NCBI GenBank assembly: GCA_947166385.1
Contig: CAMVEB010000012.1
Location: 1 to 64,000 of the forward strand
From: an uncultured Clostridia bacterium
GTDB taxonomy: Bacteria > Bacillota > Clostridia > Christensenellales > Aristaeellaceae
Reading direction: 5' to 3'
Length of the DNA: 64,000 nt
The translations under genes were made by a program, and so were the position numbers. Every line of letters starts with the position of its first letter. The first letter of the stretch is position 1. Under the pieces are notes generated by a model. It saw only the letters and a program-made list of their open reading frames with translations. It searched no databases and had not been told where the DNA came from. This document shows, in pieces, positions 1 through 64,000 of this stretch.

Positions 1-42
1 TTTTCAATTCCGGAATTTACTTTCTGAAAACCGGAACTTACT

Positions 43-249
43 TTGAAATTTGACCATCAGAAAAAAACCGGCGCCCGAAGGCGGCGGGAGGGAAACCCTG
101 TTTGTTTTACTCCAGTTTTGACAGATCTATGGGAAGGCGCAGGCCGTGAAGAAATCGCGGCTGAACTGGATGTAAATCCTTCACGGGTTTATCAGCTGAT
201 CGATTCCGCGCAGAAGTTGGCCCAGCAGTACCGGCGCGAAAACCGGTAA
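43..249 (+). CDS. Small HTH / sigma region 4-like protein, possibly a fragment
   Basis: A 68-residue frame that opens with TTG at 43, but the frame is open from position 28, so the true 5' end may lie in lost sequence. Residues 30-60 (DLWEGAGREEIAAELDVNPS then RVYQLIDSAQKL) read like a helix-turn-helix of the sigma-70 region 4 / phage regulator type: acidic start, EIA, then a recognition helix beginning NPSRVYQ. The first 25 residues are basic and look unrelated. It ends inside the first copy of a 119-bp repeat and is followed at once by an intrinsic terminator. DNA binding is an inference from the motif alone. I regard it as the tail of a mobile-element regulator. Confidence 0.4.
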   Translation: MKFDHQKKTGARRRREGNPVCFTPVLTDLWEGAGREEIAAELDVNPSRVYQLIDSAQKLAQQYRRENR

Positions 250-347
250 AAAAATAAGGCACTAGAGGTTAACTGCCCCCAGTGCCATGTTTTTTCTTTT
301 CATCTTTCTGCGACGTGTGCCCCTGATAGCATCTTGGCTGGGAGGAT
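229..347. repeat. 119-bp direct repeat, copy 1
   Basis: This segment recurs at 988-1106 (offset 759) with two mismatches that I can see (A/G in the terminator stem, T/C in gcgacgTgtg). It carries the last codons of the upstream frame, a stop codon, a terminator hairpin and about 50 bp beyond. Confidence 0.9.
258..298 (+). terminator. Intrinsic terminator, repeat copy 1
   Basis: GGCACT pairs with AGTGCC across a loop, followed by atgTTTTTTcTTTT. The second copy of this repeat has an extended perfect stem (GGCACTGG/CCAGTGCC), so copy 1 has lost one pair. It ends transcription of the HTH frame at 43-249. Confidence 0.7.
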
Positions 348-477
348 GACATACCAGGACCGCCATCACGGTGATGCGACCAAATTGCTCTTTGATATTG
401 TCTGTATTGATCCGGACAACCGGCAGGTGCACTTCATCCGCTTCGGAGCCGGACAGGACAGAGTAATTAGCTACTGA
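346..477 (+). pseudogene. Orphan C-terminal fragment (phage/extracellular type protein)
   Basis: A 43-codon frame (ATG at 346 created at the edge of the repeat) ending with residues FDIVCIDPDNRQVHFIRFGA and then GQDRVISY. That pattern (a D-x-D/N pair, then a V-H-x-x-R-x-G-A-G-x-D-R tail) is what one sees at the C-terminal end of some phage-associated phosphoesterase-like or receptor-binding proteins. This is a remembered resemblance, not a search. No ribosome site is visible and the upstream part is missing, so I read it as a remnant joined to the repeat. Confidence 0.4.
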
Positions 478-478
478 T

Positions 479-763
479 TCATAGCAGCCATTTATACGTC
501 ACAAAGCCGAGAATCACTACCTGCAAGATCAGTATCAATGGAAAGAATGTCTTGAAATTCCAGTGATTCGTCTTGTGATGGTAAATATTCATTGCCAGGA
601 CACCGCCCAGCGCACCGAACAATCCGGCGGACAAGAATAACACCCGCTCCGGAACCCTCCGTTTTCTCTGTCTGGCACACTGCTTATCGTACCGCATCAG
701 GAAAAAACAGATCAGGTTCATCACAACAACAACCGCTATTACGATGATCAGTTTCAGATTCAA
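479..763 (-). CDS. DUF1294 family small membrane protein
   Basis: 94 residues, full length for the DUF1294 family. Visible family features are an N-terminal membrane segment (residues 4-23), then RYDKQCARQRKRRVPERVL, a glycine-rich segment (GLFGALGGVLAMNIY) and HHKTNHWNFKTFF before a last hydrophobic helix. The family is predicted to be integral to the membrane with three or four helices and has no assigned function. The gene sits alone between the two copies of the 119-bp repeat, pointing the opposite way to the remnant that ends at 477. This suggests it arrived or was retained as cargo in a rearranged segment. Confidence 0.85.
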   Translation of the reverse strand: MNLKLIIVIAVVVVMNLICFFLMRYDKQCARQRKRRVPERVLFLSAGLFGALGGVLAMNIYHHKTNHWNFKTFFPLILILQVVILGFVTYKWLL

Positions 764-987
764 AGCCGATCACATCCTTAACCAAAAATATGGAGCGCAG
801 GAAACCCCATTGCTCCATCGACGGAATATTATCACAGGACCGGATTTATGTATAGTACAGAATTTGTTTTTTCTTCTGGTTTTGTTCTTGCCGCCAGGAA
901 TGTCTTTTCCTTTCCCCTCCTTCGCCCTGTCTCCCCCTGAAGCCTTCCCGCCTGAGAGAACTCCCCGCCCGGGAGGGTTCAGCGCCT

Positions 988-1106
988 TACCGGCGCGAAA
1001 ACCGGTAAAAAAATAAGGCACTGGAGGTTAACTGCCCCCAGTGCCATGTTTTTTCTTTTCATCTTTCTGCGACGCGTGCCCCTGATAGCATCTTGGCTGG
1101 GAGGAT
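988..1106. repeat. 119-bp direct repeat, copy 2
   Basis: Second copy of the segment at 229-347. It begins with the same last codons of the HTH frame (YRRENR and stop) although no upstream gene is attached here, so the duplicated unit is a gene tail plus terminator. The DUF1294 gene lies between the copies. Confidence 0.9.
1017..1057 (+). terminator. Intrinsic terminator, repeat copy 2
   Basis: Stem GGCACTGG / CCAGTGCC with a 13-nt loop, followed by atgTTTTTTcTTTT. The stem is perfect here, unlike copy 1. Confidence 0.7.
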
Positions 1107-1170
1107 TCCCCAGGCGAGAAGGGTTCAGCGGCACACGTGGCGAATATCGCCAACCACTACAGAGCATTCT

Positions 1171-1240
1171 CAATGCTCCTCGTGTATGTACTGCACATCC
1201 AGCAGATAGCTTAACAGGTCCTCTACCTGCCCGCGTGGTC
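1171..1240 (-). pseudogene. Duplicated 3' tail of the GIY-YIG gene
   Basis: About 70 bp that repeat the 3' end of the gene at 1987-2409 (second copy at 1988-2057, offset 817). Read on the minus strand it gives DHAGQVEDLLSYLLDVQYIHEEH-stop (split as DHAGQVEDLLSYLLD and VQYIHEEH), against RTRGQIEGLLSYLLD in the intact gene. The first 48 or so bases are identical and divergence grows upstream, with mostly silent or conservative changes. It therefore looks like the tail of a diverged paralogue rather than a fresh duplication. Confidence 0.8.
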
Positions 1241-1242
1241 TA

Positions 1243-1279
1243 ACAAAAAAACAAGCAAGGCCGTGATGCTCCACAAGGC
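1243..1279 (-). terminator. Probable terminator after the nuclease-like gene
   Basis: On the minus strand GCC-tt-GTG-gagcat-CAC-GGC is followed by cttgcttgTTTTTTTg. The stem is short and bulged, so strength is uncertain. It follows the gene at 1295-1984. Confidence 0.45.
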
Positions 1280-1294
1280 TTTAAAGAACCAGAA

Positions 1295-1984
1295 CTACTC
1301 ATTGTCCATTTTTACTACTCTCTGATCGATCTGCTCGATTACTGAATCAATCTTTTGTCTGAGAGCAGACCATTTGACAGCTCCACCTGCTATCCTTTTT
1401 ACAACCCCTATGCTAATGGTTTTTTGATTAGGGTTTCCGATGAGTTCGCACCTTTCATTAATCAAAAACGTGGGAACAACATAGAAGTCCCAATCATCAA
1501 TTCTCAAAGGGTTATTATTTTGTGTATCGCGATTTGTGTTAAGGCAAAATACATAGAGTTCATTCTGGCGGGACAGCTCTTTTCCATCACGATCTGCATT
1601 CCCAAACCAATAATAATTGCTTGTCGGCGCAATAGAGAATGAACGTTGTTCAGATGTTTTATTCTTATTCCAGAAGTGAACATAACTGGAGGCTTTGACT
1701 TCTACACGTTTAGAGCGATATGACATATCATACCCGGTCCATACAAGTGAATTCTCAGCTTTATCAATTCCTAAGGCTCGGCTCACTAAAAACTCAGCTA
1801 TTGCGTCCTGCAAGCTCTCAAGCGCACCATAAGTGTATCGCCAGAAATCAAGTACAGAAAAAACAGATTCACCTTCCATTGTAAACATTTCGTCTTCTGT
1901 GTAACTGTGATACTGTGTGAATTTTAGCCTTTGGGCATCGACAGCATTTTCCAGACGCTGTTGCTTATCTTTTATCTCACCCAT
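1295..1984 (-). CDS. Putative PD-(D/E)XK-fold nuclease, hypothetical protein
   Basis: 229 residues from the ATG at 1984. An in-frame TTG two codons upstream is less likely, because AGGAG sits 8 nt before the ATG, inside the last codons of the GIY-YIG gene (translational coupling). The centre holds WTGYDMSYRSKRVEVKASSY: an Asp, then E-V-K on a hydrophobic strand, which is the core arrangement of PD-(D/E)XK nucleases. Later segments (YVFCLNTNRD, DWDFYVVP) fit the strands of such a fold. No methyltransferase or specificity subunit is adjacent. The gene is clearly more AT-rich than most of the window, which suggests acquisition. I do not recognise the exact family; restriction-like or housekeeping nuclease roles are both possible. 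Confidence 0.5.
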   Translation of the reverse strand: MGEIKDKQQRLENAVDAQRLKFTQYHSYTEDEMFTMEGESVFSVLDFWRYTYGALESLQDAIAEFLVSRALGIDKAENSLVWTGYDMSYRSKRVEVKASSYVHFWNKNKTSEQRSFSIAPTSNYYWFGNADRDGKELSRQNELYVFCLNTNRDTQNNNPLRIDDWDFYVVPTFLINERCELIGNPNQKTISIGVVKRIAGGAVKWSALRQKIDSVIEQIDQRVVKMDNE

Positions 1985-1986
1985 GG

Positions 1987-2409
1987 TCAATGCTCCTCGT
2001 GTATGTACTGCACATCCAGCAGATAGCTTAACAGGCCTTCGATCTGTCCGCGTGTTCGCATATCAGCCACCGGGATGTACTGGAAATAGCAGTGATCGAT
2101 CAGTTCCTGCTTGGCGGCATCCATGTCCGGGATGTCTGGCCGCTCTGGATCTTCCGTCAGGTACTTTTTCAGTCTGGCGTTGGTTGCCGGTCCCATCAGG
2201 TGGTTGGTGTACAGCCTCCGGCGCAGATTCTTCGTCCGTCCAACATAGAGCACCTTTCCCTCACGCCTGTCGGTGATGGCGTATACGACCGGTAATCCGT
2301 CTTCCAGCCGGGAAGGAGTGAGGCCTTTGAAGTCGATCCTCTCGCTGGAGAGCAGCTGATCGGCTATTTCCCGTGCTTCCTGCAGTCTCTGGTCCATGTC
2401 CACCGGCAC
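1987..2409 (-). CDS. GIY-YIG nuclease domain protein
   Basis: 140 residues starting at GTG 2409 (GGGAG 6 nt upstream). The N-terminal 35 residues are helical. The GIY-YIG module follows: PVVYAITDRREGKVLYVGRT (VYA and YVG strands), then NLRRRLYTNH with the conserved Arg, and the Glu in GQIEGLLSYL. The protein ends right after this core, so it is a stand-alone nuclease domain without a DNA-binding partner domain. It overlaps the ribosome site of the nuclease-like gene at 1295-1984, so the two form a small operon. A diverged copy of its 3' end lies beyond that gene at 1171-1240. The domain call is firm. The biological role (repair, mobile element) is not shown by the sequence. Confidence 0.75.
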   Translation of the reverse strand: MPVDMDQRLQEAREIADQLLSSERIDFKGLTPSRLEDGLPVVYAITDRREGKVLYVGRTKNLRRRLYTNHLMGPATNARLKKYLTEDPERPDIPDMDAAKQELIDHCYFQYIPVADMRTRGQIEGLLSYLLDVQYIHEEH

Positions 2410-2565
2410 ATCACTCCCTTCAGCTTAATAAATTCACCCGTCAGGAATGTATTTCCTTTTCAGAATTCCGCGACGTGTGGCCCTGTCGCCACTGCCCCTG
2501 GGGAATTCAGATGATTTGATCATTATATCACCCTCATTCTCCCAAGATCGGCTGCCCATTGTCGC

Positions 2566-2690
2566 CGCCGAGCTATTCTGTCGTAAAATAGCCGGGCAAA
2601 TCTGTCATTAGCGCCGAGCGTATCTTGTCGGGTAACAGCCGGACTAAATGTTATTATTCACTTTATTTGCGGCGAGCTCCCAATCTGTCT
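2566..2690. repeat. Imperfect tandem repeats (two and a half units)
   Basis: Units of about 46 bp start cgccgagc at 2566 and 2612 and share the frame cgccgagc-nTATnnTGTCGnnnAAnAGCCGG-(g/a)C. A third partial unit starts cggcgagctc at 2670. The units are too diverged and too few for a CRISPR array. They may be protein-binding repeats. Confidence 0.45.
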
Positions 2691-2780
2691 TAACATAAGA
2701 ATTATTATACTCTTTACGATCAATGATCTTTTCGCTCAACAACATTACCATAAAGCAGAAAAAACAGTCAATGCAATAAT

Positions 2781-2805
2781 GGGGCGCCACATATCGCGGC
2801 GCCCC
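2781..2805. terminator. Strong hairpin, possible terminator of the ligase gene
   Basis: GGGGCGCC / GGCGCCCC with a 9-nt loop. The T-runs on both sides are poor, so it may be a weak terminator, or a binding site, rather than a classical intrinsic terminator. It lies about 200 nt downstream of the gene ending at 3003. Confidence 0.4.
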
Positions 2806-3002
2806 GTCGTTTCATGTATTGTTTATTTTCCCGCTGGTTTAGCTAAAATTTCAGACCTGATTGCACACGCTATTTAGTGTAACCATTCCATGCTATGAAT
2901 CAAAGCGTATTATTGCAAACTATAATTCGTTAACTAAGGCTTGCTTTCCATGTGATTTCATGGATAACACAGAAATCCTGCTCTGTGATATGATCCTTTG
3001 CC

Positions 3003-5003
3003 TCAGGCTTTTCCTTCTTCCCCGTACCGCGCCAGCCAGGCGTGGATATCAAAGCCCTCTGCATACTGCCAGTCCAGGTGGATGCTGACCTGCTTTCCTT
3101 CCGGCGAGGCGGAGCTGTAGGCGTCCACATTTGCCAGGATGATCCGGGCGCTGAGGGAAGCGTCTTTGTCATCCAGGCGGTAAGGCTTGCCCGTGTCCGT
3201 GAAGCGCGCCCTGAGCCACTGGGGCATCAGGATGATTTCCAGGGTGATCTCGCCCCGGGTATCATAGGCATTGGCGATCCGCTCTGTGATCATCTCTTCC
3301 ACAGCCAGACGGATCCGCTGCCGCTGCCTTTCTGCAAAGCCGAGCACCCCGGCCAGCTCCTGTACCATATCGCATACCGGGGTAATCGTATACATCCGGT
3401 TTCCCACCTGTACGCAGAGAATCTTCAGCCCGTCGTCCAGGGCGTTCCGGATGTATGCGGCGCGCACTTTTTCCAGCATGCTGGTCTTCAGACTCCGCTG
3501 GTCAAGCTTGCCGTTTGTGTTCAGCGGGAACGACGGATAGGAAAAGAAATGCGACGGAATTTTATAGGAGGAAAGCCGGTCTCGCAGGGCGGCCTTCATT
3601 GCCGCTTCGTCAACCGTCCCCGTATCGGTCACAATGCAGGCCTCCACGCTTTCCCCCCAGATGGGATGCGGCGCACCCAGCACTTTCGCCTCCCGGACGG
3701 CGTCCAATTCCAGAATGGCCTTTTCAACTTCCATGGGCGAAATATTCTCGCCGCTTCGGATAATAATATCCTTGATCCGTCCGGCAATCACCAGCAGTCC
3801 GTCCGGATCGATGAATCCCAGGTCACCGGTATGCAGCCAGCCATCCGGGTCAAAAGGCTGCTGCTCCGCAGGCAGGTCCAGGTATCCGTTCATGGTCACA
3901 GGGCCTTTCACTACGATTTCCCCGATCTTTCCCGGCTCCTGGAGTCCACTTTCCTCCCGCCAGATTCCCACCCGGACTCCCGGAATGACGCGCCCTACGG
4001 TGGCGGCGCGCTTTTCCACAGGGTCCGAGCCGATATTGACAGAAATAATGGGCGAACACTCCGTCTGGCCGTAGGCAATCAGCAGCTTCCCGCCATCCAG
4101 CGCGTTTTCCATGCGCATCATTTCCGTGGGGGTGGTAAACCCGCCGCCAACAAGGCAGGTCCGGAGGGAGCCCAAAGGCATTTCCTCCGATTGTGCCAGC
4201 TGCATGAGCCCGTTATAGATGGCGCCCACGGAAGCGAGCGCTTCGATCCGGTGATCCCGAATCTGTTTTTCGATGATTTCCGGCTTCAGCCGGGGAAGCA
4301 GGTACACATGGTTCCCCCCGCCCAGCCAGATCATCAGCACGCTCAGGCCAAAGCTGTGAAACAGCGGCAGGGCGTCGCATATAGAAGACGTCATGTCGTT
4401 TTTCAGCAGTTCAAATGTCGCACCGGCATCCTTCAGGACCGAGCGGGAGGACAACTGTACGCCCTTGGGCAGCGATGTGGTGCCGGTGGTGAAAATGATC
4501 AGCTGCGTATCCCCGGGCTGCATTTGCTGCTCCAGCTTCCGGAGCGCGGCCTCATCCACCGGCATGGATGAATCAACGGAAATGGAAAACAGCTCGTCCG
4601 CCTGGATGATGCGGCTCAAATCCACTCCGCCCCGGGATAGCACCCGGACGGCGCTTTCCCGGTCAGCAGCGGACACCTTGTTTTCCCCGATGATGGCCCA
4701 GACGGAATGCGTCATTTCCGTCAACTGGGTCACTTCCTCAGCCTTCAGGCCGTAATTCATCAGCGTGGCAATGCCTCCCGCCATGGCGATACCGAAGAAG
4801 AATACGACCCAGTCCGCTCCGTTATAAGCCCAAAGCACCACCTTATCGCCTTTCCGGACTCCTGCCTCCGCCAAGGTCACAGCACAGCGGCCGGAAGCCT
4901 CCCACAGTTCCCGGAAGGTCATCGTTACGCCGCAGGTGACCGCGGGCTTATCCCCGTATTGTGCGGCCAGGGATCTTAGCCATTCAGAAAAAAGATATGA
5001 CAT
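3003..5003 (-). CDS. Acyl-CoA synthetase-like adenylating enzyme fused to an RsbW-like ATPase domain
   Basis: 666 residues, start ATG 5003 with GGAGG 7 nt upstream. Residues 1-520 form a complete ANL-family adenylating enzyme: P-loop LIIFTTGTTSLPKGVQLS, AYGQTECSPIIS, the hinge segment DGWLHTGDLGFIDPDGLLVI followed by AGRIKDIIIRSGENISP, and the C-terminal lysine in LNTNGKLDQRSL. Such enzymes activate a carboxylic acid with ATP and usually pass it to CoA. Residues 540-666 are extra. RQRIRLAVEEMITERIANAY resembles the N-box helix of GHKL ATPases of the RsbW/SpoIIAB anti-sigma class, with a following strand pair. The normal N-box Asn is at the A-N-A position, but I cannot see a clear G-box. The substrate is unknown. 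No fatty-acid or peptide synthase gene is adjacent. Confidence 0.75.
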   Translation of the reverse strand: MSYLFSEWLRSLAAQYGDKPAVTCGVTMTFRELWEASGRCAVTLAEAGVRKGDKVVLWAYNGADWVVFFFGIAMAGGIATLMNYGLKAEEVTQLTEMTHSVWAIIGENKVSAADRESAVRVLSRGGVDLSRIIQADELFSISVDSSMPVDEAALRKLEQQMQPGDTQLIIFTTGTTSLPKGVQLSSRSVLKDAGATFELLKNDMTSSICDALPLFHSFGLSVLMIWLGGGNHVYLLPRLKPEIIEKQIRDHRIEALASVGAIYNGLMQLAQSEEMPLGSLRTCLVGGGFTTPTEMMRMENALDGGKLLIAYGQTECSPIISVNIGSDPVEKRAATVGRVIPGVRVGIWREESGLQEPGKIGEIVVKGPVTMNGYLDLPAEQQPFDPDGWLHTGDLGFIDPDGLLVIAGRIKDIIIRSGENISPMEVEKAILELDAVREAKVLGAPHPIWGESVEACIVTDTGTVDEAAMKAALRDRLSSYKIPSHFFSYPSFPLNTNGKLDQRSLKTSMLEKVRAAYIRNALDDGLKILCVQVGNRMYTITPVCDMVQELAGVLGFAERQRQRIRLAVEEMITERIANAYDTRGEITLEIILMPQWLRARFTDTGKPYRLDDKDASLSARIILANVDAYSSASPEGKQVSIHLDWQYAEGFDIHAWLARYGEEGKA

Positions 5004-5190
5004 GCTGCTACCTCCGGATGCAGAAAATGAAGGGTTCTTCTGGGCGCTCTGATACAGGAATCATCAGCGAACGTCCAACAAATCCGGCGCATTTTATTGG
5101 GCTGGGATTTGAAGAACGGTTCATCTCTCAGCAAAAAATGAGAATTCTGTGGGGAAACAGGTATTCCTGACCGAAGCCCCTCACGCCCTC

Positions 5191-5385
5191 TCAGGATAGA
5201 TGAATCGTGCTGCTGTTACAGGACAAAAGCGCGTTATAGCTCAGGCGTTCATCATTAATTAAATCAACACTAGTTCCCCAGGGTATGTTTCTGTAAATAA
5301 GTTCCTTCGGTTCCTCAGCATGAGCCACACAACACACAACACACAAAGCACACTAGAAGAATAGCAAAGATAAAACGCTTCTTGT
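5191..5385 (-). pseudogene. Frameshifted exported-protein remnant
   Basis: On the minus strand a signal-peptide-like stretch (KKRFIFAILLVCFVCCVL) runs into a stop. A one-base frame change within a gtgtgttgtgtgttgtgtg run continues as AHAEEPKELIYRNIPWGTSV and DLINDERLSYNALLSC to a stop at 5191. An A-x-A cleavage site followed by a mature start with R-N-I-P-W-G-T-S is what a secreted protein would show. No start codon remains in front of the signal sequence although AGAGAAGGA is present. I infer a decayed gene broken by slippage in the TG-rich run. Confidence 0.4.
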
Positions 5386-5545
5386 TATCCGTTCCTTCTC
5401 TTTACCAGGTATTTGGATTCCTCTCAGTCCAGAATAATTATCTTGCATTACCATACTGCTTGTTCAGATTGGTAGAATTCTCATTTCATCGTAATCTTTC
5501 AGGTTGCCATCACGCCACTGCCATCCATATCGGTATCGGCGCATG

Positions 5546-5692
5546 TCAGTAATATATGTAATCATATGTTGTTCCGTATGTTGTATCTGGACCAGAAGTG
5601 GTCCTCAAGGCAAGAAAAGCTCCTAGCAAAGCAGCGGCAACTATTAGAATAATGACCCAGATTGGAGGTAGTTTAGTATTCTTTCTTCTCAT
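5546..5692 (-). CDS. 48-residue single-pass membrane protein
   Basis: A short frame with a clear ribosome site (GAGAGGAGA 8 nt before ATG 5692). The peptide starts MRRKNTKLPP, then a hydrophobic segment (WVIILIVAAALLGAFLAL, residues 12-29) and a polar Tyr/Thr-rich tail ending DYIYY. The positive-inside rule puts the N-terminus in the cytoplasm. A 26-codon frame overlaps downstream (5464-5544, WQWRDGNLKDYDEMRIL), so the original protein may have been longer and broken by a frameshift. I do not recognise a family. It shares strand and neighbourhood with the remnant at 5191-5385. Confidence 0.45.
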   Translation of the reverse strand: MRRKNTKLPPIWVIILIVAAALLGAFLALRTTSGPDTTYGTTYDYIYY

Positions 5693-6058
5693 GGCTGAAT
5701 TGTCTCCTCTCGGGAATAATCCTGTTATTTTGCGTGGGTATCATACAGTGCATGTTCCAACTGCAGATAACAATGCCTTCAAGGAATTGCCTCATCAAAT
5801 TAGAATCTTTATCATCATAAATCATGTGTGAGAAACGGATTTCACGTTTATCCAAGATCTACAAATACAAACCACATATACTTATGCCCTGATGAGAACA
5901 TAATCCACCTGTGAGCCGCAACATTTTGAGTATTATTAATTATTCTGTTATGCCAATCCACATTCCTCTAAGTTTTTTTGAAATCAATCGACAAAATAAA
6001 AAAGGAGCCAAGCAAACGCACGAATACTGGCTATAGGCGGCCGAAGCCGCCAGGGCCA
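5693..6058. other. Gene-free interval
   Basis: I see no coding signal, hairpin or repeat that I can support. The sequence is AT-rich and separates the small membrane gene from the ImmA-type operon. Confidence 0.5.
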
Positions 6059-6247
6059 TCACGCTGCCCTCCGCTCCACGAGCCAGCGGCCCAGGTTGCA
6101 TCCTGAGACCGTGGCATAACGCTCAAAAAACAGATAGCTCTGCCTGCCGCCGATCCAGATGGTATAGCGGTCTCCCTGACCGCCGGCCCGCCGGGCCGGG
6201 GCCGGGCGGACAGGGACATAAACCTTGACCGGCTTTTGCTTATCCAC
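6059..6247 (-). CDS. Hypothetical 62-residue protein downstream of the ImmA-type peptidase
   Basis: GTG start at 6247 overlaps the stop of the upstream peptidase gene by 8 nt, and GGAGGCGG lies about 8 nt before it, so it would be co-translated. The sequence is basic and Arg/Pro-rich at first, then reads GDRYTIWIGGRQSYLFFERY, alternating hydrophobic residues that suggest a small beta fold. No family is recognised. The overlapping frame at 6031-6219 is a shadow. The evidence for expression is only the coupling and ribosome site. Confidence 0.45.
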   Translation of the reverse strand: MDKQKPVKVYVPVRPAPARRAGGQGDRYTIWIGGRQSYLFFERYATVSGCNLGRWLVERRAA

Positions 6248-6764
6248 TCTGGCCGCCTCCCTTCAGAAAGGTACTGTTCAGATCCACCGGCACGCTCATG
6301 TTGTAGCCGCGCTGCACCATGCTGTACAGCTTGAAGGCGAAGAACGGCGCCGGGATCAGCAGCTGTCTCGCCGCATCGAAGAAATCCGTGTCACGCGGCT
6401 GCATGACGTTCATCACATCGTCATCCCCGATCAGGAAATCAGCCGCGAAGAAATTGGCCTGACGCTCCAGACGGCTCCTGACATTATAGACATCAAAATC
6501 CGACATGGCGCCGGCTTTCAGCTGCGTCCTGTGGAGAATCAGATGCCCCGCCTCGTGGGCGGCTACCACGCGCTGCTCCTCCTCCGGCTGATTCGCGTTG
6601 ATGACCACATACCTGGTCCTGTTCATCACGGTGCAGTATCCGCGCAGACCGTCGCGGGGATACTTCGCGCTGCGGACCAGAACAACGCCCATGGCATCGA
6701 GCAGCTCATACGGGTCAGAAGTGCCGAAGCGCTTCCGGCACCGCTGCGCCTGATCAAAAATCAT
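6240..6764 (-). CDS. ImmA/IrrE family metallopeptidase
   Basis: 174 residues from ATG 6764. GTG at 6773 is an alternative with GGAGG upstream. The frame runs further upstream, but that extension is not family-like. The zinc motif is AAHEAGHLILHR (HExxH). It is preceded by YVVINANQPEEEQRVV, the strand and helix that lead into the active site in this family, and followed by RLERQANFFAADFLI, the third-ligand helix (E-x-x-A-N-x-F-A). ImmA-type peptidases cleave repressors of integrative elements and prophages, normally encoded next to an XRE repressor. No XRE gene remains here, which fits a decayed element. The neighbours are a 96-residue unknown gene upstream and a 62-residue unknown gene downstream. 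Confidence 0.8.
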   Translation of the reverse strand: MIFDQAQRCRKRFGTSDPYELLDAMGVVLVRSAKYPRDGLRGYCTVMNRTRYVVINANQPEEEQRVVAAHEAGHLILHRTQLKAGAMSDFDVYNVRSRLERQANFFAADFLIGDDDVMNVMQPRDTDFFDAARQLLIPAPFFAFKLYSMVQRGYNMSVPVDLNSTFLKGGGQSG

Positions 6765-6901
6765 ATCGTTCACTACACCTACGCCTCCTCCGGGCCGGAA
6801 AAACGATCCCTGCCCTTTTCCTGCATCCTGATCGTACCGAAAACGATGACGGGAAATTCCCCCATCCCTCCCATGTGACCGGAATGCAGAAAGAAAAGTG
6901 A

Positions 6902-7192
6902 TCATTCCTCTCCGTCTTCCCGGAGATAGATGCGGGGCGTATACTTCTTCGCCCGCTGCTTGGAATCAAGGAAGAGCTGCTGCATCTCCGTCAGGAAGGC
7001 TATCTGGTCCTCATCCGACAGCTCGCCGCCGGCGAAAAGCTGGCGGGCTTCCGAAAGGATGGCCTGCGCCTGCCGCTGGCCGCGGGAGCCGAACTGCCGG
7101 CCGACATCCTCCAGAAACTCCTCATTCCCTATGAAGTCTAGGAAGACAGTATCACCAACGCTTTTCTTTTCACAGACATTACAGTATCTCAA
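6902..7192 (-). CDS. Hypothetical protein with N-terminal CxxC
   Basis: 96 residues with TTG start at 7192 (GGAAGG 6 nt upstream). It begins MRYCNVCEKK (one CxxC pair) and continues as a mostly helical acidic protein (EEFLEDVGRQFGSRGQRQAQ, then LSDEDQIAFLTEMQQLFLDS) with a basic end. The first 12 codons overlap, on the opposite strand, the start of the truncated integrase homology. The N-terminus may therefore be an artefact of a junction and the real start lost. It lies upstream of the ImmA-type gene in the same direction. Function unknown. Confidence 0.4.
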   Translation of the reverse strand: MRYCNVCEKKSVGDTVFLDFIGNEEFLEDVGRQFGSRGQRQAQAILSEARQLFAGGELSDEDQIAFLTEMQQLFLDSKQRAKKYTPRIYLREDGEE

Positions 7193-7586
7193 GGTATACC
7201 TTCCGCGTCAGATGGGCAGAAGTCCTGAAACGATTCGCTCTTACACTGATTCTTTATCCTCGTTCAGGAAATTTATTCTCTACGAAAAAGGTATATCCAT
7301 TGCGAAATTTACCTTTGAACAGTGCACAAAAGAGTTGATTCTTGAATTCCTTGCTTTTTTGCGGGAGCAGAATGTTTCACCAGCAAGCTGTAATGTACGT
7401 CTTTCCGCCATTAAGAGCTATATCCACTATGCGGCAGACAATGATGTGGCACTGCAATCTGTAGAGCTTAGGGTTTCAAAAGTGATGACACTGAAAGTCC
7501 CCAAACGTGAAAAAAAGCTTATGTCCATTGAAGCGTTGAAAGCGCTTCTAGCTCAACCGAATAATACAAAGATTGGAATGCGGAAT
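7158..7586 (+). pseudogene. Tyrosine recombinase (integrase), truncated at both ends
   Basis: The frame shows the N-terminal SAM-like arm of XerC/phage-type integrases: LQYLKVYLPRQMGRSPETIR, SYTDSLSSFRKFI, then SPASCNVRLSAIKSYIHYAA. The segment that leads into the catalytic domain (MSIEALKALLAQPNNTKIGM) is also present. Homology then stops at about 7586 and the frame runs on in unrelated sequence to 7796, so the R-H-R-Y catalytic residues are absent. No start codon is visible in front, so the 5' end is also missing. This is a relic of a mobile element, in line with the VapE and ImmA-type genes around it. Confidence 0.7.
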
Positions 7587-7823
7587 AATTATCCTCAACT
7601 TTTTGCTTTGCAACCGTTGATTTACGGGGGCTTGGCAGAGAGTTGGAGATTATATTTTCTTAATGATTATACAAAAAAGACTGAAAAAATCTCCCGCGAT
7701 TCCGTCCAAAAGGGCGGAATCACGCCATTTACCTTGCCAGGAAAAACTCATCTGGCAGAAAGGATGGGTTCATATGAATCACAATCAGACATCTGACAAA
7801 AGACCGCGAGGAGGTAACCGTGC

Positions 7824-8845
7824 ATGGACCGTGAACTGAAGATCGCCATCGGCGACAGCAACCACGCGCTACGGTGGGTCAACAAGACCATCTCTTTCGA
7901 CGAACTGTGCGAACGCCTGAAAACGACGATCCGCACCAGCGAATCCGCCGAGGAATACGCGAAAGCCCCCAAGCCGGTCCGCGACAAAATCAAGGACAGG
8001 GGCGGCTTTGTCGGCGGCGCGCTCCGGGGCGGACGGCGCAAACGCGACCATGTGGAATGCCGGTCCATGGTGATCCTGGACGCAGACGAAGCGCCCGAGT
8101 CATTCATCACGGACTACAGCGCCTGTCCCGGCAGAATGATATCTTCCGGGCTTCCTACGGCCGGCGCGTTACCCCGCATCCGCGCCAGTGCGTGTTCTTC
8201 GGAACGACAAACGCCGAAACCGGATACCTGCGGGATATTACCGGCAACAGGCGTTTCTGGCCTGTGAAGACCTCCAGCGTAAACGGCGTCCATTCCTGGG
8301 ATATCGACAGGGAAACCATCGACCAGATCTGGGCGGAAACGCTGTACTACTTCCATGAAGGCGAACCGCTGTACCTTCCCGCCGATATTGAAACCATGGC
8401 AAAGCAAGAACAACTGAAAGCGATGGAAAGCGATGAGCGTGAAGGGATTATCCAGGACTTCCTGGACAAGCCTCTGCCCGCGGAATGGGACGATATGAGC
8501 CTGCGCGACCGGCAGGAATTCGCCCATGACGAAGAATCGCTGATCGGCGACAGGCGCGTCGGGACCATCCGGCGCACCATGGTCTCCACGCTGGAAATCT
8601 GGTGCGAATGCCTGAACAAGGACCGCGGAAATCTCCGGCGATCAGACTCCAATGAGCTCATTACGATTCTGGAGCGTCTCGGATGGAAACGCAGCGAGAA
8701 GAAGCAACGCATTCCGCTTTACGGCATACAGTACGTTTTCGAGCGGCCCGAAAATGATCCTGATTCTGTTCCTGACTTTGTTCCTGACTCTGTTCCTGAC
8801 GCATCGCTGGGAACAAAAACGGCGTTTCAGGAACACAACGGATGA
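7824..8845 (+). pseudogene. VapE / phage primase-helicase with internal deletion and frame change
   Basis: A strong ribosome site (GAGGAGG) precedes ATG 7824. The first frame (about 100 residues, WVNKTISFDELCERLKTTIR and HVECRSMVILDADEAPESFI) is the N-terminal part of virulence-associated E proteins. Near 8120 homology jumps to another frame, which reads DIFRASYGRRVTPHPRQCVF, FGTTNAETGYLRDITGNRRF and on to a normal C-terminus at 8845. The middle, including the P-loop, is missing. The junction therefore combines a deletion with a frame change, and both pieces are non-functional as an ATPase. The 3' end contains a 12-bp tandem repeat (PDSV/PDFV). Confidence 0.75.
8759..8800 (+). repeat. 12-bp tandem repeat inside the vapE remnant
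   Basis: Three and a half units of cctgact(c/t)tgtt, encoding PDSVPDFVPDSVPD. It is probably a slippage-prone minisatellite. Confidence 0.8.
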
Positions 8846-9148
8846 TCCTGAAACACGTCAGGAACACGCTGGGAACAAACTCAGGATCAGCGGAAAATCC
8901 TTATGCTGCAAGGCTTCCGGACAGATTGATCCTATGTTCCCAAAAAAACCGTTTGACATGAAATTCATAAGAATCAGCCCCCAGCACACACGAAAACGGG
9001 CGTATACGCATATACGCGCGTATGACAGGATCACAGGATCAGAAGGATCCAGGAAAGGAACATTTATGAACGAGAAACAGATCAAAAAAGCATAAAACAC
9101 AGACCGCGCTGATAGACGCGGTGAAAGCGCAACTGGAGGTGAAACATC
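8846..9148. other. Gene-free interval with overlapping palindromes
   Basis: No gene, except a 9-codon frame with a ribosome site (9066-9095, MNEKQIKKA) that may be a decayed start. Two perfect palindromes lie at 9000-9023. Confidence 0.5.
9000..9023. promoter_or_regulatory. Paired palindromes, candidate repressor operator
   Basis: GCGTATACGC (9000-9009) and ATACGCGCGTAT (9012-9023) are both perfect palindromes sharing the half-site GCGTAT, two bases apart. They lie upstream of the short phage-type genes at 9149 onward. A dimeric regulator of the element is the likely ligand. This is inference from symmetry only. Confidence 0.35.
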
Positions 9149-9385
9149 ATGCGAAGAAACTGGGAAGATCTGGCAAACGCGATTGTTTCCCAGGCAGTCA
9201 CCGATTACCGGATCGCCCGGTACATGGCCCGGGTGTACCGGTATCGGGAAACATCGCGGGCCATCATCCGGGAAGTGGAGCATTTCTTCCGATCCCGGTG
9301 GTTTAACCAGCTGACAGACATTGACGGCAAAGCGCTGATCAGAAACCTGAGGGAGGAAGATGTATGGACGTTCAAGAATACCTGA
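9149..9385 (+). CDS. Small phage-type hypothetical protein
   Basis: 78 residues. ATG 9149 has CTGGAGGTG 8 nt upstream. The sequence is helical and basic (MRRNWEDLANAIVSQAVTDY, RIARYMARVYRYRETSRAII, then REVEHFFRSRWFNQLTDIDG). Small proteins of this composition commonly precede the ArpU-type regulator in Firmicute prophages; this one overlaps that gene by 22 nt. I cannot name a family. Confidence 0.6.
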   Translation: MRRNWEDLANAIVSQAVTDYRIARYMARVYRYRETSRAIIREVEHFFRSRWFNQLTDIDGKALIRNLREEDVWTFKNT

Positions 9386-9804
9386 AACAGGGATATCTGC
9401 TGGATCAGCGGATCAACTATCACCTGCGCAGGCTGGAGGAGACGAAAAACATGATTGACGGCGTCAACTCTCCGTTGATCAGGCCAGACAAGGTAAAGAC
9501 ATCCCCGGACGGAGAAGCGCCCTATGTGAAAGCGTATCTGAAGATGTCCGAACTGAACGAGCGGATTAATCAGGAGATCGATCTGCTGTTTGATTTGCGG
9601 AATCAGATCGAGGAAGCGATCCGTACCGTCGGACCTGAGAGACATCGTCTGGTCCTGCTTTACAAGTATATTGAGGGGCGGACATGGGAGGACATCGGTA
9701 TCATGCTCAATGCCGACAAAAGCACCGTGAAGCGCTGGCATCAGGAAGCGCTGCAGATGGTGAAAATGCCGGAAAACCCGATTGTCATCCAGAACATGCA
9801 GTAA
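9364..9804 (+). CDS. ArpU/DUF1492-like phage transcriptional regulator
   Basis: 146 residues from ATG 9364. The N-terminal half is a long helical hairpin (YLKQGYLLDQRINYHLRRLE, MSELNERINQEIDLLFDLRN). The C-terminal half is a sigma-70 region 4-like HTH: RHRLVLLYKYIEGRTWEDIG, then IMLNADKSTVKRWHQEALQM. This is the layout of DUF1492 / ArpU late-gene regulators, which sit just before the packaging genes in prophages. Here no terminase follows, only a terminator and a truncated frame, so the structural part of the prophage has been lost. Confidence 0.75.
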   Translation: MDVQEYLKQGYLLDQRINYHLRRLEETKNMIDGVNSPLIRPDKVKTSPDGEAPYVKAYLKMSELNERINQEIDLLFDLRNQIEEAIRTVGPERHRLVLLYKYIEGRTWEDIGIMLNADKSTVKRWHQEALQMVKMPENPIVIQNMQ

Positions 9805-9829
9805 GGAGGAAAAAAGCGGAAATTTTTTT

Positions 9830-9866
9830 CAAAGTGAGCCGGTATGAGCCGAAATGAGCCGAGACA
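9830..9866 (+). repeat. Short TGAGCCG direct repeats
   Basis: TGAGCCG occurs three times at 10-11-bp spacing (gTGAGCCGgtaTGAGCCGaaaTGAGCCGaga), i.e. about one helical turn. They lie just after the ArpU-like gene, where a regulator or packaging protein could bind. Confidence 0.5.
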
Positions 9867-9916
9867 AGCTCCCTTGACTTATGATATGATACACTTGGCA
9901 AAACTGGATGAGGAAT

Positions 9917-9946
9917 CCCGGAAGAAATGTCTTCCGGGGTTTTTTC
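9917..9946 (+). terminator. Intrinsic terminator
   Basis: CCCGGAAG / CTTCCGGG with a 6-nt loop, followed by gTTTTTTT. It ends the phage-type operon. Confidence 0.85.
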
Positions 9947-10217
9947 ATGGACAAAAAAAGGAGGAATACGGAATGCGTGATTTTTCGATTGACCTGATCT
10001 GGGCGAAGATTCAGGCGGCCATGCCGGCCAGGATCAGAGGGGGGAAAACATCATTTCGCACTCAAAATTCTTCTCACTCAAAATCAGACATGAATCAAAA
10101 AAACATGATGAAGAGGAAACCGCATGTGAATCCTATTTTCAAACTCGCCTTTTCCCACGATCCGTGATATGATAAGGAGGCATGGGAAACACCAGGGAAA
10201 AGAGCGTGATTGACTGA

Positions 10218-10838
10218 ATGACCGGAAACGGACTGTATGGCCCCTACTATGACGCCATGACGCACATCATGACATACATGACGGAACAGATCGAAGCCTA
10301 CGGCAAAGCCTACGAAGCGGAAAAGGGCGAAAAGCTCTACGAGCATCTGGAGTACCGGATCAAGAGCGAAGACAGCATGACCGAGAAGCTGGACAGGCAA
10401 AACCTGGAAAAGACTGCCTACAACGCGCTGCGGGTGATCACAGACTCCATCGGAATCCGGATCGTATGCCTGTTCATCGACGACGTATATGAAAATATCC
10501 GGCGGATCAAAAGCCTTCCACGCTGCCGCGTTATTCTGGAGAAGGATTATATCCAGCAGGCCAAACCGAACGGATACCGCAGCTATCATATGATTCTGGA
10601 CGTGGAAACGGAGGAGGCGGACGCGGAAGGAAACACCCCGGGCCACTATTACGCCGAAATCCAGCTCCGGACCATCGCGATGGACACCTGGGCCGCCCTG
10701 GAACACGAACTGAAATACAAGAAAAAGATCGCAAACCAGGAGCTGATCATCCAGGAGCTGCGCCGCTGCGCCAATGAACTGGCCGCATGCGACGTTTCCA
10801 TGCAGACGCTGAAACGAATCATCCGGGAGGGAGAGTAG
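10218..10838 (+). CDS. Small alarmone synthetase (RelA/SpoT family)
   Basis: 206 residues, the size of the single-domain SAS1/RelQ class, which transfers pyrophosphate from ATP to GTP or GDP to make (p)ppGpp. Motifs seen are YRIKSEDSMTEKL (substrate Arg/Lys strand), VITDSIGIRIVCLFIDDVY, KPNGYRSYHMIL (nucleotide-binding G-Y-R-S-Y-H), and the catalytic segment AEIQLRTIAMDTWAALEHEL with Glu and Gln in place. There is no hydrolase, TGS or ACT domain. ATG 10218 directly follows the stop of an 11-codon frame (10182-10217) in the arrangement TGAATG, so translation may be coupled to it. Four bases downstream begins a response regulator, making a three-gene operon with a two-component system. Confidence 0.9.
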   Translation: MTGNGLYGPYYDAMTHIMTYMTEQIEAYGKAYEAEKGEKLYEHLEYRIKSEDSMTEKLDRQNLEKTAYNALRVITDSIGIRIVCLFIDDVYENIRRIKSLPRCRVILEKDYIQQAKPNGYRSYHMILDVETEEADAEGNTPGHYYAEIQLRTIAMDTWAALEHELKYKKKIANQELIIQELRRCANELAACDVSMQTLKRIIREGE

Positions 10839-10842
10839 ATCC

Positions 10843-11508
10843 ATGAAAATCCTGTTTGCCGAAGATGAAACAGATCTGCGGGAAGTGGTTACCGCCTATC
10901 TGGAATACCAGGGGTACCAGGTGGCTGCCGTCAGCAACGGCCGGGAAGCTGTGGAAAAAGCAAGGACAGACGCCTATGACACCATCGTGATGGACGTCAT
11001 GATGCCGGAGATGGACGGCATCACCGCGATGCGGTTCATCCGCGAAGCAGGAAACACCACCCCCGCTATTTTCCTGACGGCCAAGGCGGAAATATCCGAC
11101 CGGGTGGAAGGACTGGATGCCGGGGCGGACGACTACCTGACGAAGCCTTTCTCCATGGAGGAGCTGAGCGCCAGAATACGCGCGCTGGGCAGGAGAAAGC
11201 GGGAATACAAGACACGGATCCTTTCCTTCGGGAACATGGAGCTGGACACGGAAACATCCGAAATACGCGCCCTGAACACCATCGGTCTCGCGCACAAAGA
11301 GGTGCGGCTGCTGAGCTGCCTGCTGGGGAACACAGAGAGGGACATGTCCGCAGAGGACCTGATCCGGGAAGTATGGACGAACGAACCCGCGGATCCCGAC
11401 ACGGTATGGATGTATATTTCCTTCCTGCGCGCCAAGCTTCAGTCCATCCAGGCCAACGTGACCATCGACGGGGACCGGAACAAGCCATTCCGGCTGAGGG
11501 AGATCTGA
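10843..11508 (+). CDS. OmpR-family response regulator
   Basis: 221 residues: receiver domain 1-118, with acidic pocket EDE (7-9), phospho-acceptor Asp51 in YDTIVMDVMMPEMDG, Thr in FLTAKAE and Lys in DYLTKPFS, then a winged-helix domain 130-221. The wing segment is slightly atypical (GLAHKEVRLLSCLLGNTERD), but WMYISFLRAKL, the recognition helix, is present. It should be phosphorylated by the histidine kinase that follows 3 nt downstream. Its regulon is not indicated. Being co-transcribed with a (p)ppGpp synthetase suggests a stress or envelope signal input. Confidence 0.9.
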   Translation: MKILFAEDETDLREVVTAYLEYQGYQVAAVSNGREAVEKARTDAYDTIVMDVMMPEMDGITAMRFIREAGNTTPAIFLTAKAEISDRVEGLDAGADDYLTKPFSMEELSARIRALGRRKREYKTRILSFGNMELDTETSEIRALNTIGLAHKEVRLLSCLLGNTERDMSAEDLIREVWTNEPADPDTVWMYISFLRAKLQSIQANVTIDGDRNKPFRLREI

Positions 11509-11511
11509 CCG

Positions 11512-12741
11512 ATGTTCAAAAAGCTGCAACGGAGATATCTATGGGGATCCACGATCATTCTGTTCCTGGTGATCGTGGTTGTGATCGGGATCATCTTCTG
11601 GGCAACCTCCAACACCGTGACCCGCCAGACACAGGTATTTATTGACCTGGTTCTGGACAACGACGGGCTGCTCCCGGAAAAAAGCGAGTTCGCTCCGCAG
11701 CAGGAAACCTTCCTGGCGCTGAACACCGAATCGATCAATGAAATCCGCTTTTTTTCGGTTCTCATTTCCGACGGTGACGCTCAGGTTATCAGCAAATTCA
11801 TGGCCGCCGTATCGGACGAAGACGCTGTGAACCTGGCCAGAGAGGCGCTGAAAAAACAGAACGACAGCGGACACCTGAACCACGGCAGGCCGCGCTTCCT
11901 GCACTACGGCCGAAAAACCATGGAAGACGGAACCACGCTGGTCGTGATTGCAGACAGCACGAGCCGGTATACTCTGACCAGGCTGATCGTGATCTATATG
12001 GCCGCGCTGTGGGGCGTGATCCTGATTCTGTTTATTCTCGCGATGAGCCATTTCTCCAAGAAGCTGGTCCAGCCATTCATCGAAAGCGATGAAAAGCAGA
12101 AAAGATTTATCACCAACGCCAGTCATGAGCTGAAGACTCCGCTGGCCGTAATCGCGGCGAACAACGAAATGAGCGAAGCGATTCATGGAAAAAGCAAATG
12201 GACGGAGAGCACCAGCCGCCAGATCAGCCGGCTGCAGTCGCTGATTGAAAGCCTTGTGGTGCTGACGCGGCTGGATGAAATGAAGGAAATCGAACTGACG
12301 GACGTGGATTTCTCCCGGATTGTCAGCGATGCGGCCGAAACGTACCGCGGGGTAATCGAGTCCTCCGGAAAGCAGTATGAGGTCCACATCGGGCAGGAGA
12401 TCCACGTGAACAGCGAGAAAAGAACGCTGCAGCAGATTGCCGTGATCCTGCTCGACAACGCGGCAAAATACTGCGACGAGGGAGGGACCGTGTCCGTATC
12501 CCTGACGCCGAAAGGCAACGGGGCGCGGCTGAGCGTTTCCAATTCCTTCGCCGGCGGCAAAGACGCGGACACTTCCCGCTTCTTCGAACGGTTTTACCGG
12601 CAGGACGAATCCCACAACTCCGGGAAAAGCGGATTCGGCATCGGGCTTTCGATGGCCAAAGAGATGACAGAATGGCTGAAAGGAAAGCTGAATGTGCATT
12701 ATGCCGAAGGAATCATCACCTTTACGCTGGATCTGCCGTGA
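11512..12741 (+). CDS. Membrane sensor histidine kinase
   Basis: 409 residues: TM1 about 13-32, an extracytoplasmic sensor of about 125 residues, TM2 about 157-178, no obvious HAMP. H-box FITNASHELKTPLAVIA (His205), N-box VILLDNAAKYCDEGG, and G-boxes GIGLSMAKEM. The sensor region has no family I recognise. It is the cognate kinase of the regulator encoded 3 nt upstream. The short spacing and common strand indicate one transcript with the alarmone synthetase. Confidence 0.9.
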   Translation: MFKKLQRRYLWGSTIILFLVIVVVIGIIFWATSNTVTRQTQVFIDLVLDNDGLLPEKSEFAPQQETFLALNTESINEIRFFSVLISDGDAQVISKFMAAVSDEDAVNLAREALKKQNDSGHLNHGRPRFLHYGRKTMEDGTTLVVIADSTSRYTLTRLIVIYMAALWGVILILFILAMSHFSKKLVQPFIESDEKQKRFITNASHELKTPLAVIAANNEMSEAIHGKSKWTESTSRQISRLQSLIESLVVLTRLDEMKEIELTDVDFSRIVSDAAETYRGVIESSGKQYEVHIGQEIHVNSEKRTLQQIAVILLDNAAKYCDEGGTVSVSLTPKGNGARLSVSNSFAGGKDADTSRFFERFYRQDESHNSGKSGFGIGLSMAKEMTEWLKGKLNVHYAEGIITFTLDLP

Positions 12742-12774
12742 GACAGATGAAAAAGCAAAGAGGAGGAATCATCC

Positions 12775-13614
12775 ATGCTGATTAACCTGACAGAAATCCT
12801 GAAAATGGCAGAGGAAAAAAAGTGCGCGGTCGGCGCGTTCAATACCCCCAACCTGGAAAACCTCACGGCTGTGCTGAACGCCGCGGAACGGCTGAACGTC
12901 CCTGTGATCATCTCCCACGCGGAGCTGCATGAGCCCGTGGCTCCCCTGGCTGTGATCGGACCGGTCATGGTCGCCGCCGCAAAAGCCGCGAAAGTGCCGG
13001 TGTGCGTCCATCTGGACCACTGCGAAACGCTGAGCTATATGCAGCAGGCCCTGGAGATCGGCTTTACGGGCGTGATGTATGACGGGAGCGCCCTGCCCTA
13101 CGAAGAGAACCTGAAGAACACGAAAACGGCTGTCGCCATGGCAAAGAACTACAACTGCGGCGTGGAAGCCGAGCTCGGGTCCCTGGCCTCCCGGGAGGGC
13201 GGCGAATCCGCCGGGAGCGGCCCTGTGTATACAGATCCGGAAGAGGCGGCGGCCTTCTGCAGGGAAACCGGGATCGACGCCCTGGCGCCCTCCTTCGGCA
13301 CCGCCCACGGGATCTATAAAGCCAAACCGGTGCTGGATCTGGAACGGGTGAAGACCATATCAGAAAAGACCGGCCTGCCGCTGGTCATGCACGGCGGCAG
13401 CGGCGTCAGCCCGGAAGACTACCGCAGGGGGATTGCCAACGGCCTGCGGAAAATCAACTACTACAGCTATATGGCCAAGGCCGGCGTCACCGCCGTGCGG
13501 GAGATGCTGGAACGGGAAGACGTGACTTTCTTCCATGATCTGGCGCTGGCCGCGCAGCAGGCCATGGAAGCCGACGCCGAAAAGGCCATGCGCGTCTTCG
13601 CGGGAATCATCTGA
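12775..13614 (+). CDS. fba: Class II fructose-bisphosphate / ketose-bisphosphate aldolase
   Basis: 279 residues, typical length. Zinc-dependent aldolase that interconverts fructose-1,6-bisphosphate (or a related ketose) with DHAP and an aldehyde. Motifs: GAFNTPNLENL at the N-terminus, CVHLDHCET (Asp81 base and His82 zinc ligand), EAELGSLASREGGES, SFGTAHGIYK (zinc His) and LVMHGGSGVSPEDY with NYYSYMAKA near the phosphate site. The ribosome site GAGGAGG lies 8 nt before ATG. It lies 33 nt after the kinase gene, so read-through from that operon is possible. Sugar specificity (fructose or tagatose) cannot be decided. Confidence 0.9.
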   Translation: MLINLTEILKMAEEKKCAVGAFNTPNLENLTAVLNAAERLNVPVIISHAELHEPVAPLAVIGPVMVAAAKAAKVPVCVHLDHCETLSYMQQALEIGFTGVMYDGSALPYEENLKNTKTAVAMAKNYNCGVEAELGSLASREGGESAGSGPVYTDPEEAAAFCRETGIDALAPSFGTAHGIYKAKPVLDLERVKTISEKTGLPLVMHGGSGVSPEDYRRGIANGLRKINYYSYMAKAGVTAVREMLEREDVTFFHDLALAAQQAMEADAEKAMRVFAGII

Positions 13615-13687
13615 GCGGAGACAAAGCACCGCGCCCGATGACCGAATCAGCATGCCCTTTCATGCCGGGGAAATCAATATTTACCCA

Positions 13688-13716
13688 TTGACTTGATAGG
13701 TTTATTGGTGTAGAAT
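13688..13716 (+). promoter_or_regulatory. Sigma-A promoter with operator-like element, nifS-nifU
   Basis: TTGACT (13688-13693), 17-nt spacer, TAGAAT (13711-13716). The spacer holds TAGGTttATTGGTG. A nearly identical TAGGTaATTGGTG occurs at the same place in the promoter at 15347-15375 in front of the methionine gene, pointing to a common regulator of the Rrf2 (IscR/CymR) type. That assignment is inference. Confidence 0.7.
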
Positions 13717-13748
13717 GACTGCACGCTGAACGGAAAGGGGACGGATCT

Positions 13749-14933
13749 GTGATTTACGCGGATAATGCCGCCACAACGAGAATGAGCGAAGCCGCTCTGA
13801 ATACCATGATTTCCGTGATTCATGAAAACTACGGAAATCCATCCAGCCTGTACAGCATCGGCCAGCGCGCCAAGGAAACCCTGGAGGAAGCACGCCGGTC
13901 CATTGCCGAAGTCATCGGGGCAGAGCCCCGGGAGATTCTGTTTACCTCCGGCGGGAGTGAAGCAGATAACCAGGCGATTCTTTCCGCCGCGGCAATCGGC
14001 CGAAAGAACGGAAAAACGCATATTATCTCCTCCGCCTTTGAGCATCACGCGGTGCTGCATACGCTGGAAAAGCTGAAAAAGGAAGGGTTTGAAATCACCC
14101 TGGCGGACGTGCATGAGAACGGGATCGTCCGCCCGGAAGAAGTGGAAAAAGCCATCCGGCCGGATACCTGCCTGGTGACAATCATGTATGCCAACAACGA
14201 GATCGGGACCATCCAGCCGATCCGGGAGATCGGAAAAATCTGCAGGGCGCACGGCGTCCTGTTTCACACGGACGCGGTGCAGGCAATCGGCCATATTCCC
14301 GTGAATGTTGAAACGGATCAGGCGGATCTGCTATCCGCATCGGCGCATAAATTCCACGGCCCCAAGGGCGTCGGTTTTCTGTACGTCCGGAAGGGGATCT
14401 GCGTGACAAGCCTGATCGAAGGCGGCGCGCAGGAAAACGGGAAACGCGCCGGAACGGAGAACGTACCCGGAATTGCCGCCATGGCCACAGCGCTGAAGGA
14501 AGCCGCCGCCCGGATGCAGGAGGACGCGGTATCCCTGACGGCGAAAAGGGATCGGCTGATCCAGGGGCTGCGAAGGATTCCGCATTCCGCGCTGAACGGC
14601 GATGAGGCTCATCGCCTGCCCGGAAACGTGAACTTCTGCTTTGAAGGAATTGAGGGAGAATCCCTGCTGCTGCTGCTGGACGACAAAGGGATCGAAGCCT
14701 CCTCCGGAAGCGCCTGCACATCCGGATCTCTTGATCCGAGCCACGTGCTGCTGGCCATCGGAAGAGTCCACGATGTCGCCCACGGCTCTCTGCGGCTGAG
14801 CATCGGCGAAGACCTGACGGACGCGGATATCGACACGATGATTCGTTCCGTTGGCGAAGTGGTGGAATATCTGAGGAGCTTCTCCCCGATCTGGCGGGAT
14901 CTGGAAAGCGGAAAGAAGCAGCATATCCTGTAA
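13749..14933 (+). CDS. nifS: Cysteine desulfurase (NifS/IscS family)
   Basis: 394 residues, GTG start at 13749 with GGAAAGGGG upstream. A PLP enzyme that takes sulfur from L-cysteine as an enzyme persulfide for Fe-S cluster assembly. Seen: YADNAATTRMSEAAL, the PLP-region His in FTSGGSEADNQAI and AFEHHAVL, Schiff-base lysine in SASAHKFHGPKGVGFLYV, and active-site cysteine in EASSGSACTSGSLDPSHVL. The length and mobile Cys loop fit the group I (NifS/IscS) class. The Fe-S scaffold gene follows 18 nt downstream under the same promoter. Confidence 0.95.
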   Translation: MIYADNAATTRMSEAALNTMISVIHENYGNPSSLYSIGQRAKETLEEARRSIAEVIGAEPREILFTSGGSEADNQAILSAAAIGRKNGKTHIISSAFEHHAVLHTLEKLKKEGFEITLADVHENGIVRPEEVEKAIRPDTCLVTIMYANNEIGTIQPIREIGKICRAHGVLFHTDAVQAIGHIPVNVETDQADLLSASAHKFHGPKGVGFLYVRKGICVTSLIEGGAQENGKRAGTENVPGIAAMATALKEAAARMQEDAVSLTAKRDRLIQGLRRIPHSALNGDEAHRLPGNVNFCFEGIEGESLLLLLDDKGIEASSGSACTSGSLDPSHVLLAIGRVHDVAHGSLRLSIGEDLTDADIDTMIRSVGEVVEYLRSFSPIWRDLESGKKQHIL

Positions 14934-14951
14934 AAAGAAGGGAGATTTATC

Positions 14952-15332
14952 ATGGCACTGTACAGCGAAAAGGTGATGGATCACTTCCGGAACCCGAGGA
15001 ATGTCGGCGTGATCGAAGACGCCAACGGCATCGGAGAGGTCGGCAACGCCAAATGCGGCGATATCATGAAGATGTACCTGAAGATTGAGGACGACATCAT
15101 CCAGGATGTCAAATTTGAAACTTTCGGCTGCGGGAGCGCCATCGCTTCCAGCTCCATGGCCACAGAACTGATTAAGGGAAAGCCGGTATCCGAAGCGATG
15201 AAGCTGACCAACAAAGCCGTCGCGGAAGCGCTGGACGGCCTTCCCGCCTACAAGATGCACTGCTCTGTGCTGGCAGAAGAAGCGATTCAGGCCGCCCTGG
15301 AAGACTGGAAGAGCAGAGAAAAACAATCGTAA
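14952..15332 (+). CDS. nifU: NifU/IscU-type Fe-S cluster scaffold
   Basis: 126 residues, only the N-terminal scaffold domain of NifU. The three cluster-ligand cysteines are present in GNAKCGDIMKMYL, TFGCGSAIASSSM and YKMHCSVLAEEAI, with the Asp of the CGD motif. It starts YSEKVMDHFRNPRNVG, characteristic of IscU/NifU. It receives sulfur from the desulfurase encoded upstream and builds clusters for transfer. The local demand is notable, since six radical SAM or B12 enzymes in this window need [4Fe-4S] clusters. Confidence 0.95.
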   Translation: MALYSEKVMDHFRNPRNVGVIEDANGIGEVGNAKCGDIMKMYLKIEDDIIQDVKFETFGCGSAIASSSMATELIKGKPVSEAMKLTNKAVAEALDGLPAYKMHCSVLAEEAIQAALEDWKSREKQS

Positions 15333-15346
15333 TACAATAACTCCTA

Positions 15347-15375
15347 TTGACACAGTAGGTAATTGGTGATATCCT
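15347..15375 (+). promoter_or_regulatory. Sigma-A promoter of the metY leader
   Basis: TTGACA (15347-15352), 17-nt spacer, TATCCT (15370-15375). The -35 is bracketed by CCTA/TAGG, and the spacer contains TAGGTaATTGGTG, shared with the nifS promoter. The transcript would start near 15382 and carry the leader described below. Confidence 0.7.
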
Positions 15376-15406
15376 TCAGTCAATCCAGCGAAAGGAGGCG
15401 GCGGAC

Positions 15407-15529
15407 ATGTTCGGGAAAGTATGGAACAAACAGAGCATGATGTGGTGTCGAATGTTTTTCTCCCGGGCATGTACCATGACAGGGGCGTTCGGCAATCCCC
15501 TCGCGCGCCTTCGGATGAGATCAGCCTAG
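15407..15529 (+). CDS. Met/Cys-rich 40-residue leader peptide (candidate attenuator peptide)
   Basis: ATG 15407 is preceded by AAAGGAGGCGGCGG, one of the strongest ribosome sites in the window. Six of 40 residues are Met and two are Cys, concentrated in SMMWCRMFFSRACTMTG; the peptide ends in a basic tail and TAG at 15527. It lies within the 5' leader of the O-acetylhomoserine sulfhydrylase gene, upstream of a terminator hairpin. Its codons at 15461-15481 form one strand of an alternative RNA helix. Composition and position fit a ribosome-stalling sensor of Met or Cys supply. It has no family and could instead be an unrelated small protein. Confidence 0.6.
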   Translation: MFGKVWNKQSMMWCRMFFSRACTMTGAFGNPLARLRMRSA

Positions 15530-15562
15530 CGGCCGGCCCATCAATCTGTCATTTGCCCGGGA
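15461..15562 (+). promoter_or_regulatory. Antiterminator pairing in the metY leader
   Basis: TCCCGGGCA (15461-15469) pairs perfectly with TGCCCGGGA (15554-15562), and ATGACA (15476-15481) with TGTCAT (15547-15552). The 3' strand overlaps the first half of the terminator stem (15557-15567), so the two structures exclude each other. Confidence 0.6.
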
Positions 15563-15593
15563 GCTTTATCCAAAAGCTTCCGGTTTTTATTTT
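15557..15593 (+). terminator. Attenuator terminator before metY
   Basis: CCGGGAGCTTT (15557-15567) and AAAGCTTCCGG (15573-15583) form an 11-bp stem with one G-U pair and a 5-nt loop, followed by TTTTTaTTTT. It lies 60 nt upstream of the coding start, in the right place to control read-through. Confidence 0.8.
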
Positions 15594-15643
15594 CCGGAAG
15601 CAGGCCACCCAACAAAAAGAAAAAGAAAAAGGAGAGCATTCCG

Positions 15644-16939
15644 ATGAGTCAATACAAATTTGAAACCCTTCAGCTTCACGTAGGCCAGGAACAGCCCGAC
15701 CCGGCAACCGACGCCAGAGCCGTACCGATTTACCAGACCACTTCCTACGTTTTCCGGAACAGCCAGCACGCCGCGGACCGATTTGGGCTGGCAGACGCCG
15801 GAAACATCTACGGCCGGCTGACAAACTCCACCCAGGAAGTGCTGGAGAAACGCGTCGCCGCCCTGGAAGGCGGCAGCGCGGCGCTGGCGGTCGCCTCCGG
15901 CGCGGCAGCCATTACCTATACGATTGAAGCGCTGGCCGCGAACGGCGGACACATTGTGGCCCAGAAAACGATCTACGGCGGCAGCTTCAACCTGCTGGAG
16001 CATACTCTGCCGCAATACGGCGTGGAAACGACCTTCGTGGATGCCCACAACCTGCAGGAAGTGGAAGGAGCCATCCGCGAAAACACCCGGGCGATCTATC
16101 TGGAAACACTCGGGAATCCGAACAGCGATATCCCGGATATCGACGCCATCGCGGCGATTGCCCACAAGCACGGGCTGCCGCTGGTGATCGACAACACCTT
16201 CGGGACGCCCTACTGGATCCGCCCCATTGAACACGGCGCCGACATCGTCGTCCACTCCGCGACCAAGTTCCTGGGCGGGCACGGCACCACGCTGGGCGGG
16301 ATTATCGTCGAGAGCGGAAAATTCAACTGGAAAGAGAGCGGAAAATATCCGAACATCGCCGCGCCGAATCCCAGCTATCACGGCGTTTCCTTCTACGATG
16401 CCGTGGGGCCGGCGGCGTTCGTGACCTATATCCGGGCAATCCTGCTCCGGGATACCGGCGCCTCCATCTCTCCGTTCAACGCGTTCCTGCTGCTGCAGGG
16501 GGTGGAAACGCTGAGCCTGCGGCTGGACCGGCACGCCGAGAACACGAAGAAGGTTGTCGACTACCTGCAGCATCACCCGCTGGTGGAAAAGATCAACCAT
16601 CCTTCCCTGCCCGACCATCCGGACCACGAAGTCTATGCGCGGTATTTCCCGAACGGCGGCGCATCGATCTTTACCTTCGAGATCAAAGGCGGGCAGAAGG
16701 AAGCCTGGGCATTCATCGATCACCTGGAGATCTTCTCCCTGCTGGCCAACGTCGCGGACGTGAAGAGCCTGGTGATTCATCCGGCCTCCACCACCCACTC
16801 GCAGCTGTCCGCGGAGGAACTGCTGGACCAGGGAATCCGGCCGAACACCATCCGCCTTTCCATCGGGACAGAGCATATCGACGATATCATCGGCGACCTG
16901 GAAAAAGGCTTCCAGGCGGTGGCGCAGCTATCAGACTGA
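15644..16939 (+). CDS. metY: O-acetylhomoserine sulfhydrylase (Cys/Met metabolism PLP enzyme)
   Basis: 431 residues, the length of MetY rather than of the shorter MetB/MetC enzymes. It makes homocysteine (or a related thiol amino acid) from O-acetylhomoserine and sulfide. Seen: [20 protein letters not shown] at the start, [40 protein letters not shown], Schiff-base lysine in [18 protein letters not shown], and [20 protein letters not shown] at the end. It is preceded by the leader peptide and attenuator and shares an operator-like element with the desulfurase operon, so sulfur supply probably controls it. Its 3' end overlaps that of the convergent ABC gene by 9 nt. Confidence 0.92.
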
Positions 16940-17644
16940 GGATCCCGCCGATCCTCCCTGAGCTACGGCGTCAACGGGGAATATCTGACCTTTTTCCATC
17001 CGAAGAAGGCGATCAGCATATTGCTGCGCGTCATTTTCATGGGTGACGATGAAGACAGCCTTCTGATTCTGACGCGCGTAATCCCGCAGAACCGATAAGA
17101 CTTTCTCCGTGTTTTCATCATCCAGATCCCCGGTGGGCTCATCCGCAAAAAGGATATCCGGTTTCTGCACAAGGGCCCGGATGATCGCCACGCGCCGGAG
17201 TTCGCCGCCGGAAAGCTCCCCGGGCATGGCATTGGCAAGATGCTCTATCCCGAAGAGCTCCATCCAATGGCTGACTTCCTCTTCAGGCGCCTGGGATCCA
17301 TACAGTTTCAGCGGGAGCTGGATGTTCTCCATGACCGTCAGGGCATCCAGCGCGCTTCTGGCCTGGGGAACGATTCCTATCCGCCCGTTGCGCAGGCGGG
17401 AAAGCTGCCGGTCATCCAGACTGTACAGGTCTGTATCATCAAGCCAGACCTTGCCCTCGGATGGTTCCAGGATACCCGAGAGCATATTCAGGAGGGTGGT
17501 TTTTCCGGAACCGCTGCGCCCCATCAGGACGGTCACTGTGCCGGATGAGATCTGCAGACTCAGGGGAGAAACCGCAAAAAAGTAATTAGCACCGGCGGTG
17601 CTGCGAAAAAAAGTCTTACTGATCTGATCGGCTCTGAGTTCCAT
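16931..17644 (-). CDS. ABC transporter ATPase (LolD/MacB type), last gene of the iron operon
   Basis: 237 residues. Walker A MGRSGSGKTTLLNMLSG, Q-loop IGIVPQARSALDAL, signature LSGGELRRVAI, Walker B ILFADEPTGDLDDENTEKVL, H-loop FIVTHENDAQ. It should energise the FtsX-type permease encoded 1 nt upstream. Its signature motif (GGELRR) differs from the GGEQQR of the other ATPase in this operon (19264-19950), so the two are not recent duplicates. In the Campylobacter p19/Cj1658-1663 type locus one such ATPase is usual; a second pair is an elaboration. Confidence 0.88.
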   Translation of the reverse strand: MELRADQISKTFFRSTAGANYFFAVSPLSLQISSGTVTVLMGRSGSGKTTLLNMLSGILEPSEGKVWLDDTDLYSLDDRQLSRLRNGRIGIVPQARSALDALTVMENIQLPLKLYGSQAPEEEVSHWMELFGIEHLANAMPGELSGGELRRVAIIRALVQKPDILFADEPTGDLDDENTEKVLSVLRDYARQNQKAVFIVTHENDAQQYADRLLRMEKGQIFPVDAVAQGGSAGSSV

Positions 17645-17645
17645 A

Positions 17646-18845
17646 TCAGTTTCCCTCCCTGAGCGCGGTTCCCGGGTCCGTCCTGCTGAGACGCCAGGCC
17701 GCGAAAGCGCTGGCCACCGCGGAGACCGCCGCGGACAACAGGATCGTTCCGGCAGCCAGCAGCAGAATGACCGGAAGCGGGGGAAGCAGATACGGCAACC
17801 CCAGGCTGGTCTCGATCAGCGCTGAAAACGAAAAGATTCCGACGGCCGCCACGGCGGCGCCCGCGATTCCCCCGATCAGACCGCACAGCGACGACTCCAG
17901 CAGCGCCATCCGGCCAAGCATCCTTCTGGACGCGCCGACCAGGCGCAGAACGGCAAACTCCCGGGAACGCTCCCGGACCATCATGACATACGCCAGCAAA
18001 AGGATCACCAGCGCCAGGACCCAGACGGCAACAATCATGACCGTAATCGTCCGGCTGACGCCGGCCAGGCTGTCCGAGACCCCGGTCATCATGGACCGGG
18101 TGCGGACAGCCGTTACTTTTCTCAGGCGCCCGGTGAGCGCGGTGTTGACGGCATCGATATCATAACCGTCCTTCACCTTGACATAGACCGCGGAAACGAC
18201 AGCATCGCCGCTGGTCAGCTTATGACTGATGCCTTTGGCCTCCGCCGCTGACAAAAGGATCCCCATGGTATCCATATTGCAGTAAACGGCGGTATCCAGA
18301 CCTGTGCCCGTGGACTCCAGACGGGAAACCACCTTGCAGCGCTGATCATAGATCCGGATGATTTCCCCGATGTCCGCTTCCACCTTGCAGCCCACAGCCA
18401 CATCCATATCGCCCAGCTCACGCGTCAGGCTGCGGGCGATCCACGGCTGAACGGTAAAATCCCGGTCGGGATCAATCCCGATCACCTGGATTTTGACAGA
18501 ACAGCAATCCGCTTTCAGGGAAGCCAGAAAGGTCTGCGGGGCGACTTTCTCCACCCCCGGCACCTGCATGGCGGTTTCCGTCACAGACGCATCCATATAG
18601 AACGCGCCGGTGGTTCCCTGGAGAAACATATTCTGGAAGCTGACTTTGCTCCGGGCCTCGGAAGGAACAAGAATAATATCCGCGCCGAGCCGGGCCTCCA
18701 GGCTCTGAAGCCCGCTGCGCAGAGCAATCACAACGACAGAGCCGCCGAAAACAGACAGCGCGAGAAAAGCCGTCAGCAGAGCCAGGGCGATGGTTCGCCC
18801 CGGGTTGCGGAGCAGATTTTTGACGGAGAGCGGAAACGCCTTCAT
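17646..18845 (-). CDS. FtsX/MacB-like permease (third permease of the iron operon)
   Basis: 399 residues from ATG 18845, which overlaps the stop of the DUF4418 gene (ATGA). The longer frame to 19136 is an artefact. Topology: N-terminal TM (residues about 17-37), a large extracytoplasmic domain of about 220 residues, then three TM helices at 270-385, with a VRERSREFAVLRLVGASRRM cytoplasmic coupling segment typical of the FtsX family. The external domain is where MacB-like permeases contact substrate or partner lipoproteins. Its partner is the ATPase encoded 1 nt downstream. Confidence 0.85.
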   Translation of the reverse strand: MKAFPLSVKNLLRNPGRTIALALLTAFLALSVFGGSVVVIALRSGLQSLEARLGADIILVPSEARSKVSFQNMFLQGTTGAFYMDASVTETAMQVPGVEKVAPQTFLASLKADCCSVKIQVIGIDPDRDFTVQPWIARSLTRELGDMDVAVGCKVEADIGEIIRIYDQRCKVVSRLESTGTGLDTAVYCNMDTMGILLSAAEAKGISHKLTSGDAVVSAVYVKVKDGYDIDAVNTALTGRLRKVTAVRTRSMMTGVSDSLAGVSRTITVMIVAVWVLALVILLLAYVMMVRERSREFAVLRLVGASRRMLGRMALLESSLCGLIGGIAGAAVAAVGIFSFSALIETSLGLPYLLPPLPVILLLAAGTILLSAAVSAVASAFAAWRLSRTDPGTALREGN

Positions 18846-19267
18846 GACGGATTCTCCCGGTTTTCCTTCCGCTCTTTCCGGCAGAAGAGAAGACCCAACA
18901 GCGCGGTCAAGCCCGCGGCGGCAAAAAGAATCAGCATCGCAGGCTGCATGACCGCCCGGCAGCGCATCGTGCTCATGCGGCAGAGGCTGATCAGCGTACC
19001 GGGGGTCAGCATTCCGACCACGCAGACAGCGACAGCGCTCAGATACGCTCCAAAGCGGGCACGGGCGGACAGCAGGGCGAACACAGAGAGGACCGCCATC
19101 AGGCAGCCCAGGCCGAGGAGCGATCTGCCCGCCCACCAGCAGGCGCCGACGTTTCCGTCCTCATGCACACAGGGGGCTAAAAAGGTCAGACTCCCCACGG
19201 CAATGACCAGAGAAATCAACAGCATGACACAGCCGGGGAGGATCTCTTTTTTCATCCCGTTTTTCAT
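18842..19267 (-). CDS. DUF4418 family membrane protein
   Basis: 141 residues with four predicted TM helices. Conserved cysteines lie in FLAPCVHEDGNVGACWW and LISLCRMSTMRCRAVMQPAM, the pattern of DUF4418. The family occurs next to FtsX-type ABC genes of anaerobes and has no assigned activity. The paired cysteines facing the outer side of the membrane could bind metal or act in redox; that is inference. It overlaps both neighbours by 4 nt (ATGA), so it is translated with them. Confidence 0.8.
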   Translation of the reverse strand: MKNGMKKEILPGCVMLLISLVIAVGSLTFLAPCVHEDGNVGACWWAGRSLLGLGCLMAVLSVFALLSARARFGAYLSAVAVCVVGMLTPGTLISLCRMSTMRCRAVMQPAMLILFAAAGLTALLGLLFCRKERKENRENPS

Positions 19268-19950
19268 TGCAAGCTCCCCTTTCCGAAATTTTCATTGATG
19301 ACTTCCCGCGCCACTTTCCCATGCTCGAGGACAATCGTCCTCTGCGCCGCTTCAGCCACCTCGGGATCGTGGGTCACCACGATCAGCGTTGTTCCTTCCC
19401 GATGCAACTGGGCAAACAGATCCAGGACGATGTTTTCATTGGCTTCATCCAGATTGCCGGTGGGTTCATCGGCCAGGATCAGCTCCGGATGATTGATCAG
19501 GGCCCGGGCCACGCACACCCGCTGCTGCTCTCCGCCGGAAAGCTGACTTGGAAGATGCCGGGCACGCTCCCGCAGGCCCACCCTTTCCAGGGCCTCCAGG
19601 GCTTCCTTTTCATCCGGCATGGAATGATAATACTGGCTGACCATGACGTTTTCCACGGCCGTGAGATAATTGACCATGTGAAACTGCTGAAAGATCAGAC
19701 CGATCTTATCCCGGCGGATATCCGTCAGGTTTTTGCTGCTCTCTCTGCTGATATCCACGCCGTCCAGCAGCACCTCGCCCTGGGTGGGCTTATCCATGCA
19801 GCCGATAATATTCATCATCGTGCTCTTGCCGCTGCCGGAAGGACCCATGATCGCCACCCATTCCCCCTGATCCACATGCAGGGAAACATTGTCCAGGGCT
19901 TTCAGATCCCCATAAATCTTGGAAACATTCTTCAGTTCAAGCAGGCTCAT
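19264..19950 (-). CDS. ABC transporter ATPase (MacB/LolD type) of the iron operon
   Basis: 228 residues. Walker A MGPSGSGKSTMMNIIG, Q-loop IGLIFQQFHMVNYLTAVENV, signature LSGGEQQRVCVARALI, Walker B LILADEPTGNLDEANENI, H-loop VVTHDPEVAE. It starts 2 nt after the FMN-domain permease and probably energises the two permeases encoded just upstream (21416-22711 and 19953-21413) as a heterodimer, as proposed for the Cj1661-1663 proteins of the Campylobacter P19 system. Confidence 0.9.
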   Translation of the reverse strand: MSLLELKNVSKIYGDLKALDNVSLHVDQGEWVAIMGPSGSGKSTMMNIIGCMDKPTQGEVLLDGVDISRESSKNLTDIRRDKIGLIFQQFHMVNYLTAVENVMVSQYYHSMPDEKEALEALERVGLRERARHLPSQLSGGEQQRVCVARALINHPELILADEPTGNLDEANENIVLDLFAQLHREGTTLIVVTHDPEVAEAAQRTIVLEHGKVAREVINENFGKGSLQ

Positions 19951-19952
19951 CC

Positions 19953-21413
19953 TTATTCTCCTTTCAGCACGATCGCCGGATCGATCGCTACGGCACGTTT
20001 GATGGGAAGCAGGCAGCTCAATGCCGCAATGGCCATGGAAACAATCATCGTGACAGGCAAGAGCAGAGGCTGGAAGGTGATCGGAGAACCGAAGACATGG
20101 ACGCTGACCACCTGGGCAAAAACAAAGCCGAGAACCGCCCCCATGATCCCCCCCAGCAGCCCGAGGAACAGCCCTTCTCCCAGGAATTCCTGGCGGATGG
20201 ATCTGTCGGAGGCTCCGAGCGCCTTGCGAAGCCCGATCTCTCTCCTGCGCTCCGAAACGACAGCCATCATCGTCGTGGAGACGCAGATCATCGTCAGCAG
20301 CAGGACAACCAGCGTCACCAGGAACACCAGGGCCGTCAGTTTCTCCAGCACGGACGCCTCCGACCGGGTGACCCGCTTCACCAGGCGGGCCTGAACGGTA
20401 TCGCTGCCGCGCGTCATGGTATCCGCGTATGATTCCAGCTGATCCGCACCGGCGGAAACGCTCAGCTCGGCCACATCCAGCCGGGGTGAACCGGTCAGGG
20501 ACTGCATATCCTGCAGGGAGAGAAACACATAACCTTCTTCCTCTCCGCCGGTGGTCAGAATCCCCGTGACGGTAAAAGTCATGGTTTGCGGCTTCACAGC
20601 CGCTTCGGTTTTCCGGGCCGTATTGATGGCTGTGACAATCGCCTCCGAGGTGACCGTAGCGCCGGAAAGCGCATCCACATCTTCCCCGACGGCCAGGGGA
20701 AGCGTCTTTCCCCGGAACCGGGACAGGAACGCTTCATCCTCCGCGGTGCGTCCGCCGTATTCCGGCGTCTGGGTGGACACGTCCACCTCCAGGGAAGCTA
20801 TCGCGCCGCGATCATCCAGACGGAAGCTGACATACACCATCCCGCCGCCAAAGCCCTCGGCGCTTCCGGAAAGATCCGCGCCGGGCTGACGGCTTTCCTC
20901 CGGCGTCAGCTCTTCCGAAGAGGCGGCCGGCTGATACGTCAGCTCCATCGTGGAACCGACTTTGACCCCGATCGTATCCGCGATGCTTTTGCCCACAAGG
21001 ATCTCCCGGTTTTTCTCCGGATACGTGCCCTCCACACTGAAATACGGACTGGTTTTGGGAACCTGCGAAAAATCCGTTCCCGCGGCAGTAAAGGATTGCT
21101 GCCGCGACGTCATATCCAGGCGGACATAGCGGTACGGCGCCGCACCGATCAGTTCCTCCGGCGGGATGCTCTTCAGCGCTTCGGCCAGGTGATCGCTGTC
21201 CAGGACCGCATCATCCCGGGGAAGAAGCAGCATATTGGCTCCGTAGGACCTGAACTGGGCGCCCATCTGGCGCGGGACATCCACATAAATGGTTACCAGC
21301 CCGGCGAGGATCGTCGCGCCGATCCCGATGGACAGCAGGGCGATCAGCATGCGCGACCGCCTGCGCAGCAGGGACGCCGTGATCATGCGAAAGAACATTC
21401 TTCTCTTTGTCAT
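19953..21413 (-). CDS. FtsX-type permease with an internal FMN-binding domain
   Basis: 486 residues; GGAGGG 8 nt before ATG 21413. One TM at about 20-42, then a large external domain, and three TM helices from about 355 to the end, with ERRREIGLRKALGASDRSIR as the coupling segment. Inside the external domain, residues about 190-265 read MVYVSFRLDDRGAIASLEV, then DVDALSGATVTSEAIVTAIN. The latter is the FMN_bind signature with the S-G-A-T motif (Thr253) to which ApbE attaches FMN through phosphoester linkage. The protein would thus carry a covalent flavin outside the membrane within an ABC permease for iron. No ApbE gene is in the window. The domain call is firm; the function in Fe(III) reduction is inference. 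Confidence 0.85.
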   Translation of the reverse strand: MTKRRMFFRMITASLLRRRSRMLIALLSIGIGATILAGLVTIYVDVPRQMGAQFRSYGANMLLLPRDDAVLDSDHLAEALKSIPPEELIGAAPYRYVRLDMTSRQQSFTAAGTDFSQVPKTSPYFSVEGTYPEKNREILVGKSIADTIGVKVGSTMELTYQPAASSEELTPEESRQPGADLSGSAEGFGGGMVYVSFRLDDRGAIASLEVDVSTQTPEYGGRTAEDEAFLSRFRGKTLPLAVGEDVDALSGATVTSEAIVTAINTARKTEAAVKPQTMTFTVTGILTTGGEEEGYVFLSLQDMQSLTGSPRLDVAELSVSAGADQLESYADTMTRGSDTVQARLVKRVTRSEASVLEKLTALVFLVTLVVLLLTMICVSTTMMAVVSERRREIGLRKALGASDRSIRQEFLGEGLFLGLLGGIMGAVLGFVFAQVVSVHVFGSPITFQPLLLPVTMIVSMAIAALSCLLPIKRAVAIDPAIVLKGE

Positions 21414-21415
21414 AC

Positions 21416-22711
21416 TTAATGCCCTCCATGCAGCACTTCCGCCGGCCGCAGGCGCAGGACCATCCGAATGGCCGGAAGGCTGCCGGCCATGGTGACCAGC
21501 GCGATCAGGCCCGCGACGATCGGGGCGACCTTCGGATCCATATCGATGGAGGATCCGAACACGCTCTGCCCGATGAGCTGAGCAAAACCAAACCCGATCA
21601 GATACCCCGCGGCAAAACCGAGGAGGGCCGTGATCAGGATTTCCGTCATGACGACGCCTGTAATGGAACGGTCCTTCGCGCCGATCGCCTTCAGAAGACC
21701 GATCTCCTGGCTGCGCTCCATAACGGAGGCGGTCACCAGATTGGAAATGCCCAACGCCGATCCGACCAGGCTCAGGGCTGTGATCAGGATCATGAGCAGC
21801 TTTGTCTTATCGAGGATCGTTCCCTCGCTCTCCGCCACTTTCCGGACAGCTGAAGCGACCGAGCCGGTCATTACTTCCTGAATCTGATAGCAGATGGCAG
21901 AGACATAAGCGGTGCAGTACCAGGTTTCATAATCCCGGCTGCTGAGCGCCGCCGGATTCCGCGCGGCCCGGCGCGCCAGTTCATTATCCGGCGTGGTCAG
22001 CGCGGAAACCTCGACGGAGGCCACTTTGCCATCCCGGTCTGTCAGAAACTGCACGAGATCCAGCGTGGCAAACAGCTGCTCATCCTCGCTGCCGCCGGCA
22101 TCATAGATGCCGGCAAGGGTGACATCCTTCTCCCCATGGCTGCCCGTCAGACGGATCACATCCCCGGCGTGCCAGCCCCGGCGCTCCGCCAGCGCGGCGC
22201 CTGCCATGACCTCGGAAGCGGCGTTTTCGTCCTTTTCATCCAGCCAGCGCCCCTCCGTGATATCCCACCAGGAACGCATCCCGATGACGCCGGCATCCAG
22301 GCTTTCGCCGGTCGGCAGATCCAGATGATGATTGAACCAGGTTCCGGTGACGGAGACCGGATCGCCGCCTGAAACCCGGACCTGCGTATCCAGGAAGGGC
22401 GTGAAATCCACAATATTGAAGGCCCAGAAGATGGTTTTCAGCTTGCCGAGTTCATCCTCCCGCAGGTAGGCAGTGTTCAGCTCCGAACCTTCCCCCACAT
22501 CATAAATATCCGACAAAAGGGAGGAATCCTTGGGTTTTACGACAATGTTCGCGCCGTAATTCTTCAGCTCCTTATTCACTTTCTCTTCCACACCCAGGAC
22601 CACATTCAGCATGCCGGTGGCCAGGGATGCTCCCAGGGCAATGGTCAGCGCGATCAGCAGCATTTTCCCTTTCTGATGAAAGAGTACGCCGCGTATCATT
22701 CGAAAAAGCAT
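21416..22711 (-). CDS. FtsX-type permease of the iron operon
   Basis: 431 residues from ATG 22711 (GGAGGATGTCATC upstream). The longer frame start is not supported. TM1 at about 16-38, an external domain to about residue 305, three TM helices after that, and ERSQEIGLLKAIGAKDRSIT as the cytoplasmic coupling element. It ends 2 nt before the start of the FMN-domain permease. The similar size and adjacent order suggest a permease heterodimer served by the ATPase at 19264-19950. Confidence 0.88.
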   Translation of the reverse strand: MLFRMIRGVLFHQKGKMLLIALTIALGASLATGMLNVVLGVEEKVNKELKNYGANIVVKPKDSSLLSDIYDVGEGSELNTAYLREDELGKLKTIFWAFNIVDFTPFLDTQVRVSGGDPVSVTGTWFNHHLDLPTGESLDAGVIGMRSWWDITEGRWLDEKDENAASEVMAGAALAERRGWHAGDVIRLTGSHGEKDVTLAGIYDAGGSEDEQLFATLDLVQFLTDRDGKVASVEVSALTTPDNELARRAARNPAALSSRDYETWYCTAYVSAICYQIQEVMTGSVASAVRKVAESEGTILDKTKLLMILITALSLVGSALGISNLVTASVMERSQEIGLLKAIGAKDRSITGVVMTEILITALLGFAAGYLIGFGFAQLIGQSVFGSSIDMDPKVAPIVAGLIALVTMAGSLPAIRMVLRLRPAEVLHGGH

Positions 22712-22724
22712 GATGACATCCTCC

Positions 22725-24020
22725 CTACCTGAATTCTTTCTCGCCGGCAATCAGATCCTCCAGGCGGAAAACCAGATTTCCGTCCCTGACCTCATACGCC
22801 AGGGGGATCGGATTGCATCCGCCCTTGAAGCCAATGGTATTGATATTCATGACCACGTCGCAGCGCTTGCAGACCACCTGACCGTTTCGCTCGAAATAGC
22901 CCGCGTTGCCGCAAACTTCACAGGCATCCAGGCCCACGCCGTAGCTGGCGGAATTCGGTTTTTTCACCACAATCCAGCGGACATCAATATTCTTTTCCGT
23001 GCGGTACTCAAAACGATGCAGATGACCGTCACTGACCGCCTCGGCAGGAATCAGGATGACGCCGGCCTCCTGATCGACGGTATAGTTTTCCGGCGCGGAA
23101 AGCTCCACCTGCTTCGTATCCTCTGTCTTGACCAGGGTCAGGATCAGGACGAAAAGCAAAACACAGATCAGCACCCCGGCAGCAACCCGCCGCCAGCGCC
23201 GGTTGCGCGCTTTCAGCTTGCGAAGCTGCGCCGCGTGATCGTACTTTTCCCTGAGAATCATCCCCTGGCGGAAGAAACAAACGGCCAGGAGCGCCACCAG
23301 GCCGGCGGTGATCCAGATAAACAGCATGGCATGATTGGCGGTAAACATCATCCAGTTTCCGATCCAGCCGTAAGCTTCATCGCTGTACCGGACGGACCAT
23401 CCCAGCCATTTTGCCCGATTGATCCAGGGAACAAAAAAGCGTCCGAAACAATACACCGCAAAGGAGATCAGACTGATATTCAGAAGAACCGGAAGCCACG
23501 AATACGGTTTTATTTCCAGCGCACAGCGGGAAAGCAGGCGCGAACAGATCAAAAGCAGAATCAGTGCGCCGAGCCAGCCGGCCATCCGCACCAGATAGTA
23601 AGAGGAAAGATAACCCTGCCCCATGGTATTGAAACTGAAAGGATACAGCAATACGCCGGGCAGGGAGTAAAACACCAGAACAGCGGACAGCAGGGAGCCT
23701 GCTGCGCACAGGATCATGCCGCCCGCTCTCCCGGGGTGATTTTCCTTCCTGCCAAAGCAGCACGTGAACACGAGAAAGAGAACCGTGAGCGACATCAGAA
23801 TCGCATAAAGATAATGATTCCAGTGGCTGGAAATAATCAGCTTTGTATTGTTTTTGACAATGGCCAACGCAACGGAGGCCAGAACGCCGACGCACAGACC
23901 GGCCCCATGAATCAGCCGGCCCCTGCGCCCGCAGACACGGGAAAGCATTGCATGCATCAAAGTCGTGTATGTTACCGCCAGAAAGAGATCCTGGATCACC
24001 ATCCAAAGATACTTGAACAC
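22725..24020 (-). CDS. DUF2318 Fe-S-type membrane protein
   Basis: 431 residues from GTG 24020 (GGAGG 7 nt upstream). About eight or nine TM helices fill residues 1-290. The C-terminal 110 residues form the extracytoplasmic DUF2318 domain with VGLDACEVCGNAGYFERNGQ followed by VVCKRCDVVMNINTIGFKGG and a last CNPIPL. Two CxxC pairs and a fifth Cys are thus visible. This matches the Cj1660-like subunit of P19/FTR1 iron uptake systems, thought to help move electrons or metal at the outer face. Iron is the likely metal, by context. Confidence 0.85.
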   Translation of the reverse strand: MFKYLWMVIQDLFLAVTYTTLMHAMLSRVCGRRGRLIHGAGLCVGVLASVALAIVKNNTKLIISSHWNHYLYAILMSLTVLFLVFTCCFGRKENHPGRAGGMILCAAGSLLSAVLVFYSLPGVLLYPFSFNTMGQGYLSSYYLVRMAGWLGALILLLICSRLLSRCALEIKPYSWLPVLLNISLISFAVYCFGRFFVPWINRAKWLGWSVRYSDEAYGWIGNWMMFTANHAMLFIWITAGLVALLAVCFFRQGMILREKYDHAAQLRKLKARNRRWRRVAAGVLICVLLFVLILTLVKTEDTKQVELSAPENYTVDQEAGVILIPAEAVSDGHLHRFEYRTEKNIDVRWIVVKKPNSASYGVGLDACEVCGNAGYFERNGQVVCKRCDVVMNINTIGFKGGCNPIPLAYEVRDGNLVFRLEDLIAGEKEFR

Positions 24021-24061
24021 AGCAAGACCTCCGAATTATTCATGATCATAAACATGCTAAA

Positions 24062-24124
24062 TGCCGACGCCCCGTCAACACAGGCGCCAGGGGCGCCTGC
24101 GCCCCCGCGGACAGGGCGTCAGCA
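24062..24124 (-). promoter_or_regulatory. Two-armed intercistronic hairpin
   Basis: An outer stem (TGCcGACGCCC at 24062-24072 with GGGCGTCaGCA at 24114-24124) encloses an inner perfect stem (CAGGCGCC at 24081-24088 / GGCGCCTG at 24092-24099). It lies between the P19-like and DUF2318 genes and has no good T-run. An RNA-processing or stability element, possibly a partial terminator, is more likely than full termination. Confidence 0.55.
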
Positions 24125-24156
24125 TCAAAAAGATTCGTCTTACAGCCGGTGTCTGA

Positions 24157-24711
24157 TTACCATTCCTTGACAAACTTCCAGCCTGTCCAGGTGGCCGTCA
24201 GCGGCTCGGTCCAGAAACCATCCTTCGCATCCACGCCGGTCTCGGCATCCACGTGCAGCAGATAGCCGTTCTCCGCGGGGCTCTTGATATACAGGGTAAT
24301 GGTATATTCCCCCTCAGCCAGCGGAATATTGTTTCCGTAGTGCGGACCATCGGAAGCGGCCATGGGCATCATGGAGCCGGAATAGACTTCCTTGCCTTCC
24401 AGATCCTTGATCACGAAGTCAATGCTCAGATAGGGGACCCATCCGTCCACCGGGAAGCCATAGGGATTCTCCTTGGCGGTCAGGTCCACTTCGATATGAA
24501 GGTCGGAACCTTCCTTGGGGGTCGCATTTTCGGCGGGCGCCATATCGACAGGCTGGAAATAAACCATGGACATCGTCATGAAACCAACATCCTGCTCCCC
24601 TTCCACGCCCAGTTCGTATTCATCAAAACCCGCTTCCTCCTCCGCCAGAGAAACAGCGGAAACGGCAAAGAGCATCATTGCGGCCAGCAGCAGGGCAACC
24701 ATCTTTTTCAT
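24157..24711 (-). CDS. P19-type extracytoplasmic iron-binding protein
   Basis: 184 residues from ATG 24711 (GGAGG 9 nt upstream), with a signal peptide (MKKMVALLLAAMMLFAVSAV, cleavage near SLAEE). The mature part shows DVGFMTMSMVYFQPVDMAPA (Met-rich strand), DLHIEVDLTAKENPYGFPVD with the metal His, and SDGPHYGNNIPLAEGEYTIT. This is the immunoglobulin-like fold of P19/FetP/Tp34 proteins, which bind Cu and Fe and hand ferrous iron to FTR1-type permeases. It lies 75 nt after FTR1, as in P19-FTR1 operons. Confidence 0.9.
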   Translation of the reverse strand: MKKMVALLLAAMMLFAVSAVSLAEEEAGFDEYELGVEGEQDVGFMTMSMVYFQPVDMAPAENATPKEGSDLHIEVDLTAKENPYGFPVDGWVPYLSIDFVIKDLEGKEVYSGSMMPMAASDGPHYGNNIPLAEGEYTITLYIKSPAENGYLLHVDAETGVDAKDGFWTEPLTATWTGWKFVKEW

Positions 24712-24786
24712 ATCAGGGTTCCTCCTCATTCTTGGGTTCTTTTTTGTATATCCGGCGCGGTATACGCGGGGCACACCGCGAGGGTA

Positions 24787-26541
24787 TCAGGATTGAGCAA
24801 TCTGCGCCTTCAGGGCGTTGATCTTTCCGCGGTAATGGGCAATCATGAACGTGATCAGCAGAATGACGGCCAGAATCAGCTGCGGAACAAGGGTTTCCAG
24901 CCAGGGATAAATCCCGAAGATCTGGATCACGTCGTTCTCCGGAATGCCGGGCACACGAAGGGTCAGGTCAAAAACATTGCCCTCCGCCAGTTCCTTGATG
25001 CCGCTGCCGAGGAAGCTGACGCACATCACCGCCATCAGGATCGAAGTCGCCGTAAAGAAGACCCGGATCGGCAGCCTGATGGAGAGCTTCGTAATCGCCA
25101 GGTAAACAAAGACCAGCAGCACGCAGCCGGCTCCGAATCCGGCCCAGACCATGCCCGGGTTTCCCTCACTGAGCATGGGCTGATAAAACAGGACGACTTC
25201 CGCGCCTTCCCGGAACACGCTGAGGAAAGCGGTAAAAGCCAGAGCGAACGCGCTGCCCTGCTCGACGGAAGACTGGACCTTGCCGTCGATAAAGCGGCTC
25301 CAGTTTGCTGCTTCGGCTTTGGAAATCATCCAGTTGCTGACATAGAAGAGAACGCAGACAGCAATCAGCGCAGTGATCCCTTCAATGATTTCCTGCGCCA
25401 GTCCGGCTCCGACGAAGGCCTGCTTTGCCCAGGCGAGAACCGCGGCTGCCGCGAAGCTGGCCGCAATGCCAGCCACGGCGCCAATGTAGACATTCTTCAC
25501 GCTGCGGCTGTTTCCGCTCTTCATCAGATAGGCGATGATCGCCGCGATGACGAGGATGGCTTCCAGCCCTTCCCGGACGATAATGCCAAATGCGCCCAGG
25601 AAGGTCAGCAGTTTCGGATCGCTCTGTTTCTCCTCAACAGCTTCGCCTTCCGGTACTGCGTCAGGGGTTTCTCCGGATTCAGCCGCCTTCGCCTCCGCGT
25701 TCTTCGTATCGATTGCTTTCGCGTACTTCAGAATGTTGTTTTTTGCTTTGTCCGTCGTCGTGCGGAATTTGTTCTTCTGATACTTCTCCGCCCCGGATCC
25801 AACCAGGCCGCGCAGATCGGAAAAGCTTTTTTCCATCGACTGCCTTTCCTTGATGGAAAGATCGGTATAAATCGCATGGGCCAGGCCGGATTCCTCATAG
25901 ACCGAATAATAGGCTGTATTCAGATTGTCCGCCGCGGCATCGAAATCCCTGTCCAGGTAAGCCATGTAAGCCGTGTCCAGCAATTCCTTGGTCAGGGTGG
26001 CCGCTTCATACCAGCTGGCGTATTTCGCGGCGGCATTGGGATCGGCTGAATACTCCGGATACGGATCGGCGGATACCAATTCGCCATGATGATAAAACTT
26101 GGTTTCGCTCCGGACGCCGCCCTGCATCGCCGCCAGCTTGTTGCCGTCCTCCCGGATCATCGCCTTCAGCTTGGCCAGGGCACTGCGAACAGACACTTTT
26201 GTTTCAGTGGTTTCGTTTTCCTTTTTCACAGCGGCTTTGCACGCGGAAAACTGCATCTCCACGGCATTCTTCCGGTTTCCGCTGATATAGCTCATCGTCT
26301 GCCGTTCAAAGCCGGTTGTTTCATATACCCGGAAGTAAGCATTGCTCACATTGTTGTAGGCGGCAGCGGCATCTCCTTCCAGATATGCTTCAAAGGCAGC
26401 GTCCAGAAACTGATCAATTTCATCCGCCGCATCCGCCCAGCGGGTTGAAGCTCCTTCCTCCGCAACGGCGGAAAACGGAAACGCCAGAAGCACAACGATC
26501 AGGCTGCATACCAGTCTCAGAACGATTCTCCCCCCGCGCAT
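24787..26541 (-). CDS. FTR1-family iron permease with long extracytoplasmic N-terminus
   Basis: 584 residues from ATG 26541 (GGAAGG 7 nt upstream), with a signal peptide and then about 270 helical residues containing two related repeats: EAYLEGDAAAAYNNVSNAYF-RVYETTGFE and MAYLDRDFDAAADNLNTAYY-SVYEESGLA. The C-terminal seven-TM FTR1 domain has the two iron motifs IVREGLEAILVIAA and VFREGAEVVLFYQP (RExxE). The N-terminal repeats resemble the imelysin/EfeO-like helical domains fused to FTR1 in many bacteria. It is the first gene of the nine-gene iron operon and takes up Fe(III) or oxidised Fe(II) across the membrane. Confidence 0.92.
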   Translation of the reverse strand: MRGGRIVLRLVCSLIVVLLAFPFSAVAEEGASTRWADAADEIDQFLDAAFEAYLEGDAAAAYNNVSNAYFRVYETTGFERQTMSYISGNRKNAVEMQFSACKAAVKKENETTETKVSVRSALAKLKAMIREDGNKLAAMQGGVRSETKFYHHGELVSADPYPEYSADPNAAAKYASWYEAATLTKELLDTAYMAYLDRDFDAAADNLNTAYYSVYEESGLAHAIYTDLSIKERQSMEKSFSDLRGLVGSGAEKYQKNKFRTTTDKAKNNILKYAKAIDTKNAEAKAAESGETPDAVPEGEAVEEKQSDPKLLTFLGAFGIIVREGLEAILVIAAIIAYLMKSGNSRSVKNVYIGAVAGIAASFAAAAVLAWAKQAFVGAGLAQEIIEGITALIAVCVLFYVSNWMISKAEAANWSRFIDGKVQSSVEQGSAFALAFTAFLSVFREGAEVVLFYQPMLSEGNPGMVWAGFGAGCVLLVFVYLAITKLSIRLPIRVFFTATSILMAVMCVSFLGSGIKELAEGNVFDLTLRVPGIPENDVIQIFGIYPWLETLVPQLILAVILLITFMIAHYRGKINALKAQIAQS

Positions 26542-26573
26542 GCCTGTCCTTCCTTTCTCTGCTCCGATCATAT

Positions 26574-26593
26574 GCGTTAGTAGCTCCTAACGC
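26574..26593 (-). promoter_or_regulatory. Inverted repeat at the iron operon promoter
   Basis: GCGTTAG-tagctc-CTAACGC, perfect over 7+7 bp. On the minus strand a TAATAT -10-like box lies just upstream (plus 26604-26609), so the palindrome covers the start of transcription. Half-sites TTAG/CTAA are shared with the DtxR-like boxes nearby. It is a candidate operator. Confidence 0.55.
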
Positions 26594-26714
26594 AAAAAGC
26601 ATATTACCACAACCATCGATCAATGTGCTATCCTGAAATTGACTATTTCTAACTCGCAGATTTGTCTGATATCAACCATTTTATCTTTTATTGATTTAAT
26701 TATGGAAAAATCCG

Positions 26715-26730
26715 TTAGATAATGCTAATA
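26715..26730. promoter_or_regulatory. DtxR/IdeR-like box 1
   Basis: TTAGATAATGCTAATA, sharing the TTAG-n5-GCTAA core of the DtxR/IdeR iron box. It lies between the divergent iron operon and AraC gene. Confidence 0.45.
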
Positions 26731-26739
26731 TATTTCGTC

Positions 26740-26755
26740 GGTTAGCTGAACCTAA
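26740..26755. promoter_or_regulatory. DtxR/IdeR-like box 2
   Basis: Read on the minus strand: TTAGGTTCAGCTAACC. It differs at two positions from the first 16 bases of the known DtxR consensus TTAGGTTAGGCTAACC. It lies upstream of the AraC-type gene and the iron operon. Confidence 0.6.
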
Positions 26756-26793
26756 TCTTTTGCTATTTCGCTGGGAGAAAGGAGCCATCCGGT

Positions 26794-27204
26794 ATGAATA
26801 AGCAAAGCACTCAGGAGAACAGATCATGCGGGCCGATGAAAAGAAAAACAAGCGGGGAAATCCTGACCCAATCCGCTGTGGCTTACATCGAAGCTCATTA
26901 TAAGGAAAAGTTTTCCCTGCAGACCATGGCCTGTGAGCTCTATGTAAACGGAAGCTATCTGCTGCGGGTATTCAAAAAATATACAGGCTTTACCCCGCTG
27001 GCCTATCATCATCATGTTCGCTGCCAGCAGGCAAAAGAATTGCTGAACAATACCGGCGAGAGCGTTTCAGACATCGGAGAAGCGGTCGGATTCGTTTCCT
27101 CCGCACATTTCTCCCATGTTTTCAGAAAGATGGAAGGCTGCACGCCGACTGAATACCGGATGACTCATCGTGTCTATTGGGAAAAGAAAGCCGCAGATCA
27201 GTGA
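26794..27204 (+). CDS. AraC-family transcriptional regulator
   Basis: 136 residues, essentially only the double HTH of the AraC family (residues 25-128). It shows FSLQTMACELYVNGSYLLRV (first HTH), FKKYTGFTPLAYHHHVRCQQ (linker helix), and VSDIGEAVGFVSSAHFSHVF followed by RKMEGCTPTEYR (second HTH). There is no ligand-binding domain, so it may act with another protein or respond through level alone. It is divergent from the FTR1 operon, with iron-box-like sites between them, and lies 27 nt upstream of an ABC transporter pair that it may control. Confidence 0.88.
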   Translation: MNKQSTQENRSCGPMKRKTSGEILTQSAVAYIEAHYKEKFSLQTMACELYVNGSYLLRVFKKYTGFTPLAYHHHVRCQQAKELLNNTGESVSDIGEAVGFVSSAHFSHVFRKMEGCTPTEYRMTHRVYWEKKAADQ

Positions 27205-27231
27205 TCCGGCATATAAAAGGAGAAATACAAT

Positions 27232-27933
27232 ATGGCAATCGTGGAATTCCAGAATGTGTCAAGAGTTTACCGGAACGGAGATCACGAACAGCGGGCCCTG
27301 GATCATGTGAATCTGAGCCTGGAAGAGGGAAAGTTTATTGTGATTCTGGGCCCCAGCGGCGCCGGAAAGAGCACCCTGCTGAACATGCTCGGCGGGCTGG
27401 ACAGTCCGACAGAGGGCACCATCATTGTGAACGGAAAAGACATCTCCACCCTGACGCCCAATGAGCTGGCTGAATACCGGGCCGCATCCGTCGGGTTTGT
27501 CTTCCAGAGCTATAACCTGATCCCCACGCTGACGGTGATTGAAAACGTGGCGCTGGTCAAGGAGATCGCTCCAAACCCCCTCTCCAGCCACGATATGCTG
27601 AAAGCGGTCGGCCTGGAAGATCACATTCACCAGTTTCCTTCCGAGCTGTCAGGCGGCGAGCAGCAGCGCGTATCCATCGCCCGGGCACTGGCCAAGAATC
27701 CGCATATCCTGCTGTGCGATGAGCCGACCGGCGCACTGGATTCCGAAACCGGCGTCATGGTTCTGAAGCTTCTGCTCTCGATGGCACGGGACATGGGCAA
27801 GACCATCATCATCGTGACGCACAACCAGAATATCGCAAAAATGGCAGATGTGATCATCCGGGTCAAGAACGGGAAGATCAAATCCTGCGAGGAGCAGGAT
27901 CACCCGCTGTCTGTGGAAGAGGTGGACTGGTAA
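27232..27933 (+). CDS. MacB-like ABC transporter ATPase
   Basis: 233 residues. Walker A LGPSGAGKSTLLNMLGG, Q-loop VGFVFQSYNLIPTLTVIENV, signature LSGGEQQRVSIARALAK, Walker B ILLCDEPTGALDSETGVMVL, H-loop IIVTHNQNIAK. The ribosome site AAGGAGAAA lies 7 nt before ATG. Its stop overlaps the start of the permease gene (TAATG), so the two are produced together. Family members export peptides, antibiotics or lipoproteins. The substrate is not indicated. Confidence 0.9.
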   Translation: MAIVEFQNVSRVYRNGDHEQRALDHVNLSLEEGKFIVILGPSGAGKSTLLNMLGGLDSPTEGTIIVNGKDISTLTPNELAEYRAASVGFVFQSYNLIPTLTVIENVALVKEIAPNPLSSHDMLKAVGLEDHIHQFPSELSGGEQQRVSIARALAKNPHILLCDEPTGALDSETGVMVLKLLLSMARDMGKTIIIVTHNQNIAKMADVIIRVKNGKIKSCEEQDHPLSVEEVDW

Positions 27934-30227
27934 TGCTGCTGAAGAAGCTGTTCCGGACGCTGTGGCAATACAAGGCGCAGTTTATTTCCATGGTCATCAT
28001 GGTCGCCCTGGGGGTCGGTGTCTTTCTGGGATTCAATGTGGAATGGTACTCCCTGGAAGTGAATACGAACGAGATCTATGAAGCAACAGGCTTTGCGGAT
28101 TTCCGGATCTATTCGGACAAAGGGTTCAGCCCCGAAGATCTGGAAGCCGTCCGGGCGATGGACGGCGTGGAGGACGCCACCCGATTCCTGTCGCTGAACG
28201 TGTCCGTGAAGGATGACACCGATACCCTGGCGCTGACGATCAGCGAAAACATGCAGGTTTCCGGTATCATGGTCATGGAAGGCGAACCCTACAACGCGGA
28301 AGACCCGGACGGATTCTGGCTTTCAGATTCCTACGCAAAAGCGAACGGGATCGCCCTCGGCGATCAGCTGACGCTGACATATCAGGTCATCTCTGTGACC
28401 GGAACGGTCAAAGGGCTGGTCAAATCCAGCGAATACCTGATCTGCCTGCCGGATACCAATCAGATGATGCCGGATTATTCCACTTACGGGTTTGTCTATA
28501 TTTCGCCGGTGATGCTGGATCGGGCCATTCCCGCCCTCTACAAAGCCCTGATCGGGAGTCTGTACCATCAGATCAATGTCAGATCCTCGCTGGACAAACC
28601 GGCTTTTGTGGAAGCGGCTGACAAGGCGCTGGGGACAACCCGGCTGATCCTGTCCAAAGACGAAACCGTCTCATGGTCGGAAGCGCAGGGAGAAGTGAAC
28701 GAAGGGAAGACCATGGCCTCGATTCTTCCGGTGCTGTTCCTGGCCATCGCCATCCTGACCATGGTAACCACCATGCACCGGATCTGCGCCAGCGAAAAAA
28801 CGCAGATCGGCACCCTGAAGGCGCTGGGATTCAAGGACCGGAGAATCCTGATCCACTACTCCGCCTATGCCCTGATCATCGGGCTGCTCGGCACCATCCT
28901 GGGCATCGGAATCGGATACGGGCTTGGCTGGTTCATCATGAACCCGGACGGGGCGATGGCCACGTATATTGATGTACCGTCCTGGACATTGTATGCCCCG
29001 GCATTCAGCTGGTTTGTGATCATCGGGATTAACGCGTTCCTGGCCTTCATCGGTTTCCTGTCTGTCCGGAAAATGCTGCAGGGAACAGCGGCGGACGCCC
29101 TGCGTCCCTACTCGCCCAAACGGATGAAGCATCTGCGGTTTGAAGAAACCAGGCGATTCAAGCAGCTCGGATTCGGAACCAAATGGAACCTGCGGGACTG
29201 TGTCCGGCACAAAGCCCGCAGCCTGATGACGCTTTTCGGGATCATCGGATGCATGGTGCTGCTGGTCGGCGGGCTTGGCATGAAAGATACCATGGATGCT
29301 TTCCTGGATGTTTTTTATGAAAAAGCAATCAACTATACCACCCGGATCAATCTGGACGAGGAAAACACCACGCCGGAAGAAGGGAAAGCGCTGGCCGAAT
29401 CCCTGAACGGCGACTGGTCGGCCTCCCGGGCCGTTCAGATCGGAGACAAGGGCTATACGCTGGAAATCCATTCCACCCTGCATGATAAAGTCCGGTTTGC
29501 GGATACGGATATGAAAATCATCCCGCTGGATGACAGCGGCGTCTATCTCTGCTCCCGGATCGCCCGGGACTATCATCTGAAAGCAGGGGATGAGCTGACC
29601 TTCTCGCCTTACGACAGCAATGAACACTATACAGTTCCGGTTGCCGGGGTGCTGGATTCCATGACGGAAGGCATTTTCATGACGAATACCTTTGCGGAAA
29701 AGGCCGGCATCCCCTATCAGGTTTCCTCTGTGTATACGGATTCAGCGGAAATTCCGGACAACCCGCACATCCTGAACCGGCAAAGCAAACAGTCCATCAT
29801 GGATTCCTTTAATGTTTTTATGGATCTGATGAACAAGATGATCTGGCTGCTGGTGATCGCAGCGGTGATCCTGGGGATTGTGGTGCTGTATAATCTGGGT
29901 GTGATGAGTTATACGGAACGCTACCGGGAAATGGCGACCCTGAAAGTCGTCGGATTCAGGGATTCCAAAATCGGACGCCTGCTGATCAGCCAGAACCTGT
30001 GGCTGACTGTGCTGGGCATTCTGATCGGCATTCCGGCAGGGATCGGCGTCCTGCAGTATCTGCTGACCGCGCTGGCTTCGGAATACGAACTGAAGCTGGT
30101 GCTCGGTCTTCCGACGTGGCTGATCAGCATCCTGCTGACCTTCGGGGTGTCCCTGATGGTGGGGCTGATGGTCGCCCGCAAGAACCGGCATATTGATATG
30201 GTGGCGGCGCTGAAGACAGCGGAATAA
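27933..30227 (+). CDS. Large FtsX-type ABC permease (two-repeat)
   Basis: 764 residues with two FtsX modules. TM1 (about 15-37), external domain to about 265, TM helices at about 268-290, 318-345 and 355-380. A cytoplasmic break with PYSPKRMKHLRFEETRRFKQ follows, then TM5 at about 430-450, a second external domain, and three last TM helices. Coupling segments EKTQIGTLKALGFKDRRIL and RYREMATLKVVGFRDSKIGR mark each module. This is the architecture of bacitracin-type and lipoprotein-release permeases (BceB-like number of helices but two external domains). The partner ATPase is upstream. Confidence 0.88.
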   Translation: MLLKKLFRTLWQYKAQFISMVIMVALGVGVFLGFNVEWYSLEVNTNEIYEATGFADFRIYSDKGFSPEDLEAVRAMDGVEDATRFLSLNVSVKDDTDTLALTISENMQVSGIMVMEGEPYNAEDPDGFWLSDSYAKANGIALGDQLTLTYQVISVTGTVKGLVKSSEYLICLPDTNQMMPDYSTYGFVYISPVMLDRAIPALYKALIGSLYHQINVRSSLDKPAFVEAADKALGTTRLILSKDETVSWSEAQGEVNEGKTMASILPVLFLAIAILTMVTTMHRICASEKTQIGTLKALGFKDRRILIHYSAYALIIGLLGTILGIGIGYGLGWFIMNPDGAMATYIDVPSWTLYAPAFSWFVIIGINAFLAFIGFLSVRKMLQGTAADALRPYSPKRMKHLRFEETRRFKQLGFGTKWNLRDCVRHKARSLMTLFGIIGCMVLLVGGLGMKDTMDAFLDVFYEKAINYTTRINLDEENTTPEEGKALAESLNGDWSASRAVQIGDKGYTLEIHSTLHDKVRFADTDMKIIPLDDSGVYLCSRIARDYHLKAGDELTFSPYDSNEHYTVPVAGVLDSMTEGIFMTNTFAEKAGIPYQVSSVYTDSAEIPDNPHILNRQSKQSIMDSFNVFMDLMNKMIWLLVIAAVILGIVVLYNLGVMSYTERYREMATLKVVGFRDSKIGRLLISQNLWLTVLGILIGIPAGIGVLQYLLTALASEYELKLVLGLPTWLISILLTFGVSLMVGLMVARKNRHIDMVAALKTAE

Positions 30228-30230
30228 GCC

Positions 30231-30989
30231 TCATCCCTGCCATTGCGACAGCATTTCCCGCATCCACTGATATACATCTATTCCGTACACCTGCTGCAGA
30301 CTGTCCGGAAGCATGACTTCGCCGATTGCTCCCTGGGCTACGCTCTTGCCGTGATGCATCAGGATGGCATGTGTTCCGAACATCCTGGCGAGGCTCAGAT
30401 CATGCACGACAGACAGCACCGCGCGTCCCGGTTCCCGCAGCCACTGCCGGATTAACGAAAAAATATGCTGCTGGTATTTCAGATCCAGATGATTCGCCGG
30501 TTCATCCAGAATCAGCACCTGCGGATCCTGCGCAAACACCTGCGCCAGAAAAACGCGCTGTGTCTCACCGCCGGAAAGCGTGAGCATACTGGCATGGCGC
30601 AGCTCCGTAAGTCCTGTCATTTCCAGGGCCTTTTCGATCTGCTCTTTCCCGTCATCCCCCTTCATGGAGAACAAACCGGACCTGTGGGCATATCTTCCCA
30701 GTCCGATCACTTCCTCCACGGAATAGGCATAACTGACATGGTTGCGCTGCGATAAAACACCGATTCTCCGGGCAAGCTGGGAAGGTTTTAACGATCGGAT
30801 ATCCTGATCGTTCCAAAGAATGCTGCCGGTATAGGGTACTCCCTGCGCAATGGTTTCAATCAGGGTTGTTTTTCCGGCGCCGTTCGGTCCGGCAAGCATC
30901 AGCCATTGGCCCTCTTCCAGATGAAAAGAAAGATCATCAATCACCTGATGACTGCCATACCGGACGGTCAGGTGGTTCCCCTGCAGCAT
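30231..30989 (-). CDS. btuD: Cobalamin ABC transporter ATPase
   Basis: 252 residues of the FecE/BtuD class. Walker A LAGPNGAGKTTLIETIAQ, Q-loop IGVLSQRNHVSYAYSVEEVI, signature TLSGGETQRVFLAQVFA, Walker B VLILDEPANHLDLKYQQHIF, H-loop VVHDLSLARM. It starts 5 nt after the permease gene. Substrate assignment to cobalamin rests on the riboswitch that precedes the operon; the protein itself would equally fit a siderophore or haem system. Confidence 0.85.
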   Translation of the reverse strand: MLQGNHLTVRYGSHQVIDDLSFHLEEGQWLMLAGPNGAGKTTLIETIAQGVPYTGSILWNDQDIRSLKPSQLARRIGVLSQRNHVSYAYSVEEVIGLGRYAHRSGLFSMKGDDGKEQIEKALEMTGLTELRHASMLTLSGGETQRVFLAQVFAQDPQVLILDEPANHLDLKYQQHIFSLIRQWLREPGRAVLSVVHDLSLARMFGTHAILMHHGKSVAQGAIGEVMLPDSLQQVYGIDVYQWMREMLSQWQG

Positions 30990-30994
30990 GCTGA

Positions 30995-32041
30995 TTACCC
31001 TGCCTTCCTTGTTTTGTAGAAGATCATCACAAAAGCGACTGCCCCGACCAAAGATGTGACCACGCCGATCGACAATTCGATCGGGCTGAGGATTGTCCGT
31101 GCCGTCAGATCCGCCAGGAGAAGGAAAATCGCTCCCGAAAACAGGGAGGCCGGAAGCAGACGCCTGTGATTCGGCCCCACCAGCATTCTGGCAATATGCG
31201 GCATCACCAGTCCCACAAAGCTGACCGTTCCGGAAATGGAAACACAGACTCCGATCAGCACGGAAACCGTAATCAGGATGATCAGCTTGACGCGTTTCAC
31301 ATGGACGCCGATATGGCGCGCGTTATCCTCCCCGATGGCAAAGGCATTCAGTTCCGGATGGAAGCGATAAAGGATTCCGCCGCAGATCAGCAACGCCAGG
31401 CCCAACAGTCTGACCTGATCATAGCTGACCCCGGAAAACGAACCCAATGTCCAGAAATTCAGAGATCGGGTATGGTCGCTGGCAAAAGTAACAATCAGCG
31501 AAATGATACTGGAAATGAACATGGTAAAGATGACGCCGATCAGGATAATGCTGCTTGTGCTGAGTGAACGGTCCAGCGCGTAGGCCAGGGAAAGAATCAG
31601 CACCAGGGAACCAAAGGCGAATGCCATGGCGGTCACCATGATGCCGCCATAGCTGAAACCCGGAAGCGTGAAGCCCGTTGCCATGGCAATCACAGCCCCT
31701 AAAGCCGCGCCGGATGAAACGCCCATGGTGGAGCCGTCCGCCAGAGGGTTCCGAAGCAAACCCTGCATCGCGGCACCGCATATGGATAAAGCTGCCCCTG
31801 CCAGCGTTACACACAAAACGCGGGGCAGACGAACATTCAAAATGATATTTCCGGCAATTCTCTCCGGAATGGGCAGACCCCAGACGGCATTCCAGACAGC
31901 GGTGATCGTATCTGAAAACGGAATGCTGACGCTGCCGACGCAAACGCACAGAATCATGGTCAGAAGCAATGCCGCGGCCAGCAGACAATATGTCAGGGGA
32001 GAAAAACGTTCCCGTTTCAGGCATCGAGAATCTTGCATCAT
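30995..32041 (-). CDS. btuC: Cobalamin ABC transporter permease
   Basis: 348 residues from ATG 32041 (or 32038). The frame extends upstream into the btuF gene, but that part is not family-like. Ten TM helices of the FecCD/BtuC fold: LPRVLCVTLAGAALSICGAA, GLLRNPLADGSTMGVSSGAA and GTVSFVGLVMPHIARMLVGP (the G-L-x-x-P-H-I-x-R coupling helix), then HRRLLPASLFSGAIFLLLAD. It lies 64 nt after the binding-protein gene, with a hairpin in the gap, and is co-directional with the ATPase. Confidence 0.88.
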   Translation of the reverse strand: MMQDSRCLKRERFSPLTYCLLAAALLLTMILCVCVGSVSIPFSDTITAVWNAVWGLPIPERIAGNIILNVRLPRVLCVTLAGAALSICGAAMQGLLRNPLADGSTMGVSSGAALGAVIAMATGFTLPGFSYGGIMVTAMAFAFGSLVLILSLAYALDRSLSTSSIILIGVIFTMFISSIISLIVTFASDHTRSLNFWTLGSFSGVSYDQVRLLGLALLICGGILYRFHPELNAFAIGEDNARHIGVHVKRVKLIILITVSVLIGVCVSISGTVSFVGLVMPHIARMLVGPNHRRLLPASLFSGAIFLLLADLTARTILSPIELSIGVVTSLVGAVAFVMIFYKTRKAG

Positions 32042-32066
32042 ATCCGCATCCTCATGAGAACAAGAC

Positions 32067-32092
32067 GGGGAGCCAAATGGGATCGGCTCCCC
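32067..32092 (-). terminator. Strong intercistronic hairpin between btuF and btuC
   Basis: GGGGAGCC / GGCTCCCC, 10-nt loop. On the minus strand gtcttgttctc follows, not a true T-run. Partial termination or mRNA protection would raise the binding protein above the membrane subunits. Confidence 0.5.
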
Positions 32093-32105
32093 GCAGAGCA
32101 GGAAA

Positions 32106-33026
32106 TCAGGCGGCAGGAGCTTCTTCCGCTTCGATGCCGTGAATGAAATTGTACAGTTCAAGCGCCGCATCCTTCAGGCGCGGACCGGGACGGGAAATCG
32201 CATTGGATTCAGCATTCAGGATCGTCCCGTTTTTCACGGCTTTCAGATCGCTCCAGCCCTCGCGGCCGATGATCTCTTCCACCGGGGTGGGACCCTCCCC
32301 ATAGTACATGGTAATGGTCACAATATAATCAGGGTCACGGGCCAGCACCTGTTCCTCACTGATGGAGGCCCAGTCATTCACATCGGCAAAGGCATTCGTC
32401 AGACCGCAGATTTCAGCCAGCTCATCCATGAAAGTTCCCTTTCCGGCAGTCCACAGGCCCCACTGCAGCGGGGAAACCTCGAAGTAGACGCTCTTGCCTT
32501 CATTGACGCTGTTGGCCCTGATCTCATCAAATGTCGCCTGCATATCAGCAATGACCGCCTCGGCATTTTCGTCCTTGCCCATCAGCTTCCCGATCATGCG
32601 GATGGCATAATACACCCCTTCGATATCGGCCGCCTTGCTGACAACAACCTTAACCCCGTTGTCTTCCAGCTGTTTGACCTGCTCCTCGGACTGGCTCATA
32701 TCGTTCATCAAAACCACCTGCGGATTGAGCGCAAGGATCTCCTCAATGTTTGTCTCCGCACCGGACTGAACGACAGGCACCTCCAGGATTGACGCCGGAT
32801 AATCGACATACTGGCCGCGGCCGACAATGGTCTCTTCACACCCGATGGCACACAGGATTTCGCAATCAGACGGCTGCATGACAACGATCCTGGTCGCCGG
32901 CTCAGTCAGCGTTACTTCACGGCCATGCATATCTGTCACGGTGACAGATGAACCTTCCGCCAGGGAAGCGGCCATGCTGAAAACCATCAGCAAGGCAAGA
33001 AACAGGGAAACCAGTTTTCCGGACAT
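32106..33026 (-). CDS. btuF: Cobalamin-binding lipoprotein/periplasmic-type protein
   Basis: 306 residues. Ribosome site GAGGAGGGAC before ATG 33026. The signal peptide MSGKLVSLFLALLMVFSMAA lacks a lipobox Cys, so anchoring is unclear. The mature protein begins VTVTDMHGREVTLTEPATRI and has the two-lobe helical-backbone binding fold: IVVMQPSDCEILCAIGCEET, IEEILALNPQVVLMND, then WASISEEQVLARDPDYIVTI and GWSDLKAVKNGTILNAESNA. It delivers B12 or a corrinoid to the BtuCD proteins encoded downstream. The cobalamin riboswitch 150 nt upstream supports the substrate. Confidence 0.85.
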   Translation of the reverse strand: MSGKLVSLFLALLMVFSMAASLAEGSSVTVTDMHGREVTLTEPATRIVVMQPSDCEILCAIGCEETIVGRGQYVDYPASILEVPVVQSGAETNIEEILALNPQVVLMNDMSQSEEQVKQLEDNGVKVVVSKAADIEGVYYAIRMIGKLMGKDENAEAVIADMQATFDEIRANSVNEGKSVYFEVSPLQWGLWTAGKGTFMDELAEICGLTNAFADVNDWASISEEQVLARDPDYIVTITMYYGEGPTPVEEIIGREGWSDLKAVKNGTILNAESNAISRPGPRLKDAALELYNFIHGIEAEEAPAA

Positions 33027-33082
33027 TTTCTGTCCCTCCTCATTTTAGATGATCAAATGAATCAGCGGAAGGCTCCTTTCGT

Positions 33083-33112
33083 AAAGAAAAGCGTCCCTTC
33101 CCGAGGCACGCC
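33083..33112 (-). terminator. Expression-platform terminator of the cobalamin riboswitch
   Basis: On the minus strand GCGTgCCTcgggaAGGgACGC followed by TTTTCTTT, 70 nt downstream of the riboswitch core and before btuF. Confidence 0.6.
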
Positions 33113-33180
33113 AACAAAACCTGCAGTCCTGCGCCACAAGTTTCATAGCATATCCCACCCCCAGGGGAATGATCAATTCA

Positions 33181-33362
33181 CGGTGTAAACAAGTCTCCCG
33201 GCTTTGCCTCATCCTACTTGCACACCTTCCCGCTTTCGCAGTGGCTTCATCACGTGCGTTCGTCCGCTTCACGGTTACTGGGATAGCCCGGAACTCTCAT
33301 CCGTATTCCTGTGACGCGGTCTCTTTCGATCCCGCGCCGCGCATCGCTGCGCAGATACACCG
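33181..33362 (-). promoter_or_regulatory. Cobalamin riboswitch
   Basis: On the minus strand: P1 CGGTGTA (33356-33362) with TACACCG (33181-33187), then GCCACTG, GGGAAGG, GGATGAGGC and the B12 box AAGCCGGGAGAC near 33195-33206. Order and size (about 180 nt) fit the class. High cobalamin should turn off the transporter operon downstream (33026 to 30231) through the terminator at 33083-33112. Confidence 0.92.
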
Positions 33363-33482
33363 GCTATTCATTTGTCAGAAACATTATATGATCAGAAGAA
33401 TGGAACGTCAATGAAATTCCGTGCATGACCGTCCATCCGGAAAGCAGCAGGCATCCGGTCCGTCCGAATGAGTGTCTGACGA

Positions 33483-33511
33483 TTGACGAACGCGCTGATT
33501 CTGAGTATACT
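33483..33511 (+). promoter_or_regulatory. Sigma-A promoter of the dtxR-like gene
   Basis: TTGACG (33483-33488), 17-nt spacer, TATACT (33506-33511). The start would be near 33518, at the edge of the operator-like box that follows. Confidence 0.75.
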
Positions 33512-33519
33512 TTCAGGCA

Positions 33520-33535
33520 TTAGAGTATGCTAACC
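33520..33535 (+). promoter_or_regulatory. DtxR/IdeR-like box 3 at the regulator's own start site
   Basis: TTAGAGTATGCTAACC, matching 12 of 16 positions of TTAGGTTAGGCTAACC and sharing the TTAG-n5-GCTAA core with the sites at 26715 and 26740. The position just after +1 suggests autorepression. Confidence 0.55.
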
Positions 33536-33574
33536 GGAAGAATCGTGCGAACATCACAGGAGAGGAGAATCCGG

Positions 33575-33934
33575 ATGAACATCTATGAATCCGCAGAAGA
33601 CTACCTGGAGCAGATCTTAATGCTGCTCGAGAGCAAAGGACACGCCAGGTCCATCGATATTGCCATCGGGCTGAATGTTTCCAAGCCTTCTGTCAGCGTA
33701 GCGATGAAGAAGCTGAGAGAAAACGGATATATCACCATGAGTTCCGACAGCATGATTTCCCTGACAGACAAAGGATATGCCATTGCGCGGAAAATCTATG
33801 ACCGCCATCAGACGCTGACAAAATATCTGATGCAGATCGGCGTTCCCGAAGAAATCGCCAAAGAGGATGCCTGCAAGATCGAGCATGACCTTTCAGATGA
33901 GTCCTTTGCAGCCATCTGTCAACAGCTCAGATAG
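33575..33934 (+). CDS. DtxR/MntR-family metal-dependent regulator
   Basis: 119 residues from ATG 33575 (AGGAGAGGAG 6-12 nt upstream; the in-frame ATG 16 codons earlier overlaps the operator-like box). Residues 1-65 are the winged HTH: ESAEDYLEQILMLLESKGHA, RSIDIAIGLNVSKPSVSVAM, KKLRENGYITM. Residues 66-119 are the dimerisation domain with metal-site residues (GVPEEIAKEDACKIEHDLSD, with Glu/Cys/Glu/His). There is no SH3 domain, so it resembles MntR in size. The Cys in EDACKIEHD argues for iron sensing as in DtxR/IdeR rather than manganese. It is the likely binder of the TTAG-n5-GCTAA boxes. Confidence 0.85.
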   Translation: MNIYESAEDYLEQILMLLESKGHARSIDIAIGLNVSKPSVSVAMKKLRENGYITMSSDSMISLTDKGYAIARKIYDRHQTLTKYLMQIGVPEEIAKEDACKIEHDLSDESFAAICQQLR

Positions 33935-34078
33935 TTCACGATACATCCCCGGAAGCATCAGGCCCGGCGCATGTGACGAAACGTGTCACACATGACACGA
34001 AAAGATTCTTTCCTGTTTTTCCTCCCTGCCATAGAATCAATCCGTTCCCGAAAACAGCGAAGAGAGGGCGGATGAATC

Positions 34079-34747
34079 ATGAAGTGGAAAAAGCAGCTCC
34101 GGGCAGGGATCGGTCTCCTGCTGTTCTTTATCCTCTGGACGGAACTGATTCAATATGTGGATGTGCAGATTGCAGGGCCAAAGGATACCAAAGTGGGGTT
34201 TGCGTCATGGAATGTCTGGTTTCATCACCAGACAGGCGTGAACATGACCCTGTACACATGGACAGACTGGCTTGGGCTCGTTCCGATCTTCATCTGCGGA
34301 TGCTTCGGGGTCCTCGGTCTGCGCCAGTGGATTCGGCGGAAGAAACTCTTCCAGGTGGATGCCGATATCCTTCTTCTGGGATTCTATTATCTGCTGGTCA
34401 TTGCAGGTTATCTGTTCTTTGAAATGGTGCCGGTCAATTACCGGCCGATCCTGATTGACGGATATCTGGAAGCGTCCTATCCATCCTCCACGACCCTGCT
34501 GGTACTGAGCGTCATGCCGACACTGAAACTGCAGACAGACAGAAGATGCGGAAACCATGCGCTTCGTTGTCTTGCGACAACGTTTGTTGTCCTGTTTTCC
34601 CTGCTGATGGTAATCGGACGGCTGGTCTCCGGCGTTCACTGGGCAACGGACATCATCGGATCGGTCCTGCTGAGCAGCGGATTGTTTTTGCTGTATCGCG
34701 CTGCGGTATCTTTCACCGATCAAAAACAGACTGCGGATCATATGTGA
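34079..34747 (+). CDS. PAP2-family membrane phosphatase
   Basis: 222 residues with six TM helices. The three phosphatase motifs can be seen in weakened form: PVNYRPILIDG (motif 1), ASYPSSTTLLVLSV (motif 2, with SST where most have SGH) and GRLVSGVHWATDIIGSVLLS (motif 3, catalytic His and Asp). Enzymes of this family dephosphorylate lipid phosphates such as undecaprenyl pyrophosphate or phosphatidate. The missing His in motif 2 is known from some active bacterial members, so activity is uncertain. An XRE-type gene follows 10 nt downstream. Confidence 0.75.
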   Translation: MKWKKQLRAGIGLLLFFILWTELIQYVDVQIAGPKDTKVGFASWNVWFHHQTGVNMTLYTWTDWLGLVPIFICGCFGVLGLRQWIRRKKLFQVDADILLLGFYYLLVIAGYLFFEMVPVNYRPILIDGYLEASYPSSTTLLVLSVMPTLKLQTDRRCGNHALRCLATTFVVLFSLLMVIGRLVSGVHWATDIIGSVLLSSGLFLLYRAAVSFTDQKQTADHM

Positions 34748-34757
34748 GGAAAAGAGC

Positions 34758-35378
34758 ATGGAATTCCATGAAAAGCTGCTGGAATTGCGGAAAAGCAGGG
34801 GACTGACACAGGAAGAGCTCGCGGAAGCCCTGTATGTTTCCAGAACCGCCATCTCAAAATGGGAATCCGGCAGAGGATATCCCAGCATTGATTCTCTGAA
34901 GGAAATCTCCCGCTTCTTCTCGGTATCCATTGATGAACTGATCTGTCCGCAGGAAATCGTCACCGCTGCGGAGGACGACAAAAAAGCGTCTGTCGACAGA
35001 TATGTCTCTGTGATCTGTCATGCGCTGGATGTACTGACTGCTGTTCTGTTTTTTCTGCCGGTATTCGGAACCGGAGGAGACGTTCCCGATTCCGTATCCC
35101 TGTTTCATCTGACAGGGATTCAGCCCTGGCTGAAAATCGTTTTCGCCGCTGTGACAGGCATGATCACCCTGAACGGAATATGCGGCGTGATCCTCTCCCG
35201 CTATGATCAGCCGGTCTGGCACAAACACCGGCTCGTGACAGGCATGGCCCTGTCCGTCATCAGCGTCAGCATCTTCATCGGCACAAGACAGCCGTACGCC
35301 GGAATCATCTGCTTTTCGATCCTGGTGATAAAAGCCTATCTGATCCTCAAGGGAAAACAGCAGCTGAATCAGAAATGA
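34758..35378 (+). CDS. XRE-family HTH regulator with membrane-embedded C-terminus
   Basis: 206 residues. Residues 4-60 form a classical lambda-type HTH (LLELRKSRGLTQEELAEALY, VSRTAISKWESGRGYPSIDS). The rest holds four predicted TM helices (about 85-105, 123-147, 155-175, 180-200) connected by short loops. The DNA-binding domain would thus be tethered to the membrane, a layout common in Clostridia and of unknown signal. It is co-directional with the PAP2 gene upstream and with the kinase-like gene 9 nt downstream, so the three probably share a transcript. Confidence 0.85.
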   Translation: MEFHEKLLELRKSRGLTQEELAEALYVSRTAISKWESGRGYPSIDSLKEISRFFSVSIDELICPQEIVTAAEDDKKASVDRYVSVICHALDVLTAVLFFLPVFGTGGDVPDSVSLFHLTGIQPWLKIVFAAVTGMITLNGICGVILSRYDQPVWHKHRLVTGMALSVISVSIFIGTRQPYAGIICFSILVIKAYLILKGKQQLNQK

Positions 35379-35387
35379 CGGAAGGAT

Positions 35388-35957
35388 GTGAGCCCCCTGG
35401 ACGCAGCAGAAGTCCGGAATCAGAAAATCATCCGCACTGCGGCGGAGAAGGAATACCATATCATCCGGCTGCTCGGCCATGGAAAAGGCGGTTATTCCTA
35501 TCTCGGGGAAGCAGACGCCGGGCAGGTCGTCATCAAGCAGATTCATCATGAACCCTGCGATTATTATGCCTTCGGCAACAAGATCGAAGCTGAGAAGCGG
35601 GACTATGAACGCCTGCGGAAAGCGGGAATCAGAATTCCGGCGCTGATTTCCATCGACGAAGAAGCCGAGATCGTGGTGAAAGAATACATCCCCGGGGATA
35701 CGGTTTTCGATCTGGTGCGGGACGGACGTTCATCCGATCCGTATCTGAACCAGGTCCGGGAGATGGCCGCGCTCGCGAAAGCGGCCGGCCTGAACATTGA
35801 CTATTTCCCGACCAATTTCGTGATTTGCGACGGTCTGATCTGGTATGTGGATTACGAATGCAACGAATATATGGAAGAATGGAACTTCGAAAACTGGGGA
35901 ATCCGGTACTGGTCCCGGACACCTGAGTTTCTGGATTATCTTGCCAAAAACGGATGA
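35388..35957 (+). CDS. Minimal protein-kinase-like fold protein
   Basis: 189 residues, GTG start at 35388 with GGAAGGATG overlapping. A reduced kinase: glycine loop LGHGKGGYSYLG, lysine strand QVVIKQIHHE, a Glu-rich helix (NKIEAEKRDYERLRKAGI), hinge EIVVKEYIPGDTVFDLV, then GLNIDYFPTNFVICDGLIWY with VDYECNEYMEEWNFENWGIR. The catalytic Asp is replaced by the D-Y-F-P-T-N arrangement and the Mg Asp is VDYE, as in small aminoglycoside-kinase-like or Kdo-kinase-like proteins. The substrate is unknown. Confidence 0.6.
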   Translation: MSPLDAAEVRNQKIIRTAAEKEYHIIRLLGHGKGGYSYLGEADAGQVVIKQIHHEPCDYYAFGNKIEAEKRDYERLRKAGIRIPALISIDEEAEIVVKEYIPGDTVFDLVRDGRSSDPYLNQVREMAALAKAAGLNIDYFPTNFVICDGLIWYVDYECNEYMEEWNFENWGIRYWSRTPEFLDYLAKNG

Positions 35958-36107
35958 ACCTGCAAAATAAACCCCGTTATTTCTCCGATTCAGGCCTGTT
36001 TCGGGCGGCTCGGGGCCTGTATAATCCGAAATGAAAGAACAGCCGGCTGACTGAACCGGCTGACAGCCGGATCTCCGTTTCCGGCATAGAATCGGGGAGA
36101 AAGAACG

Positions 36108-36428
36108 ATGAGTACGATTGCCGTTGCCCTTGTGCTTCTGTTCGCCTGGTATGTTCTCAGAACCTACTGGTGGCAGTATCATGCCGGTCACAGCGGAACG
36201 GAAGCGGACGCCGTTGTCTGCTCGATCGAGGAAGAAGTCCGATCGGCAGGAGGAGAACAATATACCTGGCACTATTATTATGTCCGGTTCATGAAAGAGG
36301 ACGGTCTGGAGACAGAAGCAAGGCTTCTCAACCCGAAGAAGCGCCTGGTTACAGGCAGCAGGGTCAGAATCAGGTATCTTCCCGCAAGGGACAATGTAGC
36401 CGTGCTGACAGAGATTATCGAGGCATAA
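36108..36428 (+). CDS. Small DUF3592-like membrane-anchored protein
   Basis: 106 residues; ribosome site GGGGAGAAAG before ATG 36108. An N-terminal TM (residues 3-20) is followed by a beta-rich domain: GTEADAVVCSIEEEVRSAGG, YTWHYYYVRFMKEDGLETEA, KRLVTGSRVRIRYLPARDNV. This pattern (V-x-C-x-I strand, then YYYVRF, then G-x-x-V-x-I-x-Y-x-P) is typical of the DUF3592-type extracytoplasmic fold. Function unknown. It converges on pyruvate kinase, with 8 nt between stop codons. Confidence 0.6.
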   Translation: MSTIAVALVLLFAWYVLRTYWWQYHAGHSGTEADAVVCSIEEEVRSAGGEQYTWHYYYVRFMKEDGLETEARLLNPKKRLVTGSRVRIRYLPARDNVAVLTEIIEA

Positions 36429-36436
36429 TGCTCCCG

Positions 36437-37855
36437 TTACCTGATGCGTTCCACTTTAATCGTATTCGTATTGCCCGGCTCCCCGTTGATCTGGCCGCCG
36501 GTCAGCACGACGTTATCCCCCTTTTCCAGGTGCAGAATCTCCTGCGCGATCTTCAGATCCTGCCAGAACATCACATCGATGGAGGAATAGTTTTCCGTCA
36601 GAACCGGTGTCACACCCCAGGACATGTTCAGTTTCCGCCAGGCGCGTTCGTTGGTCGTTGTGCCGATGATGTTCACCGGGCAGCGGAAGCGTGACACCAT
36701 CCGGGCTGTACGCCCGGAGAGCGAATTGACCACAATCGCCTTCGCGCTTACATCCACCGCCATGGCGCATGTCGCGTGGGATACCGCGTCCAGGTTGTTA
36801 TGGATCGTGAAGTTTCTGGCCCGGAAATGCTCCGTATAGTCAATGCCAGCCTCCGTGAATTTCGCGGTGTCCGCCATGGTCCGGACCGCCTGGACCGGGA
36901 ATTTTCCGGCGGCGGTTTCCCCGCTGAGCATGATCGCGGAAGAACCATCATACACCGCATTGGCCACATCGGATATTTCCGCCCGGGTAGGCCGCGGATT
37001 CTGGATCATACTCTCCAGCATCTCGGTCGCGGTGATCACGCGCTTCCCCAGCATTCTGCACTTGCTGATCAGATATTTCTGCAGCGCAGGCACTTCCATG
37101 AAGGGAATCTCAACCCCCAGATCGCCCCGGGCAACCATGATGCCGTCCGCGACCTCGCAGATCTCATCCACATGATCCACCCCGCTGCGGTTCTCAATCT
37201 TCGCGATGATATCAATATCCTTCCCGCCGTTCGCGTCCAGCAAGTCGCGCATGGCCTGCACATCTTCCCGGGAGGAAACAAACGACGCCGCGACAAAGTC
37301 CACACCGTTCTCAATGCCGAAAAGCAGATCCTTTTTATCCTGCTCGGACAGAAAATCCTGCCGCAGCACCTTGCCGGGGAAATTCATGCTCTTCCGGTCT
37401 GACAGCATGCCGCCGTTCTGCACACGGCAAATCACATCGTTCCCCCGGATCTCCTCCACCTTCAGAATCACCAGGCCGTTATTGATCAGGACGGTGTCCC
37501 CCGGGACCAGTTCCTTCGTCAGGTTTGCATAGGTCACCGAAACGCGGGTCTCATCGCCCTGCACATCATCGGCCGTCAGGGTAAACAAATCGCCGTCCTT
37601 CAGGGTCACCGGCCCGTTCGCGAAAGTTTTGATCCGATATTCCGGCCCTTTGGTATCCAGCATGATGGCAATCGGCAGGTTCAGCTTTTCGCGGACCTTC
37701 CGGATCAGCGCAATCCGTTTCAGATGATCCTCATGCGTCCCGTGGGAGAAATTCAGCCGGGCCACATTCATCCCCGCCCGGCACATATCGGTCAGGGTTT
37801 CCTCGTTTTCACAGGCCGGTCCGATCGTACAGATAATTTTCGTCTTTCTCAGCAT
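36437..37855 (-). CDS. pyk: Pyruvate kinase
   Basis: 472 residues, the normal length without the extra C-terminal PEP-utiliser domain. It transfers phosphate from phosphoenolpyruvate to ADP at the end of glycolysis. Motifs: RKTKIICTIGPACENEETLT, MNVARLNFSHGTHEDH, LDTKGPEYRIKTF, the catalytic lysine and metal Glu in DIDIIAKIENRSGVDHVDEI, VARGDLGVEIPFMEVPALQK and ATEMLESMIQNPRPTRAEIS. In the C-domain ATCAMAVDVSAKAIVVNSLS is the allosteric or dimer region. It starts 18 nt after no gene on its strand, so it has its own promoter. Confidence 0.97.
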   Translation of the reverse strand: MLRKTKIICTIGPACENEETLTDMCRAGMNVARLNFSHGTHEDHLKRIALIRKVREKLNLPIAIMLDTKGPEYRIKTFANGPVTLKDGDLFTLTADDVQGDETRVSVTYANLTKELVPGDTVLINNGLVILKVEEIRGNDVICRVQNGGMLSDRKSMNFPGKVLRQDFLSEQDKKDLLFGIENGVDFVAASFVSSREDVQAMRDLLDANGGKDIDIIAKIENRSGVDHVDEICEVADGIMVARGDLGVEIPFMEVPALQKYLISKCRMLGKRVITATEMLESMIQNPRPTRAEISDVANAVYDGSSAIMLSGETAAGKFPVQAVRTMADTAKFTEAGIDYTEHFRARNFTIHNNLDAVSHATCAMAVDVSAKAIVVNSLSGRTARMVSRFRCPVNIIGTTTNERAWRKLNMSWGVTPVLTENYSSIDVMFWQDLKIAQEILHLEKGDNVVLTGGQINGEPGNTNTIKVERIR

Positions 37856-37873
37856 TTTTCATTTCCCTCCGAA

Positions 37874-38473
37874 TCATTCTGCTTTTTCATAGGCCAAATC
37901 GCTCAGTGCTTCCCCGGCCAGCTCCTCCGGACTGGCTTCGGGCCGGATCCACTCCCCCACCAGGCGCTCCGGAAGAATCAGCGGCATCCGGTCATGGATA
38001 AACCGGATCCCTTCCCCGGGTTCCCGTGTCAGCACGACAAACACGGGAAGTCCCTCCTCAATTCTGTACAGTCCGCACATCCAGGTTACAGCGCTGTTCT
38101 TCGAGTAAATCCTGTATTTGGAGCCGGTTCTCTTCTTCCCGGCCGGATCCGCCGGATGCTCCCACTCAAAATAGCAGGAAGCAGGAATGATGCACCGGTG
38201 GGCGGCCCAGGCTTCCCGGAAGGTCGGCCTGACCGGCGCCGTTTCCACGCGCGCGTTAATCAGCAGGTTCTTCCCGCCGAATCCCCACCTCATCGGATAT
38301 ACGCTGCGGGAACCGGTTCGGCTGGAAGCAATCACGGGGGCCACATCGGCCGGCCTGACCTCGCCGGAGGTCACAGGCGGCGTCCGCCATTTCCCCATCA
38401 GCGGAGAACGGTTCATTTCCCCGACAATACCGCGGATTTCCGGGGATTCATCCGTCCAGTACCGGCAGCACAT
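37874..38473 (-). CDS. SRAP (YedK/HMCES-type) abasic-site peptidase
   Basis: 199 residues from ATG 38473 (GGGGGTAAAGAAGGT before it); the long frame upstream is an artefact. The catalytic Cys2 follows the initiator Met (MCCRYW; most members have MCGRY), so Met removal exposes the thiol that links covalently to abasic sites in single-stranded DNA. Other family residues: VAPVIASSRTG, YPMRWGFGGKNLLINARVET, HRCIIPASCYFEWEHPADP and HDRMPLILP (active-site Asn, Glu, His present). It is transcribed with the HExxH gene upstream (7 nt gap). Confidence 0.92.
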   Translation of the reverse strand: MCCRYWTDESPEIRGIVGEMNRSPLMGKWRTPPVTSGEVRPADVAPVIASSRTGSRSVYPMRWGFGGKNLLINARVETAPVRPTFREAWAAHRCIIPASCYFEWEHPADPAGKKRTGSKYRIYSKNSAVTWMCGLYRIEEGLPVFVVLTREPGEGIRFIHDRMPLILPERLVGEWIRPEASPEELAGEALSDLAYEKAE

Positions 38474-38480
38474 ACCTTCT

Positions 38481-39392
38481 TTACCCCCAGATGGATTCTT
38501 TTTTCTCCTCCATACGGATCGCCAGCTCATAGGGAGACGATCCTTCGGGCAGTTCCGCGCATGCTTTCCGGATTTCCGGCAGCACGGCGTGGATCCTTCG
38601 GGCCAAGGCTTCCCGCTCCTCCGGTCCGGCATAAATCTGAAGCCGGCCGTCCCGGTAAACCCCGTTCCGGATGCCCAGGAACAGTTCGGCTGTATTCGGA
38701 TCGCAGGATCCAAAGGCCGCATACAGTCCCACCGCGTCCGCCACCAGTTCGTCCCAGATCGGATCGATCTTTTCCCGGTAGAGTCGCCTGCAAAGGAAAT
38801 GGGTACACTCATGCGACTTGCGGATCGTATAGGATAACGACAGCCACGCTTTCTCTTCCAGATTCATTTCTGCCGCCGGGATACCGCTGTAAGGCCCGGT
38901 TGACAGGATAATCAGGGCATCCAGGTAATTCCGCTTGTCCGATATGAAACGCCTGAATTCCGCGTCCCAGTCCGGCTGCTCTCCTTTTGCGACTGTCTCC
39001 CGGATATACTCTTCCCGGTGGGTTTCGATGTTTCGCCAGTTGGCCACGCCGTCCAGAATGGAGGCGCCCTGGGTCGGATGGATTGCCACCGGCTCGCAGC
39101 GGTGCGCCATGATCTGCAGGAACAGCTCAAAATCAGCCCGCTGCTGCAGCGTAATCACGCGCACCTGGCCGGCAGGCGTCTGCTCCCACACGCAGGAATC
39201 CTGCGGCGACGTGATAAAATGCGACAGATCCTTCTCCCGGACATGCTTCCCGCGCCTGACCACCTCGACATACGCGGCCGCCCCTTCCCCGCCCGGCCGA
39301 AGGTACAGCTGTTCGTAAATCTCCGCCAGACGCCGGATCACATCAGCTCCAAACCAATTTTCTTCCATCGCTGAAATGACCATCCCGCTCAT
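38481..39392 (-). CDS. Hypothetical protein with HExxH metallohydrolase signature
   Basis: 303 residues; ATG 39392 overlaps the stop of the DUF1622 gene (ATGA). The C-terminal half contains SLSYTIRKSHECTHFLCRRL and then YREKIDPIWDELVADAVGLY, an HExxH helix followed 18 residues later by E-x-x-x-D, the zincin layout. The N-terminal half has alpha/beta character (VRVITLQQRADFELFLQIMA). I know no named family with this sequence. There is no signal peptide, so it acts in the cytoplasm. It is translated together with the DUF1622 protein and just before SRAP; a role in stress or DNA repair would only be guilt by association. Confidence 0.6.
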   Translation of the reverse strand: MSGMVISAMEENWFGADVIRRLAEIYEQLYLRPGGEGAAAYVEVVRRGKHVREKDLSHFITSPQDSCVWEQTPAGQVRVITLQQRADFELFLQIMAHRCEPVAIHPTQGASILDGVANWRNIETHREEYIRETVAKGEQPDWDAEFRRFISDKRNYLDALIILSTGPYSGIPAAEMNLEEKAWLSLSYTIRKSHECTHFLCRRLYREKIDPIWDELVADAVGLYAAFGSCDPNTAELFLGIRNGVYRDGRLQIYAGPEEREALARRIHAVLPEIRKACAELPEGSSPYELAIRMEEKKESIWG

Positions 39393-39706
39393 TCATCTGT
39401 TTCATGGGTATTCTCCCAGTGAACAAGGACTGTGATCCCGGCCCGCATCAGCAGGATCGCACACGTCATGCCGATATCGGTCCAGTCCGGAGCGATCAGC
39501 GTCTTCAGCACCTCGCTGCCCAGCATAAAGCTGAGGCCGGTTGTAATCCCCTTGGTCATCTCGTGCCGGGAGCCCTTCAGATTCCTTTTACATACCGCGA
39601 TCACCGACCGGACGGCAAACAGCAGAATCAGGACGGCTCCGATGGCCTCCAGGCCTATTACGGCAAAGCGGACAACATGTTCAAATCCGTTTTCGATGGC
39701 ATCCAT
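39389..39706 (-). CDS. DUF1622 family membrane protein
   Basis: 105 residues with three TM helices (about 12-32, 52-72, 77-97). Family signature seen: VIGLEAIGAVLILLFAVRSV, then KGITTGLSFMLGSEVLKTLI and DIGMTCAILLMRAGITVLVH. DUF1622 proteins are small integral membrane proteins of unknown function. It overlaps the next gene by 4 nt. Confidence 0.88.
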   Translation of the reverse strand: MDAIENGFEHVVRFAVIGLEAIGAVLILLFAVRSVIAVCKRNLKGSRHEMTKGITTGLSFMLGSEVLKTLIAPDWTDIGMTCAILLMRAGITVLVHWENTHETDE

Positions 39707-39820
39707 CTTCCTGTCACTCCCTGTCCGGCCGCGGCGCCAGATCGGCAGGCAACCGTCTTTCTGTACGCTATTATACTCTTTTCCCGGCCGAAAGAAAAGA
39801 AGAAATGATCCTGCGAAGCT

Positions 39821-40912
39821 TTATTCCGCCGGAACCGGGAAGGTCACCACCGCACCGGTGTCCTCCTCCCATGTTCCCGGATCACAGCCGGTGGAATCAC
39901 GCATTTTTTTCAGAACCCGCTCCGCGTCTTTCCCGGTCAGCAGGCAGGGCGAGTAATTATTGTAATGGCTGTCACTGGTGATGGAGAGCGGGTGGAAATG
40001 CAGGTCAATCCGCCGCAGCTCTCCCTCCTCAAAAGCCAGCACCGCCTGCACGGCCAGCGCATCCGAGTCCTTCGCGTGGGTCGTGCCGCCAAAGGAGCAG
40101 TTCCCGAGGCTGTACACCACAGGCACGCCGCCGAGCACCGCATACCCCTGCACCACATGAGGATGATGGCCGATGATCAGGCATGAACCCCCGTCCGCCG
40201 CCCGTTCCGATATCTGCCTCTGGTGCCGGTCCGGCGCGGTATAGTCATATTCCGTGCCCGCGTGCATGACGGTAATCACAGCGGCGCAGCCCAGGGCTCT
40301 CAGGGTTTCCATCTGCTGCTGAAAGCTCTTCCATCGGCTCCCTGTCATATTATAGTTGACGCCAATCCATCCGATCCGCAGCCCCGCACTGTTCTCCCAG
40401 ACAGCCGGGGCATCCGTACCGAACCAGCCGACACCCGCCTGATCCAGCGCGGCTTTGGTATCTTCGTATCCTTCTGTTCCATAGTCGTGGGAATGGTTAT
40501 TCGCAACCGTCACGGCCTCCACACTGCCGGAAGTCAGGATCCCGGTATAGGCCGTCGGCCCCATGAAGTTATACTTCTTCTTCTCCTTCTTCAGGGTCCG
40601 GTCCGACAGCACAACTTCCAGATTCGCCACGGTCAGGTCATCCCCCGCCGTCAGGCCCAGCAGATTGCGGAAAGGAAAATCCAGGCCGTTTTCCCGGATC
40701 CTGTGCCGGAATCCCAGCGCAGAATTCCGGCTCTTTTCCTCCCCGCCCAGGGTGCAGTCCCCCAGGAAGGTGATCCGGACCTCCCCGGTATAATCCACGA
40801 CAGGCTGCTCTTCCCATACCGAATCCTGCAGAACAGTCCGGAAGACTCCTCCGGCCCGGCCGCAGGCAGGCAGCAGAAGAATCACTGCCAGACAGCTCAG
40901 GATTCGTTTCAT
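39821..40912 (-). CDS. CapA-family lipoprotein (poly-gamma-glutamate synthesis type)
   Basis: 363 residues. Lipoprotein signal MKRILSCLAVILLLPACGRA (lipobox LPAC, Cys17). The metallophosphoesterase-like CapA fold: VRITFLGDCTLGGEEKSRNS, LTVANLEVVLSDR, EAVTVANNHSHDYGTEGYED, IGWIGVNYNM, CAAVITVMHAGTEYDYTAPD and SCLIIGHHPHVVQGYAVLGG. CapA proteins are linked to capsule or wall polymer formation. No capB/capC genes are near, so this is one of the many stand-alone CapA proteins of unclear substrate. It is divergent from the RiPP export operon. Confidence 0.9.
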   Translation of the reverse strand: MKRILSCLAVILLLPACGRAGGVFRTVLQDSVWEEQPVVDYTGEVRITFLGDCTLGGEEKSRNSALGFRHRIRENGLDFPFRNLLGLTAGDDLTVANLEVVLSDRTLKKEKKKYNFMGPTAYTGILTSGSVEAVTVANNHSHDYGTEGYEDTKAALDQAGVGWFGTDAPAVWENSAGLRIGWIGVNYNMTGSRWKSFQQQMETLRALGCAAVITVMHAGTEYDYTAPDRHQRQISERAADGGSCLIIGHHPHVVQGYAVLGGVPVVYSLGNCSFGGTTHAKDSDALAVQAVLAFEEGELRRIDLHFHPLSITSDSHYNNYSPCLLTGKDAERVLKKMRDSTGCDPGTWEEDTGAVVTFPVPAE

Positions 40913-41011
40913 GGCGCCGGCCTCCTTTGTTCGGTTCTGACAGAGCCCTTTTCATCCTATGTTTTTTCCCTGTTTTTGTCAATCCGGATGATGGCTGCAC
41001 CCCGTTTCTGT

Positions 41012-41041
41012 TTGACATTCTCTTCACCTGTACGATAAAAT
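41012..41041 (+). promoter_or_regulatory. Promoter of the RiPP export operon
   Basis: TTGACA (41012-41017), 18-nt spacer, TAAAAT (41036-41041). The same -10 hexamer occurs at the precursor promoter (51044-51049) and in front of the lipoprotein gene (56538-56543). Confidence 0.75.
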
Positions 41042-41065
41042 GATGGGAGAATCGGAGGCGATATC

Positions 41066-41578
41066 ATGCAGCAGAATAAACTCTACCGCGAAGAGGCGCT
41101 GAAGCGCATTTCCTCTCCCGACCAGCTGAATGGCTATATCCGGACATCACGCTCCAGCGTATGGTTTGTGCTGGGCGCCATTTTGCTGGTGCTTGTCGGC
41201 ATTCTGGTGTGGGGGTTCACCGGTTCTTTTGAAGTTACGATGGAAGCCCGCGGCGGGACCTATGAAGGCAAATCCGCCTGCTTCATTCATCCTTCCGAGC
41301 GGAATGATATTGAGGCCGGCATGCAGGTGCTGTATATGGCGCCCGACAAATCAACCCATACCGGCTTTATCTCTTTCATCGGAGACAGCCCCCTGTCCTA
41401 TGCTGCCGCCTGCGAGCGCTTTTCCATCGGCCTGATGAACCGCATCGGGTTCACTCCCGGTTCAGAGCTGTATGTCGCGGAGTTGATACTGAATGACAAC
41501 CGGAAGAATGAGTTCGCCACCGTGAAAATCATCCGGGATGTCATCAAGCCCAGCGAACTGCTTTTCACTACGAAATAG
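41066..41578 (+). CDS. Short adaptor protein of the RiPP exporter (NHLM secretion-protein-like)
   Basis: 170 residues; CGGAGGCG before ATG 41066. Residues 1-30 are cytoplasmic (KLYREEALKRISSPDQLNGY), one TM at about 32-54 (VWFVLGAILLVLVGILVWGF), then an extracytoplasmic beta-domain (GSFEVTMEARGGTYEGKSAC, IEAGMQVLYMAPDKSTHTGF, ELYVAELILNDNRKN). The start (RISSPDQLN) is what NHLM-type HlyD-like secretion proteins show, but the long coiled-coil hairpin of a full membrane-fusion protein is missing; typical members are more than twice this length. It suits a single-membrane cell. The C39 exporter gene follows 4 nt downstream. Confidence 0.75.
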   Translation: MQQNKLYREEALKRISSPDQLNGYIRTSRSSVWFVLGAILLVLVGILVWGFTGSFEVTMEARGGTYEGKSACFIHPSERNDIEAGMQVLYMAPDKSTHTGFISFIGDSPLSYAAACERFSIGLMNRIGFTPGSELYVAELILNDNRKNEFATVKIIRDVIKPSELLFTTK

Positions 41579-41582
41579 AAAG

Positions 41583-43775
41583 ATGGGAATTCAGAAAGCC
41601 ATGAAGCATACAAAAGTTCGCCAACCCATCTCCAAAGGAGTTGCACATGTCCCGTTTGTCATGCAGCTGGAGGCGCTGGAATGCGGCGCCGCCTCCCTTT
41701 GCATGTGTCTGGCCTACTTTGGCAAGCATATTCCTCTGGAACAGATCCGGAAGGACTGCGGCGTTTCCCGGGACGGATCCAATCTGAAAAGCATCTACCT
41801 GGTTGCTCAGAACTACGGCCTGAAACCCGCCGCTTTCCGATATCAGACGCAAAGCCTGCTCCACAAGGCAACCTTCCCCTGCATCATTCACTGGGACTTC
41901 AACCACTTTATCGTCCTGAACGGGTGGCGCGGAAAGCACGTCTGGATCAATGATCCGGGCCGCGGGCTGGTGAAAATGACGATTGATGAATTTGATCAGC
42001 ATTTTACAGGGATCTGCCTGACCCTGACGCCCAGCGAAGATTTCCGGGCGGAAGGCTCCCCACCCTCCATGTGGGGGTTCACCAAAGAAAGGCTGAAGGG
42101 CACAGGCCCTATGTTTGCCCTGATCATCGCCACCTCCACGATTGCGGCGATCATCAGCATCATCACGCCGGCCATGTCGCGGTTCTATATTGACGGCCTG
42201 CTGGCCACCTTTTCCAACGCAACCCCCTTCTTCCTGTTCTATACCCTGATCGCGCTGCTGCAGCTGGGAGCTATCTGGATCAAGTCTGTCTATCTGCTGC
42301 GCCTGCAGGGCAAAATGGCGATCGTTGCCAACACTTCCTATGTCTGGCATCTCCTGCGGCTGCCGGTGGACTTTTTCGCCCAGCGGATGGCCGGCGACCT
42401 GCTGAAGCGCCAGGAAGCCAACCAGGAAATCGCCTCCACCCTGATCAGCACCTTTGCCCCCCTGGCTCTGGACGCCATCTCGATGCTGTTCAATCTGTTC
42501 GTCATGTTCACCTTCAGCCCCCTGCTGGCGGCAGCAGGGGTTCTGTCCGTCGCAGTCAACCTCTGGCTGTCCCGGGTCATCGCCAAAAAGCGGGTCAATG
42601 TCACCCGCGTGAAAATGACCACCGACGGCAAGCTGAACGGCATGACCATCTCCGGGATCGAGATGATTGAAACCATCAAGTCCGCCGGCGCGGAGAACGG
42701 TTTCTTCACCAAATGGGCAGACTATGAATGCCAGTACAACGATCAGGTGGTTCAGTATAACAAACTGGATCAGTATCTGGGCCAGATTCCCGGGCTGATC
42801 ACCCTGCTGACAGGCAATATCGTGCTGTTTCTGGGCGTCGCCCTGGTCATGCAGGGACGATGGACCGTCGGAATCGTGTCCGCCTTCAACGGCTTCCTGA
42901 CCGCCTTCTCCACCCCCGCAGCCTCTCTGATCGCTGCCGGTCAGAGTTACCAGGAAATGCGCGCCAACATGGAACGCATTCAGGACGTGCTGAAATACCC
43001 GACGGATGTGCCGGAAGGGCCTGTTGACATCGACTCTCTGAAGGATGCGCAGAAGCTTTCCGGCCGGCTGGAAATGAAAAACATCACCTTCGGCTATAAC
43101 CGGCTGCTTCCGCCGCTGCTGCAGGATTTCTCCCTGTCGCTGGAACCCGGCCGCAGCGTCGCCCTGGTAGGTTCCTCCGGCTGCGGCAAATCCACCCTGG
43201 CCCGCCTGATTCTTGGCACCTATGAGCCCTGGGCGGGTGAGATCCTTTACGACGGAAAGCCAAGGAAGGAGATTGACCGCAGCGTTTTCACCGGTTCGGT
43301 CGCTGCCGTGAACCAGGATATCTTTCTCTTCCGGGATACCATTGCCAACAATATCCGCACAGGAGACCGGTCCATCCAGGAATTCGAGGTCATCATGGCC
43401 GCCCGGGATGCGGATATCCATACCTTTATTGCCCAGCGGGAAGGCGGTTACGAAAGCATGGTGTCCGAAGGCGGACGGGACATGTCCGGCGGTCAGCGGC
43501 AACGGATTGAGATTGCCCGGGCCCTGGCCCAGCAGCCGACCCTCCTGATCCTGGATGAAGCGACTTCCGCGCTGGATACCGAGTCGGAACACCGCATCAT
43601 CAAAGCCATTACCGACCAGGGCATCTCTCTGGTCATTATCTCCCACCGCCTCTCCATCATCCGGGACTGCGATGAGATCATCGTGCTGAACCGGGGCCAG
43701 ATTGTAGACCGGGGCCGGCACGAGGAGCTGATGGCCCGGTGTGAGACCTATCAGACCATGATCGCGAGCAACTGA
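41583..43775 (+). CDS. C39-peptidase ABC exporter for the Nif11-type peptides
   Basis: 730 residues from ATG 41583 (ATG 41601 is possible; no strong ribosome site, so coupling to the previous gene is likely). Domain order: C39 peptidase 15-150 with VMQLEALECGAASLCMC (catalytic Cys) and HFIVLNGWRGKHVWINDPGR (His, Asp); six TM helices 165-450; ATPase 495-725 with GSSGCGKSTLARL, AAVNQDIFLFRDTIANNI, SGGQRQRIEIARALA and LLILDEATSALD. The peptidase should cut after the Gly-Gly of the Nif11 leaders encoded at 50.2-51 kb while the core is exported. It is a member of the NHLM peptidase/permease/ATPase group by layout and context. Confidence 0.92.
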   Translation: MGIQKAMKHTKVRQPISKGVAHVPFVMQLEALECGAASLCMCLAYFGKHIPLEQIRKDCGVSRDGSNLKSIYLVAQNYGLKPAAFRYQTQSLLHKATFPCIIHWDFNHFIVLNGWRGKHVWINDPGRGLVKMTIDEFDQHFTGICLTLTPSEDFRAEGSPPSMWGFTKERLKGTGPMFALIIATSTIAAIISIITPAMSRFYIDGLLATFSNATPFFLFYTLIALLQLGAIWIKSVYLLRLQGKMAIVANTSYVWHLLRLPVDFFAQRMAGDLLKRQEANQEIASTLISTFAPLALDAISMLFNLFVMFTFSPLLAAAGVLSVAVNLWLSRVIAKKRVNVTRVKMTTDGKLNGMTISGIEMIETIKSAGAENGFFTKWADYECQYNDQVVQYNKLDQYLGQIPGLITLLTGNIVLFLGVALVMQGRWTVGIVSAFNGFLTAFSTPAASLIAAGQSYQEMRANMERIQDVLKYPTDVPEGPVDIDSLKDAQKLSGRLEMKNITFGYNRLLPPLLQDFSLSLEPGRSVALVGSSGCGKSTLARLILGTYEPWAGEILYDGKPRKEIDRSVFTGSVAAVNQDIFLFRDTIANNIRTGDRSIQEFEVIMAARDADIHTFIAQREGGYESMVSEGGRDMSGGQRQRIEIARALAQQPTLLILDEATSALDTESEHRIIKAITDQGISLVIISHRLSIIRDCDEIIVLNRGQIVDRGRHEELMARCETYQTMIASN

Positions 43776-43795
43776 GGAAAGGAGGGAGCATCCGG

Positions 43796-45973
43796 ATGGA
43801 AACCTGGTTTGGAAAGCAACTGAAAAAGAGACTGCTGACGGATCAGGAAAGGTTTTCCAGCAGCCTTTCCGATATCAGCAGCGTCATCATCGGCAGGAAT
43901 GTCCGGGAGATGAATATGGAATCCGAGCGCCGCATCACCCGGGACGCGGTGGAAGAACTGCTGAAATACTTCAGGCTGGAAGAGCGGGACTGGCCGGAAA
44001 GCCTGACAGAGACAAAAGATATCCTGGATTACTTTCTGTCTCCGGCCGGCATCATGCGCCGGGCCGTTGAGCTGACAGATGACTGGTACAACCATGCCAT
44101 GGGCACCTATCTCGGCTCCACGAAAGACGGGCAGCTGATTGTGCTGATCCCCAAACGGAACCATTATGAATACCTGGATCATTCCACCGGCGAGACAGTA
44201 CGGGTGACCGCCCATACCGCCGCCCATATTGCCAGTGACGCGCTGTGTTTCTACCGGCCGCTCCCTCTTCGCCCTCTGACCGTGAAGGATCTGCTCCTTT
44301 TCACTTTCCGCGAGTTATCCGTCTATGACTATCTGACCGTGATCCTGATCATCCTGGCCGTGATCGGTCTGTCCATGGTCACCCCCACTGTCACTCAATA
44401 CCTGTTTTCCCAGGTGGTATACGCGGACAGCATGTCTCCGCTGATTTCAATCGCGGCGCTCCTGGTCTGCGTCAGTATCGCGACAACGTTCATGTCGATC
44501 TCCCGCGAAATTGTGATCAACAGGATCCTGATCAAGGCCGATGTCTCGATCCGTGCCGCGGTCATGATGCGGCTGATCAGCCTGCCCGCCGCCTTCTTCA
44601 AAAACTATTCCACGGCAGAGCTGGCCAACCGGGCCCAGACGATCAACGCCCTGTGCACCTCCATCTGCAGAGCGCTCTTTTCCTCCGGCATGACCGCGCT
44701 GCTCAGCCTGATCTACATCTTCCAGATTTTCGCGCTCACCCCTGCCCTGGCTGGCCCGGCGCTGCTGGTGATCCTGGTCATGATGATCTTTATTTCCATC
44801 ACGGTATGGCTGCAGATCGGCGTCACGGAAAAGCAGCTGCGCTATACCTCCATGCAGCACGGCATCCTTTACAGCTACATCACCAACATGGAAAAGATCA
44901 AGAGCACGGCCATGGAGAAGCGGGCCTTCTCCAACTGGCTGAATACCTACCGGAAAAGCGCGGAACCCCAGTATCACCCGCCGAAACTGCTGGTGCTGAA
45001 ACCCGTTTTCACCCTGGCCATCACCCTGTTCGGCACGCTGCTGTTCTACCGGGTTGCGCTGGCCAGCCATATCACGCCTTCCCGCTACATGGGCTTCCAG
45101 TCTTCCTTTGCCCTGCTGATGGCGGCCTTCACGCAGCTGTTTGATGTGGTGCAGAATATCGCGATGATCCGCCCGATCCTGAATAACGTAAAGCCGATTC
45201 TGGATGCGGCGCCAGAGCTGGCGGAAAGCAAGAAAAATGTCGACTCGCTGACAGGGGCGATTTCCATCACCGGTGTCTCCTTCACGTATGAAGACTCCTC
45301 GGTTCCGGTTCTGAACAACCTGAACCTGAATATCAATCCGGGCGAATACGTGGCGATTGTCGGCCGAAGCGGCTGCGGCAAGTCCACACTGATGCGTCTT
45401 CTCCTGGGATTTGAAAAACCGCAGACCGGTGTCATCAGCTATGACGGCAACGATATGAAGTCCATGAACCTCCAGTCCCTGCGCCGCCGGATCGGCTGCG
45501 TCATGCAGAACGACAGACTGTTTCCCGGCAACATCCTGTCCAACATCAGCATTTCCGCTCCGGGTCTGACCGAGGAAGACGCCTGGAAAGCGGCGGAACT
45601 GGCCGGCATTGCCGATGATATCCGGGCGATGCCCATGGGCATGCATACGCTGATTTCAGAGGGCGCCAGCTGCATTTCCGGCGGTCAGCGCCAGCGGCTG
45701 ATTATCGCCCGGGCTATCGCCAGCAATCCGAAAATTCTGCTGATGGACGAGGCAACCTCCGCCCTGGACAACCTGACCCAAAAAGCTGTTTCGGAGTCGC
45801 TGGACAGGCTGAACGTGACCCGGATCGTGATCGCTCACCGGCTGTCGACCATCCGCCACTGTGACCGGATCCTGGTGATGGACGGCGGCAGAATCGTGGA
45901 GCAGGGAACCTATGACGAACTGACGAAAAAAAACGGCCTGTTCGCGGATCTGATCCGCTTCCAGCAGGCCTGA
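43796..45973 (+). CDS. Second NHLM-type ABC exporter subunit (peptidase-less)
   Basis: 725 residues; GGAAAGGAGGGAGC before ATG. The first 150 residues are not a C39 peptidase; they form a region with ERRITRDAVEELLKYFRLEE and GQLIVLIPKRNHYEYLDHST, a cyclic-nucleotide-like or degenerate regulatory domain seen in the second protein of NHLM export pairs. Six TM helices lie at about 180-460. ATPase: GRSGCGKSTLMRLLLGFEKP, IGCVMQNDRLFPGNILSNIS, SGGQRQRLIIARAIASN, LLMDEATSALDN, VIAHRLSTIRH. It probably pairs with the C39 protein as a heterodimer. It ends 15 nt before the convergent rSAM gene. Confidence 0.9.
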   Translation: METWFGKQLKKRLLTDQERFSSSLSDISSVIIGRNVREMNMESERRITRDAVEELLKYFRLEERDWPESLTETKDILDYFLSPAGIMRRAVELTDDWYNHAMGTYLGSTKDGQLIVLIPKRNHYEYLDHSTGETVRVTAHTAAHIASDALCFYRPLPLRPLTVKDLLLFTFRELSVYDYLTVILIILAVIGLSMVTPTVTQYLFSQVVYADSMSPLISIAALLVCVSIATTFMSISREIVINRILIKADVSIRAAVMMRLISLPAAFFKNYSTAELANRAQTINALCTSICRALFSSGMTALLSLIYIFQIFALTPALAGPALLVILVMMIFISITVWLQIGVTEKQLRYTSMQHGILYSYITNMEKIKSTAMEKRAFSNWLNTYRKSAEPQYHPPKLLVLKPVFTLAITLFGTLLFYRVALASHITPSRYMGFQSSFALLMAAFTQLFDVVQNIAMIRPILNNVKPILDAAPELAESKKNVDSLTGAISITGVSFTYEDSSVPVLNNLNLNINPGEYVAIVGRSGCGKSTLMRLLLGFEKPQTGVISYDGNDMKSMNLQSLRRRIGCVMQNDRLFPGNILSNISISAPGLTEEDAWKAAELAGIADDIRAMPMGMHTLISEGASCISGGQRQRLIIARAIASNPKILLMDEATSALDNLTQKAVSESLDRLNVTRIVIAHRLSTIRHCDRILVMDGGRIVEQGTYDELTKKNGLFADLIRFQQA

Positions 45974-45988
45974 CAAAGTTCATCCCTT

Positions 45989-47122
45989 TTATTCCTGGTA
46001 AAGAATCTTCTCCATCTTTCCCCGGCGGATCGCCCCGGGGATTTTTTCACGCCAGCCCTGCCCGAAAAACTCGCAGCAGGACGGATCGCACCCGGTAAAC
46101 CCGTCTCCGGACGCCATGGCGTTCATCCGGCATCCCCCGCCGCACTCCGGGGCAGATTCACAGGCAGCGCATTTTGCGTTGCGTTCCAGCTGTTCCCCGA
46201 CCGTGTAGTTGCAGAAGCGCCGGAAAGAAGGAACTCCCATCGCTTCCTCCAGGGACATTTCGAGCAGAGAGGGAGCCCCGGCTACCAGTTCGTCGAAAGA
46301 TGCCAGCCCGGCACAGGGAAGCAGCCGGCCTCCGGCTGTCAGGAAGGGAAAGGACAGCGCGTGTTTGCATACGCTCCGATCCCGGCAGTCCGCGTTCCGG
46401 GGAAACTGCGCCACGGGAACGGACCAGCCATGCCAGTCCGGATCCGCCGCGAAAAAGCCGCCCAACCGCAGCCGCAGCGGATATTCCCCGGCATAGTAGC
46501 CAGCAATGGCATCCAGGAAAGCATCATACATCTCCGGAAAGGCGGGGGGCGAAACTTCCGTCCCTTCCGCTCCGGCCCGGCCCAGGGGAAGCAGCGGCTT
46601 CACCTTGACCGTGGAGCAGCCGTGCGCATACAGTCTGCGCAGAGAGGACCGCAGGAAAGGCAGATTCCCGCGATGCAGCGTCATCAGCGATCCGGTTGTC
46701 AGTCCGGCTTCCCGGCTCAGATCCATGGCCCGGAAGGCCGCTTCCTCCGCTCCGGGCACGTTCCGCAGCCAGTCGTGGCAGCCGCCGTCGCCGTCATAGC
46801 TAACCGTGATTTCCGGCCGGTGTCCGGTCTCTGCAATCCGCCTCAGTACATCCTCCGTCAGCAGGCTGCCGTTGGTCGCGATCTGGAGAATCCCGATTTT
46901 GTGCTCTGCCAGGCATCGCAGCAGGTCCGAAAGATCTGCCCGCAGGAGCGGCTCTCCCCCTGTCAGGCAGACTTCCCGGACGCCTGCTTCCGCCATCCTG
47001 GCGCAAAGCGCTTCAAGGCCGGAGAGCGGCAGTTCCCCGTTCACGTTGCCTACAAAGCAGTGCCGGCACCGATAGTTGCACAGCCCTGTCACAGCCCACT
47101 GAATGATGGGAGCCGGATTCAT
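45989..47122 (-). CDS. Radical SAM/SPASM peptide-modifying enzyme 3
   Basis: 377 residues. The [4Fe-4S]/SAM motif is at the very N-terminus: LCNYRCRHC (Cys15, 19, 22), with GGEPLLRADL and the TNGSLLT strand following. The SPASM end has clustered cysteines: CRDRSVCKHAL, LLPCAGL, NAKCAACESAPECGGGCRMN and CDPSCCEF. Unlike the 478-residue enzyme it lacks an N-terminal peptide-recognition extension. The central segment GCHDWLRNVPGAEEAAFRAM is shared with that enzyme (VHDWMRNVPGAEETVLQAI), so they are paralogues. It overlaps that gene by 4 nt (ATGA-type). The likely substrate is the Nif11 peptides; the bond formed is not known. Confidence 0.88.
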   Translation of the reverse strand: MNPAPIIQWAVTGLCNYRCRHCFVGNVNGELPLSGLEALCARMAEAGVREVCLTGGEPLLRADLSDLLRCLAEHKIGILQIATNGSLLTEDVLRRIAETGHRPEITVSYDGDGGCHDWLRNVPGAEEAAFRAMDLSREAGLTTGSLMTLHRGNLPFLRSSLRRLYAHGCSTVKVKPLLPLGRAGAEGTEVSPPAFPEMYDAFLDAIAGYYAGEYPLRLRLGGFFAADPDWHGWSVPVAQFPRNADCRDRSVCKHALSFPFLTAGGRLLPCAGLASFDELVAGAPSLLEMSLEEAMGVPSFRRFCNYTVGEQLERNAKCAACESAPECGGGCRMNAMASGDGFTGCDPSCCEFFGQGWREKIPGAIRRGKMEKILYQE

Positions 47123-48555
47123 AGCGTTTCCTCCAGCAGTTTTTTCAGCCGGTCAAAATACCCACCCCGGAAAAACCGGCAGAGCACGGGATCCGGTGTC
47201 CGGATGCCTTTCATGGCATCCACCCCGATATAGCTGCCGGCTCTGACCGCCAGCGCCGCGATACCGCAGGCCCGGCAGGAGCCGCCCCGGCACAGCCTGC
47301 CCCAGGGACAGGCCCGGCACTGCGGATTGCAGGCCAGCATCTCTTCCCTGCTCAGCGTCATCATCCGGCTGTATTCCGAATCATTCAGGATGTCCCGCAG
47401 GGAACGGGTATGCACATTGTTGTCCCGGATCAGAAAACCGCCTGACAGGGAAGCGCCTTCAAACGCGTCACAGGGCAGGACCCGCCCGTCGCCGGCTACA
47501 AAAAAGCTTTCTGCGCATTTTCCGCACCAGGCGCTGTCCGGAACCTCCTCGGAAAGCCAGTTGGGATGCTCCCGGCTGACATCCTCCGCCGTCGTTTCCG
47601 GGCTGATTTCCAGCCCGTTGAAAAAACGGATCTTTGTTTTCCATCCCCTGTTTTCCCGCAGAACACGGACCAGTTCCAGCTGGGTTTCCAGGTATTCGTC
47701 GTCCGTCAGGGTATTCTTTCCCTGGTTCATCCATTTGGGCGTCTGTGTCGTACGGATTACAAACAGCGTATCCACGCCCATCTCCGCCATTTTCCGGACG
47801 GTCGGCACCGCGGCCGGCAGCGTTACCGTGTTCAGGTTCATACTCGCCCTCACCGGCAGCCCATGTGTCTTGCACACCGCGATCGCCTGCAGCACGGTCT
47901 CTTCCGCTCCCGGCACGTTGCGCATCCAGTCATGGACGCCCAGTCCGTCAAAGCTGATCATCATCTCCGGCCGCTGGCCTTCCCCTTCCAGCCGCCGCAG
48001 CGTTTCCTCCGTCAGCTTCAGCGCGTTGGTATAGATCCGGGACACCCGCATTCCCTTTGCCGCGATCTCACGCACAATCCGGAAAAAATCCGGATGCAGC
48101 AGGGGTTCGCCCCCGGTCAGCATGACGTTCAGAATCCCGCACTCCGCCATCTCCCCGATCAGCTTGCGGCACTCCTCCCAGGTGAATTCCACGGGCGTAA
48201 CCGCTGTGTCCGAAGCCATAAAGCAGTGGCGGCACCGCGCGTTGCACCGCCCCGTAATCCCCCAGGCCGCGGAAATGATCCGCCGGTTATCATGGTATCG
48301 ATAATCCTGCCAGGGCTTCCAGGGACGCGGTTCCTCCGAGGCCTGCACAATCCCCTTCATTTCCAGCAAATCCAGCGCTTTCTGTTCCGTCTCCGTCAGG
48401 TTCTCCAGGAGCGTCGTCCCGTCACAGCGGCTCAGCAGGGCAAACAGAGGCAGTGAAAGGGGGCGCGGCATGTCGCGGGAGCCCAGCGGATCCAGGTACA
48501 TCAGGTGCCCCCTGTACCCCCGCAGTCCCCAGGGCTCCTTCAGGGTATAATACAT
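47119..48555 (-). CDS. Radical SAM/SPASM peptide-modifying enzyme 2 with N-terminal recognition domain
   Basis: 478 residues. Residues 1-90 resemble a PqqD-like peptide-binding region (SLPLFALLSRCDGTTLLENL, EKALDLLEMKG-like). The core motif is GRCNARCRHC (Cys104, 108, 111), with VMLTGGEPLLHPDFF and RIYTNALKL. SPASM cysteines occur in WCGKCAESFFV, VLPCDAFEGA, ACNPQCRACPWGRLCRGGSC and RACGIA. Such enzymes form thioether or C-C bonds, or otherwise alter peptide side chains. The RRE-like part would grip the leader. The gene lies 15 nt after enzyme 1 and overlaps enzyme 3, so the three are one transcript after the precursor genes. Confidence 0.88.
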   Translation of the reverse strand: MYYTLKEPWGLRGYRGHLMYLDPLGSRDMPRPLSLPLFALLSRCDGTTLLENLTETEQKALDLLEMKGIVQASEEPRPWKPWQDYRYHDNRRIISAAWGITGRCNARCRHCFMASDTAVTPVEFTWEECRKLIGEMAECGILNVMLTGGEPLLHPDFFRIVREIAAKGMRVSRIYTNALKLTEETLRRLEGEGQRPEMMISFDGLGVHDWMRNVPGAEETVLQAIAVCKTHGLPVRASMNLNTVTLPAAVPTVRKMAEMGVDTLFVIRTTQTPKWMNQGKNTLTDDEYLETQLELVRVLRENRGWKTKIRFFNGLEISPETTAEDVSREHPNWLSEEVPDSAWCGKCAESFFVAGDGRVLPCDAFEGASLSGGFLIRDNNVHTRSLRDILNDSEYSRMMTLSREEMLACNPQCRACPWGRLCRGGSCRACGIAALAVRAGSYIGVDAMKGIRTPDPVLCRFFRGGYFDRLKKLLEETL

Positions 48556-48570
48556 CGTAAGTTCCCATCC

Positions 48571-50112
48571 TTATCCGAAGAATGCTGTCGATTCTGTCAG
48601 CCTGTCCTTCATCATATTCATGACGGTTTCCTGGTCCATGGTCGTCAGCAGCGTCTGCCGCTCCCCGGCTGTCAGGCCACGGAAGAAGCTGTACAGGGAA
48701 AGCGTCTGGGACAGCGCGCCGTCCTTCGCAAACGTCCGCTCGCTGATCCGCACCACGGTATAGTCAAAAGCCCGGGGAGTGCCCCCGCAGGAGCCCTTCC
48801 GCAGGTCCCCGCGTCCCAGCAGGCTCTCTACGGCGCATCCGCCGCCGCAGTACATCAGATACGGGCATTCCCTGCATTCCGGTATGTTATCCACCGTGCG
48901 GGTCCGCCACTTGCTGAAGTCAAAGCTGAATCGGAACCTGCCTGCCCCAATATCCGTAAAACCGATCGCATACTCCTCCATGGATACCAGATCCCAGCAG
49001 GGATAGATCATCCCCTCCGGATCCACCACCAGCATCGTCGATTCCGCTCCGCAGTACGCCGGCGAGAACGCGGGATAGCTTTCCCGCTTCATGGCTTTCG
49101 AAATCCGGGCAGCCATCTCCTGGTAAATCCGGCTGTGGCTCACGTCCTTTTCCCCGCAAATCCCATGCTCGCACAGAACCCGGAACAGTTCCTCCTCTGT
49201 AATGGCGTTCTTCGGATCCTCCTCAAAGCAGGATGTGGTGGCTTTGAAGTAATAGCGGAATATGGGATACGCGGTGAATCCCCGCTGTCGAAAGGCTTCC
49301 GGCAGGGCCATGGCGCTGTCCAGGTTGGACCGGTTCACGTTCACCCGGACATGGATGGAAATCCCGTTCTCCAGCGCCAGCCCGATATTGTCCATGATCC
49401 GCTCATACGTTCCCTGCCCCCCGGCCAGGAAACGCCGCCCGTCATGGGTTTCCCCGACACCGTCCACCGTCACCTGCAGGAACAGGAAGGGATGGTCCTT
49501 CAGCAGGCCGATAAACCGATCCAGTTCGTATCCGTTGGTCACGCACACCAGCTTCATGTCCAGCGCTTCCGCCCGCTCAATGATTCGGGTCACGATTTCC
49601 CGGTTGGCGTTCAGCAGGGGTTCCCCGCCGTACAGCGTGCAGCCCTTCGGGTGAATGCCCATCTGGCGATAGGCCTCCATCTGGCGGAAGATCGCATCCA
49701 GCGTTTCTTCGCTCATCGTGCGGGAAAGCCATTGCTGCCCGCGCTCCAGCCGTGCCCGCTCGAAGCAGTATTCGCAGCGGAAGTTGCAGTTATACGTCGG
49801 CAGGATCACCAGTTCAGTATGACTCCGGTAGGGAATCAGCCAGTACAGCCGGGAAAGAATACGAACGTTCTCCTCTTCCTCCTCCGCCGTTTCCCGCACC
49901 AGATGTCCCCGTTTCCCAAGCCGGTCCAGGGTCTCCGATGCCAGGGCACCGAGCACTTCCGGATCTTCCTTCCCCCGGCGGAGAATTTCCGCCTCGCCGG
50001 ATGTCATCACGTCAAACGCGCCGTACAGCCCGTTGACTGCCACGGCATGCGTGTGATCCTTCTGAAAAGGATAGATCAGTTCATATCGGCTGACCCGCAA
50101 TGGTTTCTCCAT
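48571..50112 (-). CDS. Radical SAM/SPASM peptide-modifying enzyme 1
   Basis: 513 residues from ATG 50112 (GGAGG about 16 nt upstream, so spacing is loose; the frame starts 20 codons earlier). Residues 1-95 form an N-terminal helical/PqqD-like part (SGEAEILRRGKEDPEVLGAL, then LDRLGKRGHLVRE). The radical SAM motif is YNCNFRCEYC (Cys109, 113, 116) with CTLYGGEPLLNANREIV and CVTNGYELDRFIGLL. The SPASM domain shows FSPAYCGAEST, MIYPCWDL, CRECPYLMYCGGGCAVESLL. This is the SCIFF/ranthipeptide-maturase-like subgroup by layout, known to join Cys sulfur to a side-chain carbon. It is the first enzyme gene after the precursors, behind a terminator. Confidence 0.88.
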   Translation of the reverse strand: MEKPLRVSRYELIYPFQKDHTHAVAVNGLYGAFDVMTSGEAEILRRGKEDPEVLGALASETLDRLGKRGHLVRETAEEEEENVRILSRLYWLIPYRSHTELVILPTYNCNFRCEYCFERARLERGQQWLSRTMSEETLDAIFRQMEAYRQMGIHPKGCTLYGGEPLLNANREIVTRIIERAEALDMKLVCVTNGYELDRFIGLLKDHPFLFLQVTVDGVGETHDGRRFLAGGQGTYERIMDNIGLALENGISIHVRVNVNRSNLDSAMALPEAFRQRGFTAYPIFRYYFKATTSCFEEDPKNAITEEELFRVLCEHGICGEKDVSHSRIYQEMAARISKAMKRESYPAFSPAYCGAESTMLVVDPEGMIYPCWDLVSMEEYAIGFTDIGAGRFRFSFDFSKWRTRTVDNIPECRECPYLMYCGGGCAVESLLGRGDLRKGSCGGTPRAFDYTVVRISERTFAKDGALSQTLSLYSFFRGLTAGERQTLLTTMDQETVMNMMKDRLTESTAFFG

Positions 50113-50169
50113 CAGATTTTCTGTCTCCCTCCTGCCGCCTCCCCTCCCGGTCTCCGGAAAAACGGGCAG

Positions 50170-50203
50170 CATAAAAGAAACCGCCGCGCAAAAAACGGCG
50201 GTT
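50170..50203 (-). terminator. Terminator between precursor genes and enzyme genes
   Basis: On the minus strand AACCGCCG (50196-50203) pairs with CGGCGGTT (50179-50186) across a 9-nt T-rich loop, followed by TCTTTTAT. It lies 16 nt after the last precursor stop and 60 nt before the first enzyme, so it would let more precursor than enzyme mRNA be made. Confidence 0.8.
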
Positions 50204-50218
50204 CCAATTTTTCATTTC

Positions 50219-50446
50219 TCAGGCAATGCCGGGGCCTAAGCAGCCGACACTGACCGCCGCGCCGCACAGTCCGCCGGCAACGTTTTCCACATCGTCGACG
50301 CTCAGCTGCTGATCCGTCGCCTGGGCCAGGAACTTCTCCGCGGCATCTTTCGGCAGATCGATGCCGAGCTCCTTTGCATAGGCGATCAGTTCCTCCGCGG
50401 TCTTGCATTCACAGGCCTTTGCAAATTGCTCTTTCGTCAGTTGCAT
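50219..50446 (-). CDS. Nif11-type RiPP precursor C
   Basis: 75 residues. Nif11-like leader MQLTKEQFAKACECKTAEEL-IAYAKELGIDLPKDAAEKFL ending DVENVAGG (Gly58-Gly59), the cut site for C39 peptidases. Core LCGAAVSVGCLGPGIA: it shares CGAxxSxxC with the other two but lacks their first Cys and adds a C-terminal LGPGIA extension. AAGGAGA lies 10 nt before ATG. It is the last and most diverged of three precursors transcribed from the promoter at 51044-51072. Confidence 0.88.
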   Translation of the reverse strand: MQLTKEQFAKACECKTAEELIAYAKELGIDLPKDAAEKFLAQATDQQLSVDDVENVAGGLCGAAVSVGCLGPGIA

Positions 50447-50475
50447 AAACTACGGTTCTCCTTCCTTTTCGGTCA

Positions 50476-50700
50476 TCAGCACACCGCGCTCGCATCGGCG
50501 CCGCAAAGATTGGCGAAGCATCCGCCGGCCACATTCTTGATATCTTCCAGGTTCAGCGCGCTGCCGTTCAGCTGGGCGATATACTTCTCCGCGTCTTCTT
50601 TGGTAAGCTCAATCCCCTCGGCCTTCGCCAGGGCCAGCAGCTCATTCGTCGTTTTGCATCCTGCTGCTTTTGCGATCTGTTCTTTTGTAAAGCTCATCAT
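50476..50700 (-). CDS. Nif11-type RiPP precursor B
   Basis: 74 residues (ATG 50700 or the next codon; AAAGGAAG upstream). Leader MMSFTKEQIAKAAGCKTTNE-LLALAKAEGIELTKEDAEKY ends DIKNVAGG (59-60). Core CFANLCGADASAVC: three Cys at core positions 1, 6 and 14 and one Ser, matching precursor A in spacing. Leader and core cannot be told from A in layout, so the pair is a duplication whose core has diverged at the non-Cys positions. Confidence 0.92.
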   Translation of the reverse strand: MMSFTKEQIAKAAGCKTTNELLALAKAEGIELTKEDAEKYIAQLNGSALNLEDIKNVAGGCFANLCGADASAVC

Positions 50701-50763
50701 TTTCTTCCTTTCTCAAGCAAAGTGCCCCCGGAATTCTTCCCTGCGGGACTCAACCAGGCTTCG

Positions 50764-50985
50764 TCAGCAGATGGAAGAAATATTGGCGCCGCAGATGTTG
50801 CCTTCGCAGCCGCCGGCCACCGCGCCGATCTCATCCAGATTCAGGGCACTGCCGGAAAGCTGAGCAAAAAACTTCTCCGCTTCCTCCCGGGCGAGCTCAA
50901 TTCCCTCCGCCTTGGCCAGGGCCAGCAGTTCATCCACACTCTTGCATGCTGCGGCTTTTGCGATCTGTTCTTTTGTGAATTTCAT
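50764..50985 (-). CDS. Nif11-type RiPP precursor A
   Basis: 73 residues from ATG 50985; AAAGGAG 7 nt upstream decides this over the in-frame TTG two codons earlier. Leader MKFTKEQIAKAAACKSVDEL-LALAKAEGIELAREEAEKFF ends EIGAVAGG (58-59). Core CEGNICGANISSIC: Cys1, Cys6, Cys14, Ser11. It is the first gene after the promoter at 51044-51072, so probably the most abundant precursor. The leader is bound by RRE-type domains and cut by the C39 exporter. Modification sites are inferred from the conserved Cys and Ser. Confidence 0.93.
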   Translation of the reverse strand: MKFTKEQIAKAAACKSVDELLALAKAEGIELAREEAEKFFAQLSGSALNLDEIGAVAGGCEGNICGANISSIC

Positions 50986-51043
50986 AAACAATCTCCTTTC
51001 ATATTCCGGCGCTCATCGGCCGTATTCTTTCCTGTGTATTGGT

Positions 51044-51072
51044 ATTTTATCATGTGTTCTGCCGCATTTCAA
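51044..51072 (-). promoter_or_regulatory. Precursor-gene promoter
   Basis: On the minus strand TTGAAA (51067-51072), 17-nt spacer, TAAAAT (51044-51049). The transcript would start near 51037 with a leader of about 50 nt before precursor A. This is the strongest promoter I see in the locus. Confidence 0.8.
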
Positions 51073-51146
51073 CTGTTTTTTTTCGGCTCAGCTGTTATTC
51101 CTGATCCCGATGCCTTTTTCCGCTCTGCGGTTGTATTTTTCGATCC

Positions 51147-52925
51147 TCACAGCTGAAATCCCTCCCGGGGAACCACCTGGGAACGAACCTTCCCGTCCGT
51201 GGAATCCCGCCACATGCAGACATCGGTTTCTCCTTCCCGATAGATGCCCTGCCGCAGCGCGGGAATCAGATCCAGCCGGTAGGTCGTGACCACCGGCCCC
51301 GGATCGCTTCCTTTGACAAAGCGCGCCGTATCCATCTCGAAGCGGAACAGTTCACTCAGCACCGGGTCTGCCATTTTTTCCATGAATTCCTCGAAAAGGG
51401 CGTCCACCATCTGATGAAAACCCATCTGGGCATGCATTTCACTGTAGTCAAAATAAACCCGTCGGAAAAAATCCTCCTGCCGGTAATACAGCTCCTCGAT
51501 CCCGTATTTCCGGATCAGTCCGCAGCATGTCCGGTAGCAGCGTCCCCCCGCCGTGCACAGCAGCAGGAAGACGCTCTCCAGGAAGGGAAACTGATCCCGA
51601 GGTTCGGAATGGAAAGTATAGTACTGGGTAAACAGTTCCGGATAAGCCCGGATCAGTTCCACCCCTTCCTCATCGATGACGGTCCGGTTATAGATGGAAA
51701 GATCCACGTCTTTCTCGTCAAAATACATCCGTTTTTTCACCTTCTCGGTTTCTTCCGTGCGCGGCAGGGGGAAAAACCGATGCAGCTCCACATCCCACGC
51801 GCCTGCCAGGTACAGCTTCTCCGCCAGGGCAATCGTCTGCCGCAGGTCCTCCGTCGTTTCGTCCGGCAAGCCGTAAATCAGGGAAACTGTCGTCAGCATA
51901 TCCGCCTTCCTGATTTCCGCGGCCCGGGTGCACACATCCTCCAGCTTCAGGTTTTTCCGGAGGATTTTCTGCATCCGGGGAGACCCGGTCTCCACCCCCA
52001 GAAAAATATTGGTGCATCCGGCTTCCTTCATCATCCGGATGATTTCCCCATCCAGCACGTCCACCCGGGAAGAGCAGCGCCACCGGTAAGGAGAGCCCCG
52101 CTCAATCAATTTCCGGCAGAATTCCGCGATATGCGACCTCCGGCAGGTAAAATTGTCGTGCTCAATCGAAAAATGCACCGTTTGATACAGTTCATGAAAC
52201 CGGTCCATCTCCGCGATCATCGTATCCACAGGCTTGATCCGGAAATGACGCTCCCAGAAGGAGCTGGTGGAGCAGAACGTGCAGGAAAAAGGGCAGCCTC
52301 TTCCGCCCTCCAGGGCGATATCGCGGATCTCCCCTTTTTCATCCGGCTGCCGGTCAAAGACCGTGTATTGCCCCAGTTCCTCGTCAGTCAGCAGAGGAGC
52401 TGCCGGGTTTTCTACAATTTCCCCGTTCCGCCTGTAAGTGATTCCGGGAATCCCGGCCAGGTCTCCGCCCTCCAGCAACGCGGTTACCAGCGGCAGGAAA
52501 GTCCGCTCGGACTCCCCCCGGCATACCGCGGTAAGAAAAGGAAAGGATTTCAGGCAGATATCCGCGGTCACGCTGGCATGGGGCCCGCCGAAGATAATCC
52601 GGGTCTCCGGGCTCCTTTCGTGCACCCGCCGGGCCAGTTCCAGCACCGTGATAAAGGAATTGCAGATCGTGTAGAATCCCACCAGGCGCGGGGAAAAGGA
52701 AAGCATGTATTCCGTCATCTGCTCCAGCGTTTCCTGGATGTTTTCCCGGTGCGTCAGGATGCCCAGACTGTGCAGGGAATCAAAGTTGATCATTTCCGAC
52801 CGGTAACGGGTGCTGACGATCCGATGCAGAATCCCCTGGCCGATCTGGTAAACCGCGCCCTCGGCGCTCGTAAAATCAAGCCCGCTGATCAGCAGGATAT
52901 CCCGCTGGCTCCTGTTATTATCCAT
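51147..52925 (-). CDS. B12-binding radical SAM enzyme
   Basis: 592 residues. N-terminal cobalamin-binding Rossmann domain 1-160 (LVGFYTICNSFITVLELARR, RIIFGGPHASVTADICLKSF, RGESERTF). Radical SAM motif GCPFSCTFC (Cys211, 215, 218), then TVHFSIEHDNFTCRRSHIAE, CTNIFLGVETGSPRMQKILR and VSLIYGLPDETTEDL, all typical of the methyltransferase-containing B12 class. The C-terminal 180 residues are helical and unassigned. Enzymes of this class methylate unactivated carbons or rearrange rings in peptides, among other reactions. The start overlaps the YcaO gene by 8 nt. Cobalamin would come from the btu system in the same window. Confidence 0.9.
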   Translation of the reverse strand: MDNNRSQRDILLISGLDFTSAEGAVYQIGQGILHRIVSTRYRSEMINFDSLHSLGILTHRENIQETLEQMTEYMLSFSPRLVGFYTICNSFITVLELARRVHERSPETRIIFGGPHASVTADICLKSFPFLTAVCRGESERTFLPLVTALLEGGDLAGIPGITYRRNGEIVENPAAPLLTDEELGQYTVFDRQPDEKGEIRDIALEGGRGCPFSCTFCSTSSFWERHFRIKPVDTMIAEMDRFHELYQTVHFSIEHDNFTCRRSHIAEFCRKLIERGSPYRWRCSSRVDVLDGEIIRMMKEAGCTNIFLGVETGSPRMQKILRKNLKLEDVCTRAAEIRKADMLTTVSLIYGLPDETTEDLRQTIALAEKLYLAGAWDVELHRFFPLPRTEETEKVKKRMYFDEKDVDLSIYNRTVIDEEGVELIRAYPELFTQYYTFHSEPRDQFPFLESVFLLLCTAGGRCYRTCCGLIRKYGIEELYYRQEDFFRRVYFDYSEMHAQMGFHQMVDALFEEFMEKMADPVLSELFRFEMDTARFVKGSDPGPVVTTYRLDLIPALRQGIYREGETDVCMWRDSTDGKVRSQVVPREGFQL

Positions 52926-54717
52926 GGAAGGTTTCCGTCCTTTTTGTCTGTCCGTTTCCTGCCAGCGCTGCCGGGTTTTGCAGCCAGGCTTCCGGCCGCT
53001 GCGCCGGCATACCGCTGATCATCTTCTCCTTGATTTTCAGGTGCAGTGTGTCCACCGCTTCCCGCCGGGCCTGCTTTTTGGCTGCCCGGCGCGGCGTGTT
53101 CTGCTCCCACAGCATGGCCAGCAGCCCCGCGGGATCCTGCCACCGACCGAGGGCGTTCCCCCGGTCCTTCATCACGGCAAGCGCGGGCCGGGCCGTTTCC
53201 GTGCCGAACAAACGCTCCAGCAGCGCATCCCGCCGTTCCGGGGCTATCCCCCTCTTCTCCAGCTCCAGCCACCTCGCCATGCACAGCTCCCGCGCGGTTC
53301 CCGCTTCCGCCAGCAGGCGCTGTGCCTCTCCATCCTCGCCGCGCATGTAGTGCATCAGGCCCCGGACGGCAGGCAGAGACCACTTCTGTTCCAGGCGCTG
53401 TTCCCATCCGCCGATCGCCGTATCCGGGTCCTCCAGCGCGTCCAGCAGATCCATGGCTTCCTCGCCTGTCAGTGGCCGGCGTCCGACTTCATCCATCAGC
53501 TGCTGCAGATGGTACATATCCTTCAGGCGGTGCGTCAGCGCCCTGGGCAGCATCGACATGCCCGGGATATAGATCCGGAAAGCCGGAACCCCCAGGAATC
53601 CGTAGTTCCGGATATAGATGTCCGGCGCCTCCCGCAGGAACAGGTGAATCAGCTGCGCAAGAAATTCCTCGTTGTTCTCCCCGGTTCCCTTATCCCAGGG
53701 GACGAACGCCCAGGAGGGTTCTCCGGCCAGGAAAGAATCCGGCAGCTGGGCAATATCCATCCGGAAGGCTGTGACCAGATTTTTCGAATTGTTCCAGGCC
53801 GTCTCCCCGCCTGTCCACGGAACGGTCATCAGCTCCTTCATTTCGGGATCTCCGGGGTCCGACCCCTGCATCAGCTCCGTCAGGCAGCGTTCCGCCGCCA
53901 CGGAAAACCGGGGATGGGAACCGTACTTGGCCCGGTACCGCTGCCGCTGCTCGTCCACTGCCAGCAGTCCCACCACCGGGAATCCCCGGCCCAGGGACAT
54001 GTCCCGCAGGAACAGCCTCATCCCGCTCCGTTCCTCAATCTGCCGCTTCAGTTCCGCAACCTCCGCCGACAGCGTTTCTTCGGGAAGATCCGGAGGCGTC
54101 AGCCCATCCCGGAGCGTCACGTATTTCACGTACCGCTCCGCAATCTCGCACAACGCCTGACACATGGCCTCCGCGCAGGTGTTGCCGGCAGCCATGCCGT
54201 TCGTTCCCGCCAGCAGGGTGATCAGGATTTCCGGCAGCATCACGGTTTTCCCTTCCCGCACGCTGTAATAGGGCACGAACGGCGTCTCCTCCATCCCGGT
54301 CAGTTCCCGGAAAAAGGGAAGATCCTCCTCCTCCGGCTCGCTGCCCCGCAGCCGGCGGAACTCCGCCCACAGCAGTTCAGCCTCGCGGATGCTCTCCGCG
54401 GGACGCATTTCCTCGTCCGGCGCGCAGATAAATCCCATCGCCGTCCTGGCTTCCGGAGAAAGATCCGCGTAGTCATAGGCAAACCGCGTCTGCAGCCGCT
54501 CCATCGCCTCGCCGAAAGCGCTGGCCCGGCAGTACTTTTCGTCTGTCCCCTTGCCGTTCACGTGCCACCCGTGCCGCGGATCCTCCAGCACCAGACTGTA
54601 CGCCCCGTCCACCACATGCAGCGCTGATTCACGAAACCGGATCCCCAGGTCTGAAAGGATCTGTTCAAACCGCTCCACCGTCAGCTCCGGCGCGCAGTCC
54701 TTGCCCTTGGCATCCAT
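52918..54717 (-). CDS. YcaO-family protein
   Basis: 599 residues from ATG 54717 (AGGAGAAG 8-10 nt upstream). The ATP-binding YcaO core covers residues 25-390: GKGTDEKYCRASAFGEAMER with LQTRFAYDYADLS, NGMAAGNTCAEAMCQALCEI and AERYVKYVTLRDG, and FSVAAERCLTELMQG, which hold the conserved acidic and Arg residues. The C-terminal 180 residues are helical (TPR-like), as in the E. coli YcaO layout. YcaO enzymes activate a backbone amide with ATP to make azolines, amidines or thioamides. There is no fused E1-like/cyclodehydratase partner and no TfuA in the window, so the reaction is open. It overlaps the B12 enzyme downstream. Confidence 0.88.
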   Translation of the reverse strand: MDAKGKDCAPELTVERFEQILSDLGIRFRESALHVVDGAYSLVLEDPRHGWHVNGKGTDEKYCRASAFGEAMERLQTRFAYDYADLSPEARTAMGFICAPDEEMRPAESIREAELLWAEFRRLRGSEPEEEDLPFFRELTGMEETPFVPYYSVREGKTVMLPEILITLLAGTNGMAAGNTCAEAMCQALCEIAERYVKYVTLRDGLTPPDLPEETLSAEVAELKRQIEERSGMRLFLRDMSLGRGFPVVGLLAVDEQRQRYRAKYGSHPRFSVAAERCLTELMQGSDPGDPEMKELMTVPWTGGETAWNNSKNLVTAFRMDIAQLPDSFLAGEPSWAFVPWDKGTGENNEEFLAQLIHLFLREAPDIYIRNYGFLGVPAFRIYIPGMSMLPRALTHRLKDMYHLQQLMDEVGRRPLTGEEAMDLLDALEDPDTAIGGWEQRLEQKWSLPAVRGLMHYMRGEDGEAQRLLAEAGTARELCMARWLELEKRGIAPERRDALLERLFGTETARPALAVMKDRGNALGRWQDPAGLLAMLWEQNTPRRAAKKQARREAVDTLHLKIKEKMISGMPAQRPEAWLQNPAALAGNGQTKRTETFHG

Positions 54718-54730
54718 TCTTCTGCTTCTC

Positions 54731-56065
54731 CTATCTCTCAAATCCGTCCGTATGGGTAATGATCCCCCGGCGGAACAGGGAGAACACCGTCAGCTGAGTC
54801 CCCCAGGCCGGCCCGGAAAGCCTGCCGCAGATTTCCGCCTGGTCAGCCGGCCCTTTCGCCAGGATGCGGCAGACCTCCGTTCCCTTTTCCTCCGGGGAGA
54901 TCCGCACCACCCCCGGGTTTTCCAGCGTGAAGCTTTCCCCGTCGCCGGCATGCAGAAACGGCTGCAGCGCCAGGGGCACGCCGTCTTCCGGCACGGTACG
55001 CATCCCCCCGCAGATTCTTTCGATGATCCCCAGCGCTTCCCCGGCGTTTCCGAAAGGCTCCGGCCCGAGCACCGTTTCCCCGTTGGGCCGTTGGCTGTCC
55101 GCCCGGCACGGCGTTGTCAGACAGACAGTTCTGTCCGCCAGGTTTACAATGAATCCGGACACACAGGCAATCGTTCCCTGATCGGTCAGCAGATCTTCCC
55201 ATCCTTCCGCGTCCGGACTCCTGCCTGCCCGAACCAGCCCAATCCGGCTTTCCTTATACCGGGGCAGAAAGTCCACGTACAGTGTTTCCTCCGGGGAGAA
55301 AGCTTCCGTGCACCGGCGGAAAACCTCCTCCGACAGCAGGGAAAACCGGTGAATCGTTTTCTCTCCTCCCGGATCCATGGCCAGCACCTGCCTGGTCTTT
55401 TCCGGGTTTCGCATCGGGACCGCCGTGGTCATGACAGGCGTCTTCCCGCACAGCTCCCGGAATTTTTCCACAAAAGCCGGGTATTCCGGCGTATCCATCG
55501 GTTCGGTAGCGCTGTACAGAATTGCTTCCCGGACTCCCGGGCCCAGCAGTTCCAGCGCGCCGGAGACCAGCCCGGCAAACAGCTCCATCGTCTCCGGATC
55601 CGCCCGGCTGACCCGGTTCAGGCGTCCCGCGCCGAGTCCGCAGAAAGGGCAGCCCACCGAACACCCGCTGGACAGCTCCAAAGCAAAGGGCAGATGCATC
55701 AGTTCCAGGTTCGTCCCCCGGCCCAGTTCCAGATCGCACCTGCCGACCTGCCGCCGGTGCCAGGCGGCGAACCGCTCATGCCGGAGTTCTCCTGCCCGCT
55801 CCCGAATCCGGCGCCGGTATTCCTTTTTTTCCTCCAGAAAGGCCGCCTGCAAGCCCCGCGCTTCCGGCAGGGGATACCGGGCATAATACCGGGCATCCTC
55901 CCCGCTGATCCGCAGGCCTGCTTCCCGGGCCGCCCTTTCCGGGTCCGCCGCGGCCTTTTCCTGGAAAGCAGAGTCACAGGTCATCAGGTCTATATACCGC
56001 TTCATCTGTGCTGCTTCCCGGATTATTACAGGATCCGGCGTCCCTGTGTTCCAGAATAATCCCAT
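54731..56065 (-). CDS. PoyD-like radical SAM peptide epimerase
   Basis: 444 residues from ATG 56065 (GGGGGAAACC just upstream; ATG 56086, which overlaps the lipoprotein stop, is the alternative). The N-terminus has a Nif11-like helical part (MKRYIDLMTCDSAFQEKAAA, DPERAAREAGLRISGEDARY), then RHERFAAWHRRQVGRCDLEL and the signature FALELSSGCSVGCPFCGLGA (Cys135, 139, 142). An E-L-S-x-G-C-S-V-G-C-x-F-C-G sequence after a WRxRQ-type segment is the hallmark I know from the PoyD/rSAM epimerase group that turns L- to D-residues in proteusin and Nif11 peptides. There is no SPASM domain. C13 of the gene order (after the lipoprotein) is compatible with RiPP use. Confidence 0.82.
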   Translation of the reverse strand: MGLFWNTGTPDPVIIREAAQMKRYIDLMTCDSAFQEKAAADPERAAREAGLRISGEDARYYARYPLPEARGLQAAFLEEKKEYRRRIRERAGELRHERFAAWHRRQVGRCDLELGRGTNLELMHLPFALELSSGCSVGCPFCGLGAGRLNRVSRADPETMELFAGLVSGALELLGPGVREAILYSATEPMDTPEYPAFVEKFRELCGKTPVMTTAVPMRNPEKTRQVLAMDPGGEKTIHRFSLLSEEVFRRCTEAFSPEETLYVDFLPRYKESRIGLVRAGRSPDAEGWEDLLTDQGTIACVSGFIVNLADRTVCLTTPCRADSQRPNGETVLGPEPFGNAGEALGIIERICGGMRTVPEDGVPLALQPFLHAGDGESFTLENPGVVRISPEEKGTEVCRILAKGPADQAEICGRLSGPAWGTQLTVFSLFRRGIITHTDGFER

Positions 56066-56082
56066 GGTTTCCCCCGGTTCCG

Positions 56083-56490
56083 TCATTGGATGCTGAAATG
56101 GAATTCCCCGTTCTCGCATTTCTCGCTGGTTTCCACAATGATGTACAGCGTGCCCTTCACCAGCTCGCCGCCGGCGGAGTCCGCGTCCTCCCCGGCCCTG
56201 ACTGAGAACAGTTCCTTTTTCGTTCCGTCTGTGTCATAGTATACCGTCGCGGCACCATTCCCCAGCTTCGCGGAATACTTGATCTGCCCGCCGGCTTCCC
56301 CGTCCACCTGCATCTTGAAAACTTCGCTGCCGCTGAAAGAGGAGAAAGTCATGTCTGCGTCCTTGGCATGGTTGGTGTGCACAAAGCCAATCGCGCTGTG
56401 GCTGGAGACATACTTGCCGCATCCGGTCAGGCAGAGCAGGCTGAGCACAGCGCAAACAATCAGGAACAGCTTCAGATTCTTCTGCATCAT
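56083..56490 (-). CDS. Small lipoprotein at the head of the RiPP enzyme operon
   Basis: 135 residues; AAGGGGGAC before ATG 56490. Signal MMQKNLKLFLIVCAVLSLLC with lipobox LTGC (Cys24). The mature domain is beta-rich (DADMTFSSFSGSEVFKMQVD, GQIKYSAKLGNGAATVYYDT, GTLYIIVETSEKCENGEFHF), resembling a C2- or immunoglobulin-like fold. It overlaps or abuts the epimerase gene and so belongs to the locus. Self-protection (immunity) against the product, or retention of the product at the membrane, would fit a lipoprotein here, but no family supports that directly. Confidence 0.7.
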   Translation of the reverse strand: MMQKNLKLFLIVCAVLSLLCLTGCGKYVSSHSAIGFVHTNHAKDADMTFSSFSGSEVFKMQVDGEAGGQIKYSAKLGNGAATVYYDTDGTKKELFSVRAGEDADSAGGELVKGTLYIIVETSEKCENGEFHFSIQ

Positions 56491-56537
56491 CGGGTCCCCC
56501 TTCTGTATTCGTTTTCAACAGTCTGCTGAGATGATGT

Positions 56538-56566
56538 ATTTTAACACGGCGGAAATCAAAATGAAA
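56538..56566 (-). promoter_or_regulatory. Weak promoter of the lipoprotein-epimerase-YcaO-B12 operon
   Basis: On the minus strand TTTCAT (56561-56566), 17-nt spacer, TAAAAT (56538-56543). The -10 equals that of the other two RiPP promoters; the -35 is poor. Confidence 0.45.
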
Positions 56567-56613
56567 GGCTTCCGGTATAGAAATACAGCAGGGAAACAAT
56601 CCGCAACAACAGA

Positions 56614-56642
56614 TTGAAAAAAAAACTCTCCGGTGTTACAAT
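56614..56642 (+). promoter_or_regulatory. Promoter of the esterase gene
   Basis: TTGAAA (56614-56619), 17-nt spacer, TACAAT (56637-56642). Divergent from the RiPP operon. Confidence 0.7.
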
Positions 56643-56690
56643 AAACTGCATTTTTATGCATATACAGTCCGCAACCGGAGGTGATATTCC

Positions 56691-58283
56691 ATGAGCATGC
56701 GCGAAAAGCCCGATGTTCCCCTCCTGCCCGACGGCGGAAAATACTGGACACACAGCTTTGACCGTTTCCGTGTCCTGGTCTACGTTCCCGTGGGGGATCC
56801 CCTGGCCGGTCTGATCAACTATGGCTTCAAGGCGCCGTACCTCCTGGTTTTCGGCGATCCGGCCCGTTCCGCCGCCCATGCCATCGAATACGCGGAGCGC
56901 AGCGGCCTGGCGGATATCGCCCGGCGTTATTCCTCGAGCGTGGTCTTTGTGGATCCTCTCTGCGAAGGCGGCTGGAAGGAAGCGCCCGGTGATCTCTTCC
57001 GGGATATCATCGCCGAGAGCAAAATCCAGCAGTATTATGAGGACGGGTATGCCATCACGCATCAGTTCAGGACCCGGATCGTCACCGGCTATTATATCCG
57101 CGGCGCCGTCTTCCGCACCATGCTCTTTGGCAGCGGGGAAGCCGCAGATTATATTGCCTGCAACTGCCTGAAAACCCTGCAGGGCGAATACCTTTGGGGT
57201 CCCGGGGAAATCACGCCCACCGTCGTCACGCTGCAAAACCTGTCCGTGGTTCCCCATCCGGAGCGACGGGATATCCCTGTCGTTTCCGTTGGCAACAGCG
57301 AAGAAATCAACCAGGCCCTCCAGTCTTCCTGCGATCATCTCCTGATCCGGGAAAAGCCGGATTTCCGTGCCGACTGCGATGACTTCTGGTCCCGCATGAA
57401 ACGTTGGTGCGGCGTTCTCTCCCGGGAGGAGGATCTCCCTGCCCTCAGCATGGCAGAGGAAGCGGATTTCTTCACCGTTCCCACCTCGCCGGACAACCGG
57501 GGGGACGATGCCGGTACGGAAAATCACCGTATCGGTTATCTGGCTTATTATCCACGCCCGCTGGACGGACCGCTGCCCCTGCTTCTGGCCTTCCATGGCG
57601 GCGGGGATTCCGCCTTTCATATCGCCTGGGTTTCCGGCTGGTGGCGGGTGGCAATGCGCAACCATTTTCTCCTCGTCTGCGTCGAGGATCATCTGAATTC
57701 CACCGCTTCTGAAACCATCGCTCTCATCGGCCATCTGAAGGAAAAATACCCGATCGACGCCACCCGGATCTATGCCACCGGTTTCTCCATGGGCGGATGC
57801 AAAACCTGGGATCTCTTCCAGGAGTATCCCGCCGCCTTTGCCGCCCTCGCCCCGATGGACGCCACCTTCCCCGTCGGGCTGAACGTGTACGGCGAGCCCG
57901 CTCCCGGGCCAGTCAATCATTCTGTCCCTGTGCCGGTGTTCTACGCTGCCGGGGAGCAAACGCCCCTCCCGGAGATGCCCTGCCAGGAAGTCAAGTGCAT
58001 GGAGCGCGCGAAGTACCTCTTTGAAGTCAATCAGGTCCGCGCGCCTTACGATCTGTCCTTTGATTCCCGGGCAGCCTGGCCGGATCCCCTCTGGGGCGCG
58101 GCGGGCGACCGGATCCGCAAGATCCCGGATCCTTCCCGTGATGCCGTCCTGACCCTGCGGGAGTACGACAGCCGCGACGGCGTCTGCCGCACGGTCTTCG
58201 CCTCTGTCGATAATCAGGGGCATGAATGCCGGGAGCATACCTGCGAGCAGGCATGGCAATTCATGAGTCAGTTCACCATCTGA
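56691..58283 (+). CDS. Alpha/beta-hydrolase fold esterase
   Basis: 530 residues; CGGAGGTG before ATG. There is no signal peptide. The first 270 residues form a domain with [20 protein letters not shown] and [20 protein letters not shown], which itself looks hydrolase-like but lacks a clear nucleophile. The second half is a PHB-depolymerase/feruloyl-esterase-like domain: [20 protein letters not shown] (oxyanion HGGG), [20 protein letters not shown] (nucleophile GFSMG) and [20 protein letters not shown] (catalytic His). Two tandem hydrolase domains in one cytoplasmic protein are unusual. The PotABCD operon follows 19 nt downstream and may be co-transcribed. The substrate is unknown. Confidence 0.75.
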
Positions 58284-58302
58284 TCAACAGGAGGTTTTTT
58301 CC

Positions 58303-59883
58303 ATGCGCAAACTGATTGAGTTCCGGAATATCGTCAAATCCTTCGACGGCCAGGTCGTTCTCAAAGGCGTCAATCTGAATATCTATGAGAATGAGTTCGT
58401 AACACTGCTCGGCCCCTCCGGCTGCGGCAAAACCACTCTTCTGCGCATCCTCGGCGGATTCCTGGAACAGGATGAGGGCACTGTCATTTTCGACGGTCAG
58501 TGCATCGATAAAGTCCCGCCCTACCGCCGGGAGATCAATACCGTCTTTCAGCGCTACGCTCTCTTTCCCCATCTGAATGTCTATGAAAACATTGCTTTCG
58601 GCCTGCGCATCAAAAAAACCGGCGATGATATCATCCGCCAGAAAGTCACCCGGATGCTCTCCCTTGTGAATCTGGAGGGATACGAGAAGCGGAAGGTCAC
58701 AAAGCTCTCCGGCGGCCAGCAGCAGCGGGTTGCCATCGCCCGTGCCCTGGTTAACGAGCCCAATGTTCTCCTCCTCGATGAGCCCCTCGGCGCGCTGGAT
58801 CTGAAACTGCGCAAGGAAATGCAGCGCGAGCTCAAGCGGATCCAGCAGGAGGTTGGCATCACCTTTATTTATGTGACCCATGACCAGGAGGAAGCCCTGA
58901 CCATGTCTGACAAGATCGTCGTCATGAACGCCGGCGAAATTGAACAGATCGGCACCCCTCTGGAGATCTACAATGAGCCGGCCAACGCCTATGTTGCCCG
59001 CTTCATCGGTGAAAGCAACATCGTGGACGGCATCATGAAGGAAGATTACAAAGTCCGCTTTGACGACAGGGAATTCGAATGCGTGGATTTCGGCTTCCGG
59101 CCCAATGAATCTGTGGATGTGCTCCTCCGTCCGGAGGATATTGCCATCGTAAAACCGAAGGAAGGCGTCCTCCGCGGCGAAGTCAAGAGCGTCGTCTTCA
59201 AAGGCGTTCATTATGAGCTCATGGTGGAGACGAAGACCGGTACCAGCAAGACGGTACAGATGCACGTCGTCACCCAGCACGACAAGGAAAACCCCCAGAC
59301 CGGCGAGAAAATCAGCGCCAATGATTTCTATGTGGACTCCGAAGACCTGACCACCCGGGAAATGACGGATCAGGATTTTGTCTCCATCGCCAACGCCCAG
59401 GCCTGGGATGAGGAGAACCGGGATATCTCCCTGACCCGTGTGACCCATAATATCGAAAATCGTCCCGGCGTTTACAGCATCACCTTCGGCACCGAGAAGG
59501 GAACCGAGGTCACCGTGAAGGTCTATGTCGTCCATCCCGAGTATGTAGAGGACGCCCGGCACAACATCGGCATCAGCGCGCTGGATTTCTTCATCACCCC
59601 TGATGAAATTCAGGAATCCATGGCCATCTCCACCGACCTGAAAACCTGGGCCAGTGCCGAAGCCTGGAACCTGCAGGATGATTCCTCCGTCGATATTACC
59701 GATGTCAAGTTTGATTTTGATCCCTCCGCCGTCACCGAGGGTTCCTATGAGATCACCTTCGCCACCCAGGGTCGGGAGTACAAGGTGGAAACCACCGCCC
59801 GTCACGAGGTCGGCGACCGGGTGGGCCTGTCCTTCGGCCCGGAGGATCTCCATGTGATGCGGAAGGAAGTGGCTGACGCATGA
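58303..59883 (+). CDS. potA: Polyamine ABC transporter ATPase with insertion in the TOBE region
   Basis: 526 residues against about 350-370 for ordinary PotA. ATPase 1-235: [93 protein letters not shown]. The TOBE part starts at about 240 ([37 protein letters not shown]), then is interrupted from about 325 to 505 by a beta-rich insert with two Ig-like repeats ([40 protein letters not shown]) before ending [16 protein letters not shown]. Such a domain is odd for a cytoplasmic subunit. It overlaps potB by 4 nt. Confidence 0.9.
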
Positions 59884-60659
59884 AATCCTTCTTCCGCATG
59901 TCCTATCCCTATATCCTGTGGATCGCGGTGTTCATCGTCGCGCCGATGCTGATGATCCTGCTCTATGCTGTCACCCGCTCCGGCAACAATGTCCTGACCT
60001 TCCATTTCACCCTCGAGAATTTCGCGCGTTTCTTCTCCGATCCGGATTTCATGCGCGTGCTCTGGACCTCGCTGCGCATCGCCCTGATCACCACCATCTG
60101 CTGCATCCTGATCGGCTACCCGGCCGCGCTGTTCATCGCCCGGCTTTCCGAGCGCAAACAGACTCTCGTCATCCTGCTGATCACCCTGCCGATGTGGATC
60201 AACATGCTCCTGAAGACCTACGCCTGGCGCGGCATTCTGATGAATTTCGATCTGGAAAGTGAAATCAAGGTTTTTATCGGTATGGTCTATGATTTCCTGC
60301 CCTATATGATCATCCAGATCCACACCGCCATCGCGAAGCTGGATCCCGAGCTTCTGACTGCCAGCTACGACCTCGGCGCCAACAAGTGGAAATCCTTCCT
60401 GAAGATCACGCTCCCCCTCAGCGTCCCCGGGATCATCTCCGGCATCACCCTGGTCTTTCTCCCCGCTGTCTCCAGCTTTGTCATCCCCAAACTCCTCGGC
60501 GGCGGCAACTATGTGCTCATCGGCACTCTGATCGAGAATTATTTCCTCGTCGCAGGGGACTGGAACTTTGGTTCCGCCATCTCCCTGATCATGGCACTGA
60601 TCATCATCGCTGCCATGTATGTCACCCGCAGGCTCGACCGGGACTCGGAGGAGGGATAA
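59880..60659 (+). CDS. potB: Polyamine ABC transporter permease PotB
   Basis: 259 residues with six TM helices. The permease signature (EAA loop) is [29 protein letters not shown]. The order [40 protein letters not shown] and [20 protein letters not shown] fits PotB. It pairs with PotC for spermidine/putrescine uptake. ATGA overlap with potA. Confidence 0.92.
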
Positions 60660-60663
60660 CCGC

Positions 60664-61491
60664 ATGAAAAAGAACGCCAAGCACAGCAGATCCGGATCAC
60701 CCTGGTCTTTCTTCACCTCCGGGTATCTGGTTCTCGTCCTGCTGTTTATCTATCTGCCGATCCTCTATGTCATGGTCTTCTCCTTCAATGATTCCAAGTC
60801 CATGATCTCCTTCTCCGGTTTCTCTCTCCGCTGGTACGAAGCTCTCTTCAGCAGCCGGGATATGCTGGAGAGCATCTGGACCACCGTGGAGGTCGCGGTC
60901 ATCGCCACCGTGGTGTCGACGGTCATCGGCACCGTTGCGGCCATCGGCCTCTCCAAGGCCCGCCGCCTGATCCGTACCATCGTTCTCGAGATCAACAATC
61001 TTCCGGTTCTCAATCCGGATATCGTCACCGCCATCGGCCTGATGCTCCTCTTCCTTTCCCTGAAGGTCCGCCGCAGCATCGTCACCCTGACGCTCGCGCA
61101 CATTTCCTTCTGCATTCCATATGTGATTCTTTCCGTCCTGCCAAAGCTGCGTCAGCTGGATGACAATGTAGCCGAGGCCGCCATGGACCTGGGAGCCACA
61201 CCGTTCAAAGCCCTGACCCGGGTCATCATCCCCCAGATCTATCCCGCCATCCTGTCCGGCGCCCTGATCGCCTTCAGCATGTCCTTTGATGATTTCGTCA
61301 TCTCCTATTTTACCGCCGGCATGGATGTCCAGAATATCTCCATGTTTGTCTATTCGATGAAGCGCTTCAATCCCGCTGTCAATGCCCTGTCTGCCCTGAT
61401 CGTAATCGTGGTGACCGTGATCCTGATCCTGGCCAACCTGATTCCGTATCTGAAGGATAAGAAGAATAACAAGGAGGAACAAGAAACATGA
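60664..61491 (+). CDS. potC: Polyamine ABC transporter permease PotC
   Basis: 275 residues from ATG 60664 (GGAGGGAT upstream); the frame start at 60619 lies inside potB. Six TM helices; EAA loop VAEAAMDLGATPFKALTRVI-IPQIYPAIL. Typical PotC features are YLPILYVMVFSFNDSKSMIS and INNLPVLNPDIVTAIGLMLL. ATGA overlap with potD. Confidence 0.92.
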   Translation: MKKNAKHSRSGSPWSFFTSGYLVLVLLFIYLPILYVMVFSFNDSKSMISFSGFSLRWYEALFSSRDMLESIWTTVEVAVIATVVSTVIGTVAAIGLSKARRLIRTIVLEINNLPVLNPDIVTAIGLMLLFLSLKVRRSIVTLTLAHISFCIPYVILSVLPKLRQLDDNVAEAAMDLGATPFKALTRVIIPQIYPAILSGALIAFSMSFDDFVISYFTAGMDVQNISMFVYSMKRFNPAVNALSALIVIVVTVILILANLIPYLKDKKNNKEEQET

Positions 61492-62561
61492 AGAAGATCC
61501 TATGCTCCCTGCTGGCCCTGGTCCTGGCCGCCCTGCCCCTGCTGGCCTTCGCCGAAGGCACCGATGAGGATTTCGGCGGCGTCACGCTGAATGTCTATAA
61601 CTGGGGTGAATACATTGATGAAGCGGTGCTCCGCGAGTTTGAGCAGCGGTATAACTGCAAGGTCAACTACAAGTACTATGATTCCAACGAAACCCTTTAT
61701 ACCAAGCTCTCCGGCGGCGATGATCCCTGGGACATCCTGGTCCCCAGCGATTATATGATCGAACGGCTGATCAAGGAGGGTGCGCTTCAGCCCCTGGACA
61801 AGTCGATCGTCAACAATCTGGATGACCTGACCGATTCCGTAAAAAACCTGGCCTTTGACCCGGATAACACCTATTCCGTCCCCTATCTCTGGCAGACGGT
61901 CTGCATCGTTTATGACACAACGAAGATCGACCCTGCCGTGGTGGAGGAGAAGGGCTGGGATCTCTTCCTGGATCCGGCCTACAAAGGTCATGCCTATATG
62001 TATGATTCTTCCCGCGATGCCTTTATGATCGCCCTGAAGGCCCTGGGCTATTCCATGAATACGGATAATGAGCAGGAAATCGATGCCGCCCATCAGTGGC
62101 TGCTGCAGATGAATTCCGCCCTGAATCCTTCCTATGTGACTGACGAAATGATCGACGGCATGGCCGAAGGCCTCAAGTGGTTCGCCCTCGCTTACAGCGG
62201 CGACGCCGCCTATATCCTCGGCGAAAATGAGGATATGGGCTTCTGCGCCCCGAAGCAGGGCACCAACATTGCCGTGGACAGCATGGTCATCCCGGCCAAG
62301 GCCGGCAACCCGAGACTGGCGAACCTGTTCATCCGCTTTATCTGCGAGTATGAAACCAGCCTGGCCATCTCCTCCTATACCGGTTATGCCTCTCCCAACG
62401 CCAAAGTGCTGGAGACGCTCTCCGGCCCCGGCGGGGATTATGAAGGCAACGACGCCTATCTCCCCCGCGCCGGGTATGATCTGGATGAGCATTATGTGGA
62501 TAATGTCGCCCTGGCCGCGAAGCTCTCCGATCTGTGGATGAAGGTCATGGCCGCCCGGTAA
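61488..62561 (+). CDS. potD: Polyamine-binding protein PotD
   Basis: 357 residues. The signal peptide MKKILCSLLALVLAALPLLA (cleavage near AFAEG) has no lipobox Cys after the hydrophobic core, so the anchor is uncertain for a Gram-positive binding protein. Mature PotD fold: TLNVYNWGEYIDEAVLREFE, DDPWDILVPSDYMIERLIKE, NTYSVPYLWQTVCIVYDTTK, ALAYSGDAAYILGENEDMGF, GNPRLANLFIRFICEYETSL. The Trp/Tyr/Glu/Asp residues around the polyamine are in place. A terminator follows. Confidence 0.92.
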   Translation: MKKILCSLLALVLAALPLLAFAEGTDEDFGGVTLNVYNWGEYIDEAVLREFEQRYNCKVNYKYYDSNETLYTKLSGGDDPWDILVPSDYMIERLIKEGALQPLDKSIVNNLDDLTDSVKNLAFDPDNTYSVPYLWQTVCIVYDTTKIDPAVVEEKGWDLFLDPAYKGHAYMYDSSRDAFMIALKALGYSMNTDNEQEIDAAHQWLLQMNSALNPSYVTDEMIDGMAEGLKWFALAYSGDAAYILGENEDMGFCAPKQGTNIAVDSMVIPAKAGNPRLANLFIRFICEYETSLAISSYTGYASPNAKVLETLSGPGGDYEGNDAYLPRAGYDLDEHYVDNVALAAKLSDLWMKVMAAR

Positions 62562-62577
62562 ACCGCGCCGTCTAGCT

Positions 62578-62611
62578 AAAAGGAGCTGTAAGTTTTTTAC
62601 AGCTCCTTTTT
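62578..62611 (+). terminator. Terminator of the pot operon
   Basis: AAAAGGAGCTGTAA / TTACAGCTCCTTTT, a 14-bp perfect stem with a T-rich loop, followed by t. Palindromic T/A flanks make it work on both strands, ending also the small gene at 62630-62770. Confidence 0.9.
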
Positions 62612-62629
62612 CGATATGAAAAATGACCC

Positions 62630-62770
62630 TCAGGCAAGCCGCAGCTCATCCAGGGTGTACCGCACCACTTCCCCAACGGAATCCTCTTCCTCGCAGGCAG
62701 CGATGCCGGCCAGCCAGGGATGGGATTCCGCCCATGACAGATCCTGAGCTTCCGCGTTTTCCTGTTCCAC
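62630..62770 (-). CDS. Small acidic protein of unknown function
   Basis: 46 residues, GTG start at 62770 with AAAGGAG 8 nt upstream (an in-frame GTG three codons earlier is closer to the Shine-Dalgarno than is useful). The sequence is strongly acidic: MEQENAEAQDLSWAESHPWL then AGIAACEEEDSVGEVVRYTL and DELRLA. A W-x-x-x-H-P-W-L-A-G-I-A-A segment lies between two acidic stretches, suggesting a short amphipathic helix. It is not matched to any family. It ends at the bidirectional terminator. Confidence 0.45.
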   Translation of the reverse strand: MEQENAEAQDLSWAESHPWLAGIAACEEEDSVGEVVRYTLDELRLA

Positions 62771-62868
62771 AGGGGTCACTCCTTTTGACTTGATCAAAAC
62801 CGCAACGGATTGTACTCCATCAACCGGAAAAACACAAGATGCTATTTCGTTTTTTTCCGGTTTTTCCG

Positions 62869-62897
62869 TTGAATTCCACTGCCATCTTGCGTATAAT
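62869..62897 (+). promoter_or_regulatory. Promoter of the thioesterase gene
   Basis: TTGAAT (62869-62874), 17-nt spacer, TATAAT (62892-62897), 34 nt before the start codon. Confidence 0.85.
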
Positions 62898-62930
62898 GTG
62901 GCTCATCATCTGGAAACCGGAGGGATCGTT

Positions 62931-63329
62931 ATGGCGGAATTCAACTCTCTGGAGGAGGCCCGCGCCTTTTTTGAACAGGACCGTTATGCCACGGAGAACG
63001 GGATCGTCCTGGATGCACTGGGCCCGGAAGGTTCGGTGTGCAGCGTGGAGCTGACCGACCGCCACCGCAACGCAGAAGGCGGGGTCATGGGCGGCGTCAT
63101 GCTGACGCTGGTGGATTTTGCCTTCGCTGCCGCTGCCAGCAATGTCCACCGGCCCACTGTCGCCCAGCAGATCAGCATCAGCTTCCTGTCCTCCCCCCGC
63201 GGCGTCAGGCTGACCGCAAAAGCGTCCTGCCGCAAGGACGGCAGGACAAGCTGTGTCTACAATGTCGATGTTTCCGATGATCTTGGCCGGGATATCGCCC
63301 AGGCTGTCGTCACGGGATTCAAGCTATAA
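62931..63329 (+). CDS. PaaI-type hotdog thioesterase
   Basis: 132 residues from ATG 62931 (CCGGAGGGA upstream; the frame extends to 62790, but the promoter lies inside that stretch, so the long start is wrong). Hotdog signature: VELTDRHRNAEGGVMGGVML followed by TLVDFAFAAAASNVHRPTVA, with catalytic Asn and Asp/Thr of the H-x-N-x-x-G-x-x-x-G pattern (R-N-A-E-G-G-V-M-G-G). Central strand QQISISFLSSPRGVRLTAKA. It hydrolyses acyl- or aryl-CoA thioesters; the substrate is unknown. It overlaps the convergent gene by 6 nt. Confidence 0.88.
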   Translation: MAEFNSLEEARAFFEQDRYATENGIVLDALGPEGSVCSVELTDRHRNAEGGVMGGVMLTLVDFAFAAAASNVHRPTVAQQISISFLSSPRGVRLTAKASCRKDGRTSCVYNVDVSDDLGRDIAQAVVTGFKL

Positions 63330-64000
63330 CCGTTTCTTTTTCTGCAGATTCTGCCAGAGCACGTCCGCGGCCTTTTCCGGCTCCGGGCCCTGCTCCGGCT
63401 TCTTTTTTTCCTTCTCCCGGGCTTTCACCGGTACAGTCTCCCGGGCCGCTTTCTTTTTCTCCGGCTCCCGGATCCAGTCCAACCGGCGCTGTGCCGCGTC
63501 CAGCACGAACAGGATCCCGGCCAGCAGCATCAGCACCGGCGCCAGGTCCCTGCGCTTGCGGGCATCGGTGTCCGGAAAATCCAGCAGCCCTTCCGGGCTG
63601 TCTGTGGCTTTCCCGTCCGTCTCCCGACTCAGACGCTCCAGAATCCCGTCTTCCTGTTCCCGCAGGTCGTATTCCCCGGTCCAGGAGGCCACCGCGCCGC
63701 TTTCAGCGCTCATCAGTTCGTTTCCCAGCCTGTCCCGCAGGCTGATCTTCACTGCATAGGCTCCGGGCTGGGTCAGATCTTCCCCGCCCGCAAACGTCCG
63801 GGCATCCACCTGTTCCAGCGCCACGGTTTCCGTTGTTCCGTCCGGTTTCACAATCCGGGCCTCCGCCTTCACAGCCCGGCTGATCAGCTCATCCTCCGTA
63901 TCGGCGGTGAAGCGGATCCTTCCTTCTTCCAGCACGGTCGTCCCGTTCTGTTCCCGGGCAGGCAGCACAAAGGACAGGATCCCGCCAAAAAACTCTGACG
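63324..64000 (-). CDS. C-terminal part of a large membrane protein (VWA/BatA-like), cut by the window
   Basis: The minus-strand frame stays open to the window edge (residues SEFFGGILSFVLPAREQNGT at the edge), so at least 225 residues are seen and the start is outside. A beta-rich region (ARIVKPDGTTETVALEQVDA, DLTQPGAYAVKISLRDRLGN) is followed by one TM (about DLAPVLMLLAGILFVLDAAQ, then RRLDW) and a Lys/Glu/Pro-rich cytoplasmic tail. This ending (an Ig-like domain, then LAP-x-L-x-x-L-x-x-x-L-F-x-L-D) resembles large VWA- or glutamine-amidotransferase-like membrane proteins near BatA/MoxR systems. The assignment is tentative. Confidence 0.5.
   Translation of the reverse strand, partial: SEFFGGILSFVLPAREQNGTTVLEEGRIRFTADTEDELISRAVKAEARIVKPDGTTETVALEQVDARTFAGGEDLTQPGAYAVKISLRDRLGNELMSAESGAVASWTGEYDLREQEDGILERLSRETDGKATDSPEGLLDFPDTDARKRRDLAPVLMLLAGILFVLDAAQRRLDWIREPEKKKAARETVPVKAREKEKKKPEQGPEPEKAADVLWQNLQKKKRL

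Follow-up and report, generated by a model that had tools for sequence, protein, structure and literature searches.

The window analyzed here, a stretch of 64,000 nucleotides from an uncultured Clostridia bacterium, carries radical SAM enzymes of several types, a YcaO protein, and an exporter side by side between positions 41066 and 56490, raising the question of whether they form one biosynthetic unit and, if so, what that unit makes. Every gene named for this region in the initial annotation was found at its coordinates: three precursors in which Gly-Gly is followed by cores of 14, 14, and 16 residues, all on the minus strand; five radical SAM proteins, each with CxxxCxxC (5/5) and comprising three SPASM, one B12-binding, and one PoyD-like enzyme; a YcaO protein with profile and PDB matches; and a C39-peptidase exporter with its partners, consisting of an NHLM pair and a HlyD-like protein. 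The proposal that these enzymes belong to a RiPP cluster is supported. A lipoprotein gene (56083-56490), undescribed in that annotation, lies within the same range and belongs to the unit.

Conservation of an accessory RiPP cluster

The hunt for the same enzyme set elsewhere, which had been suggested as a check, yielded one further Clostridia genome (G562; stretches L003/L039), in which the full set and the lipoprotein gene are found in the same order with 64-84% identity, next to different flanking genes; these are the only two copies found. The ratios of dN/dS between them ranged from 0.055 to 0.302 over 12 genes (the short HlyD gene was left out, and PoyD was compared over 292 codons), and they are rough because dS, at 0.91-2.06, is near saturation; judged by these ratios, the cluster genes are under purifying selection. 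The same gene order in a second genome, identities of 65-84% (64% and 70% for the end genes), and the low ratios place the cluster beyond chance. In a same-genus genome, two genes that flank the cluster are 901 bp apart, versus 15.8 kb in the window. A tRNA-directed or repeat-flanked element as the route of insertion was rejected, as the window contains no tRNA gene, and a comparison of 40913-41066 with 56491-56690 revealed no exact direct repeats of at least 10 or inverted repeats of at least 9 nucleotides. Viral contigs yielded no relative, and the plasmid search gave partial matches only (best identity, 32.2%).

The region is a real accessory RiPP cluster. We further consider it probable (roughly 0.6), from comparisons of sequence, that it is an enlarged member of a group of YcaO/SPASM/Nif11/NHLM loci and directs the production of short, multiply modified, secreted peptides. 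This reading draws on the synteny amid different flanks, the dN/dS ratios, the 901-bp spacing in the same-genus genome, the core motif, the conserved cysteine of the epimerase, the residues shared with E. coli YcaO, the pI values and absence of TfuA, the reported reactions of E. coli YcaO and ApyD, and the related loci G042:C4 and G562:C8. The sequences themselves establish the genes, their joint retention in the two genomes, and the integrity of the catalytic motifs. Among the NCBIfam matches listed, none of the modifying enzymes scored above an equivalog or subfamily cut-off, so each proposed reaction rests on distant homology, and it is in this sense that we infer the reactions of all of them.

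Precursors and export

Precursors A (50764..50985; core CEGNICGANISSIC), B (50476..50697; core CFANLCGADASAVC), and C (50219..50446; core LCGAAVSVGCLGPGIA) were recognized by the Nif11 model TIGR03798 (8.3e-5, 22.8 bits; 1.1e-6, 28.7 bits, scanned as 50476-50700; and 4.4e-6, 26.9 bits, respectively) and by alignment with their L003 counterparts. These scores lie below the curated cut-off of 32.3, whereas kin precursors from L068 (46.3) and L059 (36.0, one of two scored) exceed it. In all three precursors, Gly-Gly precedes a short C-terminal core, and maturase genes adjoin. Five of the six precursors from the two genomes share the core motif CGAxxSxxC, and every core contains 2-4 cysteines. A promoter-like site (TTGAAA-17-TAAAAT, 10/12 matches, by consensus match only) lies 5' of precursor A at 51044..51072 on the minus strand. 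At the junction with the SPASM genes, a pattern scan found a terminator- or attenuator-like hairpin with an 11-pair stem and a T-rich tail (50177..50205, minus strand); sites of this pattern numbered 14 versus 13.7 in shuffled sequences, which is no excess.

The export genes lie on the plus strand behind a promoter-like site (TTGACA-18-TAAAAT, 41012..41041; 11/12 matches, likewise a consensus match only). Exporter 1 (41583..43775) matches TIGR03796 (2.1e-242; 806 bits, just below the equivalog cut-off of 853) and carries a Peptidase_C39 domain (7.1e-33) with the Cys, His, and Asp motifs present, and exporter 2 (43796..45973) matches TIGR03797 (2.4e-202; 674 bits, just below the cut-off of 709); they share 84% and 76% identity with their L003 counterparts and constitute the paired ABC1 (with C39) and ABC2 of an NHLM system. 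The short HlyD-like partner (41066..41578, 170 aa) was matched by TIGR03794 over residues 14-63 only (1.9e-6), and a Pfam search gave no match. The notion that it is an isolated wreck was rejected: similar short forms in G562 (178 aa, the orthologue) and G042 (158 aa) indicate that the short form is conserved. The G562:C8 locus has a longer form of 313 aa.

SPASM enzymes and a possible division of substrates

Three radical SAM/SPASM enzymes are encoded on the minus strand: a 377-aa protein (45989..47122; PF04055, 1.2e-18; 66% identity in L003), a 478-aa protein (47119..48555; PF04055, 1.1e-20; PF13186, 5.3e-6; 74%), and a 533-aa CefB/PapB-like protein (48571..50172; NF038107, 4.8e-46; NF047865 PapB, 3.5e-36; 74%). 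In both genomes, all three show CxxxCxxC together with the SPASM pattern CX(n)GX4C and CX2CX5CX3-4C, with a CX4C variant of the SPASM Cys region in the 478-aa enzyme. The Pfam SPASM model (E 0.01) matched the 478-aa enzyme but not the 377-aa or 533-aa enzyme, and the NCBIfam model TIGR04085 was seen for the 533-aa enzyme among the matches listed, which cover 25 of 65-76 families for each protein. The 478-aa enzyme has an N-terminal extension of ~90 aa, RRE-like by eye only, and is 33% identical over its length to a G042 protein. For the 533-aa enzyme, NF038107 and NF047865 scores are far below the equivalog cut-offs (125 bits versus 340 for PapB), so that it falls outside the ranthipeptide maturase family as defined by that model; its closest solved structure is 5wgg, titled "Radical SAM domain protein," which we take to be the ranthipeptide maturase CteB. 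A structure model of this enzyme was too poor for use (mean pLDDT, 40.9).

The leading alternative, a substantial possibility that we nevertheless hold to be less than even, is that the enzymes are split by substrate, with precursors A/B and C processed by different subsets and no peptide bearing all modifications. In both genomes, precursors A/B have leaders and cores unlike those of C, and the 533-aa enzyme has other best families (among the matches listed) than the 377/478-aa pair and stands apart in the SPASM tree (built without L068 4178-5605, a SPASM gene of G042). On the other hand, CGAxxSxxC is common to both precursor types, and no other precursor of this kind was found in the window's genome or G562.

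B12 enzyme, epimerase, and lipoprotein

The B12-binding radical SAM protein (51147..52925, minus strand; 79% identity in L003) combines a B12-binding domain (33.8 bits versus a cut-off of 32.1) with a Radical_SAM domain and CxxxCxxC; its match to the ApyD family NF050148 (2.6e-83) spans residues 68-448 and reaches 280 bits versus a cut-off of 750. ApyD methylates Tyr C-beta and the crosslink is made by a P450, so a role as a Tyr crosslinker was rejected. The known target of ApyD is Tyr, and the cores contain no aromatic residue except one Phe, which counts against an ApyD-like role. In 44 other genomes of the same genus, no copy of the enzyme was found. Matches to B12 radical SAM proteins in L002, L004, L005, L006, and L041 were not accepted as kin, having no adjoining match to a precursor, YcaO, or PoyD; in L040, a wider stretch enclosing L002, there is a radical SAM match to the 533-aa enzyme (30% over 222 residues), and ABC-transporter matches occur in L041.

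The PoyD-like epimerase (54731..56086, minus strand), whose start was placed at the ATGA overlap at 56086, matches TIGR04517 nearly over its full length (4.2e-86; 289.6 bits, scored on the longer ORF, versus a curated cut-off of 325). In the numbering of the 462-aa ORF, CxxxCxxC (C153/157/160) and C319 are common to the four plasmid homologues that made up the alignment, with PoyD itself and the PoyD fragment of L039 outside it; C319 (C308 from the ATGA start) is the single other strictly conserved Cys, and its role is taken from the literature on C372 of PoyD. Overlapping this gene, the 135-aa lipoprotein (56083..56490, minus strand; LTGC lipobox recognized by eye) is a candidate self-protection protein. 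It had no match in NCBIfam, Pfam, PHROG, or PADLOC, or in L035-L038; its orthologue in G562 adjoins the PoyD N-terminus and is 70% identical.

The YcaO protein and its possible product

The YcaO gene (52918..54717, minus strand; start placed at 54717) encodes a predicted ATP-dependent backbone-activating enzyme resembling E. coli YcaO, with 208 bits (2.7e-61) to the E. coli YcaO family NF040716, versus an equivalog cut-off of 700, and a best PDB match to 4q84 (2.8e-45); it is 74% identical to its L003 counterpart. Its alignment with E. coli YcaO is near whole-length, with 532 positions alignable and 176 identical. The ATP-site residues are mostly kept, S16 being T in the window and S in L003. 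In one alignment, the identity to E. coli YcaO was 27%, no closer than to other RiPP-type YcaOs (24-27%), and an 8-row tree joined the E. coli and G066 YcaOs (93/92) and left the window YcaO elsewhere, on a long branch from an open fork. The structure model was too poor for a fold search (mean pLDDT, 38.8), having been built, like that of the 533-aa enzyme, on a two-sequence alignment; only residues about 461-510 reached a pLDDT of 75-83, as helical repeats, which would fit the E. coli YcaO TPR domain without proving it.

E. coli YcaO, which lies outside any RiPP locus, needs no TfuA to thioamidate uL16; RiPP contexts have been reported for less acidic members of its group, with neutral or basic pI in the data set as excerpted (PMC13063428). 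The YcaOs of the cluster have a pI of 5.21 (window) and 5.48, versus 4.38 for the far more acidic E. coli protein; the window enzyme is therefore less acidic, yet neither neutral nor basic. No match to TfuA (PF07812) was obtained in the window's genome or G562, with Methanosarcina acetivorans as the positive control, and the locus accordingly differs from YcaO-TfuA thioamitide systems. We weakly prefer a thioamide as the YcaO product on these comparisons.

That the same cluster instead forms a backbone amidine through a nitrogen nucleophile, in the manner of Bacteroides ItfB, the neighbor of the SPASM enzyme ItfD, seems unlikely to us. The Itf system is a characterized precedent for a YcaO with a SPASM-type enzyme and a C39 exporter; it differs in the Fe-S domain of its amidine-forming YcaO, and an epimerase and a B12 enzyme are not listed in the excerpted text (PMC11002830). 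A C-terminal Cys motif reminiscent of that domain occurs in 4/5 related YcaOs, whereas the window and L003 YcaOs have none, like E. coli YcaO. A cyclodehydratase role, giving a thiazoline at a core Cys, is somewhat more doubtful still: each core offers the Cys residues required, and the nostatin A system has both azoles made by a cyclodehydratase and a PoyD-like enzyme (PMC11583998, as excerpted), but an E1-like partner, an ocin-ThiF partner, and a dehydrogenase are absent among the annotated genes of the locus, and the E. coli YcaO profile score is far above that of SagD (50 bits).

Related loci and known systems

Five further genes resembling E. coli YcaO were found in four loci, three of which also contain SPASM genes. 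G042:C4 (L068), from the same family as the window's genome, is alike in its Cys-rich Nif11 precursor, YcaOs resembling that of E. coli, NHLM exporters (50% and 43% identical to those of the window), a short HlyD, and the type of its SPASM enzymes, and unlike in having four SPASM enzymes, two YcaOs, and a different core; no PoyD or B12-enzyme match was present within the 20 kb read. The window locus appears to be an elaborated form within a small group of loci for which the literature searched gave no description.

The claim that this combination has no counterpart among described peptides proved too strong. In the excerpted text of PMC11583998, the nostatin A cluster brings together a cyclodehydratase (forming thiazoline/oxazoline, a type termed YcaO in the introduction), a PoyD-like epimerase, and a cobalamin-dependent radical SAM C-methyltransferase, and its product contains azoles, a D-residue, C-methylation, and a sactionine thioether bridge for which spontaneous formation was suggested. 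It differs in its NHLP leader, 30-residue core, LanM-like enzyme, oxidase, and azoles, and the word SPASM appears nowhere in that paper. What stands of the novelty claim is the joining of this set to an E. coli-like YcaO and three SPASM enzymes for cores of 14-16 residues, for which the literature searched gave no described match. On rhizobial plasmids (S. meliloti L047, M. huakuii L048), annotated Nif11 precursors adjoin genes for a PoyD-like epimerase and for a radical SAM protein whose annotation reads RiPP maturation protein/C-methyltransferase; in contrast to the window, YcaO and SPASM genes are not annotated in these ~17-kb stretches, whose gene table is incomplete. In the spliceotide cluster plp, too, a SPASM enzyme accompanies a PoyD-like epimerase, and the leaders are of the NHLP/Nif11 type, but PlpX excises tyramine from Xaa-Tyr-Gly (PMC11002830, as excerpted), and the window cores lack Tyr.

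Proposed pathway and implications

That the product is a signal, metallophore, or cofactor-like compound and not an antibacterial is improbable: the 377/478-aa enzymes score best against haem-pathway families and match PQQ/mycofactocin types (among the matches listed), and short Cys-rich cores could bind metal, but these scores are low across 65-66 families and thus point to no specific cofactor family, the exporter is of the NHLM bacteriocin type with a leader peptidase, and the lipoprotein travels with the locus.

Under the preferred reading of an enlarged RiPP cluster, the three Nif11-type precursors would be modified inside the cell. The SPASM enzymes, guided at least partly by the leader, would form bonds from Cys sulfur (or carbon) to carbons of the backbone or side chains within CGAxxSxxC, and the YcaO would activate one backbone amide with ATP, most likely yielding a thioamide, with amidine and azoline as rivals. 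The PoyD-like enzyme would invert at least one residue, with the conserved Cys (C319/C308) as the hydrogen donor, and the ApyD-like enzyme may transfer a methyl group onto an unactivated carbon. The C39 domain of the NHLM exporter would then cleave after Gly-Gly, followed by secretion of the 14-16-residue peptides, and the lipoprotein may protect the producer. The fullest version of this pathway is tentative and rather unlikely as a whole: no other member of a new Clostridia RiPP group would be as elaborate as this locus, relatives of the uL16-type YcaO would work with tandem SPASM enzymes on Nif11 peptides, and one 14-16-residue peptide would bear a thioamide, crosslinks of the thioether or C-C kind, a C-methyl group, and a D-residue together.

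This compact locus may direct several chemistries, on backbone and side chains alike, to a 14-16-residue peptide, with the conserved nine-residue motif as the obvious target for modification. The locus would also add relatives of the newly assigned E. coli YcaO to RiPP biosynthesis in Clostridia; sibling loci are available for comparison, and together they would help explain how a YcaO chooses among sulfur, nitrogen, and a Cys thiol as its nucleophile without a partner protein.

Organization and limits of the cluster

Our comparison indicated that the cluster (window 41066-56490) is a unit kept in a second genome. In the assembly holding the window (4.33 Mb, 96 contigs; G000:C12), the plus strand has a short HlyD-like gene and then a pair of NHLM ABC exporter genes, of which the first includes a C39 peptidase, and the minus strand carries, in transcription order, genes for a lipoprotein, a PoyD-like radical SAM enzyme, YcaO, a B12-binding radical SAM enzyme and the precursors (A, B, then C), followed by those for three proteins of the SPASM radical SAM type (533, 478 and 377 aa). 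Judged from the sequence, the PoyD-like gene likely starts where its ATG overlaps the stop codon of the lipoprotein gene (ATGA). Consensus matching placed promoter-like sites upstream of the precursors and of the export genes and a terminator-like hairpin 3' of precursor C; in all, promoter-like sites numbered 10 against 5.0 (sd 2.7) in shuffles and terminator-like sites 14 against 13.7.

Scanning genome contigs for the B12 enzyme gave four loci, one of which (L003, from the uncultured Clostridia bacterium G562) had the identical gene set and order at 65-84% identity, with the HlyD stub at 64%. The G562 PoyD gene is split, with residues 171-462 on L003 and 6-170 on a second contig stretch (L039), where an orthologue of the window lipoprotein (70%) adjoins the fragment; because of this split, we infer that the two contigs adjoin. 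No flanking genes common to the two clusters were seen: the window flanks comprise a CapA-like gene (named by eye), an esterase and PotA/PotB-like genes, whereas in G562 one flank has genes for a CPBP-type protease and a flavodoxin-like protein and the opposite flank has LrgAB-like genes (names by eye). Since the gene set is kept while the flanks differ, the HlyD stub and the lipoprotein are the two ends of the unit, matching the limits that the initial annotation had drawn. The dN/dS values were 0.055-0.302 over 12 genes and 0.055-0.157 for the precursors (own script; dS near saturation). In G000 and G562, precursor matches at E 0.01 numbered only three per genome, with the cores CEGNICGANISSIC, CFANLCGADASAVC and LCGAAVSVGCLGPGIA in the window and GMSNVCASNVCCPNTPAVC, CLTNLCGADASAIC and LCGAAISIACLGPGVA in L003; five of the six contain CGAxxSxxC, precursor A of L003 being the exception.

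Accessory distribution

The cluster is accessory. The B12 enzyme was matched in only the window's own genome among 45 of the same genus (13 of them with completeness of 90% or more and contamination of 5% or less), and in 2 of 200 genomes of the family and 2 of 396 of the order, the second match in each being partial and ~30% identical; PoyD was matched in 1 of the 396, again the window's own. In the family of G562, the sole B12 enzyme match among 307 genomes was G562 itself, and the absence of the window's genome from the matches in that set suggests that the two belong to different families. The same-genus region L035 has the esterase and CapA-like genes in the same divergent arrangement, separated by 901 bp against 15.8 kb in the window; no match to the cluster was found in this gap, where another small gene was seen by eye, or, except for other ABC ATPases, in three more same-genus regions around the flanking genes (L036-L038). 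The GC content was 59.2% in the locus versus 55.4% and 57.1% in the flanks.

The CapA-like (39821-40912) and esterase (56691-58283) genes are neighbors in all four same-genus regions read. The pair is divergent in L035, but in L036-L038 both genes share a strand, so that rearrangement seems to be frequent at this site. The PotA-like ATPase (58303-59883; 526 aa) has a C-terminal extension past the matched PotA profile, and all 526 residues align in L038.

Candidate chemistry of the modifying enzymes

The window YcaO aligned with the E. coli YcaO structure 4q84 over residues 12-442 (2.8e-45), with identity at 176 of the 532 positions aligned in a three-row alignment and 27% identity in an eight-row alignment. 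What we take to be the ATP-site residues were conserved apart from S16, replaced by T in the window enzyme and retained as S in that of L003. Calculated pI values were 4.38 (E. coli), 5.21 (window) and 5.48 (L003), so that the window enzyme is intermediate rather than neutral. A search for TfuA gave no match in G000 or G562. Rice et al. (PMC13063428) describe thioamidation of uL16 by E. coli YcaO, with sulfide used in vitro, the absence of TfuA from E. coli, and the occurrence in apparent RiPP loci of a few members of the E. coli YcaO group that are not highly acidic. Because of the likeness to an enzyme that thioamidates uL16 without TfuA, and the absence of TfuA from both genomes, we favor a thioamide as the product, at a probability of about 0.45. 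Counted against the thioamide, an eight-row tree joined E. coli YcaO to the YcaO of the same-genus genome G066 (93/92) and not to the window YcaO, whose own fork is open, and ItfB, which is a YcaO encoded next to an enzyme of the SPASM type, makes an amidine (PMC11002830). We rate an amidine as less likely than a thioamide, and an azoline as slightly less likely still.

Among the radical SAM enzymes, the B12 enzyme was nearest ApyD (280 bits against a cut-off of 750), described in PMC10635010 as a Tyr C-beta methyltransferase; none of the cores of this cluster contains Tyr. Its one PADLOC match (PDC-M51A, 62 bits) was taken as generic. The 533-aa SPASM enzyme was nearest CefB/PapB-type families and structure 5wgg, and this homology suggests that it may form thioethers.

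When the PoyD-like enzyme was aligned with four plasmid homologues, the sole Cys common to all besides CxxxCxxC was C319 (numbered on the 462-aa ORF), within TIACVSGF. According to a review (PMC8326336), a single Cys (C372) is strictly conserved among PoyD homologues, and its mutation abolished epimerization in vivo and in vitro left no more than one event. We equate C319 with C372 as a putative counterpart, on an alignment of the four plasmid homologues with PoyD outside it. The window epimerase was matched by 47 plasmid records. On rhizobial plasmids of S. meliloti (L047) and M. huakuii (L048), annotated Nif11 precursors adjoin the gene for a PoyD-like epimerase as well as one for a radical SAM protein of RiPP maturation.

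Sibling loci and relation to described systems

Of the 396 genomes of the order, 4 had EcYcaO-like matches, the window's genome among them, and a second such match was in G562; all five other genes, at four loci, were surveyed. The locus in G042:C4 (L068 4178-18740), of the same family, has two EcYcaO-like YcaO genes, a short HlyD, NHLM-like exporters (50% and 43% identical to the window's), four SPASM-type genes (two named by profile, the rest by similarity and Cys pattern) and a Cys-rich Nif11 precursor (46.3 bits, above the model cut-off; core GCSSSSDPNCTRVCGECCGTFLGTYIGKQ). At G562:C8 (L059 6520-10300; L069 2006-7689) lie YcaO, a SPASM-type gene and a pair of precursors with Gly-Gly, of which one was scored (36.0 bits); the NHLM-like exporter genes are ~7.6 kb distant. 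This is a second RiPP-like locus in the genome with the twin cluster; its Gly-Gly cores contain Trp, and its YcaO has the C-terminal stretch CYDCASCDYAGSAC. In the same-genus G066:C28 (L065 1516-4952), YcaO adjoins a SPASM-type radical SAM gene, and a clear Nif11 precursor was not found there; a possible very short precursor with CACLCALGG lies at L065 1516-1683. G510 has YcaO with Gly-Gly short ORFs (pattern only), and no SPASM match was found on its 7.5-kb contig.

SPASM-type genes thus adjoin YcaO in three of the four sibling loci. A C-terminal CxxCxxCx(4-6)C pattern is present in four of five sibling YcaOs and had no match in the window, L003 or E. coli YcaO; the G510 protein has a CFPSCNEC stretch. 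After their orthologues, the window 377- and 478-aa SPASM enzymes were nearest by path to a G042 enzyme, in a tree whose deeper forks are weak or open.

The nearest described system found is nostatin A. YcaO with a radical SAM epimerase is described for carnazolamide (PMC10676384), and loci with radical SAM and YcaO genes are reported in a Bacteroidales survey (PMC10352776). The initial annotation had proposed a candidate new class of Nif11-leader RiPP, and no description of the enzyme combination was found in the open-access literature, a scope mostly excluding subscription papers. The individual parts of the cluster are known; what looks new is their combination, together with the sibling group.
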